Shown here one piece after another: positions 1 through 64,000 of a stretch of 64,000 bases of DNA. Position numbers and translations under genes: made by a program. The stretch comes from Microglena sp. YARC (taxonomy: Eukaryota; Chlorophyta; Chlorophyceae; Chlamydomonadales; Chlamydomonadaceae). Each line of letters opens with the position of its first letter. The stretch's first letter is position 1. The notes under the pieces were generated by a model that saw only the letters and a list, made by a program, of their open reading frames with translations, was not told where the DNA came from and searched no databases. The stretch spans positions 1,226,898-1,290,897 of the forward strand of contig CM039462.1 in assembly GCA_022414725.1 (NCBI GenBank), given 5' to 3'.

Positions 1-18
1 TGTATGTATGTATGTATG

Positions 19-125
19 TTACAGTCCAGGGGTAGGCCGAATAGGCTCAAGGGACTTGCCCAACCGTGGTAGGAAGGGCTTCAAAAGAAAAAGCATTGAT
101 GAACTGAATCCCAAACAATAGTTTT
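19..125 (+). repeat. dispersed repeat copy (TTACAGTCCAGGG family)
   Basis: Preceded by a GTAT microsatellite, as the other copies are. Holds ttacagtccaggggtaggcc and gaactgaatcccaaacaata. No coding capacity. Confidence 0.75.
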
Positions 126-589
126 CCCTACGGGGACCCTGCGTTCGTGCTACAGTAATCATTGAATTGTACAATGGAATGCAAGTAAAATCACAATAAT
201 GTGGGAAGGCCATACTCTCTAGTCCTACCCCCTCACCTGAGAAAGATGCCACAGAACTGGAACGGATTCCTGTCGGTCTTACCACAACTCTGTCTCATAA
301 CTGGTCGGTGCGTACATCAAGGGACTTGGCAGGCAAACCGACTGTAGGGTTTTGCGGCTGCGGTATACCGCTGTAAAAATTGGCACTGCCAGAATAACGG
401 CCAGTATGTCCTACCCCACCCCCACCCCTCCCAGATTTCAGCATACTGTCAGAGTTAGATGACTGGTAGGTCAGTCTCACTGACAGTGGCGTGTCCACGT
501 GTACGCAGACGTGGACATAGCCGCAGGTCTAAAGAGTGCCATTCAAACACATACAAACACTCCTGACACATTTGGGCTTAGCTTAGTTG

Positions 590-1590
590 CGGGCTCAGGG
601 GGATACCCCAAAGCTGCTGCTCGTAGCCTAAAACAAAACAGTGGAAGAGTGGAACTTCCTCATTCCCGTTTACCTAAGTAGCTCCACCTTCTGCCTGTGA
701 GTTGTTTTATTTGTTTTGTTTTTTACAAGGGGGGAACCAGGAAAGGGGGCATCTGAGAAAACCCAGCCCTTCGTGACCAAGGGAAAAAGACAGAGGAAGA
801 CAAGAACAGCTACGGGACAACAATCACAAGGGCGACTAAAGGGACAAAGGAGGACCTTCAGTACCGGCCGCAAGCTGGCATGATAACTCATTTTGCCTCT
901 AAGCTGCTGCTCGTAGCATAAAAACAAACATCTGTAGACCTACCCCATGCCCCCTTACTTTGACCTATCCTATTCCCATCCCCTATCCCCACCTGAGAGA
1001 GACCTTCAGTACCGTCCGCAAGCTGGCATGACAAATCATCTTGCCTCTAAGTTGCTGCTCATAGCATAAATACAAACAATTGTAGACTTCCCACATCTCC
1101 ACTTACTTAGACCTGCCCCATCCCCTACTCCATCCCCACCCGAGATTGACCTTCAGTGCCGGCTGCAAGCTGGCATGACAACTCTGCTCGTAGCGTACAA
1201 ATACACAACTGTAGACATTCCCCCACCCCACTTACTGCAGTCCTACCCCATAGCCACTTAAGTATACCTACCCAATACCCACTTAATTATACCCACCACA
1301 TACCCACTTAATTATACCTACCCCACCCCACTTACTTATCCCATCCCCACCTTCCCCCATCCCCACTTACTGCAGTCCTACCCCATAGCCACTTAATTAT
1401 ACCCACCACATACCCACTTAATCAGACCCACCCCACCCCACTTACTTCCCCCATCCCCACTTACTGCAGTCCTACACCATAGCCACTTAATTATACATAC
1501 CCAATAGCCAATTAATTACCCACCCCATGCCCACCTGAGAGTGGCTTTCAGCACAGGCCGCAAGCAGGCGGGATAGCTCTACTCGTAGCG
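590..1590 (-). repeat. tandem decayed copies of exon j donor end
   Basis: Segments at about 845-925, 985-1065, 1135-1195 and 1530-1580 each repeat the exon j 3' coding end (core cgcaagctggc on the plus strand) with the adjoining cccacctgag donor region; a further fragment is near 600-635. They are separated by CCCCATACCCACTTA-type minisatellite. Confidence 0.7.
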
Positions 1591-1860
1591 TACAAATAAA
1601 AAACTGTAAACCATTCCCACTTACTTAGACATACCCCATACCCACTTCCTTAGACCCACCCATACCCACTTCCTTAGACCCACCCCATACCCAACTCCTT
1701 ATACCCACCCCATACCCACTTACTTAGACCCACCCCAGACCCAACTCCTTAGACCCACCCCATACCCACTTACTTAGACCCACCCCATACCCACTTACTT
1801 AGACCCACCCCATACCCAACTCCTTAGACCCACCCCATACCTACTTACTTAGACCCACCC
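1240..1860. repeat. minisatellite (cttagacccaccccataccca)
   Basis: About twenty imperfect copies of a 22-32 bp unit lie in the intron downstream of exon j. The unit resembles the sequence just past the exon j donor, so it may have grown out of it. Confidence 0.75.
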
Positions 1861-1869
1861 CAAACCCAC

Positions 1870-1983
1870 CTGGGAGTGACCTTCAGCACCAGCCGCAAGC
1901 TGGCGAGATAGATGATCTCGTTCTTGCTGAGTTCGAGACAGCGACATGGATACATCTGCCAACTGATTCACCCGCTCAGTATT
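1870..1983 (-). CDS. exon j: coiled-coil exon, 38 codons (last exon found)
   Basis: Acceptor cttgcag, donor TCCCAG|GTGGGT, phase 0 at both ends. The peptide includes ERVNQLADVSMSLSRTQQER. Four or more partial copies of its 3' end lie between 590 and 1590. Downstream candidates at 293-241 (18 codons, AG acceptor and GTGAGG donor) and at about 690-675 are too weak to list as exons. Confidence 0.7.
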
Positions 1984-3120
1984 CTGCAAGACAGAAAGAA
2001 AGCAACACATTAGGTTGTTGTCAACAGGCCCTTGTTTAGCCAAGACAGAAAGAAAGCAACACATTACGTATCAACAGGCCCTTGTTTAGCCAAGACAGGA
2101 AGAAAGCAACACATTAGGTTGTCATCAAGATGCCATTGTTTAGCCAAGACATGCCCGCTCCACAATATCTGCGAGGGCCTTCCAACTAATCCTCAAAATT
2201 AGAAAATACAGCAAGCAAGGATTTTTTGTTACTCTAATTTCATTTATCCAAGTCGGCGAAGACGAAGAAAGCTGTCCACATATATCTACTGGGCCTTCCA
2301 TATATGTAATAAAAACGTCATACCCCCAATTTATTTACTTGTGCTATTTGGGCCTTGCCCAACCTCAACAATCAAGATCAACTACGGATTTACAGGAGAG
2401 GCTTATTGAAAGGAACACTTGATGAACTGATCCCCAACAGATCGTAAGCATGATGCACACCACGGAGGACCCCCTTTAATATATCCATAAATGGGATAAT
2501 CTCATGCACACCACGTTGGACCCCCTAAATATATCCATAAATGGGATAATCTCATGCACACCACGGAGGACCCCCTAAATATATCCATAAATGGGATAAT
2601 CTCATGCACACCACGGAGGACCCCCTAAATATATCCATAAATGGGATAATCTCATGCACACCACGGAGGACCCCCTAAATATATCCATAAATGGGATAAT
2701 CTCATGCACACCACGGAGGACCCCCTAAATATATCCATAAATGGGATAATCTCATGCACACCACGGAGGACCCCCTAAATATATCCATAAATGGGATAAT
2801 CTCATGCACACCTCCCATACACAAACTAACCCAGATGGATCAAGCTACACTCAACCAACAAACTTTCCTGTCCACCTCTCTTCCCACCTACCTACTTGTC
2901 TACCTACCTACCTATCTACCTACCTACATGCACAGCATACATAAACAGCTATACATACATACACAGCATATATATACAGACAGACATACACAGCATAAAC
3001 ATACATACATACACAGCTATGCATACTATACATACATACAGCTCTACCTGCCTGCCTCTACCTGTATATCACCTGCATGCTTTTATCTCTTCTTCCAGCT
3101 TCATTAACCCACCACCACCA

Positions 3121-3159
<39 letters not shown>

Positions 3160-6100
3160 ACACACACACATCATCCCACCACCATAGACAGCTCTACCTG
3201 CCTATCACCTGCCTGCCTCTTCTTGTCTATCACCTTCCTGCTCTTCTCACCTGCTTGCTGTTCTGGACCTGCAGCGTGGTCAAGTTCTCCAAGGCTGCTT
3301 GCAGTTGAGCCTTGGAGGTGTAATCACTCAACTTGGCCGCCGCACAATCGTCATCCTTTGCGATTAGCATCTGGTTGATGGTACAAGGTATTTTATTCAT
3401 GGGGCAGGCAGGGGGAAATCAAATCAACAGACAGGTAGACAGACAGACAGGCTGGTAGATAGACAGACAGACAGGCTGGTAGACAGACAGACAGACAGAC
3501 AGGTAGATAGACAGACAGGCAGGTAGATAGACAGATAGACAGACAGGCAGGTAGACAGTCATACATCAGTGCACACGGGAGCACATTGCAATACGAAAGG
3601 TCAAGAGTAAAAGTGCTTTTGCCCAAAGATTGGTTATTGCCATCACTCAACTTGACCTTGGCACAATCGTCATCCTTTGCGATTAGCATCTGGTTAATGA
3701 TATTTCATGTATTTCATTTATTTCAGTTATAACAGTCATGGGGAAAGCAAATCAATCTGGTTGATGGTATTTGAGTTATTTCAGGTATTTCAGGTATTTC
3801 AGTCATGGGGTAAGCAAATCAATCTGGTTGATGGTAGAAGGTATTTCAGTCACGGGGGAATCAAATCAAGAGACAGGTAGACAGACAGACGGACAGGCAG
3901 GTAGATATGCAGATAGACAGACAGGCTGTATTTGATTTATAAAGTTGGTTTCTGGCTGGCTTTCTAACTGTTTTCTTTGGTTCTGAATCAAGATGTTTAT
4001 TTTTACTGTGCAGCTGGAAAGCAATACAATTATGTAACACCGATCAGATATCCGATAGGTGCATTGGTACAGTCGTATGATAGATCCTGGCAATAACATA
4101 GTCGCATGATAGATCCTGGCAATTTTAACTCGAACTGGGCAGAGCAAAAAAGAGAATTGCACCCCCCTCAGCGCATAAGCTAAACACTGAATAGTGTAGA
4201 GCTTTTCTTTTTTGTTTCAGAAAAGGGGTATTCTGGTAGCGATCAGGGGTTTGGTGGCTTTCAAAGTTGGGCTACTGGTAGCGATTTGGGTAGGTGGCCT
4301 GGGGGTTCGGGAGGCGGGACCGAGATTCGAGTCTCAAGGTAGCAGAAGGTTTGGCCAAAACAGGGTCCCAGGCAGCGATCGCTACTGGTAGAGGAAATAA
4401 AACTCTGGCAGAGCACTGCTGCGGAAGTCATGCAAAACAGCCATTGGGTGATTTTAATCATTATCTGTTCACCAAGTCGTCTATATATCGTTAATTTGCC
4501 AATGCTTTATCAATTTAGCCAGGATTTAGCGTGAGTTTATCAATTTAGCGTTAAGGAATCATCAAAGAGGCCTACCTTCTGAAGCTGAGCCACGGTGCAC
4601 TCCTTGCCAGCCAGCACTTCTTGAAGCCCTGGATCGAAGCAAAGAAAGATGCATCAACGCCTTTTCTTTTTAGCACATCATGTCACTGTTGGGCAAGTCT
4701 CTTTATCCTATTTGGCCTACCCCTGGACTGTAACATACATACATACATACATACATAGAAAGCATACGCTGGTGTGAATCTAGCTCAATGGGCTGAAGGG
4801 GGAAAGAGCTGGGAGTGAGTCATGTCCAGTCTAGCATGGTCTAGTCTAGTATCATTTAGCATAGTATGGTATCGTCTGGTCTGGTGTGGTCTGATGTGGT
4901 CTGGTCTGGTACGGTACAACGCTTGCCATTCGGTGTAGAAAGAAGACTTACGGAAGGTACCCAAGTACGTTTCCATATTTGTATACCGTATGTGTGATTA
5001 TTTCTGCATGTGTTTGCATGTAAGTTTTGTGTTGCGTGTATTTCTGCATGTGTTTGCATGTAAGTTTTGTGTTGCGTGTATTTCTGCATGTGTTTGCATG
5101 TAAGTTTTGTGTTGCATGTATTTCTGCATGTGTTTGCATGTAAGTTTTGTGTTGCGTGTATTTCTGCATGTGTTTGCATGTAAGTTTTGTGTTGCGTGTA
5201 TTTCTGCATGTGTTTGCATGTAAGTTTTGTGTTGCATGTATTTCTGCATGTGTTTGCATGTAAGTTTTGTGTTGCGTGTATTTCTGCATGTGTTTGCATG
5301 TAAGTTTTGTGTTGCGTGTATTTCTGCATGTGTTTGCATGTAAGTTTTGTGTTGCATGTATTTCTGCATGTGTTTGCATGTAAGTTTTGTGTTGCGTGTA
5401 TTTCTGCATGTGTTTGCATGTAAGTTTTGTTTGTATGTATTTCTAAGTGTGTTTGCATGTAAGTTTTGTTTGCATGTATTTCTAAGTGTGTTTGCATGTA
5501 AGTTTTGTTTGCATGTATTTCTGTATGTGTTTGCATGTAAGTTTTGTTTGCATGTATTTCTAAGTGTGTTTGCATGTAAGTTTTGTTTGCATGTGCTTCT
5601 GCATGTGTTTGCATGTAAGTTTTGCATGTATTTCTGCATGTGTTTGCATGTAAGTTTTGTTTGCATGTATTTCGAAGTGTGTTTGCATGTAAGTTTTGTT
5701 TGCATGTATTTCTGTATGTGTTTGCATGTAAGTTTTGCATGTATTTCTGCATGTGTTTGCATGTAAGTTTTGTTTGCATGTATTTCTGCATGTGTTTGCA
5801 TGTAAGTTTTGTTTGCATGTATTTCTGCATGTGTTTGCATGTAAGTTTTGCATGTATTTCTGCATGTGTTTGCATGTAAGTTTTGTGTTGCGTGTATTTC
5901 TGCATGTGTTTGCATGTAAGTTTTGTTTGCATGTATTTCTGCATGTGTTTGCATGTAAGTTTTGTTTGCATGTATTTCTAAGTGTGTTTGCATGTAAGTT
6001 TTGTTTGCATGTATTTCTGCATGTGTTTGCATGTAAGTTTTGTTTGCATGTGTTTCTGCATGTGTTTGCATGTAAGTTTTGTTTGCATGTATTTCTAAGT

Positions 6101-8827
6101 GTGTTTGCATGTAAGTTTTGTTTGCATGTATTTCTGCATGTGTTTGCATGTAAGTTTTGTTTGCATGTATTTATAAGTGTGTTTGCATGTAAGTTTTGTT
6201 TGCATGTATTTCTGCATGTGTTTGCATGTAAGTTTTGTTTGCATGTATTTCTGCATGTGTTTGCATGTAAGTTTTGTTTGCATGTATTTCTGCATGTGTT
6301 TGCATGTAAGTTTTGTTTGTATGTATTTCTAAGTGTGTTTGCATGTAAGTTTTGTGTTGCATGTATTTCTGCATGTGTTTGCATGTAAGTTTTGTTTGCA
6401 TGTATTTCTAAGTGTGTTTATGTGCGTTTGTGTGTGTGTTTGTTAGTGAGTGTTTTTGTGTGTGTGCTCTACAATCTAGGCGGTTAAGGCGAATCCAAAC
6501 AGGCTAAATATAATTACCCCAATATTGACCCCAATATTGGGAAGGGCTGTATACAAAACAAGCACTGGTGAACTGAACCCCAACAAATCGTTAATACCGT
6601 GTGTAGCTATGTGGACACGGTATGTAGCTATGTAGCTATGTGGACATGGTGGGTATGTAGCTATGTAGCTATGTGGACACTGTATATGTGTATCTACACA
6701 GGTTTATCAAATTCCCTGAGCAAATATGTGCGTATGTGTATGCGGTATATATCTGTACATGTTCATGTTTCTGTGCCTTATTGCATATGTGACCGAATAT
6801 GGGGAAGCAGGGCAGGGCATAATTTTGGGTCGCATAGCATGGCAGGGCATAATTTGGGGCGCAGGGTAGGGCAGGGCATAATTTGGGGGCACAGATTATG
6901 GCAGGGCATAAGTTAGGGCGCAGGGCAGGGGATGGGAGGACAGGGCATACTTTGGGGGCGCAGCGCAGGGCAGGGCATAATTTGGGGGAAGCAGGGCAGA
7001 ACATAATCTTGGGGAGTCAGTCACTTGCCAAGATGCTTGACTAGGCAGAGCAGGGCAGGGAGGTGGAGGTAAGGTGGATGATAATCTTGGGGAGTCAGTC
7101 ACTTGACCAACTGATCAAGTATACCGGGCAAAGATGTGGAGGCAGGGCAATGAGGTGGAGACATGGTAGAAGATAATCTTGTGGAGTCACTCAGTTACCC
7201 AACTGGTCAACTAGACAGGGCAGGGAAGTGGAGGCAAGGCAGGGAAATGAGGTGGAGCCAGGGTAGAAGATAATTTTGGGGAGTCACTCAGTTGACCAAA
7301 TGAGCAATTGATCAAATAGACCGGGCAAAGATGTGGAGGCAGGGAAATGAGGTGGAGACAGGGTAGAAGATAATCTTGTGGAGTCACTCAGTTACCCAAC
7401 TGGTCAACTAGGCATGGCAGGGAGGTGGAGGCAAGGCAGGGAAATGAGGTGGAGACGGGGTAGAAGATAATTTTGGGGAGTCACTCAGTTACCCAACTGG
7501 TCAACTAGGCAGGGCAGGGAAGTGGAGGCAAGGCAGGGAAATGAGGTGGAGACAGGGTGAAATAATTTTTGGGAGTCACTCAGTTGACCAAATGAGCAAT
7601 TGATCAAATAGACCGGGCAAAGATGTGGAGGCAGGGAAATGAGGTGGAGACAGGGTAGAAGATAATCTTGTGGAGTCACTCAGTTACCCAACTGGTCAAC
7701 TAGGCAGGGCAGGGAGGTGGAGGAAGGGCAGGGAAATGAGGTGAAGACGGGGTAGGAGATAATTTTGGGGAGTCACTCAGTTACCCAACTGGTCAACTAG
7801 GCAGGGCAGGGAGGTGGAGGCAGGACAGGGAAATGAGGTGGAGACGGGGTAGGAGATAATTTTTGGGAGTTACTCACTTACCCAACTGGTCAACTAGGCA
7901 GGGCAGGGAGGTGGAGTCAAGGCAGGGAAATGAGGCGGAGACAGGGTGGAAGATAATTTTGGGGAGTCACTCAGTTACCCAACTGGTCAACTAGGCAGGG
8001 CAGGGAGGTGGAGGCAAGGCAGGGAAATGAGGTGGAGACAGGGTAGAAGATAATTTTGGGGAGTCACTCAGTTACCCAACTGGTCAACTAGGCAGGGCAG
8101 GGAGGTGGAGGCAAGGCAGGGAAATGAGGTGGAGCCAGGGTAGAAGATAATTTTGGGGAGTCACTCAGTTGACCAAACGAGCAATTGATTAACTAGGCAG
8201 GGCAACGATATGGAGGCAGGGCAATGAGGTGGAGCCAGGGTAGAAGATAATCTATTGGAGTAAGTCAGTTGCCCAACTGGTCAAATGGCAGGGCAGGGAG
8301 GTGGAGACAAGTAAGAACATAACCTTGGGAAGTCAGACAGTTTCCCAGGTGCTCAACTAGGCAGGGCAGGGAGTTGGATGCAGGGCAGGGGGGTGGAGAC
8401 AAGGTATAAGATAATCTTGGGGAGTCAGTCAGTTGCCCAGCTGCTCAACTAGGCAGGGCAGGGCAGGACAGGACAGGAAGGTGGAGACAGGGTAGAGGAT
8501 AATCTTGGGGAGCCAGGCAGTTGACCCCCTGCATGGTTCACTTCCTGGTTGGTAAGCTTGTGAAGTAGACTTGAGCAAGGCTTGGTCTGGTGATGGTCCT
8601 TTGACCGAAATGCGTCACTGCTGACTTAAAAAGCGTTGCTTCCGTAAAAAACGAAACACGCCACCACTTCGTAAAAAACGAAATACGTCACCACGTTGGT
8701 AAAACCGAAACACGTCACCACTTGCGTAAAAAGGTTTCATTTCTCTCATATGTCCCAATCTTTGATTAAGAAAGAGTGCCCATGATATGCCCATGATATG
8801 CGTGTGTGTGTGGTGGTGGTGGTGGTG

Positions 8828-8858
<31 letters not shown>

Positions 8859-11800
8859 GGGGGTCAGGATGGCTATTGCTTTAGGGCACAAGGTGTGTGT
8901 GTGCACTCCCACCAGTTTCCCACCTGCGTAGTTCACTTCCTGGTTGGTGAGCTTGTGTTGTAGACTTGAGCAGTGCCTGTGCTTGTCCACAAGCTTCTCC
9001 TCCAACATGGCGGCCCTAGCTAGCGCGCTGTCCCGAGCTGCAGTGGCCTGCGAGCAGAGAGGTTGGCAGGTAGGTATGTGGGAGGGTTGGTGGGTGGGTA
9101 GGTAGGCAGGTGTGTGGGTGGTTATGTATGTATGTGGGTATGGATGTGTGTGGGTATGTATGTATGTGTGTGGGCATGTATGTATGTGTGTGGGCATGTA
9201 TGTGGTTGGGCATGTGTGTGGATAGGTGTGTGGGTGGGTATGTATGTTGGCGGGTAGGTATGTAGGTGAGTAGGTATGTTGATGGGTTGGAAGTAGCTAG
9301 AGGGCAGACCATGCTGATCAACTATTACAGAATAATATAATGCGGATTATTAAGGAAATCCTAAAACCATGTTCTTTCAAACAAGGCTCTTCCCTCACTA
9401 TAGCCATTGTTTGTGTAGCAGCATCTGACGTCGAACAAAAAAAAGCATTTGATTATATTTGATCATGTAATCGTAGAGTATGAAGAAAAATGACAAAATA
9501 TAGCCTAAACTTATACCTAACATTGCTATACCCTCTTTACAGCCATTGTTTGTGATGCAGCGTCTGATTCTGAAAAAAAATCGTCTTATCATATAATAGT
9601 AGAATATGAAGAACATTTGACAAAATATTACCTAATCTTATACCAAACACGGCTATACCCTCAATACAGCCATTGCTTGTGATGCAGCATCTGATATTGA
9701 ACAGAAAAAAAGCATTTGATAATCTAATCCCGATCTTACAGTGGAATATAAAGAAAATTGACAAAACATGACTTATACTTATACATAACTTGTGATGCAG
9801 CATTTGATGTTGAACAGAAGCAAAGCATGTGATCCGCATTTGATCTTCTAATAGTAGAATATGAAGAAACATGACAAAATCTTGTACCAACCACGGCTGT
9901 ACCTTCCCCACAGCCATAACTTGTTATGCAGCATCTGATGTTGAACAGAAGCAAAGCATGTGATCCGCATTTGATCTTCTTATAGTAGAATGCGAAGAAG
10001 AAATACGACCTAATCTTATATTTAACACGGCTGTACTTCCTCTACAGCCATTGCTTTTGATGCAGCATCTGCTGCCGAACAGAAGAAAAGGGTTTGATAG
10101 TATAATCGTAGAATACGAGGAAAACATTATCAAAATATGATCTAATCTGATACAGATCTTGTGATGCAGCATCTGATATTGAACCGACAAAAAGCATTTG
10201 ATCATCTAAAAGTAGAATATGAAGAAAAAATAATCAAAATATGGCCTAATCTGATACAGATCTTGTGACGCAGCATCTGATGTTGAACAGAAGCAAAGCA
10301 TGTGATCCGCATTTGATAATCTTATAGTAGGATATGAAGAAAATCGTTTGACAAATATTTCCAAACAATAATTAAATCAAATTGTTTCATGTTTCCCCCC
10401 CAAAAGGCTTTACCTTCTCTACAGCCATCGCTTGTGATGCAGCATCTGATGTTGCACAGAAGAAAAGCATGTGATCTGCATTTGATCATCTTATGGTAGG
10501 ATATGGAGAAAATCGTACACTAAATATTTTCAAACGAGAATTAAATGGAATTGTGATGAGATACATGTTTTTTTCCAAAAAGGTCTACCTTATCTATAGC
10601 CATCGCTTGTGCCACAGCCTCCAATGTCGTTCCCTGCAGAGCAGCCTCACAGTCAGCCAACCGAATGCGGTACGAATGCACCTACAGCACAAAAGGGCAG
10701 GACGGAATTACTATCATCATCTTAATAATAATAACAACCAGAGGATGTTGTTTTGTGTAGAGCTGTCTCGCAGTGAGCCAATTGACCGCGGTACGAATGC
10801 ACCTACAGCACAAAAGGGCAGGAGGAAGTTACGATAATCATCATCATGATAATAATAATAACAAGAGGACGTCGTTTCGTGCAGAGCTGTCTCGCAGTGA
10901 GCCAATTGACCGCGGTACGAATGTACCCACAGCACAAAAAGGCAGAACGGAGTTATGGTCAGAATAATAATAAGAAGAATAAGAGGGAGAGAATGTCGTT
11001 CCCTGAAGAACAGCCTCACAGTCAGCCAACCGACTACGGAACGAATGTACCTTAACCACAATAAGGTAGGACAGAGTTATGGGCGTAAGTGGCCATGTAG
11101 GCATCACTCAATCGCATATCAGTATGTGTGACTTAGTACTCAGGAGTGCTGTGTGAAAGTGTGAAAACTAGGGTTGTCAATATTGTCCTGGTTCCAAGAT
11201 TATCATGCGACATAATGATACATACATTTCTTTGTAGCCCTTCCTGTCGCAGTTGGGTTGAGTCCCTTTAGCCTATTTGGCCTACCCCTGGACTGTAACA
11301 TACATACATGCATGCATATAAACGGTATATATCCACATTATCCTGCTTGACAAACCCTTCTCAATACTGGCCATGTGTATTTCGACCACAGAAGGTGAGC
11401 AGCCTGATAGCTGGCAGACCATTCAACATATCTTAACTACGCAGTCAACATCGGCATGACTTGTCACAAACCCTCCGGCAACAAACACCCTCTGCCACAG
11501 CACACCTGCAGTCTGTCACCACCAACCCACCCTTCTACCTGTTCACATACGCACCTCAGCTTCGAGCGTAGCTATCAAAGTGTTTGCTGCTCCGAGTTGT
11601 TCCTCAGAGTACAAGCGTGCCTCTCGCTCCATCTCAGCGCCTCCCTATCGCAGGTTTTGGATGGTGATGGTGATGATGGTGATGATGGTGATGATGGTGA
11701 TGATGGTGATGATGGTGATGATGGTGATGATACTGATGACAGCGTCGTCGATGCTGATGGTGATGACGGTGATGATGGTGATAGTGCTGATGATAGTGGT

Positions 11801-14800
11801 GATGCTGATGGTAGTGATGTTGCTGGTGATGGTGATGATGATGATGCTGGTGGTGATGATGCTGGTGATGCTGGTGATGATGCTGGTGATGATGATAGTG
11901 GTGAAAGTGATGCTGGTGATGATGTTGCTGGTGATGGTAGTGGTCATGATGCTGGTGCTGGTGATGATGATGATGATGATGACGGTGATGGTAGTAGTGA
12001 TGATTATGATCATGGTAATGATGCTGGTGCTGGTGATGACGGTGCTTGTGATAATGAAAGTGGTGATGATGCTGGTGGTGATGATGCTGGTGGTGGTGAT
12101 GATGATGCTGGTAATGACAGTGGTGATGATAATGATAGTAGTGATGATGATGATGCTGGTGGTGATGGTGCTGATGATGGTGGTGCTGATGATGAACTGT
12201 TCAAACTGCATAGTGCCCATCTGATCTCACGACAACCCCTAAAGCCTACTCACATCTTGATGCTGCATGGATCGTTCTAACTGCATGGTGCTGATCTAGT
12301 CTCATTACAACCACTAAAGCCTACTCACATCTTGTTGCTGCATTGATCGTTCAAACTGCATGGTACTGATCTGGTCTCGCAATTGCTCAGCTGCCCCTTC
12401 GGCCTCAGTAGCCCTCCTCTCAGCTACGGCCAACTTTTCAGAGTCAGCACGTTGCCTCTCAGCTACGGCCAATTTCTCAGCATTAGAAGCTCTCCTCTCA
12501 GCTATGGCCAACTGTTCAACATCAGCAGCCCTCTTCTCAGCTATGGCCAACTTTGCCCTCAACATCTCAATCTGCGTTTCCATCCTCCGTGCAGAAGATG
12601 AAGAGGCACTACCGCCAGAGGGGTCCGACAGCCTGGCAGTGTGATTATTGTCAACGGCACTTGCTGCGGGAGTAGCTGCTGACTCAATGGCGGACGTGGC
12701 ACCTGTGCATGGGATACAATAGTACATGAGGATTTGATTGTTCGAATAATCACACACAGACGGCAAAAGTCACACAAAACCACACACACTAGCCCAATGC
12801 TACGTCGTTGCTGACAATGCTGATGAAAATGTTTCTGCTGACAATTCTGATGAGTCTGCTTCTTCTGACAATGCTAATGACAATGCTGATGAGTCTGTTT
12901 CTGGTGACAATGCAGATGAGTCTGTTTCTGGTGACAATGCTGATGGCAATGCTGATGACAATCCTGATGACCATGTGAACGGCGATGACGGCGACAAATA
13001 AGATGACAATGATGAGGATGACAATGATGAGGATGACAGAACAAACGGACAGGAGTTCAAGGGCCTTACATTTGAAGGAGCTCACTAGCATCATGGCTTC
13101 TCCCTCAAAGTTGATGTTAATGGTTTAGGGCCTTCCCTTTGAAGGAGCTCAACAACCTCGTGGCTTCTTCATCAAAGTTGATGTTTAGGGTTCAGGGTTT
13201 AGGGCCTTACTTATGAAGGAGCTAATCAGCCTCATGCCATGATGGCTCCTTCCTTACAGTTGATGTGAATGTCTTAGGGCCTTCCCTTTGAAGGAACTCA
13301 CCAGCCGTATGGCATAAGCCATGATGGCTTCTTCCTCAAAGTTGATGTTAATGGTTTAGGGCCTTCCCTTTGAAGGAGCTCAACAGTCCCGTGGCTTATC
13401 CCTCAAAGGTCATGTTAATGGTTTAGGGCCTTTAGGGTGTAGGGTTTAGGGGCTTGCTTTTGAAGGAGCTCATCAGCCTCATGGCATGAGCCATGATGGC
13501 TTCTTCCCCAAAGTTGATGTTAATGGTTTAGGGCCTTCCCTTTGAAGAAGCTCAACAGCCTCGTGGCTTCTTCCTCAAAGTTCTCAAAGTTGATGTTTAG
13601 GGTTTAGGGCCTTACCTTTGAAGGAGCTCATTAGCCTCATGGCTTCTTCCTCGAAGTTGATGTTTAGGGTTTAGGGTTCTGGGCCTTACTTTTGAAGGAG
13701 CTCAACAGCCTCGTGGCTTCTTCCTCAAATTTTGTGTTCAGGGTTTAGGGTTTAGGGCCTTACCTTTGAAGGAGCTCATAAGCCTCATGGCTTCTTCCTC
13801 AAAGTTGATGCTGTCGGCATTCCACTCATCCCTAAAGTTCAGAGTGAGAGCAGACTCCCCAGGACCATGCTGGGGGGTACACAGTGGAGAACCAAAAAGC
13901 AAAGCTCCACCAGTAAGGGTAGGTGATGAAGACAAAGGAGCAGTATAAGTTCCACCACCGGCAACGGGGCGTGATGCAGGCATAGTACATGTAGCAGCAC
14001 TAGCAGCGGCAAGGGCAGGCGATGTATAGGTAGCGTAAGCAGCAGCATGAGCACAGGTAGCAGTACCCGCAGTTGTAGCAGCAGCAGTTGCAGCAGCACG
14101 GGGTTTGGCAGGTGAGGTAGTGGTGGCATGAGCAGCACCGCTAGCAACCGCAGCTGATGCAGGAGCAAGAGGCGGTGTTGTAGGAGGCCCTGTACGTCTA
14201 CAAGCTTGAGCTCCTGTCTTCCTTTCTACACTGCTTGCGAGCTTTGCTGCTCTGCCGCTGCTGCTGGCGGCGGTGGGGAGGGGAGCAGGAGGTACACCAG
14301 GATGCTGGTCGGAAGGCAGCGGAGCAGTCTTTGCAGACTTCATGGAGTCATTAGCGCTAGCCGGCTTGCGTTGAGCTGGCGCGTCCTTGGCACTGTTGCA
14401 GCGGATTAAGGGTGTGGCAGAATCGACGGGGGGCACTGCATCAGGTGATGAGTTCTTAGACCTGGCCAGCTTGCGCTGAGAAGGCGCTTCCTTTGCACTG
14501 TTGCAGCGGATTAAGGGTTGGGCAGCACCGACGGGAGGCACTGCATCAGGTGACGAGTTCTTAGAAGCCCTAGAGCTTCCCCAGGGTCCTGCTCCAGGTC
14601 TGGCAGATACGGAGCCACCCTTGGAGGCGGAGCCCGGCGAGCTTTGGGAGCGATGAGAGGCACCATGAGGAGCCTTGGGAGCGACGAGAGGAACCAAGGC
14701 GGATTCTGGCCCCTGGGAGCGATGAGAGATGGGTCCTGCTGCAGCTGAGCTCTGGGGTGGAGTTCCCCAGGTCCCGTTCCGGGTGCGCGAGGACTGGGAA

Positions 14801-17800
14801 CCTGGGCTGGGAGTCAGGGCGCTGGGAGTGCTTTTGGAGGGACGGGAGAACTTTTTGGAGCTGGAGTTGCTCGGCATTGAGGGACCATGTGGGTTTGAGA
14901 AGGTCTGACTTCCGAGTGAGGGAGTACCTGTGTTGGGGCAGTAGGGTGAGGAGTGAGGGCAGTGGGGGTGCAGGTGCTTGTGGAAGGACGGGAGGACTTG
15001 ATGGAGCTGCACTTGCGTAGCATTAAGGGACCGTGTGGGTTTGAGAAGATCTGACTGGCGGGTGAGGGAGTACCTGTGTTGGGGCAGTAGGGTCGGAGGC
15101 TACTGAGGGTACTGGGGGTGGAGGTGCTTGTGAATGTGTACATTTTGGGAAGGGATATGTACTGTCTGGCAGGTTTTCCTTCTGGGCACATCCCCCCCCC
15201 ACCCCACCTCCCTCTCCCCACACACACCTCCCCCTAGCCTACCACCCACGTCATCCTCCCCACCTGTCCAGCCCATCACCCCCCCACTCATACCCCTACA
15301 CACACACAACCTCCCCCCTCCCTCTGCCAGAACCTGCCATTACCATACGGTGCGCGGCTATTAAGAGCTATTACATCTGTTTTTATGAAAGGACATGTTG
15401 GCATGTGTAGCTTGGGACAGCTGAGATTGGTTGATGCCTGTCCCTCCCACAGTCACCTATGAACTACTCTAGCCATTTGGGCTGCTTGTTGTTTGAACCT
15501 ACAAAGGGCATCCTTTGGTAGGTCGGTGATTCTGGCGTCTTTTGACAGGTTGGTATCCTTTGACAGGTTGGCATCCTTTAACAAGTTGGCGTCCTTTTAC
15601 AGGTTGGTATCATTTGACAGATTGGCATCCTTTGACAGGTTGGCATCCTTTAACAAGTTGGCGTCCTTTTACAGGTTGGTATCATTTGACAGATTGGCAT
15701 CCTTTGACAGGCTGGCATCCTTTAACAAGTTGGCGTCCTTTTACAGGTTGGTATCATTTGACAGATTGGCATCCTTTGACAGGTTGGCATCCTTTGACAA
15801 GTTGGCGTCCTTTGACAGGTTGGTATCATTTGACAGGTTGGTATGAGCACCTTTCTTGGGTACCTGTGGGAGGGACAGACACCAACCAATCTTAGTCATC
15901 CCAAACTACACATGGCAACATAACCCTACGGCAGCCTGCACCTGTTCAGGATGGGAAACAGGTGTACAGGGTGTTAAACACCTGTTCAACAAGTACATGT
16001 TTAACCAATGATGTACATAAACAGGTGTTGAACACCCTCAACACCTGTTTAACATTCTGAACAGGTTGCAGGCTGCTGTAGGGAAACCCAGGTGCACCTT
16101 CCATTGGGAAAGCATGGGGGGAATGCTGGGTCTTTCCACAGCTGTCGGTTCGAATACCTAGCTGTGTCGTACCCGCATGTTTGCCCTAGCAGTGTTGTAC
16201 CTGCATGTATGCTCTAGCGGGCATGTGGCTAAGCCCTGTAACCCAATCAATCAAGATGCATGAGTAATAGGAGAGATATGTACAACCCAGGCGCACCTTT
16301 CATTGGGGAAAGCACCAAGCAATCCGAATTGAACGGTTGCTCCTGATCTGAGGGCTGCAGTAAGTTGCCAACGGCGAAAAGCTCGGACGGGTCGATAGCA
16401 ATGGGGGTGAATGCACCTCCCTCTTTAAAGAGAGGGGGAGGGCCAGTCGGCTGAGACCTTTTCAACAGGGGGGTGAACTCTTTTGTCGGTGTCCTCAGCC
16501 TTCTCACTGGTGACGGTGTCGACTCAAGTGCCGCCCGGTCATCGTCCCCAAAGCTGAAACCGTACTGCTCGTCATCTCCAAGTCCACCTCCCTCCATATC
16601 CATCAGCTGCAGCTCACCCAGCACTACCATTGTGGCCCTGTGGGCGGCACTTCCACCCGGAGTGGTCAGGGGTGTAGCAGAGCAGAGGGCAGTGCCCCCT
16701 TTCCCAGGGGAAGCCATCAGCTGGGATGGGCAAGAGGGTGTGTGGGTGAGAGAGCCGCCAATACCCCTGCCTCTGTAGCCCACACCTACTCCAGGAGTGG
16801 TTAGGAGGCCCATGGGGGTGGCCAGGAGGTCTGTGGGGGTGGTCAGGAGGTCGTTGGTGAGGCCATTGAAGTGCTCGTCGCCCTGGAGGCATAGACTGGT
16901 ATTTGGCGTGGCATCTAGCATGGCAGGGGAGGAGAGTGTTTGGATCAGGGGGTTGTACACTGCTGAACTGTTCCGGGGTCTTGGTTGAACGGCTCCGGAG
17001 TCGTGGCTGAACGGATCCTGGGTGGTGGCCATGTCCAGCTCGCCTGCCAGGAGATCGTCACCCTCACAGTCGTCCGGCCCGAAGGGAAAGTCATCACCCA
17101 CATCCCCGTCCCTGAACGTTTCGTTGATTATGAACATGCCGAAGCCCTTGACGGGTGTGTTAGGGTCGGAGGGCTTGGCAGCATCAGTCTGGTTCGTATC
17201 CCTCAGGACAATAGACTCTGGTGAGGTAGCAACCGCATCAGCATGTTTTGTGACTCTCACGGCCAGAGGCTCTGGCAATGTTGCAATTGCATCAGCTCGG
17301 TTTGTGACCCTCACGACCAGAGGCTCTGACAATGTAGCAACTACATCATCTTGGCTCGTGACCCTCGCAACCAGAGGCTCTGGCGATATGACAACGTTGG
17401 CATCCATACCAGTGGTCTGGTCTGCAGCTGCAGCGTGTGCCTGAGCAGCAGTATCCAAACCCTGGGTATTAGCTGCATCTTCTGCAAAAGCTGAAACAGC
17501 GGCAGGAGTAGCCACAGTGGCGTCCACAAGAGTGATTTCGGATGGAGCTGTATCAGCAGCAGGAGGAGCAGCACCCACAGCAGCGGTATTGACTGTAGCT
17601 GTATCAACAGCAGGTGCAGCTGGATCCGCAGCAGTGGTATCGACTGTAGCTGCACCAGCAGCAGGAGTAGCTGGATTCACAATAGTGATTTTTGATGGAG
17701 CTGTATCAGCAGCAGGAGGAGCCAAAACAGCATCAGTTGCAACTTCTGCTGGAGCATTTACATCTTCAGAGGCAGGTACAACAGAAGAAGTAGTGACACT

Positions 17801-20800
17801 GGCGTCCACTACAGTGGTAGCAGCTGCAGCGGGAGCAGGAGCAGGAGCAGCATCCACAGCAATAGTATTAGCTGCGGTTTCTGCAGAAGCAAGGACAGCG
17901 GCAGGAGTAGAGACATTGGCGTCCACAACAGTGATCTCGGCTGCAACAGGGGCAGGAGCAGCATCCACAGCAATAGTGTTAGCTGCGGTTTCTGCAGAAG
18001 CAAGGACAGCGGCAGGAGTAGCGACATTGGCGTCCACAACAGTGATATCGGCTGCAACAGGAGCAGGAGCAGCATCCACAGCAATAGTGTTAGCTGCGGT
18101 TTCTGCAGAAGCAAGGACAGCGGCAGGAGTAGCGACATTGGCGTCCACAACAGTGGTAGCAGCTGCAGCTGTACCAGCATCCAACACAGTATCAGTTGCA
18201 ACTTCTGCTGAAGCAGTTACATCTACTTCAGAGGCAGGGACAACAGCAGGAGTAGCGACATTGGCGTCCACTACAGTGATATCGGCTGCAACAGAAGCAG
18301 GAGCAGGTGCAGGAGAAGAAGTATCGATACCCCGGGTATAAGCTGCATCTTCAGCAAAAGCAGAGACAACAGCAGTAGCAAAATTGGCGTCCACTACAGG
18401 GGTAGAAGCTGCGACTGTATTAGCAGCAGGAGGCCTGGGATCTGGGATTGGGTTCTCAGCTGCAGCAGTATAAGCCACAGTAGTAACAGTATCCTCGGCA
18501 GGTGTATCAGCTGCAGCTGTTTCACCAGCAGGAGTAGCAGCATCCACTGCAGCAGTATCAGCTGAAGTTTCTGCAGAAGCAGGAGCAGTGGCAGGAGTAG
18601 CGACAGTGGCATCAGCCGCAGCTGTATCAGCAGTAGGAGTAGCAGCATCCACAGCAATAGTAGTGGCTTCAGTTTCTGCAGAAGCAGGGGCAGCGGCAGG
18701 AGTAGCCACAGTGGCATCAGACGCAGCTGTATCAGCAGTAGGAGTAGCAGTAACCTCAGCAATATTATCAGCTGCAGTCTTTGCCGTAGCAGGGACAGCG
18801 GCAGGAGTAGTGACAGTGGCATCAGCCGCAGCTGAATCAGCATTAAGAGTAGCTGAATTTGCAACAGTGGTATCAGCTGTGTCTGAATCTGCAGCAGGAG
18901 TAGCAGTATCCTCGGCAGTAGTATCAGCTGCACTTTCTGCAGAAGCAGGGAGAGCGGCAGGAGTAGCAACAGTGGCATCAGCCGCAGCTGTATCAGCAGT
19001 AAGAGTTGCTGGATCCGCAACAGTTGTATCAGCTTGGCCTGAATCAGCGGCAGGATTAGCATTTTCCTGGGCAATAGTATCAGTTGCAGCTTCTGCAGAA
19101 GCTGAGACAGCAGCATGATCAGCAGCGGTGGCATCCACAACAGTGATATCTGCTGCAGCCGCATCAGCGGCAGGAGGAGCAGCACCCACAGCAGCGGTAT
19201 CGACTATAACTGTATCAGCAGCAGGTGCAGCTGGATCCACAACAGTGGTATCGACTGTAGCTGCACCAGCAGAAGGAGTAGCTGGATTCACAACTGGGGA
19301 ATCATCTGCAACTGTGTCAGCAGCAGGTGCAGCTGGATCCACAACAGTGATATCCGCTGCAGATGCATCAGCAGCAGGAGTAGCAGCACCCCCAGCAGCG
19401 GCATCGACTGTAGCTGTGTAAGCAGTAGGTGCAGCTGGATTTACAACAGTGGTATCGACTATAGCTGCACCAGCAGCAGGAGTAGTAGCACCCACAACAG
19501 CGGTTTCATCTGCAACTGTGTCAGCAACAGGTGCAGCTGGATCCACAACAACGGTATCGACTATAGGTGCACCAGCAGCAGGAGTAGCTGGATCCACAGC
19601 ATCGGTATCATCTGCAACTGTATCAGCAGCAGGTGCAGCTGGATCCACAACAACGATATCGACTATAGGTGCACCAGCAGCAGGAGTAGCTGGATCCACA
19701 GCATCGGTATCATCTGCAACTGCATCAGCAGCAGGTGCAGCTGGATCCACAACAACGGTATCGACTATAGGTGCACCAGCACTTTCTGCAGAAGCAGGGA
19801 CAGCGGCAGGAGTAGCTGGATCCACAGCATCGGTATCATCTGCAACTGCGTCAGCAGCAGGTGCAGCTGGATCTGCAACAACGGTATCAACTGTAGCTGC
19901 ACCAGCAGCAGGAGTAGCTGGATCCACAACAGTGATATCAGCTGCAGCCGCATCAGCAGCAGCAGGTGTAGTGGGACCAACAACAGCGGTATCATCAGCA
20001 ACTGTATCAGCAGCAGTAGTGACATACACAACAGCGGTATCGACTGCAGCTGCATCATCAGCAGTAGTAGTAGCACCCACAACAGCGGTACCAGCTGCAA
20101 CTGTGTCAGCAACAAGTGCAGCTGGATCAACGACAGTGGTATCAACTATAGCTGCACCAGCAGCAGGAGTAGCTGGATCCACAGCAGTGGTATCAGCTGC
20201 AGCTGCACCAGCAGCAGCAGGTGTAACGATACCAACAACAGAGGCATCATCTGCAACTATGTCAGCAGCAGTAGTGACACCTACAACAGCGGCATAGACT
20301 GTAGCTGTATCAGCAGCAGCAGGTGTAGCGGTACCAAGAACAGAGGCATTTTCTGCAGCTGTGTCAGCAGCTGTAGTGACATCCACAACGGAGGCATCAA
20401 CTGCAGCATGTGCACCAGCAGAGGCATCTGAATGTGGCACGGCCTTCACAACCGCAACAGTAGCTGCAGCATCTCCATTCTGTACTGTAGCAATCGCGGT
20501 AGGAGTATCCTTGACAGAAACATGAGTTGAAGCTTGTGCAGCAGCCAAGGCAGTTGCAGCTGAATGACCCTCTGGCGCTGCCTCAACAGCACTTGTGGTA
20601 GCTGCAGCATCCCCTTCCTGTGCAAGTGCAGAAGCAGTATCCTCGAAAGAGGCATCAGCTGAAGCTTGTGCAGCAGCCAAGGCAGTTGCAGCTGAATGAC
20701 CCTCTGGCGCTGCCTCAACAGCACTTGTGGTAGCTGCAGCATCCCCTTCCTGTGCAAGTGCAGAAGCAGTATCCTCGAAAGAGGCATCAGCTGAAGCTTG

Positions 20801-22625
20801 TGCAGCAGCCGAGGCAGTTGCAGCTGAATGACCCTCTGGCGCTGCCTCAACACCAGCTGTGGTAGCTGCAGCATCCTCTTCCTGTGATAGTGCAAGGGCA
20901 GTAACTTCGACAGAGGCATCTGAATGTGGCAAGGCCTTCACAGCAGCTGCAGTGTGCGCAGCAGCAGAGGCACGTTCATCTGGCGCAGACTCCACAATAG
21001 CTGTTGAAGCTGCAACGTCCTCATCCAGGGCAGCAGCAGCGGCATCTTCAACACAGATATCAGCCGAAGCTGCAGCACGTGCAGCAGCAGTCACATGTGC
21101 ATCTGACCCTTGCCCCACATCAGATGAAGACCCCAGCTGATCCTGATCAGGCTCGTCAGAATGAGCCACAGCCTGCTTCTGACCAGACACACCAGATGAA
21201 GCCCTTGCCTGATCCTGATCAGGCTCATCAGAATGAGCCACAGCCTCAATCTGATTTGCACCATGGGCCACAGACTCCTGATCAGACCCACCCGATGGAG
21301 CCACAGCCTGCTTCTGATCAAACACATCAGATGGAGCAATAGCTTCAATCTGACTTGCACCATGGGCCACAGACTCCTGATCAGACCCATCAGATGTTAC
21401 CACAGCTGACTCATGATGAGACCCATCAGAAGAAGCCACAGCCTCAAGATGAATTGCACCCCCTGCAACTTGCTTGCCTGAATCCACACTTGTTTCCAGA
21501 TGCACACTACCAGCTGAAGCCACACTCCTTGCTGAATGCATAATCTCTACTGAGTCTTCTGGAGCAGAAGCAACCTCAACAGGTGAGGGGCTGCGGTCCC
21601 TTCTCTCGGATTTATTCTGATCAAATGCCAATTTCTGGCCCTGGTCTAATGCTTTAACAGGTAAAGGGCTGCTATACCGTCCCTTGGAATCATCTTTATC
21701 AAATGCCAGAGTGTGGCCCTGGTCCAATGCTTCCACAGGCGAGGGGCTGCTATCCCTTTCCTTGGATTCATTCTGATCAAATGCCAGTGACTGGCCCCGG
21801 TCTAATATTTCACCGGACGAGAGGCTACCGTCCCTTCCCTTGGAGGAGCGCTTGGTGAGCTTGCTCCACAGGCGTTTCACGGAAGAGGGCGGGGTGGTCT
21901 GACTGCTTGATGAAGACGAGCGTTTTAACATGGGGGCCTTCGTGTCCGTAGCCCCCCCTGCCCCCCCGGGTCCTAGGGACATGGTCTTGCTGAGGGGGGC
22001 TGTGGGCATTGGTGTTGCTGCCTGCAACTTGCTGGGCTTTGCTTTGAGCCTTGCTGGGCTTTGCCTGAGCAATGCTGGGCTTTGCTCTGAGACTGTGCCC
22101 AAGGCAGGCCATGACTCGTCGGGGAGGATGATCTTATCTTGGACGGCGCATACGTTGTCTGCATGCATTGTGGTGGTCATTTTTATTGGTAGCTGTGATT
22201 ACTGGTGTAGTTCTCCTGGTATTTGATGTTGTGATTGAACTTTTAACTTGCACCAAAATTATTGTCGCCAAGGTAGTTGTTGTTGCACTAGTACAAGAAC
22301 TTAAAATTTACTAGAAACATCTGCCCACCTCACGCTTTCCCACCCTACCCCCTTCCCCTTCCTACCCCGTCCTCCCCCTTTCCACCCCACCCTTCTCTTC
22401 CCCGCCCCACCCCAATACCCCATCCCACCCCACTCCACTCCAGTACACCCTACCCGCCTGTGGCATGCCACCTTTTCTGAAAGTAATATTCACCTCACCT
22501 GTCTTCCCTGATGCCTTCTTCTCCCACCAGTGGCTCTTGCCGGCTACCAGGTCTTTCAGTGCTGCAAGGGAATCCTTACGGCTAGAATCTTTGGGACGCT
22601 TTGAAAACACCGTTTGATCACCACC
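1870..22625 (-). CDS. large multi-exon gene: Ala-rich repeat protein with C-terminal coiled-coil exons (partial)
   Basis: I do not recognise the family. Ten exons can be chained on the minus strand: 22625-22494, 22192-16297, 14927-13764, 12702-12329, 11644-11555, 10681-10589, 9047-8924, 4628-4576, 3370-3251 and 1983-1870. Each internal boundary has a GT donor and AG acceptor and the phases agree at every junction (0,1,1,0,0,0,1,0,0), giving 8160 nt or 2720 codons. The product has a basic Ser/Pro N-terminal part, about 1400 residues of degenerate Ala/Val/Thr/Asp repeats, an acidic region with many SP/TP sites, a Ser/Pro-rich segment, and then heptad-like Glu/Lys/Gln/Leu exons typical of a coiled coil. 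Inference: a structural or scaffold protein, possibly cell-cycle regulated. Introns are mostly minisatellite. Both true ends are unknown, and further exons could be missed in the long 8924-4628 intron although the phases fit without them. Confidence 0.7.
1985..2150. repeat. three tandem copies next to the exon j acceptor
   Basis: The unit with core caagacagaaagaaagcaac is present three times starting directly upstream of the exon j acceptor. It is intronic, with only the acceptor flank repeated. Confidence 0.65.
2455..2812. repeat. 50-bp tandem repeat, about 7 copies
   Basis: The unit contains ccataaatgggataatctc and gcacaccacggagg. Copies are nearly identical, so the expansion is recent. 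It is intronic in the coiled-coil gene. Confidence 0.9.
3122..3159. repeat. C38 homopolymer
   Basis: 38 consecutive C residues followed by a short CA run. The length is likely unreliable in any assembly. Confidence 0.9.
3251..3370 (-). CDS. exon i: coiled-coil exon, 40 codons
   Basis: Acceptor atcaaccag, donor AAGCAG|GTGAGA, phase 0 at both ends. It encodes LIAKDDDCAAAKLSDY followed by a Gln/Leu-rich helix. A partial copy of its 5' half lies at 3640-3700, and two shorter copies of the acceptor region lie near 3765 and 3825. Confidence 0.7.
3410..3560. repeat. cagacaggtaga minisatellite
   Basis: A degenerate 4/12-bp GACA-type array upstream of the exon i acceptor; related copies lie at 3870-3930. 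Confidence 0.7.
3640..3850 (-). repeat. partial copies of exon i acceptor end
   Basis: At 3640-3700 the first ~50 coding bases of exon i (minus-strand peptide LIAKDDDCAK) and its acceptor are repeated. Shorter copies of the acceptor flank (ctggttgatggta on plus) are at about 3765 and 3825. Confidence 0.75.
4576..4628 (-). CDS. exon h: short coiled-coil exon
   Basis: A 53-nt exon between acceptor cgatccag and donor CAGAAG|GTAGGC. Its phase (1 to 0) fits exons g and i exactly, and it encodes LQEVLAGKECTVAQLQK. Confidence 0.6.
4690..4756 (-). repeat. dispersed repeat copy (TTACAGTCCAGGG family)
   Basis: Plus strand tggcctacccctggactgta followed by a CATA microsatellite. Confidence 0.75.
4999..6420. 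repeat. 39/40-bp satellite block, about 36 copies
   Basis: The unit has cores tttctgcatgtgtttgcatg and taagttttg. The left third has 40-bp units with gttgcgtgta or gttgcatgta; the right part has ~39-bp units with tttgcatgta and variants carrying ctaagtg. Because the units lack stops in several frames, long ORFs appear on both strands; they are artefacts. It is intronic between exons g and h. Confidence 0.9.
6790..8530. repeat. long minisatellite, two unit types
   Basis: At 6790-7010 the unit is about 35 bp (gcagggcataatttggggcg). From 7010 to 8530 the units are 100-135 bp with cores ataatcttggggagtcac and cccaactggtcaactaggca, about 14 copies. The array abuts the decayed copy of exon g's donor end. 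Confidence 0.85.
8527..8578 (-). repeat. decayed copy of exon g donor end
   Basis: The plus-strand segment ggttcacttcctggttggta matches the 3' coding end of exon g nearly base for base; the GT donor itself is lost. Confidence 0.75.
8842..9300. repeat. G22 tract and TGTG-rich minisatellite flanking exon g
   Basis: G22 lies at 8842-8863 after a TGG/TG array. A tgtgtgggtatgtatg array at 9060-9300 lies upstream of the exon g acceptor. Confidence 0.8.
8924..9047 (-). CDS. exon g: coiled-coil exon
   Basis: Acceptor tgctcgcag, donor GCAG|GTGGGA, phase 0 to 1. Encodes 41 residues, including ARAAMLEEKLVDKHRHCSSL, with clear heptads. A decayed copy of its 3' third is present at 8527-8578 in the downstream intron. 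Confidence 0.7.
9390..10460 (-). repeat. tandem copies of exon f donor end, about 9
   Basis: Units of ~110-140 bp each carry a copy of the exon f 3' coding end (minus strand gatgctgcatcacaagc, peptide like DAASQAMAVEK), at about 9405, 9550, 9670, 9795, 9915, 10050, 10160, 10270 and 10430. The copy at 10430 keeps an intact AAG|GTAAAG donor; several others have stops or lost donors. An in-phase acceptor is missing, so they are unlikely to be cassette exons. Confidence 0.8.
10589..10681 (-). CDS. exon f: coiled-coil exon, 31 codons
   Basis: Acceptor gtgctgtag, donor GATAAG|GTAGAC, phase 0 at both ends. The peptide includes RLADCEAALQGTTLEAVAQA. Partial copies of its 5' half lie in tandem upstream (10740-11060) and copies of its 3' half lie in tandem downstream (9390-10460), making it the clearest exon with expansions on both sides. 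Confidence 0.7.
10740..11060 (-). repeat. three tandem copies of exon f acceptor end
   Basis: Copies at about 10760-10812, 10885-10935 and 10995-11055 repeat the acceptor (gtgctgtag-like) plus the first ~45 coding bases of exon f, separated by ATAATAATAA-rich spacer. Confidence 0.8.
11235..11312 (-). repeat. dispersed repeat copy (TTACAGTCCAGGG family)
   Basis: Plus strand tggcctacccctggactgta followed by acatacatacatg; longer match into agcccttcctgtcgcagttg. Confidence 0.75.
11555..11644 (-). CDS. exon e: coiled-coil exon, 30 codons
   Basis: Lies between acceptor cctgcgatag and donor GCTGAG|GTGCGT, phase 0 at both ends. The peptide contains MEREARLYSEEQLGAANTL, a typical coiled-coil sequence. 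The GAT/GGT trinucleotide array starts immediately upstream of the acceptor. Confidence 0.65.
11655..12200. repeat. GAT/GGT trinucleotide array
   Basis: About 550 bp of GATGGT/GATGAT/GCTGGT triplets directly upstream of the exon e acceptor. It gives Asp/Gly, Met/Val or Ile/Thr strings by frame; I treat it as an intronic repeat, not protein. Confidence 0.85.
12196..12310 (-). repeat. two copies of exon d donor end
   Basis: A full copy with intact GTGAGT donor lies at 12247-12303 (minus peptide ISTMQLERSMQHQD) and a partial one without donor at 12196-12233, both just downstream of the real exon end at 12329. Confidence 0.85.
12329..12702 (-). CDS. exon d: coiled-coil exon
   Basis: Encodes about 124 residues after acceptor catgcacag, ending at CAAGAT|GTGAGT in phase 0. 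The central part is a strong coiled coil made of repeated units of the form KLAVAERRA, with alternating Ala/Glu/Arg/Leu heptads. The last residues (ISTMQFERSMQQQD) are the part that has been copied into the next intron. Confidence 0.75.
12815..13040. repeat. gctgatgacaat minisatellite
   Basis: Degenerate 12-30 bp units such as tctggtgacaatgc. Intronic; open on both strands, but no splice sites of the right phase were found. Confidence 0.7.
13060..13745 (-). repeat. about nine tandem copies of exon c donor end with TTTAGGG tracts
   Basis: Each 70-85 bp unit holds a copy of the last ~45 coding bases of exon c (plus strand gaaggagctca ... cttcttcctcaaagttgatg) and the donor flank. Several keep a GTAAG donor. 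Between units the plus strand has ggtttagggtttaggg, identical to the plant-type telomere repeat. Confidence 0.9.
13764..14927 (-). CDS. exon c: Ser/Pro/Ala-rich exon
   Basis: Open for 388 codons. The acceptor is cccaacacag and the donor AAAG|GTAAGG, phase 1 on both sides, joining exon b and exon d without shift. It contains a tandem duplicated block around KNSSPDAVPPV and LIRCNSAKEAP, an Ala/Thr-rich stretch, and ends with a short amphipathic acidic segment, INFEEEAMRLMSSFKG. The acceptor end has one extra copy upstream (near 15070) and the donor end has about nine extra copies downstream. Confidence 0.7.
14960..15100 (-). repeat. upstream copy of exon c acceptor end
   Basis: The acceptor cccaacacag plus the first ~90 coding bases of exon c are repeated once, with the second acceptor near 15070. 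Confidence 0.75.
15394..15921. mobile_element. foldback element with 18-bp minisatellite core
   Basis: Inverted repeats of 58-59 bp lie at 15394-15452 and 15864-15921 (both read tgtccctcccacag inward on opposite strands). The interior 15540-15845 is an 18-bp array (gacaggttggcatccttt), open for 117 codons on the plus strand and broken by TAA on the minus. A non-autonomous foldback/MITE-type element is the best reading. Confidence 0.7.
15924..16083. mobile_element. 160-bp near-perfect palindrome (MITE-like)
   Basis: The two arms, each about 75 bp, begin ccctacggcagcctgca and its complement, with a loop around 16000. Repeats of acacctgtt occur within each arm. No target duplication is visible. 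Confidence 0.75.
16086..16122 (-). repeat. copy of exon b donor end
   Basis: The plus strand aggtgcaccttccattggga repeats the exon b end (SPMKG|GTGCGC) with a usable GTGCAC donor, 175 bp downstream of the real one at 16297. Confidence 0.75.
16297..22192 (-). CDS. exon b: ~1965-codon Ala/Val/Thr/Asp-rich repeat exon
   Basis: One uninterrupted reading frame with an in-frame ATG at 22180-22178. Residues 1-220 are Ser/Pro/Lys-rich and hold three or four repeats around the motif LAFDQN. Roughly residues 220-1650 are degenerate repeats of about 15-40 residues built from Ala, Val, Thr and Asp, with recurring cores such as VVDPAAPAADT and ATVATPAA. The last ~300 residues are acidic and phosphosite-like, with many SP and TP pairs (ESTPSPVRRLRTPTKEFTP is a clear example). 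The exon ends at AAAG|GTGCGC in phase 1. The repeat region also stays open in other frames on both strands because of its codon bias; those are shadows. No membrane segment or catalytic motif is seen. The repeat tract is probably intrinsically disordered. Confidence 0.75.
22494..22625 (-). CDS. exon a of the coiled-coil gene (first exon found)
   Basis: A 44-codon open segment begins after a cgacag acceptor and encodes a Lys/Ser-rich peptide containing SKRPKDSSRKD and later HWWEKKASGK. Two overlapping donors exist (after 22499, phase 1, or after 22494, phase 0); only the phase 0 choice keeps the frame of the next exon. The initiator is not visible, so either an upstream exon exists or the gene starts at the ATG at 22180 and this exon belongs to something else. 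Confidence 0.5.
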
Positions 22626-23110
22626 CTGTCGCCAAGGGAGAGGATATCAGCACTGTGGTGTGGTGTGGTGTGGTGTGGTGTGGTGTGGTGTGGTGTGGTG
22701 TGGTGTGGTATAGTGTGGTATAGTGTGGTGTGGAGTGGTACTGAGGTGTGGGGTGGGGTAGCAGAAGGTTTGTGTTTGTAGACTCTTCCACAAGTGGTGA
22801 GAAAAGTGGAGGGTCATTGTCGTAGGAGGTGGGCTAGGACAGTGAACCCATAGTTGGAGCTTGACTGAAGTGGCCTTGTCCCTTGAGCTTTGAGCTACAA
22901 TAGGAAAGAACACAAACCATGCTTCGAACATGTATAACGTGCTGGTTTATACATAGACCGAGAGACTGCCTAAGCAAGAGGCTGGACGAGAGCATGACTC
23001 GCGCAGCAGATCCGGTGGGATGGGTTTGAGCCAACGGTTCGGGTCCAAGGAGCGCTTGCATATTGCTGTTATTCTTGCCCGCTTAGATGAGTCCTAATAT
23101 TCTCCTCATA
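22626..23110. other. upstream region of the coiled-coil gene
   Basis: Holds a GTGTG array (22655-22735) and a possible minus-strand exon starting after ctattgtag near 22898, for which I cannot find a fitting donor. Nothing else is recognisable. Confidence 0.4.
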
Positions 23111-23121
23111 TCGGCAAGTGA

Positions 23122-23502
23122 ATGCGCACTGGCGTCGAGCAGCAAGCGAAGCGATCTATCCTACCTGAACATCGCTCAGCGGGAGGTCCGCCATTTGAAA
23201 AAATTAGGCCGCAGGAATTCCGCAGTATGTTTGGTACGATGGAGCTATTATCCAATGCAGCGATAGTGTTGGGGCGTCAGTTTTACACCACGATTGGCGA
23301 AGCGGCGGTATTACAGCCAGGATTCGTCAAGCTTCGTGTTCGACAGCTCTGCCTGGAAGTTCAAGTTGTCGAAAAACGAGAAGGTAAAACGTACAGTGAA
23401 AGTACGCTGACGTGTAATTGTAGCTGTCGAATCGATGGGGCAATGTGGCACCGACAACGGCGGGAATACGTGATTTGCAAGGAGAATACTCATACGAGTT
23501 AA
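23122..23502 (+). CDS. hypothetical protein, 126 codons
   Basis: A plus-strand ATG ORF, divergent from the coiled-coil gene, with an even amino acid composition, unlike the repeat ORFs around it. The peptide includes FVKLRVRQLCLEVQVVEKRE. A potential GTAAAA donor follows at 23384, so it could be a first exon. No family recognised; the opposite strand is also open for 107 codons. Confidence 0.3.
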   Translation: MRTGVEQQAKRSILPEHRSAGGPPFEKIRPQEFRSMFGTMELLSNAAIVLGRQFYTTIGEAAVLQPGFVKLRVRQLCLEVQVVEKREGKTYSESTLTCNCSCRIDGAMWHRQRREYVICKENTHTS

Positions 23503-23649
23503 AGCAGCAAACATAGGGGAGTCTATCCGTGTCCAAGCGAACGTTTTGCATCGGAATGTCAAACTCAAGAAGTCAGGCACAAATGCGAGCCGAATTCCAA
23601 CGGAAATCGATTCATCGAACTGATGTGGGCTCACGTTGAGGAAGAGAAC

Positions 23650-25335
23650 TAACCCACCAGCGGCTGCATAGCATGTGATGTTTGTTTGAAGTCTCGTGGG
23701 ATCAAATCAACTAACTTCCAAAAAACATCACAGTTTGCAGTTATGTTGACATCCTGTCGGGAAAAGAAGGCTTGTGTGAAACTCCTCGACCCACTTGGAC
23801 CCTGCTTGAACCCACTTCGTTTCACCGCTTGGATCCTCTTGGATCCGCTTCGACCCGCTTCGTTCCACCGCTTCGACAAACTTCGTTTTTTTCCTGAGCC
23901 CCCTCCCCGCCCCGCCCCACCCCGGGGCCCCACCCCCCTGCCAGGCCCCCCCTGCCCCCAGGCCCTGCCCCCCGCACGCAGTCTCCCCGTTGTATGACTG
24001 GCCCTAATTGGTCCTTGGCCCTGTCGTACCCCCGGTCGTACCCTGCTTGCTGCGCGCCGCTGCGATCGATTCCGCCCACCTGCAGCTCTGCCAATTTTCC
24101 GCGTTGCTTGCGACCCGCCTAGGACTTGTCGGCAGGGTCGGGCACGGTGTCATCATATATGAAAGCTGTGATAAATTATACCTCTCACAAACTGTCAGGC
24201 TTTTTTTGACTGCGATAATTGGCAGGTTGCGATAAAAACCCGGCAGTGCCTAGCACGTCGTACTGACGGAGACCTCCACCCACCCACCCACCCACCCACC
24301 GCCCCTCCCCCCCAGCTTTCCTCCATAAAGCCTCCACACTCTGCCCCTAGCCCTGGCCTGTAGCTTTTAGCCACCACAGGACTTCAAAACGAGCAGGACC
24401 CAACCTGGCCACTTCCACTTCTCAAGTGACTTCTCAAATGACTGATCCAGACGATCTCACAGCTATTATGCACATCAGTGTCTCCCGTGGTGGATAGGAG
24501 GAGGACTGTCTAAGTCCTAGCGAGGTACCATGTCACTGTGTAGTTATCATCTATGCTTGGACATTTATGTCCTTGGATATCCTCGGATGTCCTTGGAAGT
24601 GTTTCAATGTACAGACGGGAAACATTATTTTGTATGTTTGTGTGTGTGTGTATGATGTTTGTTAGTCCTCATTGAGTCTGCCTAGCCGTGGGCACATTTG
24701 GAAAGCAGTAGGGCACAAGGATATCATTATCATCATCATCAGGAGTGTTCATAAGTCCCCATAGACTTTGTCAAGCTGTGAGCACATTCGAACTCCCATA
24801 TGATGCCACGACTATGAAACCATGTGGATATTTGGCTACTTCTCTTAGCTCTGCTGGTTCTCTGAAGTTAGAACTGTCAGTTTCCACCACTAGGTCTCTG
24901 TCGCTCATCAACCAAACCGTTTACCCCTACCCACCCACCCACCCACCCACCTACCCCTTCCCCGCTCTTTTGTTCCTCGCCAATGTGACTGTCCACCCTC
25001 CACTCCACTCCCCTGCTATTCTCAAATATGCAAACACACTCCCTCGTGCCCCCCCTCGACCTCTCTCCTCCACTTGAAGATGCAGTCCACACCTGCCCCA
25101 CTCCAACCCTCCAACTATCCAACCCTCCAACCCTCCAACCCTCCAACCCACTCCACTTATGTGTTACAGGCATCCCCAGAATGAGGTCAGGTCGGATATT
25201 GTGACAGTGGATAAGAGGGGCATACTACATGACCTGTCATTGTGTCAGCTTCAAGGTGCTCTAGGTTGCGTTAGGTTTGGCTGAGTCGCCAGGCAGAAGT
25301 GGTACCTCGTAGCTACTGTGCATACACCTATAGCC
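23650..25335. other. intergenic region upstream of the ARM-RING gene
   Basis: Contains a short piece of a dispersed element (24090-24129), CCCACC microsatellites and C-rich stretches. No gene is evident; it presumably includes the promoter of the downstream gene, but no motif can be assigned. Confidence 0.4.
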
Positions 25336-27321
25336 ATGTCAGCCAAGGAGGACATGCACAACCAAGCAGGCGACCCTGAAATTCTCCGCAACATCTTGAG
25401 AATTAGTCCTACATCTGACTTGACTGACAAGTGTATTGGAGCACGTGAACTTAAGGCTCTAGCAGTGAAAGATAGCAACAAGGTAGCTAGCTATGCCAGT
25501 GCCATCCCCAACCTCGTGGCCATGTTGTCGCCCAAGATGCCACACGACATACAGGAGGATGTCGCAGAGGCGCTTGGTTCTCTAGCCTGCCACAGCCATG
25601 ACAACAAGGACAAGGTGGCTGCTGCAGGTGCCATCCCTCCCTTGGTTGCATTGTTGTCCGCCAGCACTCCACCAATTTTGCTGGAAACTGCAGGTTTGCA
25701 GGCCATAGCAGCATATGCTCTTGGACATCTAGCTGCCAATGATAGTGGCAACCAAGGCAAGGTGGTATCCGCTGGTGCCATCCCTCCCTTGGTGGCATTA
25801 TTGTCCTCCAGCACCCCATCAGGTGTGCAAGAGCAGGCAGCACGCACGCTTCTTAGTCTAGTTACGAACAGTCCTGTCAACCAGGGCATGGTGGCAGCTG
25901 CAGCTGCCATTCCCCTTTTGGTTGCATTGTTGTCAGCCAGCACTCCACCAATTTTCCTGGAAACTGCAGCTGTTCAGGCCGCAGCAGCATCTGTTCTTGC
26001 ACGTCTAGTTGCCAACAACCCTGACAATCAGGGCATGGTGGCGTCAGCTAGTGCCATTCCCCAATTGGTGGCATTGTTGTCCGCCAACAATCTAGCAGGT
26101 GTGCAACAGGAAGCAGCATCTGCTCTTGGACATCTAGTTGACAGCAATACTGGCAACCAAGGCAGAGTGGCATCTGCTGGCGCTATACCGCCCTTGGTCG
26201 CATTGTTGTCCGCCGACTCTCTAGCAGGTGTGCAAACGATGGCAGCACGTGCTCTTGCTCATCTAGTTTCCAACAACCCTGGCAATCAGGGCATGGTGGC
26301 GTCTGCTAGTGCCATTGCCCCCTTGGTTGCACTGTTGTCCGCCAGCACTACCGCAGGTGTGCAGGCTGGCGCAGCATGTGCTGTTGCAAATCTAGCTGCC
26401 AATAATACCGGCAACCAAGGCAAGGTGGTATCTGCTGGCGCAGTCCCTCTCTTGGTTGGATTGTTGTCCATCTACACTTCAGCACATGTGCAAGATCATG
26501 CAGCTCGCGCTCTTTCAAGTCTAGTTGTCAATAGTACTAGAAACCAAGGCAAAGTGGCTGCTGCCGGCGCGATCCCCCCCTTGGTTGCACTGTTCTCTGA
26601 CAGCACTCTAGATATCGTGCAGCAACAGGCAGGCTATGCCCTTGCGAATCTAGTTTCCAACAAACGGGACAACCAGGTCGAGGTGGCATCTGCCGGGGGC
26701 ATTCCCCCCCTGGTGGCGTTGTTGTCGACCGAAATGCCACCTGTTGTGCATGGGATGTTCGTGGAATTTCTAACACAAATGGCAGCCTGCAATACTTACA
26801 CCAGGAAAATTGTAGCTGATGCCAATGCCATCTCTCCCTTGGTGGGATTGATGACTAATCCTTTGACGACTGCTCAAGTATATTCGAACGCATTGTTGAT
26901 TGTCACGACATTATTGTCCGACCCTCGTGTTCGTGTAAAGTTTACATCTGCAACTTCCTTTCTCCCCCTAGTGGCATTGCTGCAAGTTGATTCTCCCGAG
27001 CGTGTGTTGGTTGGGACTTCAAGTGTCCTAAGCCATCTTGCGTGTATCAGTCCTAGCATTCGGAGAGAGCTGGCTGCGGCTGGCATCATTCTTCCTCTAC
27101 TAGCAGTCCGGGCTGCTAGTAGCACCCCACCTCAGGTGCAGGACAAGCTGGACAAGCTTCATGTGTCATTGCGGGACGTGTGCTCATGCCCGCATTGCGT
27201 ATCCAAGGGGAAGCGTATGAGTGGACAGGGTTCAATTGAGGGTAGTTCAACATCAGCGCTTGAACATCCCGGGGCCACTACCTCTGTTGCGGAGCCTGTG
27301 GACTCAGAAACACTTCTGCAG
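25336..27321 (+). CDS. ARM-RING exon 1 (armadillo repeats)
   Basis: 662 codons ending at CTGCAG|GTGAGA in phase 0. The ARM repeats are unusually alike at DNA level (for example the repeated ttggtggcattgttgtccgc), pointing to internal duplication. Confidence 0.88.
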
Positions 27322-28326
27322 GTGAGAGCTTGTGGTAGTTTGATGGCCTGGTGATGGTGTGGGAGGGGATGAGGGTGATGAGGGCGGCGTGGTGATGGGG
27401 GGTAGATGGCAATGAAGGTGATCGTGGTGATGGTAATGGTGATTGCGGTGAATGTCATGGTGGGGGTGGCGGTGGTGATGGGGTTGTGGACCTGGATATG
27501 GATATAAATAAGTGTTCTACCTATTGATGGGCCGATCATAATGTACTCCTTGACTGGCGCTGATCCTGATGGTATCACAAACGAAGCCTTACATATCACA
27601 CCTTACAGAGCTGTGAGAAGGCGTAGGGTAGCGCTGATAAAGAGATATATGTAGGGGTCGGCTATGTTATATAATATTAGTGAATAAATAATATTATATG
27701 ATGTTACAAAATATTAGTCGAACGAGCCGTCTCACCAAAATTTCGAATTTATTTGAAAAACTAATAGTACCGGTATTGTGACTCTATAATAATATTGTGA
27801 CACAATATTAATATTAGTTTTTTAAGCACTGATATTAGTTGCCGTTCCCTAGATATATGCACAAAAAGACAGAAATGCAGAAGTTTGTCCCCTTTTGATT
27901 TCATTCCAGGAATTGTTGGAAGAGGACGAGAATGAGAAAGCTATGAAGGAGACCAAGGCTAAATCCAAGAAGGGGAAGAAGCAGCGGCAGAAGGAGAAGA
28001 AGAAGGAGATGGGGAAGAGAGAAGAACAGCTGCTGGCAGTTGATCAAGTGTCTGAGGGTGGGAGCAAGGATGCAGAAAAGCATCTGATGCAGCATCAACC
28101 TGCAGGGGAGGTTGGTGCAGGAGGTAGTGGTGGCGTGAAGCCCAGTGGGGGTGGTGATGATGATGAGGAGCTGTGTGTTGTGTGCTTGGATAGGGAGCGG
28201 GATGTGTTCTTGCAGCCCTGCGGCCATGTTATCATGTGCTCCCGCTGCTGTGGTGATGTGCTGGCAAAAAAATCCATATGCCCCATTTGTCGCGCCCAGG
28301 TGTTGGGGCACGCGGTACTGGAGTAG
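25336..28326 (+). CDS. armadillo-repeat protein with C-terminal RING finger (probable E3 ubiquitin ligase)
   Basis: Two exons (25336-27321 and 27910-28326) encode 800 residues. I chose the ATG at 25336 because the frame upstream of it has no other ATG. Residues ~50-600 are about a dozen armadillo repeats of 41-46 residues, with the recurring form NQGMVASAGAIPPLVALLS. A Lys-rich helix follows at the exon 2 start, then a C3HC4 RING: C751, C754, C766, H768, C772, C775, C786, C789. ARM repeats bind protein partners and RING fingers recruit E2 enzymes, so substrate recognition plus ubiquitin transfer is the likely role (inference). The RING at the C-terminus with a CPIC ending resembles the IAP/MUL-type group; plant ARM proteins more often carry a U-box, so this arrangement is less usual. 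Substrate and location are unknown. Confidence 0.88.
27652..27851. mobile_element. hAT-like MITE, 200 bp, in the ARM-RING intron
   Basis: The terminal inverted repeats are taggggtcggc and the complement of gccgttcccta. It is flanked on both sides by the 8-bp direct repeat gatatatg (27644-27651 and 27852-27859). The interior is AT-rich with ATATTA motifs. An 8-bp target duplication and TAGGG ends fit the hAT superfamily. Confidence 0.85.
27910..28326 (+). CDS. ARM-RING exon 2 (Lys-rich linker and RING)
   Basis: Acceptor tttcattccag, in phase with exon 1, stop TAG at 28324-28326. A Lys/Glu-rich linker precedes the RING finger, which ends with CPICRAQVLGHAVLE. Confidence 0.88.
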   Translation, partial: ELLEEDENEKAMKETKAKSKKGKKQRQKEKKKEMGKREEQLLAVDQVSEGGSKDAEKHLMQHQPAGEVGAGGSGGVKPSGGGDDDEELCVVCLDRERDVFLQPCGHVIMCSRCCGDVLAKKSICPICRAQVLGHAVLE

Positions 28327-28790
28327 TGAGGAGAGAGTGAGGCTACCATGCATGTCACCTTAGCTCACAATATGCAAGGATGGCAGCAGCTCTGTTTGTT
28401 GTGGGGTGGGTGCGTGGGTGGTGGTGGTAATACTGGAAGCTGAAACACTTTTCAGGGACTTGAATCTTCACAAACTGGTGTCAACCTGTCAAAAAGCTTC
28501 TCCAGATTTTGCAGCTCACCACCACCTGAGGCTATAGTGCTCAGGCTATCCTATGCCCATATGGCAGCTGCCACCTGAACAGCTGAGCAGGGCTCTTGAT
28601 AAGGATAAGGTAGTGGGTAGCGCTGGGTGGGTGGGTGCATGTGCTTGTGTGTGTTCGTGTGCATGTGCATTATCTCCTGTATTGCTTTTATTATCTACTT
28701 TAGTCAAACAAGTTGCCGGTCATGGTTGAATTGCATACCCACCCCTTAGTATTTAACACTCCAGGGCTTCTGTTGACTTAGCTATGTTCC
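28327..28790. other. downstream flank of the ARM-RING gene
   Basis: No ORF or repeat of note apart from a short GTGGGTGG run; probably holds the 3' UTR. Confidence 0.3.
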
Positions 28791-28794
28791 GTCT

Positions 28795-29640
28795 TATGAC
28801 GCAGGCTATGAAATTGGTTGCGTCTCAGGAAGGAGACTATACAATTGGTTCCGTTTCAGGAAGGAGAGCTGGGGGTCCTCCTGAACAACCCTGGTCCACC
28901 CCTTTCCATATTGTCGGGGTTGGGGATTTGGTGTGAGCCAGGGCTGGTATCATTTCCTGAACTGCCGTCTTCCTCACTACTCTCTTCACTACTGCTAGAA
29001 GGGTTGGGGCTGGGTTGTTCTTGCCTGTAAAGAGCATTAGCCGCATGCACCGGAGGTGACCCATGTGCCTGGAAGGTACCTACGTGAGGTGCCCCTATAA
29101 GGGTTACCACCTGCTGAATTACTCTCCTGCAGAGTCGTAAGGTGTGGATTCTTCCCACTCGACTAGTCCCCTTGTGGGATGGGATGGGTTACAAAGCCTG
29201 TGCATTGTGACCGTGTTGCGTTTCTGTGACCAAGTGCTTGCATTATGGGGGCAAGTGTTACGTTTGCCATCTGACCGTCTACATGTGTCACGCTATCCGC
29301 CCTAGCGTTGTGTCTCCTTGTCTCCGCCTCCATCGACCATGGCAGGGAGCTTGTTTGCCGTGGTCAAAAGCGGTAGTGGTGAATGTTCGTTTGGACGAGG
29401 GTCGGTATCTCCCACCGCCCCTAAGTGCGCCTACTCTTTTGTAGGAGTGGAACTGAATCCTTGGTGCCCCTGGTTGGTGTAGGGAGACTTAAAAACAAGC
29501 GGACTATGGTACATGTACTGCTCCTGTGTTCAATAGCCTCAATGCTGCTTGGTTGATGGAGGCCAAATAGAGGCTTGAACTTTAACTTTGTTACAGAGCT
29601 TCAGCCAGCAATTTGGCTGCTCGCCGTCTTCGGCAGTAAA
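28795..29640 (+). mobile_element. dispersed element, plus copy with conserved ends
   Basis: The left part (28807-28885, with ctgggggtcctcctgaa) and the right part (29577-29640, with cagccagcaatttggctgc and the hairpin gccgtcttcggc) both reappear, adjoining each other, in inverted orientation at 31941-32058. The two copies appear to be the same element, one with a ~700-bp interior and one without. Termini and superfamily are not resolved. Confidence 0.55.
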
Positions 29641-29989
29641 CAAAATTATGTTTGGGTCTGCTACCCGACTTGGGTCTGTTACCCGATTACCTTTGTCCCT
29701 CCTTCGTGGGCTTCTGTAGGCGTTCTGCTTAAGTGTGCTGAATGCACTAGTCAACACCCTATGCTGTGGGGGTACCACACATGGCTGTCCTGCACCTACT
29801 CCATTTAGGGCATTTTTTCTGTTGCAGTACAAATCCACTGCCAGGGCTGCCCCCTGGGCTGCTCCTGCCTTGCAGCTACCAGGGCAGTTACTCTGTGTCC
29901 GAGAGCCTCACAATTTGAATCTCTCATGGTTCAGGGTTCAATCCACCCCTTCATTCACTCACTGACTCACTGGGTCTCACTCAGGGTAC

Positions 29990-30135
29990 TTCCAAGCACG
30001 CACTTTTGCGCGCTGCGCGTTTCGCGCAGTTGTTTGCACCTCCCTGTGGACACAGCAAGCAAATTTTGCGTTTTTTTGCACTACAAAGCGAAGTTTTTTT
30101 GTTTTCAAGTGCGCTAAAGCGCTGTCCAATTTGGT
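29990..30135 (-). mobile_element. GCGC-rich short element (family C), copy 1
   Basis: Reverse-complement matches to the copies at 32610 and 45178: agcgcttt, tgcgcgaaacgcgcag and the accctg end. Decayed. Confidence 0.5.
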
Positions 30136-30219
30136 CAATGGATGTACCCTGGTCTCACTCTAAAGGCAAGAAAGAAATCGCAGAGTTAGTCAAAAGAGCA
30201 GAGCGCAATGGTAGTCAAA

Positions 30220-30400
30220 ACAAGTCCTATGCACGGACAAGTTCTATGGCAAAACATTGGCGGATAGTGTTCGCAACGGAGCGACAGGTGACAGCGGAAG
30301 CGAGTTAGTTACGAGACCGTTGGCTGACGTGTCAAGACACACGTACAAATGGGTAACCCTGACGGCTCCCGCCCCCTTGAAGAGGGGGCTCCGCCAAAAA
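30220..30400 (+). mobile_element. ~200-bp dispersed element (family B), copy 1
   Basis: Shares with four other copies the start caagtcctatgca, the middle gagttagttacgagaccg and ttggctgacgtgtca, and the end cccccttgaagagggggctc followed by cgccaaaaa. No coding capacity and no terminal inverted repeats; the end forms a CCCCCTT/AGAGGGGG hairpin. Confidence 0.8.
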
Positions 30401-31249
30401 CAGCGCGTTTCGCGCAGTCGGGATCAAAAATGTGCCGGGTAGTACCCTGCTCCGGAATACCGTATGTGGTAGTGACTGAAAGATGGAAACTGTTGTTAGT
30501 AATCATGTCACTAAATATGTTCGTGAGATAGGGCTGATTCGGAGGATGCCACGCAGGATTTTACATTATTTTTAAGCTAGCGCTGGGCTGCTCGCCGTCT
30601 TCCATTTCCAATTCCCCCTTTGCGATCCGTTGCTATCACAGAAACTAGGGAGCATACTATGCGGATTGGACGTTTTTAAGACTTGTATATAAATAAAGAG
30701 ATCGGAATAATCAAGTCCTATTCTCCAATCATTGTTTCTTGTAGTACAGCACCAAGTCATCAGATACGCCCTAGAGATGAAAGTTCGGGATCCCAAGAAA
30801 GAAGTAATGATGTGTACTACACTTGGATGTCCTCCTCATGGGATGAGAGTGGTACACCTGAGATGACCAATTATGTCATCCGATATCTATTTCACAAGGT
30901 AATGCGTAGTATACTAATATGCTAGTATGTCTAGGTTTATAACTTCCTCCCACTACCTGAAAGTGGAAACTGATAGATAGAAACGCCAAATTGCTCCTTG
31001 GAAGGATCGAGTGCGTCACTTATCAACTTATGTGATTCTGGAACCGTTCAAGATAAACACCATGTAATATTTGAATATACTGACGAAGCCTGTGTAACAG
31101 CTCAGATGCAACGGCTGATGTGATGTGAATTTGTTAGGTGTTTAATAGCTATCTCGAATAAAGGTTAGGATAAGGTTTAGATTGGGAGGTATGCTAAATA
31201 GGAAAACTATATGCCTTCAAATCTTCAATAGGTAGAATGTACATATAGA

Positions 31250-31422
31250 TAGGGATAGGCAATATGATATCATATGATATCATGTCATCATACGATATCA
31301 TATAATGCCGGCGGTCTGACTAGGTAAATTTGGCCTGGGGCATCATATCATATGATTATTGCATGATATCATATGATATCATACTCGTCTTTGGTCAGCA
31401 TCATATGATTTGCCGTTCCCTA
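31250..31422. mobile_element. hAT-like MITE, 173 bp
   Basis: Ends tagggataggca and tgccgttcccta, flanked by the 8-bp direct repeat catataga (31242-31249 and 31423-31430). The interior is rich in catatgatatcatatg palindromes. Confidence 0.85.
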
Positions 31423-31940
31423 CATATAGAGGGGGTGTAGAAAACTCTCGTTTGGCTCGTCAGTACGGTAGTAGTGATAATGATGGCCGGTAGCAGAGTT
31501 CGCTAGTGTTCTATGGCAGCCGGAGGCGTGCTTGTGAGCGAGAAGCGGTACATAGTGAGGTACCGCCTCTCCGTGGATCCGTGGGTCCTTGGAACCATAG
31601 GTATGACTGTACCTATGGGTCCTGATAACGGTAAGAATCCCTTATAGGGTTCCAAAACGTTACAGCCTGACTGAATTCGAGAAGAAAGTATCAGAACCTG
31701 ATTTCCCAATCCGAGAGTTAAATGATTTCACTACATTACCTGGTGTGCAATCCAGAAGTTGAAGGTCGAGCGAAGCTTCCTCTGTTCATCCATGAATGCA
31801 TATAGAGATTGGATCAAGTCTTTTTTGATACAGTAGGTATGATAACATTTTGTACTATTTTTATCGTTCAGAAGAAAGGAGAAAAAATGGAAAACTGTAG
31901 AAAAAGTGTTTGTTCGCGTTTACATTTTCCTAGCATTTAT

Positions 31941-32100
31941 TTTACTGCCGAGGTCGGCGAGCAGCCAAATTGCTGGCTGAAGCTGTGTAACCGAGTTCAA
32001 GTTCTTCAGGAAGACCCCCAGCTCTGCTTCCTGAGACGCAACCGATTTTGAAGCCCGCGCCCTAAGACGCAACCAACCCAAAGCCTGCGACGCAACAGAC
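31941..32100 (-). mobile_element. dispersed element, internally deleted inverted copy
   Basis: The reverse complement starts with the gcgtctcaggaag block and continues directly into the cagccagcaatttggctgc block and hairpin. It is the short counterpart of 28795-29640. Confidence 0.55.
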
Positions 32101-32109
32101 CACTCAATT

Positions 32110-33650
32110 GTTGTGTCTGCGACAGAGGACGCAGCGTCCTAAACAACCTTCGTTAACACCAACAGATGTAAGAAGTACAAGGGTTAAGGTTTCTCTCACA
32201 TCGGACTATCAGAGACCTAATCTCAGAAACGTTGTTTGTGGTTTGTTTCTGAAGAAGGAAGCAAAACAGTGAGGACAGTCGGTCAGAAAGGATGCTCTGA
32301 TGGAAGTACATGGATACATATTTAGGATAAGCTCCTACTTAGGATGTATGTACTCCGTGAGCGTACATACCGGATGAGTACTCTCATCACCCAGAACCCT
32401 AAACATTTGAATTTACCACACCATTTGTCCACACCCAATCAACGGGGGTGTCAGCATGTGAACAACTCCGACATTGGCTCCTCCAAAGCACTTTCTCCTC
32501 CGATGCACACACACTCCAATGCACTCATATACACATGTAAGCAAGGTAAAGGTAAACACAAGGTACACACACCAAGGTATGAGCGCAATTGAAAGTCAGC
32601 ATGAGGGTATTACATTTTGCCATTTTGGGTTGCGCTTTTGACGTAACTGTCTCCTTATGGGTTGCGCTTACGACTCAACAGAAAACAGAAATGTGCGCTA
32701 CGCCCAGAGGGGGTTTAAAAATTGCGTCAATCGCACAGTCTGGCAACACAACCTCACGCAATAACAAGCTTCTTGTAGTACCCTGGTCAGCATGTCCTCT
32801 AAACTTCACGAACACAGCCATGTGGCATGCTCGCTTGTCAGGCCCGTTGTTGGGCATGTGTTTGGCCACTCCTCCAACAACACTGTCAACGTCAACAATA
32901 TATTTTCGGAATAGAACAAAACCAGAAGCCCAAGTGGCTTAGCGAGTCGATTGTTGACACCCATCGACCTTGTCACCATACCATTAGATAAAAACACAGC
33001 AGCCTAGCCACATGATACTAGGTCAATTGGCAACTGCTTCACGTGACGTCGTCACCAGACTAATGGGTCAAAACACTGCAACCACGTATACTCGAACCAC
33101 GCATGGTACATAATGGCTGGGTCAAGTGGCCATTGCTTCACAAGACCATTGGGTTCCATGGCCACTTAGTCCCATGACCACATTTGAAGTCCCGTAGGAC
33201 ACCTGGAAAAATGTAATCATCATCATAACATGAAATGGCCACTGTTAAGATTTCGTGATAACAACCAAGCCTGTCTACATTCACACCACCATAACGTCAA
33301 AACCTTGGCACACCTCCTCTAAAACCCACACTTCGCGAGCAACTCGAAGTGTGTGTTTACGCCTTATTCACTCCCACATCTTGGGCTGTTTAGGTTCACT
33401 TCCCGCCTAACGCGACACTCAACCCTAAACCCGTCCCAGGTACACTTCCCTCCTACAAAGCCACAAACAAAGTCAAAGGTTAGGCAAATCCCACTAGTTC
33501 ACTTTGGTCCCTTTCGCATACCCCCTAAATATAAAGCACACACACACTATAGGAACCCACCTAGCTACAGCAACCTTGTCCAGTAGGTCACTAGCAATGC
33601 AGCTAGGAGTGCTGAGCTAGCAAGGGTTAAAAAAGGCAAGGACGCACATA
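32110..33650. other. gene-free region
   Basis: Contains one family C element (32610-32800); I see no gene, RNA or clear repeat in the rest. Confidence 0.4.
32610..32800 (+). mobile_element. GCGC-rich short element (family C), copy 2
   Basis: Matches 45270-45470 along its length: tacattttg, gcgctacgcccagagggggt and tagtaccctg. Confidence 0.6.
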
Positions 33651-33659
33651 ACTCACAAA

Positions 33660-34015
33660 AATTGAAGGACCATGACCCTTCATCAAGGTTTGTCAACTCA
33701 CATTCCACAAGAGATGCACTACATACAAGTGCACACACACACACCAACACACACACAAGTGACCCTCCATCAAGGTTTGTTAACTCACATCCCACACTAC
33801 ATGCACTGCTTACAAATGCACACACACACCAACACACACACAGGAGACCCTCCATCAAGGTCTGTCAACTCACACCCCACATTAGATGCACTACATACAA
33901 GTGCACACACAGGCACCAACACACACACAGGTGACCCTCTATCAAGGTTTGTCAACTCACACCCCACACTACACGCACTACTTACAAATGCACACACACA
34001 CCAGCACAAACATAG
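33660..34015. repeat. ~85-bp tandem repeat, 4 copies
   Basis: The unit has gaccctccatcaaggtttgt and a CACACACCAACACACA core. Confidence 0.9.
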
Positions 34016-34449
34016 GTAAAACACCAAATGTGCCTCATATCTCAGCCTGCCTACTCTATGGCATGTGCGCAACCCAGGGGGAATAGTTCCCTAACCGCAA
34101 CTACTAGCTTACAATCTACTTCCAGGCACATCTCTGGGTCACGCCCCAGCTCACACACTGGCCCGGGAAATAGATTAGAATCAGCATGCATAAACCTGAG
34201 CCCTACGCAACACATGGCGCCATACAACGGAGCATGACTTAAATTCAAGTGCTACCAGTAAACTACATAATGCAAGTAGGCCCGTGTAAGAGCAAGTGCT
34301 ACACAAACTCATTATAATGAAATCATGCCCGTGTAAGAGCACGTGCTGCCTGTGCTCTAAATAAGCAAAGTAGGCCAGTCCTTTACCTGCCCTCTTACCC
34401 GTTTCGCAACGGCTGGCCCAACTTCCCGCTACCTATTTCTGCACTCTAC

Positions 34450-35035
34450 CCCAAGAGTTCGAAGTAGGTCAAGCTGTAAAAGAGCAAGCCACTAAGGCAT
34501 GGTGTACAAGCACACCCTATTTGCTCTACATTAGCAAAGTAGGCCCGGGCTCAAAAAGAGCAAGTCCCTAGGGCATGGTGTACAATCACACCCTATTTGC
34601 TTTACAATAGCTAAGTAGGCCCGGGCTCAAAAAGAGCAAGTCCCTAGGGCATGGCGTACTAGCACACCTTATTTGCTCTACATTAGCAAAGTAGGCCCGG
34701 GCTCAAAAATAGCAAGTCCCTAGGGCATGGCGTACTAGCACACCTTATTTGCTCTACATTAGCAAAGTAGGCCCGGGCTCAAAAAGAGCAAGTCCCTAGG
34801 GCATGGTGTACAATCACACCCTATTTGCTCTACATTAGCAAAGTAGACCGAGCTGTAAAAGAGCAAGTCACTAGGGCATGGTGTACAAGCACACCTTATT
34901 TGCTCTACATTAGCAAAGTAGGCCGAGCTGTAAAAGAGCAAGTAACTAGGGCATGGTGTACAAGCACACCCTATTTGCTCTACATTAGCAAAGTAGGTCC
35001 AGGCTCAAAAAGAGCAAGTCACTAGGGGCATGGAG
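34450..35035. repeat. ~75-90-bp tandem repeat, about 8 copies
   Basis: The unit has core ctacattagcaaagtaggcc and gagcaagtccctagggcatg. Related single units lie at 34280-34400 and 35025-35240. Confidence 0.9.
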
Positions 35036-36179
35036 TTCAGGCCCACCCTGCCGCTAAGTTGATCCCAAAGGATGTAGGACTATGTAGAACATGTATTGAA
35101 AAATATTGGACATCTAGACCGGGGACCTCCAATAGGGACATGATGGAGTACAAGCCCACCCCCCGGGCGAAGGATGTAGGACTAGGATGTGGGACTCCAT
35201 TACTGTAAACGTTCGTAGGGGCATGGAGTACAAACCCACCCTCTTGCCGAGGTGGCCCCAAAGGAGGCTCCGAAACCAAGTGTACAACCCGACATGTGGA
35301 GGGGGAAACATGGAAACAGATTGGGATAAGTACCAATTAAGACTTTTTGTCTACTCATCCAGTCTCCCCCACCAACGGACCTTTTGAAGCTCGCACACTT
35401 GTACAACTACCCGACCTGACTGTTGTGATGGGATAGCTCTCATGTTAGCCTCCCCATCACGCTGCATAGGCGGACTGTCTTGATGGGCATTCTCTTGTTA
35501 ATGAACTACCCGAACCTTTCTATTCTAGGGGCTCTAGAAGTCAAGAGGCATAATGACAAAAGGCCTCTTTTTCCACTCATGTATCGACCAGGGCCAGGAC
35601 AACTCTTTAAATTATCTAACTCGCTTAGTTAGCTCCCCGGTTCTCAGCAGGCATCGCTTAGGGAGACTTGGAATTGGAAGATGGTGAGCAACCCAGAGTT
35701 GGCTGGAAAACATTGATTCCAATCTTGACTCTCGAAAAGGGTTTTCATACAACCCATATTCACTCCGCATGCAGTGGTGAGCACCCTGTAGGCTGATAGG
35801 CCATCGTCTTCATGCGCCGCTCACCATGCAAGCTTAAATGACATCGTCTTATGTTAGGCTTCACGGACAAAACGCCTAGAACCCTCGATGATAGCAAACT
35901 CTGGTAGGCCGAGAGATATGAAGTTTTCACATCTCAAACCAGGCCTTCCTATCCTATAAATAATAGTTCCATGTAGTAGGTTGTCACGGGTTTAGCGCGT
36001 GCCCGGCGCGCGTTCAGTCCCTTTTGGCCCAGGCAGTTGGGCTTTTGGTTTCAGATCTTGCTGACCTGTCGCCCAGGTGGCAGCAAGTCTCGGATCTCGA
36101 TTTTCCGAGACCTGTCGCTGACGTGGCCACGGGGGTCTTCCCGTCGGTACGACGGGCTCAGATGCTAGTCTAGATAATA

Positions 36180-36935
36180 GCTGAAGTATCAAAGAGACAA
36201 CACTAAGGACGCCTAAGGGATGCAAAGATTCCACACCTCAAACCACACTTTACACACTATGGATGATAGCTTAAGACTCAAGGAGATTACTCTCTCACAC
36301 ATGGCTTAAAGGTATATGAAAATGAGTAAGTCTCAAGGAGACTACACTCAGGAGGCCTGAGGGACGTGAAGATTCCACACCTCAAACCACACATGGCGCA
36401 CTCTGGATGATAGCTGAAGAAGCAAGGAGATAGCACTCTCATGGTCTAAGGGGCGTGAAGATTCCACACCTTGCACTCTAGATAATAGGCTCAAGGAGAT
36501 AACTCCCTCATACGTGGCCTGAGGGATGCAAAGATTCCACACCTCAAACCACACTTAGCACGCTATGGATGATAGCTTAAGACTCAAGGAGATTACTCTC
36601 TCATAGATGATCTAAGGGGTGTGAAGATTCCACACCCTAAACCACTCCTTACACTCCAGATAATAGTCAAAGCCTCAAGAAGACAACTCTCTCATAGATG
36701 ACTTAAGGGATGCGAAGATTCCACACCTCAAACCACACCTTGTACTCTGGCTAACAACTAAGCCTCAAGGAGATAACTCTCCCATAGATGACCAAAGGGA
36801 TGTGGAGATTTTATGCCTTAAGACACACCTTGCACACTAGATAATAGTCAAAGCCTCAAGTAGATAACTCTATCATAGATGACCAAGGGGATGTGAAGAT
36901 TACACACCTCAAACCACACTTCTTACCTTGGATGG
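36180..36935. repeat. ~90-125-bp tandem repeat, about 8 copies
   Basis: The unit has gtgaagattccacacctcaa and ggagataactctctcatag. A degenerate start may extend left to 35870. Confidence 0.85.
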
Positions 36936-37059
36936 TTTATCAAGCTTAGGCAGACATGGCTTCAAAGAGAGAGCACTTTGAAGTCACACCACCTCTATCT
37001 CTCTCAGGTTCCTTTGCCAGCCATTCAAACTGTGTACTGACTAGGGAAGGCGCCCTTAT

Positions 37060-37510
37060 CGTAATCGCATGCATGCATTGTACTAGTCAAAGCGCTGCTC
37101 ATGCCACATACATGCGTTATACTTGCCAAAGCGTTGCTCATGCCACATGGATAACTCAAATGTGTGCATTCAATTTTTCAATGCGTTGTTAATGCCGGCA
37201 TGTATGAATCACATGTGAGCTTTCTTTTTGGCGCAGCCCCCTCTTCAAGGGGGCGGGAGCCCCCATGTTCACCCATTTGTCCGTTTGACCGAAAAACTTG
37301 AAGCCCGACACGTCAGCCAACGGTCGCGTAACTAACTCGCTTTGGCCAGCTCCATCGTTGCCACCTTTCATTCCGTTGCCATCACACTCCGCCAAATTTG
37401 CATTGCTTGCGACGCTGCATAGGACTTCTCTCAATGCGTTGATCATGCCCACATGGATTTATCAGATGCGGGCATTATATTTATCAATGTGCTGCTCGCG
37501 GCAGCATGCA
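37060..37510. repeat. ~50-bp tandem repeat interrupted by a family B element
   Basis: Units with agcgttgctcatgccacat occur left of 37205 and resume right of 37430, so the family B copy at 37225 inserted into an existing array. Confidence 0.75.
37225..37428 (-). mobile_element. ~200-bp dispersed element (family B), copy 2
   Basis: Reverse-complement copy with tttttggcgcagccccctct, acacgtcagccaacgg and the gcttgcgacgctgca end. Confidence 0.85.
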
Positions 37511-38571
37511 TGAAACACATGCATATGTTCTTGTCGTCAATGCTCTGTGCATACATGTTATGTGAAGTACAATGCTCTGCATGAACTTGGGCAGCCATTT
37601 GAGGAGACTAACCAGACCAACGCGTTTGATTGGACCTGAAGGGCACAACCTAGTTCCTTGGCAGATCATTCACTCATTTCAATCATATTTCTTTGGTGGC
37701 CTCAGAGTCATCGGCTGCCGCAAGCTTGCTGCAGACAAACCAGCCGTTCACTCGAGGGCGGGTGTCTGCACAGCGTTTCCGGTTCTCGTAACGCAGGGTG
37801 TGCATGTGTGTCAGTGTCTGCAGTTGGAGAAGGGTTTTAGTTAGGGTTCAGTTAGAGTTCAGTTAGATTTCAGTTTCTGCAGTAAGAGATTGACAGTAAG
37901 GGTTAACTTACAGTTCAGTTTATGCATTTATATAGGGGCAGCTTCTGCAGTTTCTGCAGTCAGAGAGGGACAGTGGGCAAAATATGAGAGGCTGGAAAAT
38001 ATTGAAAAGTGTTTGAAGGGGAGCTCATCTTTTCCAGCACCTCTTTTTGAAGCGCTACCCCAGCACTAAACATGGTTGGTGCGGAGGACGCCTTTCAATA
38101 TTTAGTAAAAATCTTGCTTTCTCCAGGCAGTAATACATGAGCACCTGATGAACATATCCATATAATACTAATATACATCGGGTTTGATAAGTTTACGATC
38201 AACAACTTCAGTTTTCAATTTAGCTTATGTCTTCCTAGCATTAATTAATAACAAGATGTAAGAAGTAATAGAGACTAAGACCAGTATATATAAATATATG
38301 CGATCGAAATGAGCTCATCACGCACAAGAACCAAAACTAGGGATGTAAAGTACGATATCGTATGACTAAGATAATCGTACACAGTAAAATATTGATATTC
38401 ATTGGTAACCAGGCCCACAGGAGTCAAACTAGCACCACTGGAGCAGTGATTTTTTTTCAAACGTGAAAGTGGGTTTCTTCTAGCTTTATGGTTTAAGGGC
38501 TCTTCCAGGGACAGCACTTTAGTGCTTTTTATGGATTTTAAACGCTTTTTGTAGCTTTTCAAGTGCATTTT

Positions 38572-38593
38572 AGGGGGGGGGGGGGGGGGGGGT

Positions 38594-38627
<34 letters not shown>
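38572..38627. repeat. interrupted poly-G tract, about 56 bp
   Basis: G-run broken by one T and one A. Length is probably not reliable. Confidence 0.85.
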
Positions 38628-38628
<1 letters not shown>

Positions 38629-38756
38629 GGGAAACCTTTTTTTTATAACTTTTTTATAGCGATAATTTCGATAAAAAGGGGTCAAAACTAGCGATCGCTA
38701 TATATAGCGGTACAAAGAATCCCTGGAGTCAAGGGGGTAGATGGTCCACAACTAAC

Positions 38757-41326
38757 CTTCTTTTTCTCCTTCCACCTTGCCATGGCATCAGCTCGCAGTT
38801 TACGTTTGAGTTCTTGGCTGCCTTCAGCAGCCTTACTCCAGTTCCCCAAGGGAGATGCCTGTATTGTCATGGCTTGATCACTGTGCTCCTGGTTGTACTG
38901 AGAAGACATCACCCCGATCCCAGGGATGTAATCAATTTGCTTCTGGTTGAGCTCAGAGGGCATCGCCCCGCCCCCAGGGAGGTGTGCGCCTCCACTAGCT
39001 GCGGGGGAGCTTGTGCCCCCCTGAGCAACCTGTTGATGCCAGCTAGGCGCACTCAACCTGGGTCCTTGGCCTAGACCCTGGAGTTGCTGCTGGATGAGAA
39101 GCTCCTGGGTAGCCAGAGCCCTGGCTGCAGCGGCCTGCTGCTGCTGTTGCTGGTAATGAAGAGCCACGTCAGCCATCTGCATGGCCAGCATCTGTTGTTG
39201 CTGCTGCAACTGCGCGGAGTAAGCATGCATGGCGTTGAGGAGCAGTTGCGGAGCTAGGGGTGGAACGCCCTGCATGGCGTTGAGTGGGTGTGGTGGCGCT
39301 AGCTGCAGCATGCCTTGCATGGTATTGAGTGGCAGTAGTGGTGGCACGCCCTGCATGGCATTGAGCGGCAGTGGTGGCGCTAGCTGTGGCATGCCCTGCA
39401 TGGCATTGAGCGGCAGTGGTGGCGTTAGCTGCGGCAAGCCCTGCATGGAATTGAGGTGCAGTGGCGGCGCCAACTGCGGCATGCCCTGCATGGCATTGAG
39501 TGCAAGTGGTGGCGCTAGCTGCGGATTGCCCTGCATGGCATTGAGTGCAAGTGGTGGCGCTAGCTGCGGCATGCCCTGCATGGCATTGAGTGCAAGTGGT
39601 GGCGCTAGCTGCGGCATGCCCTGCATGGCATTGAGTGCAAGTGGTGGCGCTAGCTGCGGCATGCCCTGCATGGCATTGAGCGCAAGTGGCGGCGCCAACT
39701 GGGGCATGCCCTGCATGGCATTGAGTGGCAGTGGCGGTGCTAGCTGCGGCATTCCCTGCATGGTATTGAGATGCAGTGACGGCACCAACTGCGGCATGCC
39801 CTGCATGGAATTGAGTGGCAATGGCGGTGCTAGCTGCGGCACACCAAGAGGATGCATTTGAGAGCCCGACATCAGATTCTGGTTCATGAGCCACAGGGGA
39901 GGTTGAGCAGACGACGTTGTGGGCTGTGGCGCTAGTGGGAAGGCGGGCGGCGGATGCACGGGCGCAGTATGATGCGAGGGGGCAGGGGAAGGGCTGGGAG
40001 ATTCCATGTTGGACATGCTCTCTAGCTGCACAGCTGCAGGTAGTGACTGCATGTTATGGTGGGAACCGGGGGTAGAACCAAAGCTCGAACTGTGGGTAGG
40101 ACCCAAGCTTGAGCCTTTGGTGGCATGGCCCAAGCCGTGGGTAGGCCCCAAGCTTGAGCCGAGGGTGGCATGGCCCGAGCCGTGGGTAGGACCCAAGCCC
40201 TCAGCAGGTTGATCCGCCCCAGGGCCACTCGATTGAGCCCCTGCGCCGGAGGGACGTTTAAACAGCCCTGCACCTGAAGTCTGATGGCAGGTCCCTTGCG
40301 CAGTGGTCCCAATGGCTGACCCCTTGGCACCAGAGTTCCCCTGGCTGACCCCCTCCCTCAGCTTCACTGCCCCTTCATTGGGGGGGTCCATGGACTTTGC
40401 AGATGGTAGCGCAGCAATGGCAACGGTTTTGATTGGGCTGGCCATAGGCCACACCTTGGTTACGCTGTTCATAGGCTGCACATTGCTTTGGCTGTTCATA
40501 ACCTGCACCTTGGTTTGGCTGTTCATAGGCTGCACCTTGGTTTGGCTGTTCATAGGCTGCACCTTGATAACCCCCATCTCCAGAAGGGACTTGATGTGGG
40601 GTGGTGATGGACCGTTGCTGTTCACAAGCTGCACCTTGTTTTGGTTGTTCATAGGCTGCACCTTGGTTACCCCCATCTCCAGAGAGGACTTGATGTGGGG
40701 TGGTGATGGACCCTGCTGCTCCTCGCTCTGCTCATGGTGTCTCTTGTTGCTGTTCACAAGCTGCACCTTGGTTTGGCTGTGCATAGGCTGTACATTGGTA
40801 ACCCCCATCTCCAGAAGGGACTTGATGTGGGGTGGTGATGGGCCCTGCTGCTCCTCACTCTGCTCACCGTGTCTGTTGTTGCTGTTCGTAGGCTGTACAT
40901 TGGTAACCCCCATCTCCAGAAGGGACTTGATGTGGGGTGGTGATGGGCCCTGCTGCTCCTCACTCTGCTCACCGTGTCTGTTGTTGCTGTTCGTAGGCTG
41001 TACATTGGTAACCCCCATCTCCAGAAGGGATTTGATGTGGGGTGGTGATGGACCCTGCTGCTCCTTGCTCTGCTCATAGTGTCTCTTGTTGCTAATCTTG
41101 GACGTCAGCTCTTCAGGCCTGCTGCCCTGAGAAGGTACTGGCTTGGACTGGCTGCTGGGACGATCAGCCTCATAGGCGGCGTCTTCAAAGGGCGCCTCAA
41201 CAGACTTCCTCGCTGAGTTGACGCCGGGTGCCTGGACAGACTTGCTCAACTTGACACCGAGCCTACTGAAGTAGCGCTTGTGAAAGGCTGCATGTGTGGC
41301 GTATGGACGCAATGCATGAACAGTGC
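38757..41326 (-). CDS. PRR exon 8 (repeat-rich linker and CCT start)
   Basis: 856 codons after acceptor ttacctgacag, ending AAGAAG|GTTAGT in phase 0. In order: a basic start (HKRYFSRLGVKLSKSVQ); five copies of a ~35-residue unit around EEQQGPSPPHIKSLLEMGV (about 41090-40560); short VQPMNSQTK repeats; a Gly/Ser/Pro-rich part; about twelve copies of a 17-residue unit around LNAMQGMPQLAPPL (39850-39230); a Gln-rich helix (39220-39060); and the CCT-like end ELKRKLRADAMARWKEKKK. The repeats are codon-phased and the frame is intact, so the exon is under coding constraint. If the intron after 38757 is retained, the frame continues 22 codons to a stop. Confidence 0.8.
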
Positions 41327-41522
41327 CTGTCAGGTAATTTTTTGGGGGGGGGGCGGAGGTTGGGTTATGTGGTGGTGAAAGATGTGTGCGTGTGTGTGTG
41401 TGTGGGGGGGCTTGGCAGGGGAAGGTCGGATTATGTGGTGGTGAAAGATGTGTGTGTGTGTGTGTGTGGGGGGGGGGGGGGGCTTGGCAGGGGAAGGTCG
41501 GATTATGTGTGTGGTGAAAGAT

Positions 41523-41553
<31 letters not shown>

Positions 41554-44500
41554 GGGCTTGGCAGGGGAAGGTCGGATTATGTGGTGGCAAAAGATGTGTG
41601 TGTGTGTGTGTGTGCAGGAGGATCTGCAACTTCATCTTCCAGGTAGGATGGCGGCATTCTTAATTACATCATGTAACAATTTCAGTTCGCGTGAAGTCAG
41701 ACTGGACATGTAGCATGATGGTACGTATTCAGCATGGATGATAAGTAGTACAGCATCCTAGCTTCAAGTGATGGTGATAAGTAATATGTGATTAGTAATA
41801 AGTGATAAGTAATAAGTAATAAGTGATAAGTAATTAGTAATAAGTGATCAGGAATAAGTGATAAGTACGTAATAAGTAATAAGTGGTAAGTATGAGGAGC
41901 AGTCCAGACAATTCACTCATGCATTCGAATTGCCAGCTACATGACCAGGTGGGCCCTATGCAAGCAATCAAAATTTGTAGAGACTGTTCTGCAAGCAGAT
42001 TCATTACATTACCCTTATATTGTCTCAGACAGGCTATTGTCAGTTTTTTTTGCAACCCGTCGACAAATCGGTGACCCAGGTGCGACCACCGTGCGACCCT
42101 CAGGTGTGCGAGTTTAGAGCGAAATCGGCCCTTGGTCGCCACAAATGCGAAAAAAAGGCACTGCCTATAGTTGACCCAAAACAGGCCAGCTCCATAACAC
42201 CCGGGGGGTTCTCCCAAGCACCACCAGAATCACAGTGAACAAGCAATTTGTAGTAACTGTTCTGCCCAGTGACCCAGTCCTTATGAACTCGCTCTTGTCT
42301 TGGCTGGCATTGACGGGATTCCCAGCTACAAGTTCAGGTTCAGGTTTAGCTACAGGTGGGCCCCATGCAGGCACTCAAGATTGGTAGTAACCTTGCCGTC
42401 AAGCAGCAGGCACACTTGGAGTCCAGTACGGCACCAATAAAAATGTAATAATCATGATGATGATGATGATGATCATCATCATAAGAATTCACTCTTGTCT
42501 TGGCTTGTCGCTGTAGGGGTGAGACATATCCTCATGTGTGTGTGTGTGGAGGGGTGTCTAGGCTGTTGCTCTCTGCAAGACGCATCCTCAAGTCGAGCCA
42601 AGTGACAAGAGCTATGTCTAGTGAGGACGGGCAAGTACGTACATGAGCACATGCCATCTTCATCAGAACTCACTCTTGCCTAGGCTGCTGCTGTTTTGGC
42701 CAGACACATCCTCAAGTGGAGCCATGTGACAAGAGCTCTGTCTAGAGAGGAGGGGCAAGTACGTACATGAGCACATGCCATCTTCACCAGAACTCACTCT
42801 TGCCTAGGCTGCTGCTGTTTTGGCCAGACACATCATCAAGTGGAAGAATGTGACAACTAGCTCTGTCTAGTGAGGACGGGCAAGTACGTACATGAGCACA
42901 TGCCATCTTCGTCAGAACTCACTCTTGCCTAGGCTGCTGCTGTTTTGGCCAGACACATCCTCAAGTGGAAGAATGTGACAAGAGCTCTGTCTAGAGAGGA
43001 GGGGCAAGTACGTACATGAGCACATGCCATCTTCACCAGAACTCACTCTTGCCTAGGCTGCTGCTGTTTTGGCCAGACACATCATCAAGTGGAAGAATGT
43101 GACAACTAGCTCTGTCTAGAGAGGAGGGGCAAGTACGTACATGAGCACATGCCATCTTCATCAGAACTCACTCTTGCCTAGGCTGCTGCTGTTTTGGCCA
43201 GACACATCCTCAAGTGGAAGAATGTGACAAGAGCTCTGTCTAGAGAGGAGGGGCAAGTACGTACATGAGCACATGCCATCTTCACCAGAACTCACTCTTG
43301 CCTAGGCTGCTGCTGTTTTGGCCAGACACACCCTCAAGTGGAAGAATGTGACAACTGGCTCTGTCTAGAGAGGAGGGGCAAGTACGTACATGAGCACATG
43401 CCATCTTCATCAGAACTCACTCTTGCCTAGGCTGCTGCTGTTTTGGCCAGACACATCCTCAAGAGGAAGAATGTGACAAGAGCTCTGTCTAGAGAGGAGG
43501 GGCAAGTACGTACATGAGCACATGCCATCTTCATCAGAACTCACTCTTGCCTAGGCTGCTGCTGCTGTGGCCAGACACATCCTCAAGTGGAGCCATGTGA
43601 CAAGAGCTCTGTCTAGAGCGGAGGGGCAAGTTCGTACATGAGCACATGCCATCTTCATCAGAACTCACTCTTGCCTAGGCTGCTGCTGCTGTGGCCAGAC
43701 ACATCCTCAAGTGGAGCCATGTGACAAGAGCTCTGTCTAGTGAGGAGGGGCAAGTACATACATGGGTACATGCCATCTTCATCAGAACTCACTCTTTTCT
43801 TGGCTGGTGATGACGTGATGAGCTGCATCCTCAAGTGGGAGCATGTGACTAGAGCTCTATCTAGTGAGAAGGGGCAAGTACATAAACGGGTACATGCCAT
43901 CTTCATGTGAACTCACTCTTGTCTTCGCTGGCACAGACGGGTCCAGATGCATCCTGTGCAGCTCGGGGGGGAGTTTCATTGGACTGGCAGCCGACTTGGG
44001 TGGCCACGCTTTCACTGGTGGTTTTGTTTTCAGCGGATCCTCTCACACCCCGCTCTCGAGTTCGAAGAGGCAAGCTGCACAGAAGAGTGGAGCGGGGGTT
44101 GGGGTGAGTGGGGTGGGGGTTGGGGGAAGGTGGGGGTTGGGTTGGGTTGGGTTGGGTTCAGGTGGCATGGAGTGTGGGATGACTGCGGTTGGGGTGGGGT
44201 AAGGTGGGGAAGGGGGGGGATCCAAAGAGGCGAGCTGCACAGAAGACATGCACCAAAGGACAGCTTAGTGCTTACTTTGCATAGTCTTAGGAAGGCCAGT
44301 GATGACCCAAGAAAGGGATAGCTTCGTGCCAACTGGTGAACAGTGTCACATAACGTAGTGTGACCAAGTTTGATTGGCACTAGCAGCATTGGCACAACTT
44401 AGAATGACTGGCCTGGACTGATGAAGTCAAATTGGTAGTACTGGACTGAATTGGCTTGGCCTGGATTGAACTGAGTTGGATTGGCTTTATAAGCAGCATT

Positions 44501-47500
44501 GGCACAACATTTGTATTCAGATTTATTTTATTTTATTAAGATTATAATATTTGAGTTTACTAAGAGAGGACAGCCAGAACTTGGACTCCCACCCACCCAC
44601 CCACCCACCACCACCATCACCACACACACACATGCGTACCCCCTCCAGAGAATGACCAAGTTGGCAAGTTTTTTGGAAAAACATGATGACTGGACTGGAC
44701 TGATTAAGTCAAATTGGTAGGACTGGACTGAATTGGCTTGGACTGGATTGAATCGAGTCGGATTGGCTTGGCTTGGACTGATTGAGTCAACTTGATAGGA
44801 CTGGAATGATATGGCTTCAATGGGCACGAGACGCTGAGACCAACCTTCAACACAGGTGAACCCAAGGGACAAGTCCTATGCAGCATCGCAAGCGACGCGG
44901 AAAATTGGCGGAGTGTGTTGGCAACGGAACGAAAGGTGGCAACGATGGAGCTTACTGAAGCGAGTTAGTTACGCGACCGTTGGCTAACTTCAGGCTTCAA
45001 TTTTTTTGTCGGACGGACAAATGGGTAAACATGGGGGCTCCCGTCCCCTTGAAGAGGGGGCTCTGCCAAAAATAGGGGAATATAATTGTAGCACAAGCTT
45101 ATGAGTAATCCCTGAAGTGAAACCTTAGCTTCATATTAGTCAATTTTATAAGATTTGTGTGCCATCCTTTTTGAGAGAGTCTTCTACAGGCAGGGGCATT
45201 GGTGCCTCAAAAACTTAAACAACAAAATATTGGGCCATTTCATCAACAAAAGAACATGCACCAAGGTACTACATTTTGACAAATTGGTCAGCGCTTCAAA
45301 CGCACAAACGTCAAATTGGCCAGCGCTTTTTAGTGCTAAAAGCGCAAAAACTGCGCGATGCGCCCACAGGGGGTTGAAAAATGTGCGAAACGCACAGTGG
45401 GGCTCAAAAAGCGTGCGCAAAATCGCGCTGCTTTTTTTTTTGTTGCGCGCGCTTTGTAGCACCCTGAAATGCACCAATGCCCCTGCCTGTGAAAGACTTT
45501 CTTGCAAATCTAGTTAACGTTGCCTTTTAAATAAGACGCCTTTGCCTTTTAAAAATAAGTCTTAAAATACTCATTTTATCAGGCAAAGGCAAAACAAAGC
45601 TTTAAATAGCTTATGATACGCTCGAGGCAAACGCCCTCGCCCATCATCATATTATTAGTAGTATTAGCATTTAGTGACCCACCTGTTCTCTCGGATTCCA
45701 CTCTCATCATTGCCGTCCTTGCAACCAGGCTCTACAGACTGGCCGGAACCACCGCATCCGAAGTTGTCTCGTGTGTCATTTCCTGAGCCGTCCTCTTTGG
45801 AGCGATCTCCAGAGCTGCCAACATTGCCTCGCACGTCATCTTCCGAGCTGCCGTCCTTGGGTGCAGCGTCCCTGGATGGGACAGGGATGGCCGGATGGTG
45901 TGATTACACGGTGGTGGTAGTGGTGGTGTGGCAGTACGTATGGTGATGGTGGTGGTGGTGGTGGTGTGATTATGCCTACATTGCCTCCCACGTCATCTTC
46001 CGAGCTGCCGTCCTTGGGTGCAGCGTCCCTGATTGGGGGAGGGATGGCCGGATGGTGTGATTATACGGTGGTGGTAGTGGTGGTGTGGCAGTATGTATGG
46101 TGGTGGTGGTGGCGGTGGTGTGGCAGTATGTGTGAGTATACCTACACCGCCTCGCACGTCATCTTCGGGTATGGGATGGCCAGATGGTGTGATGATAAGG
46201 TGGTGGTAGTGGTGGTGTGGAAGTATGTATGGTGGTGGTGGTGGCGGTGGCGGTGGTGTGGCAGTATGTGTGAGTATACCTACACCGCCTTGCACGTCAT
46301 CTTCTGATCTGCCATCCTTGGGCGCGAGTGGGGGAGGGATGGCTGGATGGTTTGACTATACGGTGGTGGTTGTGGTGGTGTGGCAGTATGTGTGAGTATG
46401 CCTACACTGCCTCGCACGTCATCTTCTGAGCTGCCGTCCTTGCGTGCAGCATCCCTGAGTGGAAGGGAGGTTGATGGATGGTGTGAGTATGTGGTAGTGG
46501 TGGTGTGGCAGTATGTATGGTGATGGTGGTGGTGTGGCAATATGTATGGAGGTGGTGGTAGTGTGGCAGTACGTGTGATTATGCCTACATTGCCTTGCAC
46601 ATCATCTTACGAGCTGCCATCTTTGGGTGCAGTATCCCTGCGAGGGAGAGGGATGGGCAGATGGTGTGAGTACGTGGTAGTGGCAGTGGTGGCGTGGCAG
46701 TATATGTTAGTATGCATACATCGCATCACATGTCATCTTCTGAGCTGCCGTCCTTGGGTGCAGTGGCCCTAAGAGGGAGAGGGATGGATGGTGTGAGTAC
46801 GTGGTGGCGGTAGTGGTGGAGTGGCAGTATGTATGGTGGTGGCTAAGCAGGCTGGTAGCCTACCCCCCCACCCCGCCCCACACACACAGGGAATATGTGG
46901 ACTGGCTAGAAAGAGAGGGATGGATCAATCGAGTTAATATATATACAGTCCGACCAGCAGGCAGTGGCATGGCATGCATAGGGTGGGAGGATGCTTCGCT
47001 GACCAAGACCCCTCCTTGAATTCTTTGCAAGCATGTGGACAGGCTGGCAAGAGAGGATGGAGTGAATATATGGCTGTGTGTGTGAGGGAGAACACTAGGA
47101 CAACACTAGCACCACCACAACCACCACCAGCACAACACCAGCACCACAACCACCACACCAGCACCAGCACCAGCACCACAACCACCACCACCACCACACC
47201 AGCACCACAACCACCACCACCACCACACCAGCACCACAACCACCACCACACCACCACCACCACCACACCAGCACCACACCAGCACCACAACCACCACCAC
47301 AACACCAGCACCAACAACACCAGCGCCACCACCAATAACAACAATGCTGTATTTACCAGGCGCCCTCCTGTTTTCCGCAGCTTGTCCCATCAGCACCCAC
47401 TGATTTGACAGTGGTGCTCTTATCTTGGCTAGCTGCGTTCTCGGCACCTTCCTGCTTGTGGGCATCTAACTGACAGAGGCTGAAACCGCGCTGCAGGGAG

Positions 47501-48270
47501 GGTGAAGGATCCAGGGTAAATAAAAATAGTACAATGATAAAAGAGTAGATACAAATAGCACATTAGTAAAAAGGTAAATACAAATATTAAAATCGTAAAA
47601 GGATAAATACAAAGCCAGGGTAAATAGAAATAGTACAATAGTGAAAGGGTAAATTGAAATAGTACATTAGTAAAAAGGTAAATACAAATATTAAAATCGT
47701 AAAAGGATAAATACAAAGCCAGGGTAAATAGAAATAGTACAATAGTGAAAGGGTAAATTGAAATAGTACATTAGTAAAAAGGTAAATACAAATATTAAAA
47801 TCGTAAAAGGATAAATACAAAGCCAGGGTAAATAGAAATAGTACAATAGTGAAAGGGTAAATATAAATAGTAAAATAGTAAAAGGGTAAATACAAATATT
47901 AAAATAGTTAAAGGGTTATTACAAATCCAGGGAAGACACAAATAGTAAAATAGTAAAAGGGTTAATAGAAATAGTAAAATATGCTGGACGGGCATGGACA
48001 CGATTCAGCAGGATTAAGACCACCGGCAGGCAGTGTTTTTTATTTCAGATTTATCTAGGCAAGGTTGTGTACCTGGGTGGGCTACTCAAGCCTGATTTCA
48101 AAAAGGTTGAGTAGCTCATGGGTTTTTGTAGTGTGCGGCACAAAGCGGCACCCCTTTACAGTAAGGCGTGTGTGTGTGGGGTGGGGTGGGGGGGGCTACA
48201 AGGAGCACCTGGAGGAGAAGGTCGCAGGAGAAGACAGTCGTCCACCAAACTTCCCTTCTCATCACCCCCC

Positions 48271-48301
<31 letters not shown>

Positions 48302-51300
48302 ACAAACAGCAACACACCAACCCACGCCAACAAACACCAACCTTACCCCCCAAACACCAACCAACACCAACCCAACCCCCAATCACCAACTCACGCCAAC
48401 TAACACCAAAGCAACCCCCGGTCACCAGAAGACTGCAATCAGGCCAATCCAACAAACACCAACCCAACCCTTGGCCACCAGAAGACTGCGATCAGGCCAA
48501 TCCAACAAACACCAACCCAACCCTTGGCCACCAGAAGACTGCGATCAGGCCAATCCAACAAACACCAACCCAACCCTTGGCCACCAGAAGACTGCGATCA
48601 GGCCAAGCCAACCAACACCAAGCAACCCCTGGCCACCAGAAGACTGCAATCAGGCCAAGCCAACAAACATCCAAAGCAACCCCTGGCCGCCAGTAGACCG
48701 CTATCAGACCAAGCAATCGGATAGCCAGGTTGGTAAATATTTTGTAGGTTTCTTTTTGTGGTTGGCTCCAGTGCAAGCAAACGGGCTGGCCCCCTCAACC
48801 TCAAGCCTCGTAATAAGGCATACAAGGTGCTTCTGTGTAGGTTTCCTTTTTGGCGGAGCCTCCCCATCTGGGGGGCGAGAGCCCCCAGTGTTACCCATTT
48901 GTCTGTCCAACCATCCATCCATCCATCTGACCGTGATGAAGCCTGACACGTCAGCCAACGGCCTCGCAACTAACTGGCTTCCGTTGCCACCTGTCGCTCC
49001 GTCGCAATCACTCTCCGCCATTTTTTAGCGTCGCAGGCGACGCTGCATAGAACTTGTTCACTTGTCTTTTTAGGGCGGATGAATCTTAACAAGTAGTCGA
49101 TAGTTTTGTGAACAATTTTATTTGCATACGACTCGCCGATGAGTTCTACCTGGGTTCTGGATTTGTTGTTATTAGTAGTAGTATTATTAATTGTTAGTAT
49201 TATTATTATTGTTAGTATAATAATAATAATTATTATTAATTGTTAGTATTATTATTATTGTTATCGGGAGGGTGACAAAAATATCTGGTACCCCCCCAGA
49301 AAAGTTGGAAGAGTCAAAAAGGGGGGGGGGGGGGGGGGGGGGGTACCCCACCCCACCAAATTTAGATAACACCTAGCCCATGTTGTGGCAGATCATTTCC
49401 TTTAGTACCCTGCATTTTCAAAACCCCAGGGAATGTTGTGGATTGTTTCTAAACACGACTTGAACACGATTAAAAATTAATCCAATATGCCCCCCAGATA
49501 ACTCAAAAATTTAGCTGCCTTATAATTCCTTGCTTTCCTTTAACATAGTTTATAACTGACTTGCCTGGTATTGGCCTGAAACGTGCATGGGCTTGCTTCA
49601 TGAAACCTACCAAAAGGTCTAAATGTAACGACCACCTGCGCCCACCATGATTATGTCAGCTTCAAGGTGCACTAGCATGCTTTAGTTTGGGGTGAATAGC
49701 CAGCCAGGGCAGCTGCCTAGAATTTGCTGCCTGTGGCCTAAAATACAAGCCATGTCTCAAATCATTGTATGGGCCTGTAAGGGTCCATAAATTGCTCTGC
49801 TCTGAGTACACAACAAGAAGCTATTGTTAAGTTGATTATGCCCCTATCAGGCCTTCAACTTGCTCTGTTCCCCAAAAAGCACATCAGACAAGAAACTATA
49901 GTTGAGGCTGTCGAGGCTTCAACTTGCTCATCACAGCTGCCATGTGTGCCACCTCGTAAGCCCTAATTGGGGGTACTTGAGCCACACCACTGTGCTTTTC
50001 CTTGTGGTGGGACTCCATTCCGTACTTCCATGGTACTGACATGGAGGGATTTTCGCCTGAGTACCCTTGCAGAACTTCTTGTGCTGCTCGAACTGTTGCG
50101 ACCCCGCGAAATCAGTTGCCGACCGAGCACGAAGAGGACATGTGCATCCGTCATCGTTGTCAGACAGCAGGTGGCTATCGCTCAGGTCGACATGCTGCCT
50201 CTTGGATGAACTTTCGTCGTGAATAGACTCCTCGATGGTCCCATTCGACTTTGCAGTGCTAATTGATACATCCATGCCAAACCCAGACCAGGATAAGCAG
50301 CAGATCACCGGTACAGCTAGCAAGGTTTCGAACTTGAACTCGAAAGCGAAAGCAAATCGAGCTTGAATTACATAGCAGGTGTCTGGAAAGTATGGAATAT
50401 GAACGCTTGCATTAGGAAGAAGTCGTTGCACTTCTCCAGAGATGAGACGGAGCAGTCAGAAAAAAGTTAGGAAAAGGTTGGCAAGGGGGCGGGGAGGGAA
50501 GGGGGGGGTACCCCCCAAGAAGGTGCCCAGAATATCGCTGGACCCGGGGGTATCGATAAATCACGTATCCCCTAATAGAAACCACTGCCCGATACCCCAA
50601 CATGGGCCGTGCCGGACTTTCTATGGCTCCTGGCATCCTCCTGTTGTTGTTATTATTATTATTATTATTATTAATTGTTAGTATTATTATTATTGTTATT
50701 ATTATTGTTATTAACAGCCTGGTACCCTTGTTTGGAACTAACATAGGACTACAACATAAACATCTGCAATAGTCCAGTAGGGCGCCAAGAACAAGTCCTA
50801 GGCAGCAACGCAAGCGACGCGGAAAATTGGCGGAGATAGTTGGCAACGGAACGACAGATGGTAACAGACTGGAGCTGACCGAAGCCAGTTAGTTATCGGT
50901 TGGCTGACGTGTCAGGCTTTGTCTCAGTCGTTGGTCGGTTGCACAGACAGACAACGGGCGAATCTGTGGGCTCTCGCCACCCAGAAGGGGGGGCTTTGCG
51001 AAATATGTACTTCTCATTGACATCATCATCATCATCAAAACTTACATTTCGCCAGAACCACACGCGGGTCCATATAAGCCTTAGTTCGTTCTGCCTCAAA
51101 GGCTTCACGAGATAGTCTAGTGCACCCTTGGTGACGCATTTGATCACTTCTTCAGGGTCGTTCTGGGAACTCATTACTGCGAATGGGAAAGGTTAGGGAC
51201 AAGGTGGTGGTTAGGTGGTGGCAGGCTGTGCTAGAGGTGGTGGTGGTGGTTAAGTGGTGGTTAGGTGGTGGTTAAGTGGTGGTTGAGTGGTTAAGTGGTG

Positions 51301-54095
51301 GTTAAGTGGTGGTTAAGTGGTTAAGTGGTGGTTGAGTGGTGGTTAGGTGGTGGTTAAGGGGTTAAGTGGTGGTTAAGTGGTAGTTAGGTGGTGGTTAGGT
51401 GGTGGTGGTTCAGTGGTGGTTAGGTGGTGGTGGTTAAGTGGTGGTGGTTCAGTGGTGGTTAGGTGGTGGTGGTTGGGTGGTTGGGTGGTGGTGGTTATGC
51501 GAGGATATGTGAGTATATGATATTATATTCATACAAATTAGGTATTTATACAAATTGCATCAAATGATATTGTATATAAATGGTAACTTTAGCCTAGTCA
51601 GACTGCCGGCATCATATAATACCATATGATACCGAATTGCCATTCCCTACACATATGTCGTGCAGCTACTGTGGGCGAGCAGGCTATGGTGAAGCGTGTC
51701 AGGTTATGAAACAAGTAGTAATTGTAGCAGTAATTGTACACGTGTAGTAGTCCTGTATGTATGCTGTACGATCAGCCTCTAGTTATCCCGTTTAAACAAT
51801 TGGTTCAATGGTTGATCATTTATTGAACAGATGAAGGTGCTGGGTTCGAATCCCTAAGGGTGTGCTGTAGTGTTCGCGGTCGCTGTCAACCGCCATGGTA
51901 GCTTTGTCCAGGTAAAGTAGCAGCCCATTCTCTACCGCCGAAAGACGGGGCTCCCTTAATACCACGCCCCACAAGGCGTTCTCATTACTAGGGGTAATTG
52001 CTGCGTAGCATGCAAAGCACCCAACATGCCCAGCTGGACCTTCAAACTTGAGAAGCCCAGCTGCCAGATAGTTAGTCTGCCGTTGCCTATTAGTATCATG
52101 GCATTGATCGGATTCATGCCAGATGCATCTTCTCTTTTGTACGGTGTTTTTTTCAGATAAAAGCTGCAGCTTTTAGGCAGCTCCTCCTCCCCTTCCTGGC
52201 TATTCATCCAAAGCGAAAGCAACCTAGTGCATCAGTAAGCTAATAGAATCTGCTGCCCAGAACTGTCAAAATCTTGGGGATTGGCCCAGTGGCTGGCTCA
52301 GGGAGCTGCCTGGCAGCTGCTGCTCGTAGCTGGGGGAAAAACATGCCCTCATACCTATGACTAGGGAACGGCAACTAAAGTTAGTGTTTGAAACTAATAT
52401 AAACTAATATTATTGTAGCGTCACAAAAATAATCGTTTTTCAAAACAAAACAAAAATCTGGTGAGACAGTCTAATATTAACTAACATTTCCTAATAATAC
52501 TCATTGACTCATATTAAATAACTTAGCCTTTCCCTACCTATGACGGGTGTGTTGACTCCAGATCTAGCCAAGCTACTCAGAAAATGAGCAGCATCAGATT
52601 TCGGGGGCTCGTGCTCCTTGAGAACTACATCTATGCTGGCTCCCTTGGGGCTCAACAAAAATTCAAGGGCTGCCTTCCTATTGTGCACTGTCTGGACCTG
52701 CGGGGAAAGGGGAGAATAGAAACGTCAGACATTGTGGTATGTTGAAAGGACAGGTGTATCTTAGGGTGAGAGGTCCAGGTGGCAGTCTGCTGGTAGGAGA
52801 CGCACTGATGGGCAGACCAGGCTCTGAAATAAGGGTAACAGAACGCTAGACTAATGGGTATAAAGCAGCAATAATATATAGGTTTGAGGCCCTGTTGATA
52901 GGAGATGTAATGAGATGAGAAGACAGTTCCATGAATCCGATGGCTACCAAAAAACATAAGAATGTAAAGACAGCGACGTCTATAAAGCAGCAATATGTAG
53001 GGCATGGGCATATCAAAAGGCGTACTTGAGATGTCAAGATACTGAATCCAAGGTACATAGACCAGAGATATAGACTAGTAGCAGGCTATCCTGTTACACC
53101 AGGAGTTCTCCTCACTTGAAAGGATAGCAGCTGGCAGCCAAGCGACACAAGCAAAGCACAACAGGGCTAGTCAACAGGGCTAGTCACCCACCCAACAGTA
53201 GGGGTCGGCAGATCATATGAGATTGACCATACCTGTTGACGATATCATGTGATATCGTACAATTTTTATTGTATGATTTCACATGGAAGCAGCTGCTTTG
53301 GCTTGAGTCACACATCCCATGATAACATATGATATCATAAACAGGTATGGTGAAAGTGCATTTTGAAGCTCCACCACCGATCCTGGAATCCCTAGAGCGT
53401 TGTGACTAGACCCCCGCGGGCTGAAATGTCTAAGGACTCTGACAAAAGACTACAGCGTAAAGCCGGTATAAAACGAATGCGAGCAAACAGAGGGGTCGCT
53501 GGCACTAAACAAGATTGCTCGAGATAGGAAGACGAGTTCGCATTCCCCCCACCCCCATCCCCGCACCCAACCCAGCCACACTAAACGTAGGAAGTCGAAC
53601 TCGCAAGAGTTCTTGTGATTGAATCGTAATATGCAAGGAGAATTCATAGGCGCGGACCTCGCTGGAAGGGCAAGGTAGAAAAGCAATGAGATATATTCTG
53701 TCCGCTTGATTCTTGTAGCCCAAGGCAGCAAATACCCTTCTCATCGCAACTTTACTGCATTTCTCTATGCGCGGCAGGCACGTGAGTGTGGCCAAGACAT
53801 TGCGTAAATTTCCCCTGCCAACAAAAACTCGCGGGCTCATCCCAACTACCACCGACTCCTTCAGTCGAAATCATGTCTACGGCAAAACTTCCCCAATTAT
53901 CCAAGCAGCGCTTACCAAGTAATCACACTCTTTCAGCAGTCGGGACGAATGCTTACGACCCGTGGCACTAGAGTCAACCACCAACACTGATAGGGTGGTG
54001 CTACTTGCGCTATTATTCTCTGGCATAGGTAAGGTAGAGGGCGCCGCCTTGGGCTCGCTTTCCAGCTGCCCAGGCAGCGATAGACGTCCGCTCAT
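38757..54095 (-). CDS. pseudo-response regulator (PRR/TOC1-type clock protein), 3' end not found
   Basis: Eight exons chain on the minus strand: 54095-53916, 52697-52538, 51176-51046, 50248-49988, 47469-47357, 45871-45683, 44074-43917 and 41326-38757. Phases match at all seven junctions and give exactly 1254 codons. Residues ~35-157 are a receiver-like domain. Its phospho-acceptor aspartate is replaced by Glu (E88, in VVLKEHEPP), while D41 and the switch lysine K138 (DYLVKPLRQNEL) are kept, as in plant PRR proteins. The linker is long and Gln/Pro-rich. The chain ends in RADAMARWKEKKK, which fits the start of a CCT motif cut by an intron. Known role of the family: transcriptional regulators of the circadian clock in the nucleus. 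The protein is longer than usual for PRRs (roughly 500-800 residues). I could not find the remaining CCT exon. Confidence 0.85.
41340..41620. repeat. ~75-bp GT/G tandem repeat, 4 copies, next to PRR exon 8 acceptor
   Basis: The unit has cttggcaggggaaggtcgga and ttatgtggtggtgaaagatg plus variable G runs up to ~19. Intronic. Confidence 0.85.
41735..41890. repeat. aagtgataagtaat minisatellite
   Basis: 7-8 bp TAAGTGA/TAAGTAA units, intronic. Confidence 0.8.
42165..42240. repeat. copy of the 63195-type dispersed repeat
   Basis: Contains gacccaaaacaggccagctc and cggggggttct, similar to the units at 63195-63480. Just upstream the plus frame reads a C2HC finger-like CEFRAKSALGRHKC, a possible retroelement relic. 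Confidence 0.45.
42280..43860 (-). repeat. about twelve tandem copies of PRR exon 7 donor end
   Basis: Each ~122-bp unit begins with gaactcactcttgcctaggc on the plus strand, the counterpart of the exon 7 end and its GTGAGT donor, followed by the ~80 bp that lie beyond the real donor (agatggcatgtgctcatg on minus). Starts are near 42286, 42487, 42668, 42790, 42916, 43038, 43165, 43288, 43414, 43538, 43664 and 43786; the real exon end is at 43917. Most keep an intact GTGAGT. Confidence 0.9.
43917..44074 (-). CDS. PRR exon 7 (linker)
   Basis: Acceptor cttctgtgcag, donor GACAAGA|GTGAGT, phase 2 to 1. Encodes a Ser/Thr/Glu-rich peptide ending DASGPVCASEDK. The acceptor end has one extra copy upstream (44226-44250) and the donor end about twelve downstream. 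Confidence 0.7.
44400..44830. repeat. tggactgaattggcttgg minisatellite
   Basis: Degenerate ~10-35 bp units around gactggactga, interrupted by 44510-44690. Intronic. Confidence 0.6.
44869..45072 (+). mobile_element. ~200-bp dispersed element (family B), copy 3
   Basis: The most complete copy: acaagtcctatgcagcatcg at the start, a cgcaagcgacgc palindrome, and cttgaagagggggctctgcc at the end. Intronic in the PRR gene. Confidence 0.85.
45178..45497. mobile_element. 320-bp element with 28-bp terminal inverted repeats (family C), copy 3
   Basis: Ends caggcaggggcattggtgc and its complement. The interior has agcgctttttagtgctaaaa and several GCGC palindromes and is open on both strands for ~110 codons without any recognisable protein. 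Intronic in the PRR gene. Confidence 0.7.
45683..45871 (-). CDS. PRR exon 6 (linker)
   Basis: Acceptor cccatccag, donor AACAG|GTGGGT, phase 2 at both ends. Encodes an Asp/Gly/Ser-rich peptide starting DAAPKDGSSEDDVRG; its acceptor end is repeated about six times upstream. Confidence 0.7.
45890..46860. repeat. GTGGTGGTG-rich array carrying copies of PRR exon 6 acceptor end
   Basis: Copies of the first ~45 coding bases of exon 6 (plus strand cacgtcatcttc ... ctgccgtccttgggtgcag, then cctg) occur at about 45973-46030, 46140-46170, 46278-46325, 46399-46456, 46582-46640 and 46720-46772, separated by TGG-rich spacer and gtggcagtatgt. Confidence 0.85.
47090..47340. repeat. CCACCA/CACCAG trinucleotide-like array
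   Basis: Lies directly downstream of PRR exon 5; open in several frames, not coding. Confidence 0.8.
47357..47469 (-). CDS. PRR exon 5 (linker)
   Basis: Acceptor cctctgtcag, donor GCCTG|GTAAAT, phase 0 to 2. Encodes LDAHKQEGAENAASQDKST and following residues. Confidence 0.65.
47510..47985. repeat. ~130-bp compound tandem repeat
   Basis: Three near-identical large units (with ttaaaatcgtaaaaggataa), themselves built of smaller GTAAATANAAATAGTA units. Lies upstream of the exon 5 acceptor. Confidence 0.85.
48270..48715. repeat. C-run, CCAA minisatellite and 58-bp tandem repeat
   Basis: A ~20-bp C tract is followed by ACCAACC units and then five copies of a 55-58 bp unit with ggccaccagaagactgc. 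Intronic. Confidence 0.85.
48847..49057 (-). mobile_element. ~200-bp dispersed element (family B), copy 4
   Basis: Reverse-complement copy with tttggcggagcctccccat, acacgtcagccaacgg and gcgtcgcaggcgacgctgc. Confidence 0.85.
49160..49345. repeat. TTA microsatellite and G23 tract
   Basis: ATTATTATT/GTTAGT array at 49160-49262, similar to 50640-50715; a poly-G run of about 23 lies at 49321-49343. Confidence 0.8.
49988..50248 (-). CDS. PRR exon 4 (linker)
   Basis: Encodes a hydrophilic linker with SNGTIEESIHDESSSKRQH and CKGTQAKIPPCQYHG. The acceptor cactgcaaag has a poor pyrimidine tract. The donor is either after 49988 or 49991, both phase 0, so the 3' edge is uncertain by one codon or more. 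Confidence 0.55.
50791..51003 (+). mobile_element. ~210-bp dispersed element (family B), copy 5
   Basis: acaagtcctaggcagcaacg start, ggttggctgacgtgtcaggc middle; the end is more diverged. It ends 43 bp from the PRR exon 3 donor. Confidence 0.8.
51046..51176 (-). CDS. PRR exon 3 (end of pseudo-receiver)
   Basis: Acceptor ttcgcag. Encodes VMSSQNDPEEVIKC through KGALDYLVKPLRQNELRLIW and ends at CGAAAT|GTAAGT, phase 0. This is the strongest family match in the window. Confidence 0.9.
51190..51500. repeat. ggtggttaagtggt minisatellite
   Basis: About 25 degenerate 9-12 bp units just upstream of the PRR exon 3 acceptor. Confidence 0.85.
52362..52536. mobile_element. hAT-like MITE, 175 bp, at the PRR exon 2 splice donor
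   Basis: Ends tagggaacggc and gcctttcccta; 8-bp direct repeat cctatgac on both sides (52354-52361 and 52537-52544). The right-hand repeat is exon/intron boundary sequence. The donor GT of exon 2 is formed by the last base of the duplicated site plus the first base of the MITE; the original GTATGA donor survives at the far side. Confidence 0.85.
52538..52697 (-). CDS. PRR exon 2 (middle of pseudo-receiver)
   Basis: Acceptor cccgcag. Encodes residues 61-113, including IDVVLKEHEPP with Glu in the phospho-acceptor position. It ends in phase 1 at ATAG|GTAGGG; this donor is formed by the edge of a MITE. Confidence 0.85.
53199..53345. mobile_element. degraded member of the TAGGG MITE family
   Basis: Begins taggggtcggca and has internal inverted arms around accatacctgtt and GATATCATATG, but the right terminus and target duplication are missing. 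Confidence 0.5.
53916..54095 (-). CDS. PRR exon 1 (start of pseudo-receiver)
   Basis: 60 codons from ATG 54095-54093, chosen as the nearest ATG with the receiver strand LSVLVVDSS about 35 residues in. The exon ends GATTACTTG|GTAAGC, phase 0. Confidence 0.8.
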
Positions 54096-54263
54096 GAAGG
54101 CAATCGACCGGAGGCAGGGTCTCCAGAGGATCAAAGAGCCAGCATTACCCTGTTCTGCTTAAATGTAATTAACATTTCACTGTACAACGCTTGGTGCATA
54201 CGGAAGAAAGATGCTATACTTGCTTCTTCACAGTTAATCATCACAATGCTTATATCTTGCCAA

Positions 54264-54286
54264 GATATCACCAAGTTGGTGATATC
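54264..54286. repeat. 23-bp perfect palindrome in the PRR upstream region
   Basis: gatatcacc and ggtgatatc arms of 9 bp around aagtt, 170 bp upstream of the ATG. Could be an operator-like site or chance. Confidence 0.4.
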
Positions 54287-54450
54287 CCAGGAGCGTTGCT
54301 ATCCACGCTGGGCAGCGTGTCAGCCAGCGTGGCGCCCTCTTTCCGGGCTGCTCGGGATATCTTCCTGTGGGGAAATCCAATCTTAATCCGACAGGTCAAC
54401 TTTGGCGCGCTTTATCCCCCCAACTGCTAAAGGTTTTTCGACGGTTCGGA

Positions 54451-54458
54451 AGATATTT
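54451..54458 (-). promoter_or_regulatory. evening-element core upstream of PRR
   Basis: Reads AAATATCT on the PRR strand, about 356 bp before the ATG, next to a second near match (AAATATCC). The evening element is the known binding site of CCA1/LHY-type clock MYBs; a role here is inference. Confidence 0.4.
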
Positions 54459-54499
54459 CGAGGATATTTCGAGGATATCATGACAAACTGTAGCGAACG

Positions 54500-55285
54500 C
54501 GAACGGCGAACGAGAGCGGCATCATCTTAAATGGATACGAGCCAGCTCCCCGAAGCTCATATCTGGGGCGAAGATAAATTTATGTCTACAATTGCCATCA
54601 GGGCCCCCTCATTGCCATGAAGGAAATGAGAAGTTGGTTTTTTGTGTGTGGTATGTGGTCCAATGTCTAGTTCGAGCTTGCACCGTCACGTGCGAGATCC
54701 CTGGGGAAAATGTCGATTTGGCCAGCCTGAATATATTCCGTCTCTGAGATATCTTGCCATAGTAGTGTTTTGAAACCATATCGCCAAAAGCGTACGCACA
54801 ATGCGAGATACAACAAGCGAGGATATGAATCGTGTAGATTGGCGTGTCTAGTGTTCCAGTCATCGTGGCCCGGGGTCTTGTGATAACTCGGACGAAGAAG
54901 GTTGGCCGCTCAGGATGCTCTCTGGCCATCAGCCCTCTGCTTACTCCATATTCTCCGAGAGAACCTCCCCATTTTTGTTGCTGTCGGGCCATCTTCAGGC
55001 AGCATTTGCGGTCAGCCCAAGCTTGCGATATCTTGGTGCATCTCGTGCAAGTAATGGCGGGCTGGATAAGCCGAATGTCTTAGGTGCACCCGGGTGCAAC
55101 CACCATAATATTCGGAGGGCGGATGCAACAAGGCCGCTTGTGCAAGGAAATATCCATTGTCTCATAGCTCAAGGCCCTGGGTAGGGAAGGGGGAAGAGAG
55201 AGGGCGGGCCAACATCCCTCCACTGGCATGTAGTCATGTAGAACTTGGATGTGAACTTGGTTACGTTGTTCCAGCCTTTTGGGCT
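54500..55285. other. region between PRR and the direct-repeat element
   Basis: Contains the likely distal PRR promoter. Short ORFs occur on both strands, but none has recognisable content. Confidence 0.3.
54687..54692. promoter_or_regulatory. G-box core CACGTG upstream of PRR
   Basis: Within gtcacgtgcg, about 590 bp before the ATG. G-boxes bind bHLH/bZIP factors; a six-base match can be chance. Confidence 0.3.
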
Positions 55286-55627
55286 GTATCAGCATGAATA
55301 GCGGTGCTCTCGCTTGTTTTATGTCTTGGTGACTCCTTATGTACTCCCTTAGAACTATCGGTCCTGACAGTACTATGTCAGCTTCCCGTAGACTGTGTCA
55401 TTCTTCATGACACTGTGACGACTTCCTGTTGACTGCGTCATCGGTTCTTTTGACACGCGCTGTCTAGCCTGTACCCTGATCAGGTTCCAGGCTACCGCCC
55501 CTTTCCTCCGCTGGTGTCCCTTTATGGTTCCCCAGTCTTTTGTAATGTTATTCTCGTCTCCGCATTTATAGATTGGCGTGCTGCACACACAAAGTCCACT
55601 CTCCGGAGTGTTATCCAAGCTGATAGG
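55286..55627. repeat. 342-bp direct repeat, left copy
   Basis: Starts gtatcagcatgaatagcggt and ends gttatccaagctgatagg; differs from the right copy at about five positions with no indel, near 98.5% identity. Confidence 0.9.
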
Positions 55628-58600
55628 TTATACGGCCCTTCATTGACTACCACTGCTTTGCGATGCAACTTCCGCGAGGACCTCCCGCCATTTTGAGAAA
55701 CTCCATGACATGGATGGTCTTTCCTGGACGCGCGGGATGCGCAGTATCATTCTCAGCGATGGCTGCGACCAATCCTTCCAACGGAGGAACGGCTCCTCTT
55801 GATGATTGGCTAGACGTTTGTGCACCAGCTGCCTCTGCTAGCGGTCATGAGAGTCCTTCCGCCATCGTGGAAGTAACCCCCCCCGGTCATTCCTCCATCT
55901 TCTCTTCCTTTTCCTCCCCTGCCGTCTGTCGCCTCCTCCCGTCTGTCGTAGATGACTGTGACGTGCAGACTCAAGTCGGCGACTAGCCTGGACATCGGTG
56001 GAGATACCCCGTCTTCGTCTGCTCGCGTCCTTGACGTCGCTAACCTTTCTCCGGTGTTTGAGGCTCTGCCTGCATACCGGAGGTTGCCAAGCCGACCAAG
56101 CTCCCTGCTGATGTCTACGTCGTCTTTGCCCCCTTTGCTCTGCCCAGCCGACGGTCGGCTACTGGCATGAGCTTGCGCTCTAGTGGCTCTGTGCTACCTT
56201 CTGGAGAATTTTTTTGATCAAGCTGGCGGATCGCCGGCACTGCCGTAGGGTTCGCCAGAGGAGGACGACCTACGCGTCTGGACCTGGAGATTCTGGAGGT
56301 GGTAGGAAGCAGGGGGGTATGGTCAGCACCACTACGGGTGCTGCTCCCTCTACCCCCCAACCGGGTGAGTCGAGCGATAGAGGGGGGGACTTGGGATTGA
56401 CTGATCATCGACGGCGGGATATTAGGACCTTTACATGCCTCGGCTCTGCTCTTCGCATCCTAGCGATAAATGTTCGAATTCTGCCCTTGCGATTTGCGAT
56501 TTTCTGCCATCGGTGCGATTTTCTGCACCAGGTGTGACTTGCTGCACTGTCATTCTCGTCTCCTTTTTCCCATACCTCAAATCTCGACTTCGACCTAACG
56601 CTTCCCCACCTTCTGTGATCCCAGGTCTCGCAGCGCCGGACTTCGCCCATGCTACAGGCCGCAGTGGACGCCGTCCTGGCCCTAGTCCAGCGGCCGTGGA
56701 GGATCTTTGGCATGATATCTTGGTGGATATTTTTCTCTCTTAGGCTCCTTGTGACCCCTGGGTGCGTTCCGTGGTTCGACAGAGGTTACTACTTTGTCTT
56801 CCCGTGCCCCTGGTTCCCCCCTTAGGTGTATGCCTTAGCTACGTGAGTTTGGGTTCAAGTGTTTGAGTTCTGATAGGGCTTAGGAATTTTTAGTTAAGTG
56901 GTATAGAGGCATGGTTGATCTCGATTAGTTGGGGCATGCATGAGTTGTTGATGATGACACTGCTCAGCATGGTGCTAGTGTGTTATCTTTGCAATCGCGT
57001 GTTCATCTAGGGAGACAAGACTCCTTCGGAGCTTTTCTTTGGGGTTGCACCTGATGTGTCGTTGTTGCGTTTGTTTGGTTGCCCTTGCTATGTAATCTTA
57101 GTATTGGGCAGTCACGCAACAAGCTAGTTAGAAAGGCATTATTTGGTAGACTGGTTGGGTATTCCCTGGTGAGTAAGGGTTATTATATTTGGGTTTCCAA
57201 TGTTGCGCCAGTTAGTAGTGAGTAGTGATGTACTCTCTATCTCCAGTTCAGTTCTAAACTGTCTTTCTGGGTTCTCCCATTAGTATGGGTCCCCGTGCCC
57301 GCTTGCATCCCTCCTGTCATCAAACGGTGATATGTTATGTGTTACCGGTAATTCCCTACGCCCTTTAACAACCCCAATTGTTGTTGGCTGGCCTGGCTGG
57401 GATGTATCATTGTTGCATTCTAGACCAGGGCCTGATCTTGCTGTATTGTGTGTGAAGTTTTAGGGCGGGTGGGAGTTGGATATCCAACTATAATCTTAGC
57501 CGAATCTCAGGGGGTCGCCAGGCCCTCCTCTGTGCCACGTTTTAGCGGTGAAGCTTTAGGATTTAGACAGCCTTCGATCATAGTGGTACCTGGATCAGGT
57601 CCATTGACTAATAGTCGCCAACCTCCGACCACCTCGGATGGCTCGCGGGTGTCGATAATTCCGACGCCTCCTGTCGTCCCTGGTGGATTACTCGGGTCAA
57701 GCCCATGTGATGATGTAGCCGTTGCCGAATGGGTAAGTGATGATCTTGAACACTGGTCTAGCTTGATACTGCGTATGGCTGGGGTGTTACAGTCAACCCA
57801 GGATTCATTGTTTTAGGTGCTGCTGGTTCTCATACGTAGGTTAACATGGCCCTATGTGTGAGTGCCTATTCCTCAGCACCTCCTAGACTGACTTATAGGG
57901 TAGTCTAGATTGGTGGAGCGTTACGACGCTTTGTTTAGGCAGCTTCCTTTCAGCTGTCTTTCTTGGTTTTGGTGGAAGGTGGTACTTAATTCAGACCACC
58001 GTTATAGCGTCTTGATGGTTTCTGACTCTTAGTTCCATAGGCAGATGGTTCGTTCGGTGGAGCTCATCATAGATTAGCTATTTCTTTTTACTCCACACTG
58101 TTTTTAGATCACCAGCCCCTCACGTGATTATAACTTTTTGTGGAGTGTAGTAGTTATTTCCCTTTGGATTTTACTGTAATTTGGTGGGCTGGGTCATCTT
58201 GCAGTTGTACTTGCAGATGTCCTTGCAGTTGTACTTGCAGATGTACCGCCGCTCACCTCTTTCTTGTTCTTCCGAGTGTATTTCAAGCGCCCTTTCATTC
58301 CTTCCTTTGCAGTAAATTCTTTGAAGTCCTTTTTATGCGTTTACTATTTTTCAGGTGGACAATAGGTTTTATGTACTATGGTTGTACATCTACCCTTCTA
58401 TTGTTCATTGAACTGTGTTTCCTTTGTTGGTTACAAGTTTCTTGGAAATTTTAACTTCGCATCCTTTGGATTTTTTCAGTTGCTGCAGGTTTGGTTTGCT
58501 TTAGTTAGGCGCTTGGTTTGTCTTGAGTGCACGAGTTCTTTGCGGTGCGATACCCACCTCTTAGACTGTTTTTCGTTAGTGCCGTAGCTGGGGATTTATG

Positions 58601-59324
58601 ATAATTAACTTTCATACATCTTCTTACTTCCATCTTTGAGTGAGAAACCAGTTCATCATGGTTTTTTCATCCCAACCTAGTCCTGAATTCTATGCTAAGA
58701 ATAGTTTTTAAGGTAGTGGATTTTTCCATCGACTTTTTTTTTTCCATCGTAGTCTTTAGTGTCCTCTTGTCTGCGTCCTTTAGGTTTTGATTCTCTCGTG
58801 TGCTGCTCTCACACGATATTTCAATCCGTCTCTTTGGTTATCATTGATTGGCGTTAGGTTCCTATTCCCGGATCGGTTTTTCTATACCGTTGTTCCCCAA
58901 CTTTGATATACGATTTTTTTTTCAGTCTTCTCTTTAGGTTAAGTTCTCGGTTCTTTCAGTCACCGTTGTTCCCCTTCCTTTGGTATTGGGATTGATTTCT
59001 GTTTGGCCTCCCTGTGATTTTCTGGTTTGGTGCCTACTATTCTGGATGAATAGTATTTTTGCGCTTACCATGGATGGTTACATTTCCATTTTGGTCTCAG
59101 CTCAGCTCGGTATGACCCAAGTTTTTTGCTGCTACATTTTCGGAGTACTACAGTGGTTTTTGGTTCATCCTTTCTCATCCTTTTATTTTAGACAAGGCTT
59201 TCTTCTGGTTTCCTGTTTTTCCGCCGTTCCTTAATAATTTTTGTTTGCTACCAGGTTATGGTTCTATGTCCCCAGTGCCATAGGTGGAGTACTAGTATTA
59301 TATGTCACCTGCGTCATAGGTGGA

Positions 59325-59666
59325 GTATCAGCATGAATAGCGGTGCTCTCGCTTGTTTTGTGTCTTGGTGACTCCTTATGTACTCCCTTAGAACTATCGG
59401 TCCTGACAGTACTATGTCAGCTTCCCGTAGACTGTGTCATTCTTCATGACACTGTGACGACTTCCTGTTGACTGCGTCATCGGTTCTTCTGACACGCGCT
59501 GTCTAGCCTGTACCCTGATCAGGTTCCAGGCTACCGCCCCTTTCCTCCGCTGGTGTCCCTTTATGGTTCCCCAGTCTTTTGTGATGTTATCCTCGTCTCC
59601 GCATTTATAGATTGGCGTGCTGCACACACAAAGTCCACTCTCCGGAGTGTTATCCAAGTTGATAGG
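59325..59666. repeat. 342-bp direct repeat, right copy
   Basis: Offset from the left copy by exactly 4039 bp throughout. Directly followed by ctgcttgccgtcttcggcag, the same hairpin motif found at 29619 and 31941. Confidence 0.9.
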
Positions 59667-59803
59667 CTGCTTGCCGTCTTCGGCAGGAACATAATCAACT
59701 GGGGGAAGGGGGGGATTGTGAAGATTGGAAGGGAACATCACTTCATCAAGATCTACGTTTTGAGACGGAATTGTGCTCAATTTCTCGAATTGTTTGTGTC
59801 ATT

Positions 59804-60229
59804 ATGTTTGGCAACGTTATGTACTCTCCCAATAATGCGTTTGACGTGAAACATAAAGTTTTGAACAAAACTGATTTAGCTTCAATCCTCACAGAAGTCG
59901 TCTTCTGCTTTTTGTCTTGGAAGGATTTGCACCCCAGGAAGTGGGACACGGTTCGATACGCAAAACAGCGCCCGAGGGTTCGGGATGAAAGGAGGAGAAA
60001 GCCCTACAGAAGGAAGCTCGCGTTGCTAAGGCAAACCTATGATTTGGTGTCTACTGAGGGGATCTGGATGGGTCGATGGGGACATGTTTTTATTACCAAA
60101 AAATTATCTGGATTTTATACTTACTTCCAATCCAAATTGTGTGTTCCAAAATATGAATTGGGGGGAACGGAGCGTACTAACGTCAAAACGCTTTTAGTCA
60201 TCCGCTCACATTTGTATTTGAAGTTGTGA
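59804..60229 (+). CDS. hypothetical protein, 141 codons
   Basis: An ATG ORF with balanced composition and a basic middle (RVRDERRRKPYRRKLALLRQ). No repeat structure, no recognised family. It lies just outside the direct-repeat element and could be a fragment of a mobile element. No supporting splice sites or neighbours. Confidence 0.25.
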   Translation: MFGNVMYSPNNAFDVKHKVLNKTDLASILTEVVFCFLSWKDLHPRKWDTVRYAKQRPRVRDERRRKPYRRKLALLRQTYDLVSTEGIWMGRWGHVFITKKLSGFYTYFQSKLCVPKYELGGTERTNVKTLLVIRSHLYLKL

Positions 60230-60449
60230 AAGGTATTTCACCCCAGTAGGTGGGTCTCCCAACACAAAGCAACGACACCGAGGATCCAGTTCGAATGGCG
60301 TTGCCACTTGCCAGTCCTACAAAAGAGAAGGCACACTTAGGGTCGGTAGGAGAAACACTGGTTCAAAACAATAAAATGCCCATCAAAGGGATATACCGGT
60401 AAGCAAACCAAGGGAAATGGAGAGCATAACGGTGGTTGGTATAATAGTA

Positions 60450-60530
60450 TGTTGTTACAGTCCAGGGATAGCCAAATAGGAGGGGCTGATAACTAATGAA
60501 CTGAACCCCAAACAATCGTTTTACCGTTGG
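60450..60530 (+). repeat. dispersed repeat copy (TTACAGTCCAGGG family)
   Basis: Shares ttacagtccaggg, aggggctgat and gaactgaaccccaaacaatc with the copies at 19-125, 4690-4740 (minus), 6475-6600 and 11240-11305 (minus). Confidence 0.7.
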
Positions 60531-60539
60531 GATCCCTGA

Positions 60540-60960
60540 CTCCCTAAGTTATAATTTAATCGTCATCATTAATGAAGGGCGCCTGGAGGCGCGTCCAGAA
60601 TGAAATGAAATCAATTCTGAATTCAATTGATTTTAATTTAATTTAATTTTTTTAATGTTGTGTTATTTAATTCGATTGTATTCCATTCAATTCAATGTAA
60701 TGAACGTGATTTGAATGCATTTAATTGCTTTATTTTGTATGAATTCGTATCGGGCTTATTTTAATTTAATTTGATGTAATTGAATTGCATTAAATCGATT
60801 GATGTTTTAGCATTGTTAACTATAAAGTGACGAAAATGGGAGTTTTTGAAGGGTTGTTGATTTTTAAGCAGTATTGAAAGTTTCTGTAATGCAATGCATG
60901 TATGTAGATTGGCTTTATTTTTAAGAATTTGATGCAAGAAAAATGAGGCCAATCAGGTGC
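60540..60960. other. AT-rich block
   Basis: Dominated by AATTTAATTT and GAATTCAATT strings; nothing coding. Confidence 0.5.
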
Positions 60961-60989
60961 CTGGTTGATTTTTAGGAATCTGTACAAGG

Positions 60990-61400
60990 TATTGCAGGTT
61001 TCGGCCCAGCCCAGACGTGGACGGTATGTCCCGGGTTTTTGGCCAGCGGCAGGTGACGGGTTTTTTGCCAGCGGCAGGTGGCGTGGCTTGCCCCTGCCCC
61101 CGCCCCTGCCCCCGCCCACCGGCATGGTCCGAAGCCTTCGCGTCACGCCACCTGCGGATGCCAGCGTGCGGATGCCGCGTTGAAGGTTCGAGACGCCTCA
61201 TGTTGGAGCACCATTGTTCCGTATTATACCATTCGACCCTAACGTCGCGTCGACCGGCCGAACACAGAAAGCGGGCCATGCCTGATGTTGTAGCTCATGT
61301 ACCCCTTTGTAGGCATACGAGACCCCCCCCTCTGTCGTACGCGTACGCTGACTCGCATTCCTGCGTCCTTCACTTGGACCTCTGATCTGAGTTATGCTTA
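60990..61400. other. GC-rich block with short duplications
   Basis: Contains gccagcggcaggtg repeats and a cacgccacctgcggat motif that recurs at 61567-61590. No gene is supported. Confidence 0.4.
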
Positions 61401-61619
61401 CGTATATTCCAGGTCATGCTGACTTGTCCTATAGTAAGAGTATAAAGTCTCTGGTACTCCTGATACGATACCTTTCACAGACACAATGTAAGCTGGTCTG
61501 CTCGGTCTCCTGCCTCGTCTCCTCGTCTCCAGTACGCCCATCCGACATGCTATGAAACCATCTAACACCTCACGCCACCTGCGGATACCGCACGGAGGGT
61601 TCGAGACGCAGAAGACCAA

Positions 61620-61965
61620 GACGGAGACCCAGACCGAGACGGAGACCCAGACCGACCCAGACCGAGACCGAGACCCAGACCGAGACCGAGACACAGACAG
61701 AGACCCAGATAGAGACCCAGATGGAGACACAGACCGACCCAGACCCACGAACCCACGACCCTGTCGGGGCGGTCAGTCGGTCACCTCTAGTTCGCGTACG
61801 GATCTGAGGGCTGCGGATTTCCAAAGTCGCAAAGCAAGTTGAATAGTCGCAACACCAGTACATGCAAAGCCTCGTACGTCCGATAGTCGCAAAGCAGTTT
61901 GGATAGTCTGAAAGCAAGTTCAATATCCGCATAGCAACTCCAATGGTCGAAGAGCAACTTCTCTT
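61620..61965. repeat. gagacccagacc minisatellite and tagtcgcaaagca minisatellite
   Basis: 6/12-bp GAGACC/CAGACC units at 61620-61745, then ~30-bp units with agtcgcaaagca at 61820-61965. Confidence 0.8.
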
Positions 61966-62109
61966 CTCAACTTCCTTGGGAGTTGCTGTACCTGCGGAAA
62001 ATGGTGCACTTTGGGAACCAACCTGCTGTCGAAAGCTTGCCCCGGAGAGCACTTCTTCGCGTACGGATGTCAGGGTTGCGGACTGTAGACGCGGTGTTTT
62101 CATTTGTCG

Positions 62110-63190
62110 TTTCCCTCCTGCCCTGTGGACTCAATCTAGGGACCTGGAGCATGTCCAACACAACAGCTGACAAACAAGCTCTTATCATAGACACACGGAA
62201 ACCATGTTCCACATCCATCAGAAACAGCCCAAGAAAGAAGGCATCCGCCTCAACTGCATTCACACACCTGGTACAATAAATGGCATATACATGACGGCTC
62301 TCTCACAGTTCTCCAAGTTCTACAAGTAAAAGCAAACCATTGGATGCCAAGCCTAGACATAACACATAACATGACAATCTACGTTAAATATTTCAAACAA
62401 TCAAGTTGTTGGCGACGGCAATCAGCAAATGTATCCCGCTGCGCGTCGTTTCACCCTGGCATACCCACGTGGACAGCTGTCATATTTTTCAACATTCAAC
62501 AAGAAATGTAACAATCATAGACAACTGAACTACAAACCCTGAAGCCATTGTGTTGCATACCCCACTCCCGGGGCCGACCTCGAGGGGACCCGCCAGGGCC
62601 CCCTACTAATTTTTGTATGGATAGTTTGTTTAGTGTGCTCCCTGGATTTCGTGGGTGTTGCACAGCAGCACGGGGGACTTGGGATTCGGAGATCCTTAGC
62701 AGCCCAGAGTTTGTTATGGTACGGCTTATAGGCCGTACCCTGTGACACGTGACACGCGTAGTCACCTGCTAGAGGTCGCGTGCACATTCTTCCTAACTCA
62801 GCTAGTGACTGGGATCGCCAGCCTGCTAGTGATTGAGTCCACGCTAGTCGCTTGTACCGCTGGTGTACTTCGCCTTCTAGGTTGCGCTGCTACTTAATGA
62901 TACGCAACCTCTCCTATGTAACGATTGTCTGATACAATAACTTTACGAGACTAGCAGCCGCTGTCTACAAAAGAGTTGGCTGAAAAACCATGTAACAATC
63001 CAATATAATCTTATGGCTAGTCCATCCAGATGTCAATCTCTCTAGCTGCAGTTGCCCACCAGAGTTTGGTAGTCAAGTACTTCGTTGGTGGCCTGGTTAA
63101 CCCTAAGCTCTAGCACTTAATTGGTAGCCTGGTCAATCCTAAACCATGGTACTTCATTGGTCGTCTGGTACTTAATTCAATACACTGTCA
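62110..63190. other. gene-free region
   Basis: No ORF, RNA or clear repeat beyond the short palindrome tacggcttataggccgta near 62722. Confidence 0.4.
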
Positions 63191-63194
63191 TAGA

Positions 63195-63480
63195 CATGCC
63201 TTTTGGCTCAAGACAAGCCCGCTCCACAACATGCGGGGGGTTCTTTTCACCATTCTCCAAATTAACACCGAAGGGTATTAAACTGACGTTTATTAATAGG
63301 CCTTTTGTTGACCCAAGCCAAGCCCGCTCCACAACATGCGGGGGGTTCTTTCAACCATTCTCCAAATTAACACCCGAAGGGTATTACACTGACGTTTAAT
63401 AGGCCTTTGTTGACCCAAGCCAAGCCCGATCCACAACATGCGGGGGGTTCTTTCAACCATTCTCCAAATTAACAACCAAA
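63195..63480. repeat. ~115-bp tandem repeat, 3 copies
   Basis: The unit has aagcccgctccacaacatgc and ggttctttcaaccattctcc. Single diverged copies occur at 42165-42240 and 2130-2210. Confidence 0.85.
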
Positions 63481-64000
63481 TAGTATTACATTGCTGTTTA
63501 ATGGAGGACACCTCGTTAGTCGTTTTGCCGTTGGGATGTTTTTTGTCTTCACATATTTTTACAGTGATCAAAAAAATGGAAGGTAAGATACATGTGATCA
63601 GGCTTAAGCCTAAATACAGGGCTCGAAAACCTATTATACTGCTGTTTACGGGTATTGCATTGCATACTCATGTGCAACACTGTTTCTTTTTTTGGCTAAA
63701 ACTATCAGCTTCCTAGAAGCTACTACTCGTATCCCAATCAGGAAACAGTGGTGCACATAGAGTGGTGCACATACAGAGTAGCAGCTTCTAGGCAGCTAAT
63801 TTCACCCGTTCTTGGGCCAAACCTGAAGCTAGCTAGTGCGTCTGAAAGCTGAAATGATAGGCATTCCAATGCAGCTGAAAGCTTTGAGCTTGAATTAGTG
63901 TCTGGCTAATGGAGCTGGATGGAAGGTGCTATGAGTAGCCCAAAAACGAAACTAAAATGTGCACACAATTCCATTTTCTATTCCGGTACGTCATGATATA

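What the first reader, a model, noticed from the sequence alone, without database searches (positions are those of the whole stretch)
590..46772. Systemic tandem copying of exon edges into neighbouring introns
In two unrelated genes on the minus strand, at least eight exons have short segments straddling the exon/intron boundary (about 30-60 coding bases plus the splice site and some intron) repeated next to the real boundary. Donor-side copies lie downstream, acceptor-side copies lie upstream, as if duplication radiates outward from each exon. Copy number ranges from one to about twelve; many copies keep usable GT or AG sites. Ordinary minisatellite growth would not be expected to start at splice junctions again and again. 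Possible sources are microhomology at splice motifs, R-loop or co-transcriptional damage at junctions, or repair using partly spliced RNA; these are inference.
Basis: partly seen in the sequence, partly recalled or inferred. Interest (0 to 1): 0.93.

Follow-up and report, generated by a model that had tools for sequence, protein, structure and literature searches.

The report
Exon edges tandemly copied into introns
In the two genes read and in several others sampled from this alga-like genome, stretches of DNA straddling exon ends have been duplicated into the neighbouring introns, leaving extra splice sites there; this looks like frequent duplication of pieces about 150 bases long, seen where genes can tolerate it, more than a process aimed at splice sites.

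Summary
With phase-checked models of both genes, 12 of 28 junctions have a copy nearby. In dynein heavy-chain genes of the same genome, a family chosen before looking, 22 of 50 junctions have a copy in their own intron. Controls over 94 junctions: inverted copies 0, shuffled introns 0 of 282, other introns 1 of 282. A chaperonin gene gave only 1 of 7. Copies keep GT in 48 of 56 and AG in 22 of 27 cases. Nearest copies lie a median 157 bp away, against about 54 bp for the unlinked repeats of the same introns. Short-unit arrays touch exon edges as often as geometry predicts; 80-260-bp arrays do so 39 of 60 times against 41% expected. With exon letters left out, unselected genes show little enrichment (21 of 46 against 36%). 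'Radiating outward' is largely automatic, since selection keeps the exon. Best reading: pervasive nucleosome-scale tandem duplication filtered by selection. A preference for edges remains possible: similarity to the edge falls with distance in 12 of 15 arrays. Species unnamed; no RNA data.

The parts
16297..22180 (-). gene 1 exon e2 (1961-codon open frame; upstream start not settled)
   Evidence: 25 of 27 (overlapping) TRF rows inside it have periods divisible by 3
16085..16114 (-). short copy of the e2 donor edge (31 nt, 90%)
14974..15132 (-). copy of the e3 acceptor edge, upstream
13764..14927 (-). gene 1 exon e3
   Evidence: phase continuity
13060..13763 (-). array of 9 copies of the e3 donor edge, spacing 67-90 bp
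12329..12702 (-). gene 1 exon e4
12204..12277 (-). copy of the e4 donor edge (74 nt, 86%)
11555..11644 (-). gene 1 exon e5 (no edge copies found)
10745..11082 (-). 3 copies of the e6 acceptor edge, spacing 121-124 bp
10589..10681 (-). gene 1 exon e6
9368..10452 (-). array derived from the e6 donor edge (about 69% alike overall)
8924..9047 (-). gene 1 exon e7
8518..8577 (-). isolated copy of the e7 donor edge, 395 bp away
4576..4628 (-). gene 1 exon e8 (no edge copies found)
3642..3702 (-). isolated copy of the e9 acceptor edge, 319 bp upstream
3251..3370 (-). gene 1 exon e9
1870..1983 (-). gene 1 exon e10
935..1576 (-). 3 detected copies of the e10 donor edge (71-78%)
51046..51176 (-). gene 2 exon a: end of a response-regulator receiver domain
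47357..47490 (-). gene 2 exon b (no edge copies found)
45973..46842 (-). array of 5 detected copies of the exon c acceptor edge
45683..45871 (-). gene 2 exon c
44225..44246 (-). weak copy (22 nt) of the exon d acceptor edge
43917..44074 (-). gene 2 exon d
42555..43831 (-). 124-bp array with 11 copies of the exon d donor edge
38757..41326 (-). gene 2 exon e (long, repeat-rich coding exon)
37683..37817 (-). gene 2 exon f: CCT motif and stop

Best explanation
The nuclear genome of this alga-like eukaryote suffers frequent direct tandem duplications of about 80-260 bp (typically 120-210), distinct from the 20-79-bp minisatellites that also fill it. SHOWN: edge copies are direct, local and in over half of cases plainly head-to-tail, carry the unspliced exon|intron joint, mostly keep their splice dinucleotides, have spacings unconstrained modulo 3, and occur at about 44% of junctions in the unselected dynein introns and in the window. 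INFERRED: duplications lying wholly inside exons are mostly purged or survive only in frame; those touching an intron are tolerated, because splicing goes on at the copy next to the exon body and the others become intron. A unit of that size in an intron a few hundred bases long often takes in a junction, so exon edges accumulate copies without any attraction to splice sites. Repeated events at the edge, plus array expansion inside the intron, lengthen the intron. INFERRED mechanism: fill-in and end joining at breaks made by two nicks on opposite strands, the nick distance perhaps set by nucleosome spacing.
For: Size classes: edge-linked repeats median offset 167 bp (dynein) and 124 bp (window), unlinked intron repeats 54 and 53.5 bp; exonic 40-nt edges in dynein genes: 23 of 48 with a copy, none nearer than 120 bp, against a median of 80 bp for 1025 repeat-positive points of 2520 in 18 evenly spaced stretches. 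Nearest offsets of 45 edges: 35 lie within 120-260, median 157 (counted by hand). Match length at least 0.85 of the offset in 19 of 34 (counted by hand). 0 of 94 inverted, 1 of 282 in other introns. Geometry: short units 2 of 25 edge-linked against 7%, long units 39 of 60 against 41%. Bias-free test: dynein edges 21 of 46 against 36%. Selection: in coding exon e2, 25 of 27 TRF rows have periods divisible by 3 (rows overlap), while edge-copy spacings are 24/35/25 for remainders 0/1/2. Break-repair precedent for small tandem duplications: PMC8355091 (passages).
Against: Long-unit arrays touch edges 1.6 times (dynein) to 2 times (window: 6 of 12 against 25%) more often than geometry predicts (the 33 dynein introns include 9 from genes picked for their copies), and window edges exceed interiors in the bias-free test (13 of 26 against 20%). 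Similarity to the exon edge falls with distance in 12 of 15 arrays, as repeated copying from the edge would give. Points at 120-220 bp are a smaller share in the spaced stretches (159 of 1025) than in dynein introns, so the long class may be gene-associated. The 120-210-bp size is sharp in the first dynein set but wider in the window (74 to 395 bp; exonic edges 8 of 26, two of them at 60-80 bp) and in the further introns (85 to 878 bp). One chaperonin gene showed only 1 of 7. In 15 of 34 nearest copies the match fills less than 0.85 of the offset, so they are decayed or not strictly head-to-tail. The nick-pair mechanism and the nucleosome link were not tested at all.
Confidence: 0.57

Rival explanations
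1. Exon edges are a true hotspot: duplication of about one nucleosome length is initiated again and again at exon-intron boundaries (positioned nucleosomes, R-loops or co-transcriptional breaks), so copies are laid down outward from each exon.
For: Gradient of similarity in 12 of 15 arrays (6 of the 8 with three or more copies); long-unit arrays edge-linked in 39 of 60 cases against 41%; variable spacing within one array (124-195 bp at the L032 donor) suggests separate events; window edges 13 of 26 against 20%.
Against: Unselected dynein edges are not clearly above intron interiors when exon conservation is removed (21 of 46 against 36%; 17 of 46 against 32%); in 6 of the 15 arrays the copies are on average more like each other than like the exon, i.e. 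later growth inside the intron.
Confidence: 0.24
2. Ordinary minisatellite growth (short-unit slippage and unequal exchange) that happens to run over junctions.
For: The genome is rich in tandem arrays: in 18 evenly spaced 10-kb stretches the share in arrays of period >=20 runs from 4% to 100%; short-unit arrays touch edges at the geometric rate.
Against: Edge-linked repeats have offsets two to three times longer than the unlinked intron repeats, and single unexpanded duplications are common among edges.
Confidence: 0.1
3. Copies are templated by partly spliced RNA or cDNA (retro-copying into introns).
For: Two intronic copies read as joined exon n and n+1 (L029 4355-4408, L032 2922-2992).
Against: These are 2 of 47 introns, against 44 of 94 junctions with copies of the unspliced exon|intron joint; copies lie near their source and only 1 of 282 tests hit another intron. 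Both joints can also arise by fusion of a donor-edge with an acceptor-edge copy or as remnants of intron gain.
Confidence: 0.04
4. Copied splice sites are functional: used as alternative donors and acceptors, or kept as decoys.
For: GT kept in 48 of 56 and AG in 22 of 27 copies, at or slightly above control dinucleotides (70-81%).
Against: Spacing remainders modulo 3 are 24/35/25, so extended exons would mostly shift frame. No RNA evidence either way.
Confidence: 0.04
5. Introner elements: mobile introns that insert copies of themselves.
For: Introners occur in green algae (PMC9860276, passages) and could explain rapid intron change.
Against: Introners give similar introns in many genes; here the copied unit is the gene's own exon edge and other sampled introns were hit in 1 of 282 tests.
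Confidence: 0.01
6. Assembly or base-calling artefact.
For: Arrays are hard to assemble, and no reads were available.
Against: Copies differ from the exon by about 2-33%; positive loci lie on four contigs besides the window (C1, C2, C3, C5).
Confidence: 0.01

Closest known systems
Intron gain and change by tandem genomic duplication (potato RdRp case, PMC4974935, abstract read; Drosophila cases, PMC2891723, passages read)
   Same: A duplication that crosses or touches an intron-exon boundary supplies extra splice signals; surplus sequence ends up as intron.
   Different: Described there as single or few cases and as a route to a new intron. Here nearly half of sampled dynein and window junctions are affected, arrays reach 11 copies, and the usual result seems to be a longer existing intron. 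Only 4 of 47 introns show an exon-end = intron-end repeat.
Small tandem duplications from break repair (CST/Pol alpha-primase fill-in at breaks made by paired nicks, PMC8355091, passages read; plant paired-nick work is recalled, not read)
   Same: Direct, head-to-tail duplications made where a break with overhangs is filled in and rejoined.
   Different: That paper speaks of short (<100 bp) insertions; here 120-260 bp dominates and events recur at one place. The enzymes were not examined here.
Minisatellites and intronic tandem repeats
   Same: Head-to-tail arrays in introns, later expansion inside the array.
   Different: Unit length mostly 80-260 bp instead of 20-79 bp at edges, and the array includes coding sequence and a splice site.
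Introners
   Same: Rapid intron evolution in algae; reported link of insertion to nucleosome linkers (PMC9860276, passages).
   Different: No dispersed family seen: the repeated unit is private to each junction in the sample.

Membership tests
Tandem genomic duplication at intron-exon boundaries | Direct duplicate next to its source, crossing the boundary | tested here: met
   44 of 94 junctions (window, 25 unselected and 9 picked dynein introns); match length at least 0.85 of the offset in 19 of 34 (counted by hand)
Tandem genomic duplication at intron-exon boundaries | Produces a new intron | tested here: inconclusive
   4 of 47 introns have exon-end = intron-end runs of 6-10 nt against 0.22 expected; no outgroup genome to show the gain
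Small tandem duplication by break repair | Head-to-tail, orientation direct only | tested here: met
   0 of 94 inverted
Small tandem duplication by break repair | Depends on end joining and fill-in polymerases | not testable with these tools
   needs mutants or mutation accumulation
Ordinary minisatellite | Same unit-length spectrum as other arrays of the genome | tested here: not met
   medians 167 against 54 bp (dynein) and 124 against 53.5 bp (window); spaced points 80 bp
Introner elements | Similar intron sequences in many genes | tested here: not met
   other sampled introns hit in 1 of 282 tests; the whole genome was not searched for each unit
RNA-templated copies | Exon-exon joints in the copies | tested here: not met
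   2 of 47 introns, both with other explanations
Splice-site-targeted process | Junctions duplicated more often than intron interiors | tested here: inconclusive
   dynein 21 of 46 against 36%; window 13 of 26 against 20%; long-unit families 39 of 60 against 41%

The most novel reading that the evidence does not exclude
Exon edges in this lineage are real hotspots of a one-nucleosome-long tandem duplication: nicks in the linkers that flank exon-positioned nucleosomes are filled in and rejoined, so each exon repeatedly sheds copies of its own edge outward. This grows introns, occasionally makes new ones (exon-end = intron-end repeats in 4 of 47), and calls for a spliceosome that can choose the exon-adjacent site among near-identical copies.
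Probability: 0.25. Interest if true: 0.85.

Novelty: new variant of a known kind. Interest (0 to 1): 0.62.

Why it matters
If nearly half of the junctions in many genes carry duplicated splice sites, this genome is a natural experiment in two open questions: how introns grow and arise, with tandem duplication seen at many stages, and how the spliceosome tells the right site from near-identical copies. Acceptor copies are the harder case, because they lie upstream, where a scanning model would meet them first. The unit length close to one nucleosome repeat suggests a testable link between chromatin and duplication.

Tried and rejected
BLAST of the whole window against itself missed close tandem copies such as the e4 donor; replaced by masked edge queries. 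Raw comparison of junctions with intron points (12 of 28 against 258 of 530; 22 of 50 against 552 of 909) shows no excess at junctions but is misleading, because each array is counted once per copy; collapsed by copy number, then repeated without exon letters (introns under 250 bp left out, 23 of 25 dynein introns used). Cymbomonas tetramitiformis was considered as the species and dropped: its long-read assembly is far larger (627.3 Mb is 68.3% of it; passages of PMC10675990) than the 568 Mb here. Species not identified. Introners, RNA templating, functional decoys and artefact were considered and rated low (see rivals).

Rows dropped or joined by hand: dynein locus L037 left out (broken gene, frame and stops), L039 and L040 have no intron in the stretch; micro-exon splits in L030 (4788-5255) and L031 (350-2427) merged into single introns; L034 1055-1124 (69 bp) is doubtful but kept; the L032 intron 1439-3081 is probably misplaced, because my aligner allows GT donors only and the site looks like GC-AG. 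The further 18 junctions come from four genes chosen because they had many exons and copies, and ambiguous introns at their far ends were left out; they are not an unselected sample. One search uses both sets together (33 dynein introns of 150 bp or more); its class above 260 bp (6 of 23 and 3 of 7 edge-linked) is not used in the argument. In the other-intron control the drawn introns could come from the neighbouring stretch of the same dynein gene.

Literature: searches listed no report of genome-wide exon-edge copying; only the ranked listings were seen (25 of 68, 1 of 1, 0, 15 of 78, 15 of 25, 12 of 34, 4 of 4 papers), apart from the papers cited. One search was a search on Cymbomonas.
Full report
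WHAT IS THERE. The window is C1:1226898-1290897 of a 568-Mb assembly in 2390 contigs. Two minus-strand genes cover most of the finding. Gene 1 has exons e2 to e10 (22180 to 1870), gene 2 exons a to f (51176 to 37683). The reading phase is continuous over all 13 introns (a few boundaries were then moved by 1 nt after reading the edges). Gene 2 ends a receiver domain in exon a (Response_reg, E 5e-4, below the family cut-off) and carries a CCT motif in exon f (E 5e-7, above cut-off); that this combination marks a plant-type pseudo-response regulator is recalled, not tested. Gene 1 exon e2 and most of e4 gave no Pfam match at E 0.01.

CHECK OF THE OBSERVATION. Each junction (50 nt each side) was searched against its 3-kb surroundings with itself masked. 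12 of 28 junctions had a copy spanning at least 10 nt on both sides: donors e2, e3, e4, e6, e7, e10, d and acceptors e3, e6, e9, c, d. Copy numbers run from 1 to 11. The d acceptor match is only 22 nt. Over 94 junctions in window and dynein genes, 44 had a direct copy in their own intron, 0 an inverted one; dinucleotide-shuffled introns gave 0 of 282 and other sampled introns 1 of 282.

IS IT GENOME-WIDE? I chose dynein heavy chains (Pfam AAA_6) before seeing any result. The exon-by-exon hits already show it at protein level: on C1 near 61.043 Mb a full exon (profile 1-110) is followed by seven copies of 41-46 codons from its end and preceded by a copy of its first 46. I fetched stretches at all 14 places that the 66 matches fall into and aligned them with a spliced aligner of my own to a single-exon paralogue. 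In 25 introns of 11 genes, 22 of 50 junctions have copies in their own intron, 11 of 25 donors and 11 of 25 acceptors; 8 of the 11 genes have at least one. Nine further introns of four genes that I picked because they had many exons and copies gave 11 of 18, which is not an unselected figure. Outside dyneins I could reach only one chaperonin gene, 4.3 kb: 1 of 7 junctions, offset 175 bp. An HSP70 control did not complete.

IS IT AIMED AT SPLICE JUNCTIONS? The genome is rich in tandem arrays: 18 evenly spaced 10-kb stretches have 4-100% of their bases in arrays with period 20 or more. Junctions must therefore be compared with intron interiors. Counted point by point, interiors are in repeats as often as or more often than junctions (258 of 530 in the window; 552 of 909 in dyneins), but long arrays dominate that count. 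Collapsed to one copy per family, 17% of window intron points and 26% of dynein intron points are duplicated, against 43% and 44% of junctions. But junctions are easier to detect, because exons are conserved. Using only the 50 intronic nt beside the junction, dynein edges are duplicated in 21 of 46 cases against 36% inside (17 of 46 against 32% at a stricter cut); window edges in 13 of 26 against 20% (10 of 26 against 17%). So in the unselected genes the excess is small, and it is larger only in the window that was picked for the pattern.

TWO CLASSES OF REPEAT. The copies at edges have their own length. Exonic 40-nt edges of dynein genes with a copy in the intron (23 of 48) have the nearest one 120-300 bp away, median 165, none nearer; in the window 8 of 26, two of them at 60-80 bp; 1025 repeat-positive points of 2520 in the spaced stretches have a median of 80 and a mode of 20-60. 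Intron windows connected to an exon edge have median offset 167 bp (dynein, 328 of 1005 windows) and 124 bp (window, 222 of 1105); unconnected repeats 54 and 53.5 bp. Nearest offsets of 45 edges have a median of 157 and 35 lie between 120 and 260 (counted by hand); exceptions run from 74 to 878. In 19 of 34 the match fills at least 0.85 of the offset (counted by hand), so just over half are plain head-to-tail duplications; the rest are decayed or separated from the edge.

GEOMETRY. An intron of a few hundred bases (collapsed median 440 bp in dyneins, 880 in the window) has limited room for a 160-bp duplication that does not include one of its edges. Counting families, short units (20-79 bp) are edge-linked in 2 of 25 (dynein) and 2 of 26 (window), against 7% and 4% expected; long units (80-260 bp) in 39 of 60 and 6 of 12, against 41% and 25% (dynein introns of both sets). 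Short units show no attraction to edges. Long units show a 1.6- to 2-fold excess, which decay of purely intronic copies, overestimated ancestral intron lengths and exon conservation could produce, but a mild preference cannot be excluded.

SELECTION AND DIRECTION. Whichever copy of a duplicated edge is used for splicing, the others lie on the intron side, so the outward direction needs no explanation. Inside the coding exon e2, 25 of 27 TRF rows (they overlap) have periods divisible by 3, as expected if exonic duplications survive only in frame; edge-copy spacings are 24/35/25 for remainders 0/1/2. One result goes beyond this: in 12 of 15 multi-copy arrays similarity to the exon edge falls with distance, in 2 it rises, in 1 it is flat (sign test by hand, two-sided about 0.013). 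Seven of the 15 have only two copies; of the eight with three or more, six fall. That fits repeated duplication at the edge with the youngest copy nearest. In 6 of the 15 the copies are on average more like one another than like the exon, which fits later growth inside the intron.

SPLICE SITES. Donor copies keep GT in 48 of 56, acceptor copies AG in 22 of 27; other dinucleotides in the same alignments are kept in 70-81%. The copied sites are not being removed faster than their surroundings. How the exon-adjacent site is chosen, especially at acceptors where copies lie upstream, is open and needs RNA.

RNA TEMPLATES AND NEW INTRONS. Probes of joined exon ends matched inside 2 of 47 introns (L029 4355-4408; L032 2922-2992; a third hit, in the window, was only an acceptor-edge match and is absent). 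Both may be fusions or remnants of intron gain rather than cDNA. In 4 of 47 introns the exon end repeats at the intron end for 6-10 nt, against 0.22 expected from mismatched pairs (p 7e-5). This is a mark that gain through tandem duplication or break repair would leave, but no outgroup was available.

COMPARISON. Boundary-crossing tandem duplication is known from a potato RdRp gene (PMC4974935, abstract) and exon duplication as a source of introns from a few Drosophila genes (PMC2891723, passages). Small tandem duplications can be made by fill-in at breaks from paired nicks (PMC8355091, passages). Introners (PMC9860276, passages) do not fit, since copies are private to each junction in the sample. 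What differs here is scale, unit length and repetition. The nucleosome idea rests only on the length and on recalled facts about nucleosome repeat length.

VERDICT. Real, local, widespread in the sampled dyneins, and probably the visible trace of a nucleosome-scale tandem-duplication process filtered by selection, not of a process that seeks splice sites. The unexplained remainder is a mild excess at edges, the distance gradient and the characteristic length.

Noticed in passing
L032 around 1426-1446 (C5 dynein locus): The donor at this intron position looks like a GC-AG site (GGCTACGCAG|gcaagtct), whose copies run through the intron.
   Followed up: partly
L029 4355-4408 and L032 2922-2992: Intronic copies that read as joined exon n and exon n+1.
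   Followed up: partly
L029 3713, L032 441, L036 1084, and intron 4950-7642 of the joined stretch L032+L047: Exon end and intron end share 6-10 identical nt, 4 of 47 introns against 0.22 expected.
   Followed up: partly
window 13060-13763: The e3 donor array contains runs of CCCTAAA, the plant-type telomere motif (name recalled), inside an intron.
   Followed up: no
joined stretch L029+L044, acceptor at 9691: Eight copies about 155 bp apart, but the nearest lies 878 bp from the junction.
   Followed up: no
window 25285-28326 (+): Armadillo-repeat open frame followed by a second open frame whose end looks like a RING finger (by eye); the six best protein hits are 53-60% identical, unnamed EukProt proteins.
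   Followed up: partly
L037 (C6 dynein locus): A dynein AAA_6 gene with stops and frame breaks, apparently a pseudogene.
   Followed up: no
L009 3983-4507 (-), next to the window: AN1 zinc-finger gene (zf-AN1, E 3.5e-22) with repeat-rich sequence beside it.
   Followed up: no
window 3122-3159, 38573-38631: Long pure or nearly pure G or C runs in introns.
   Followed up: no
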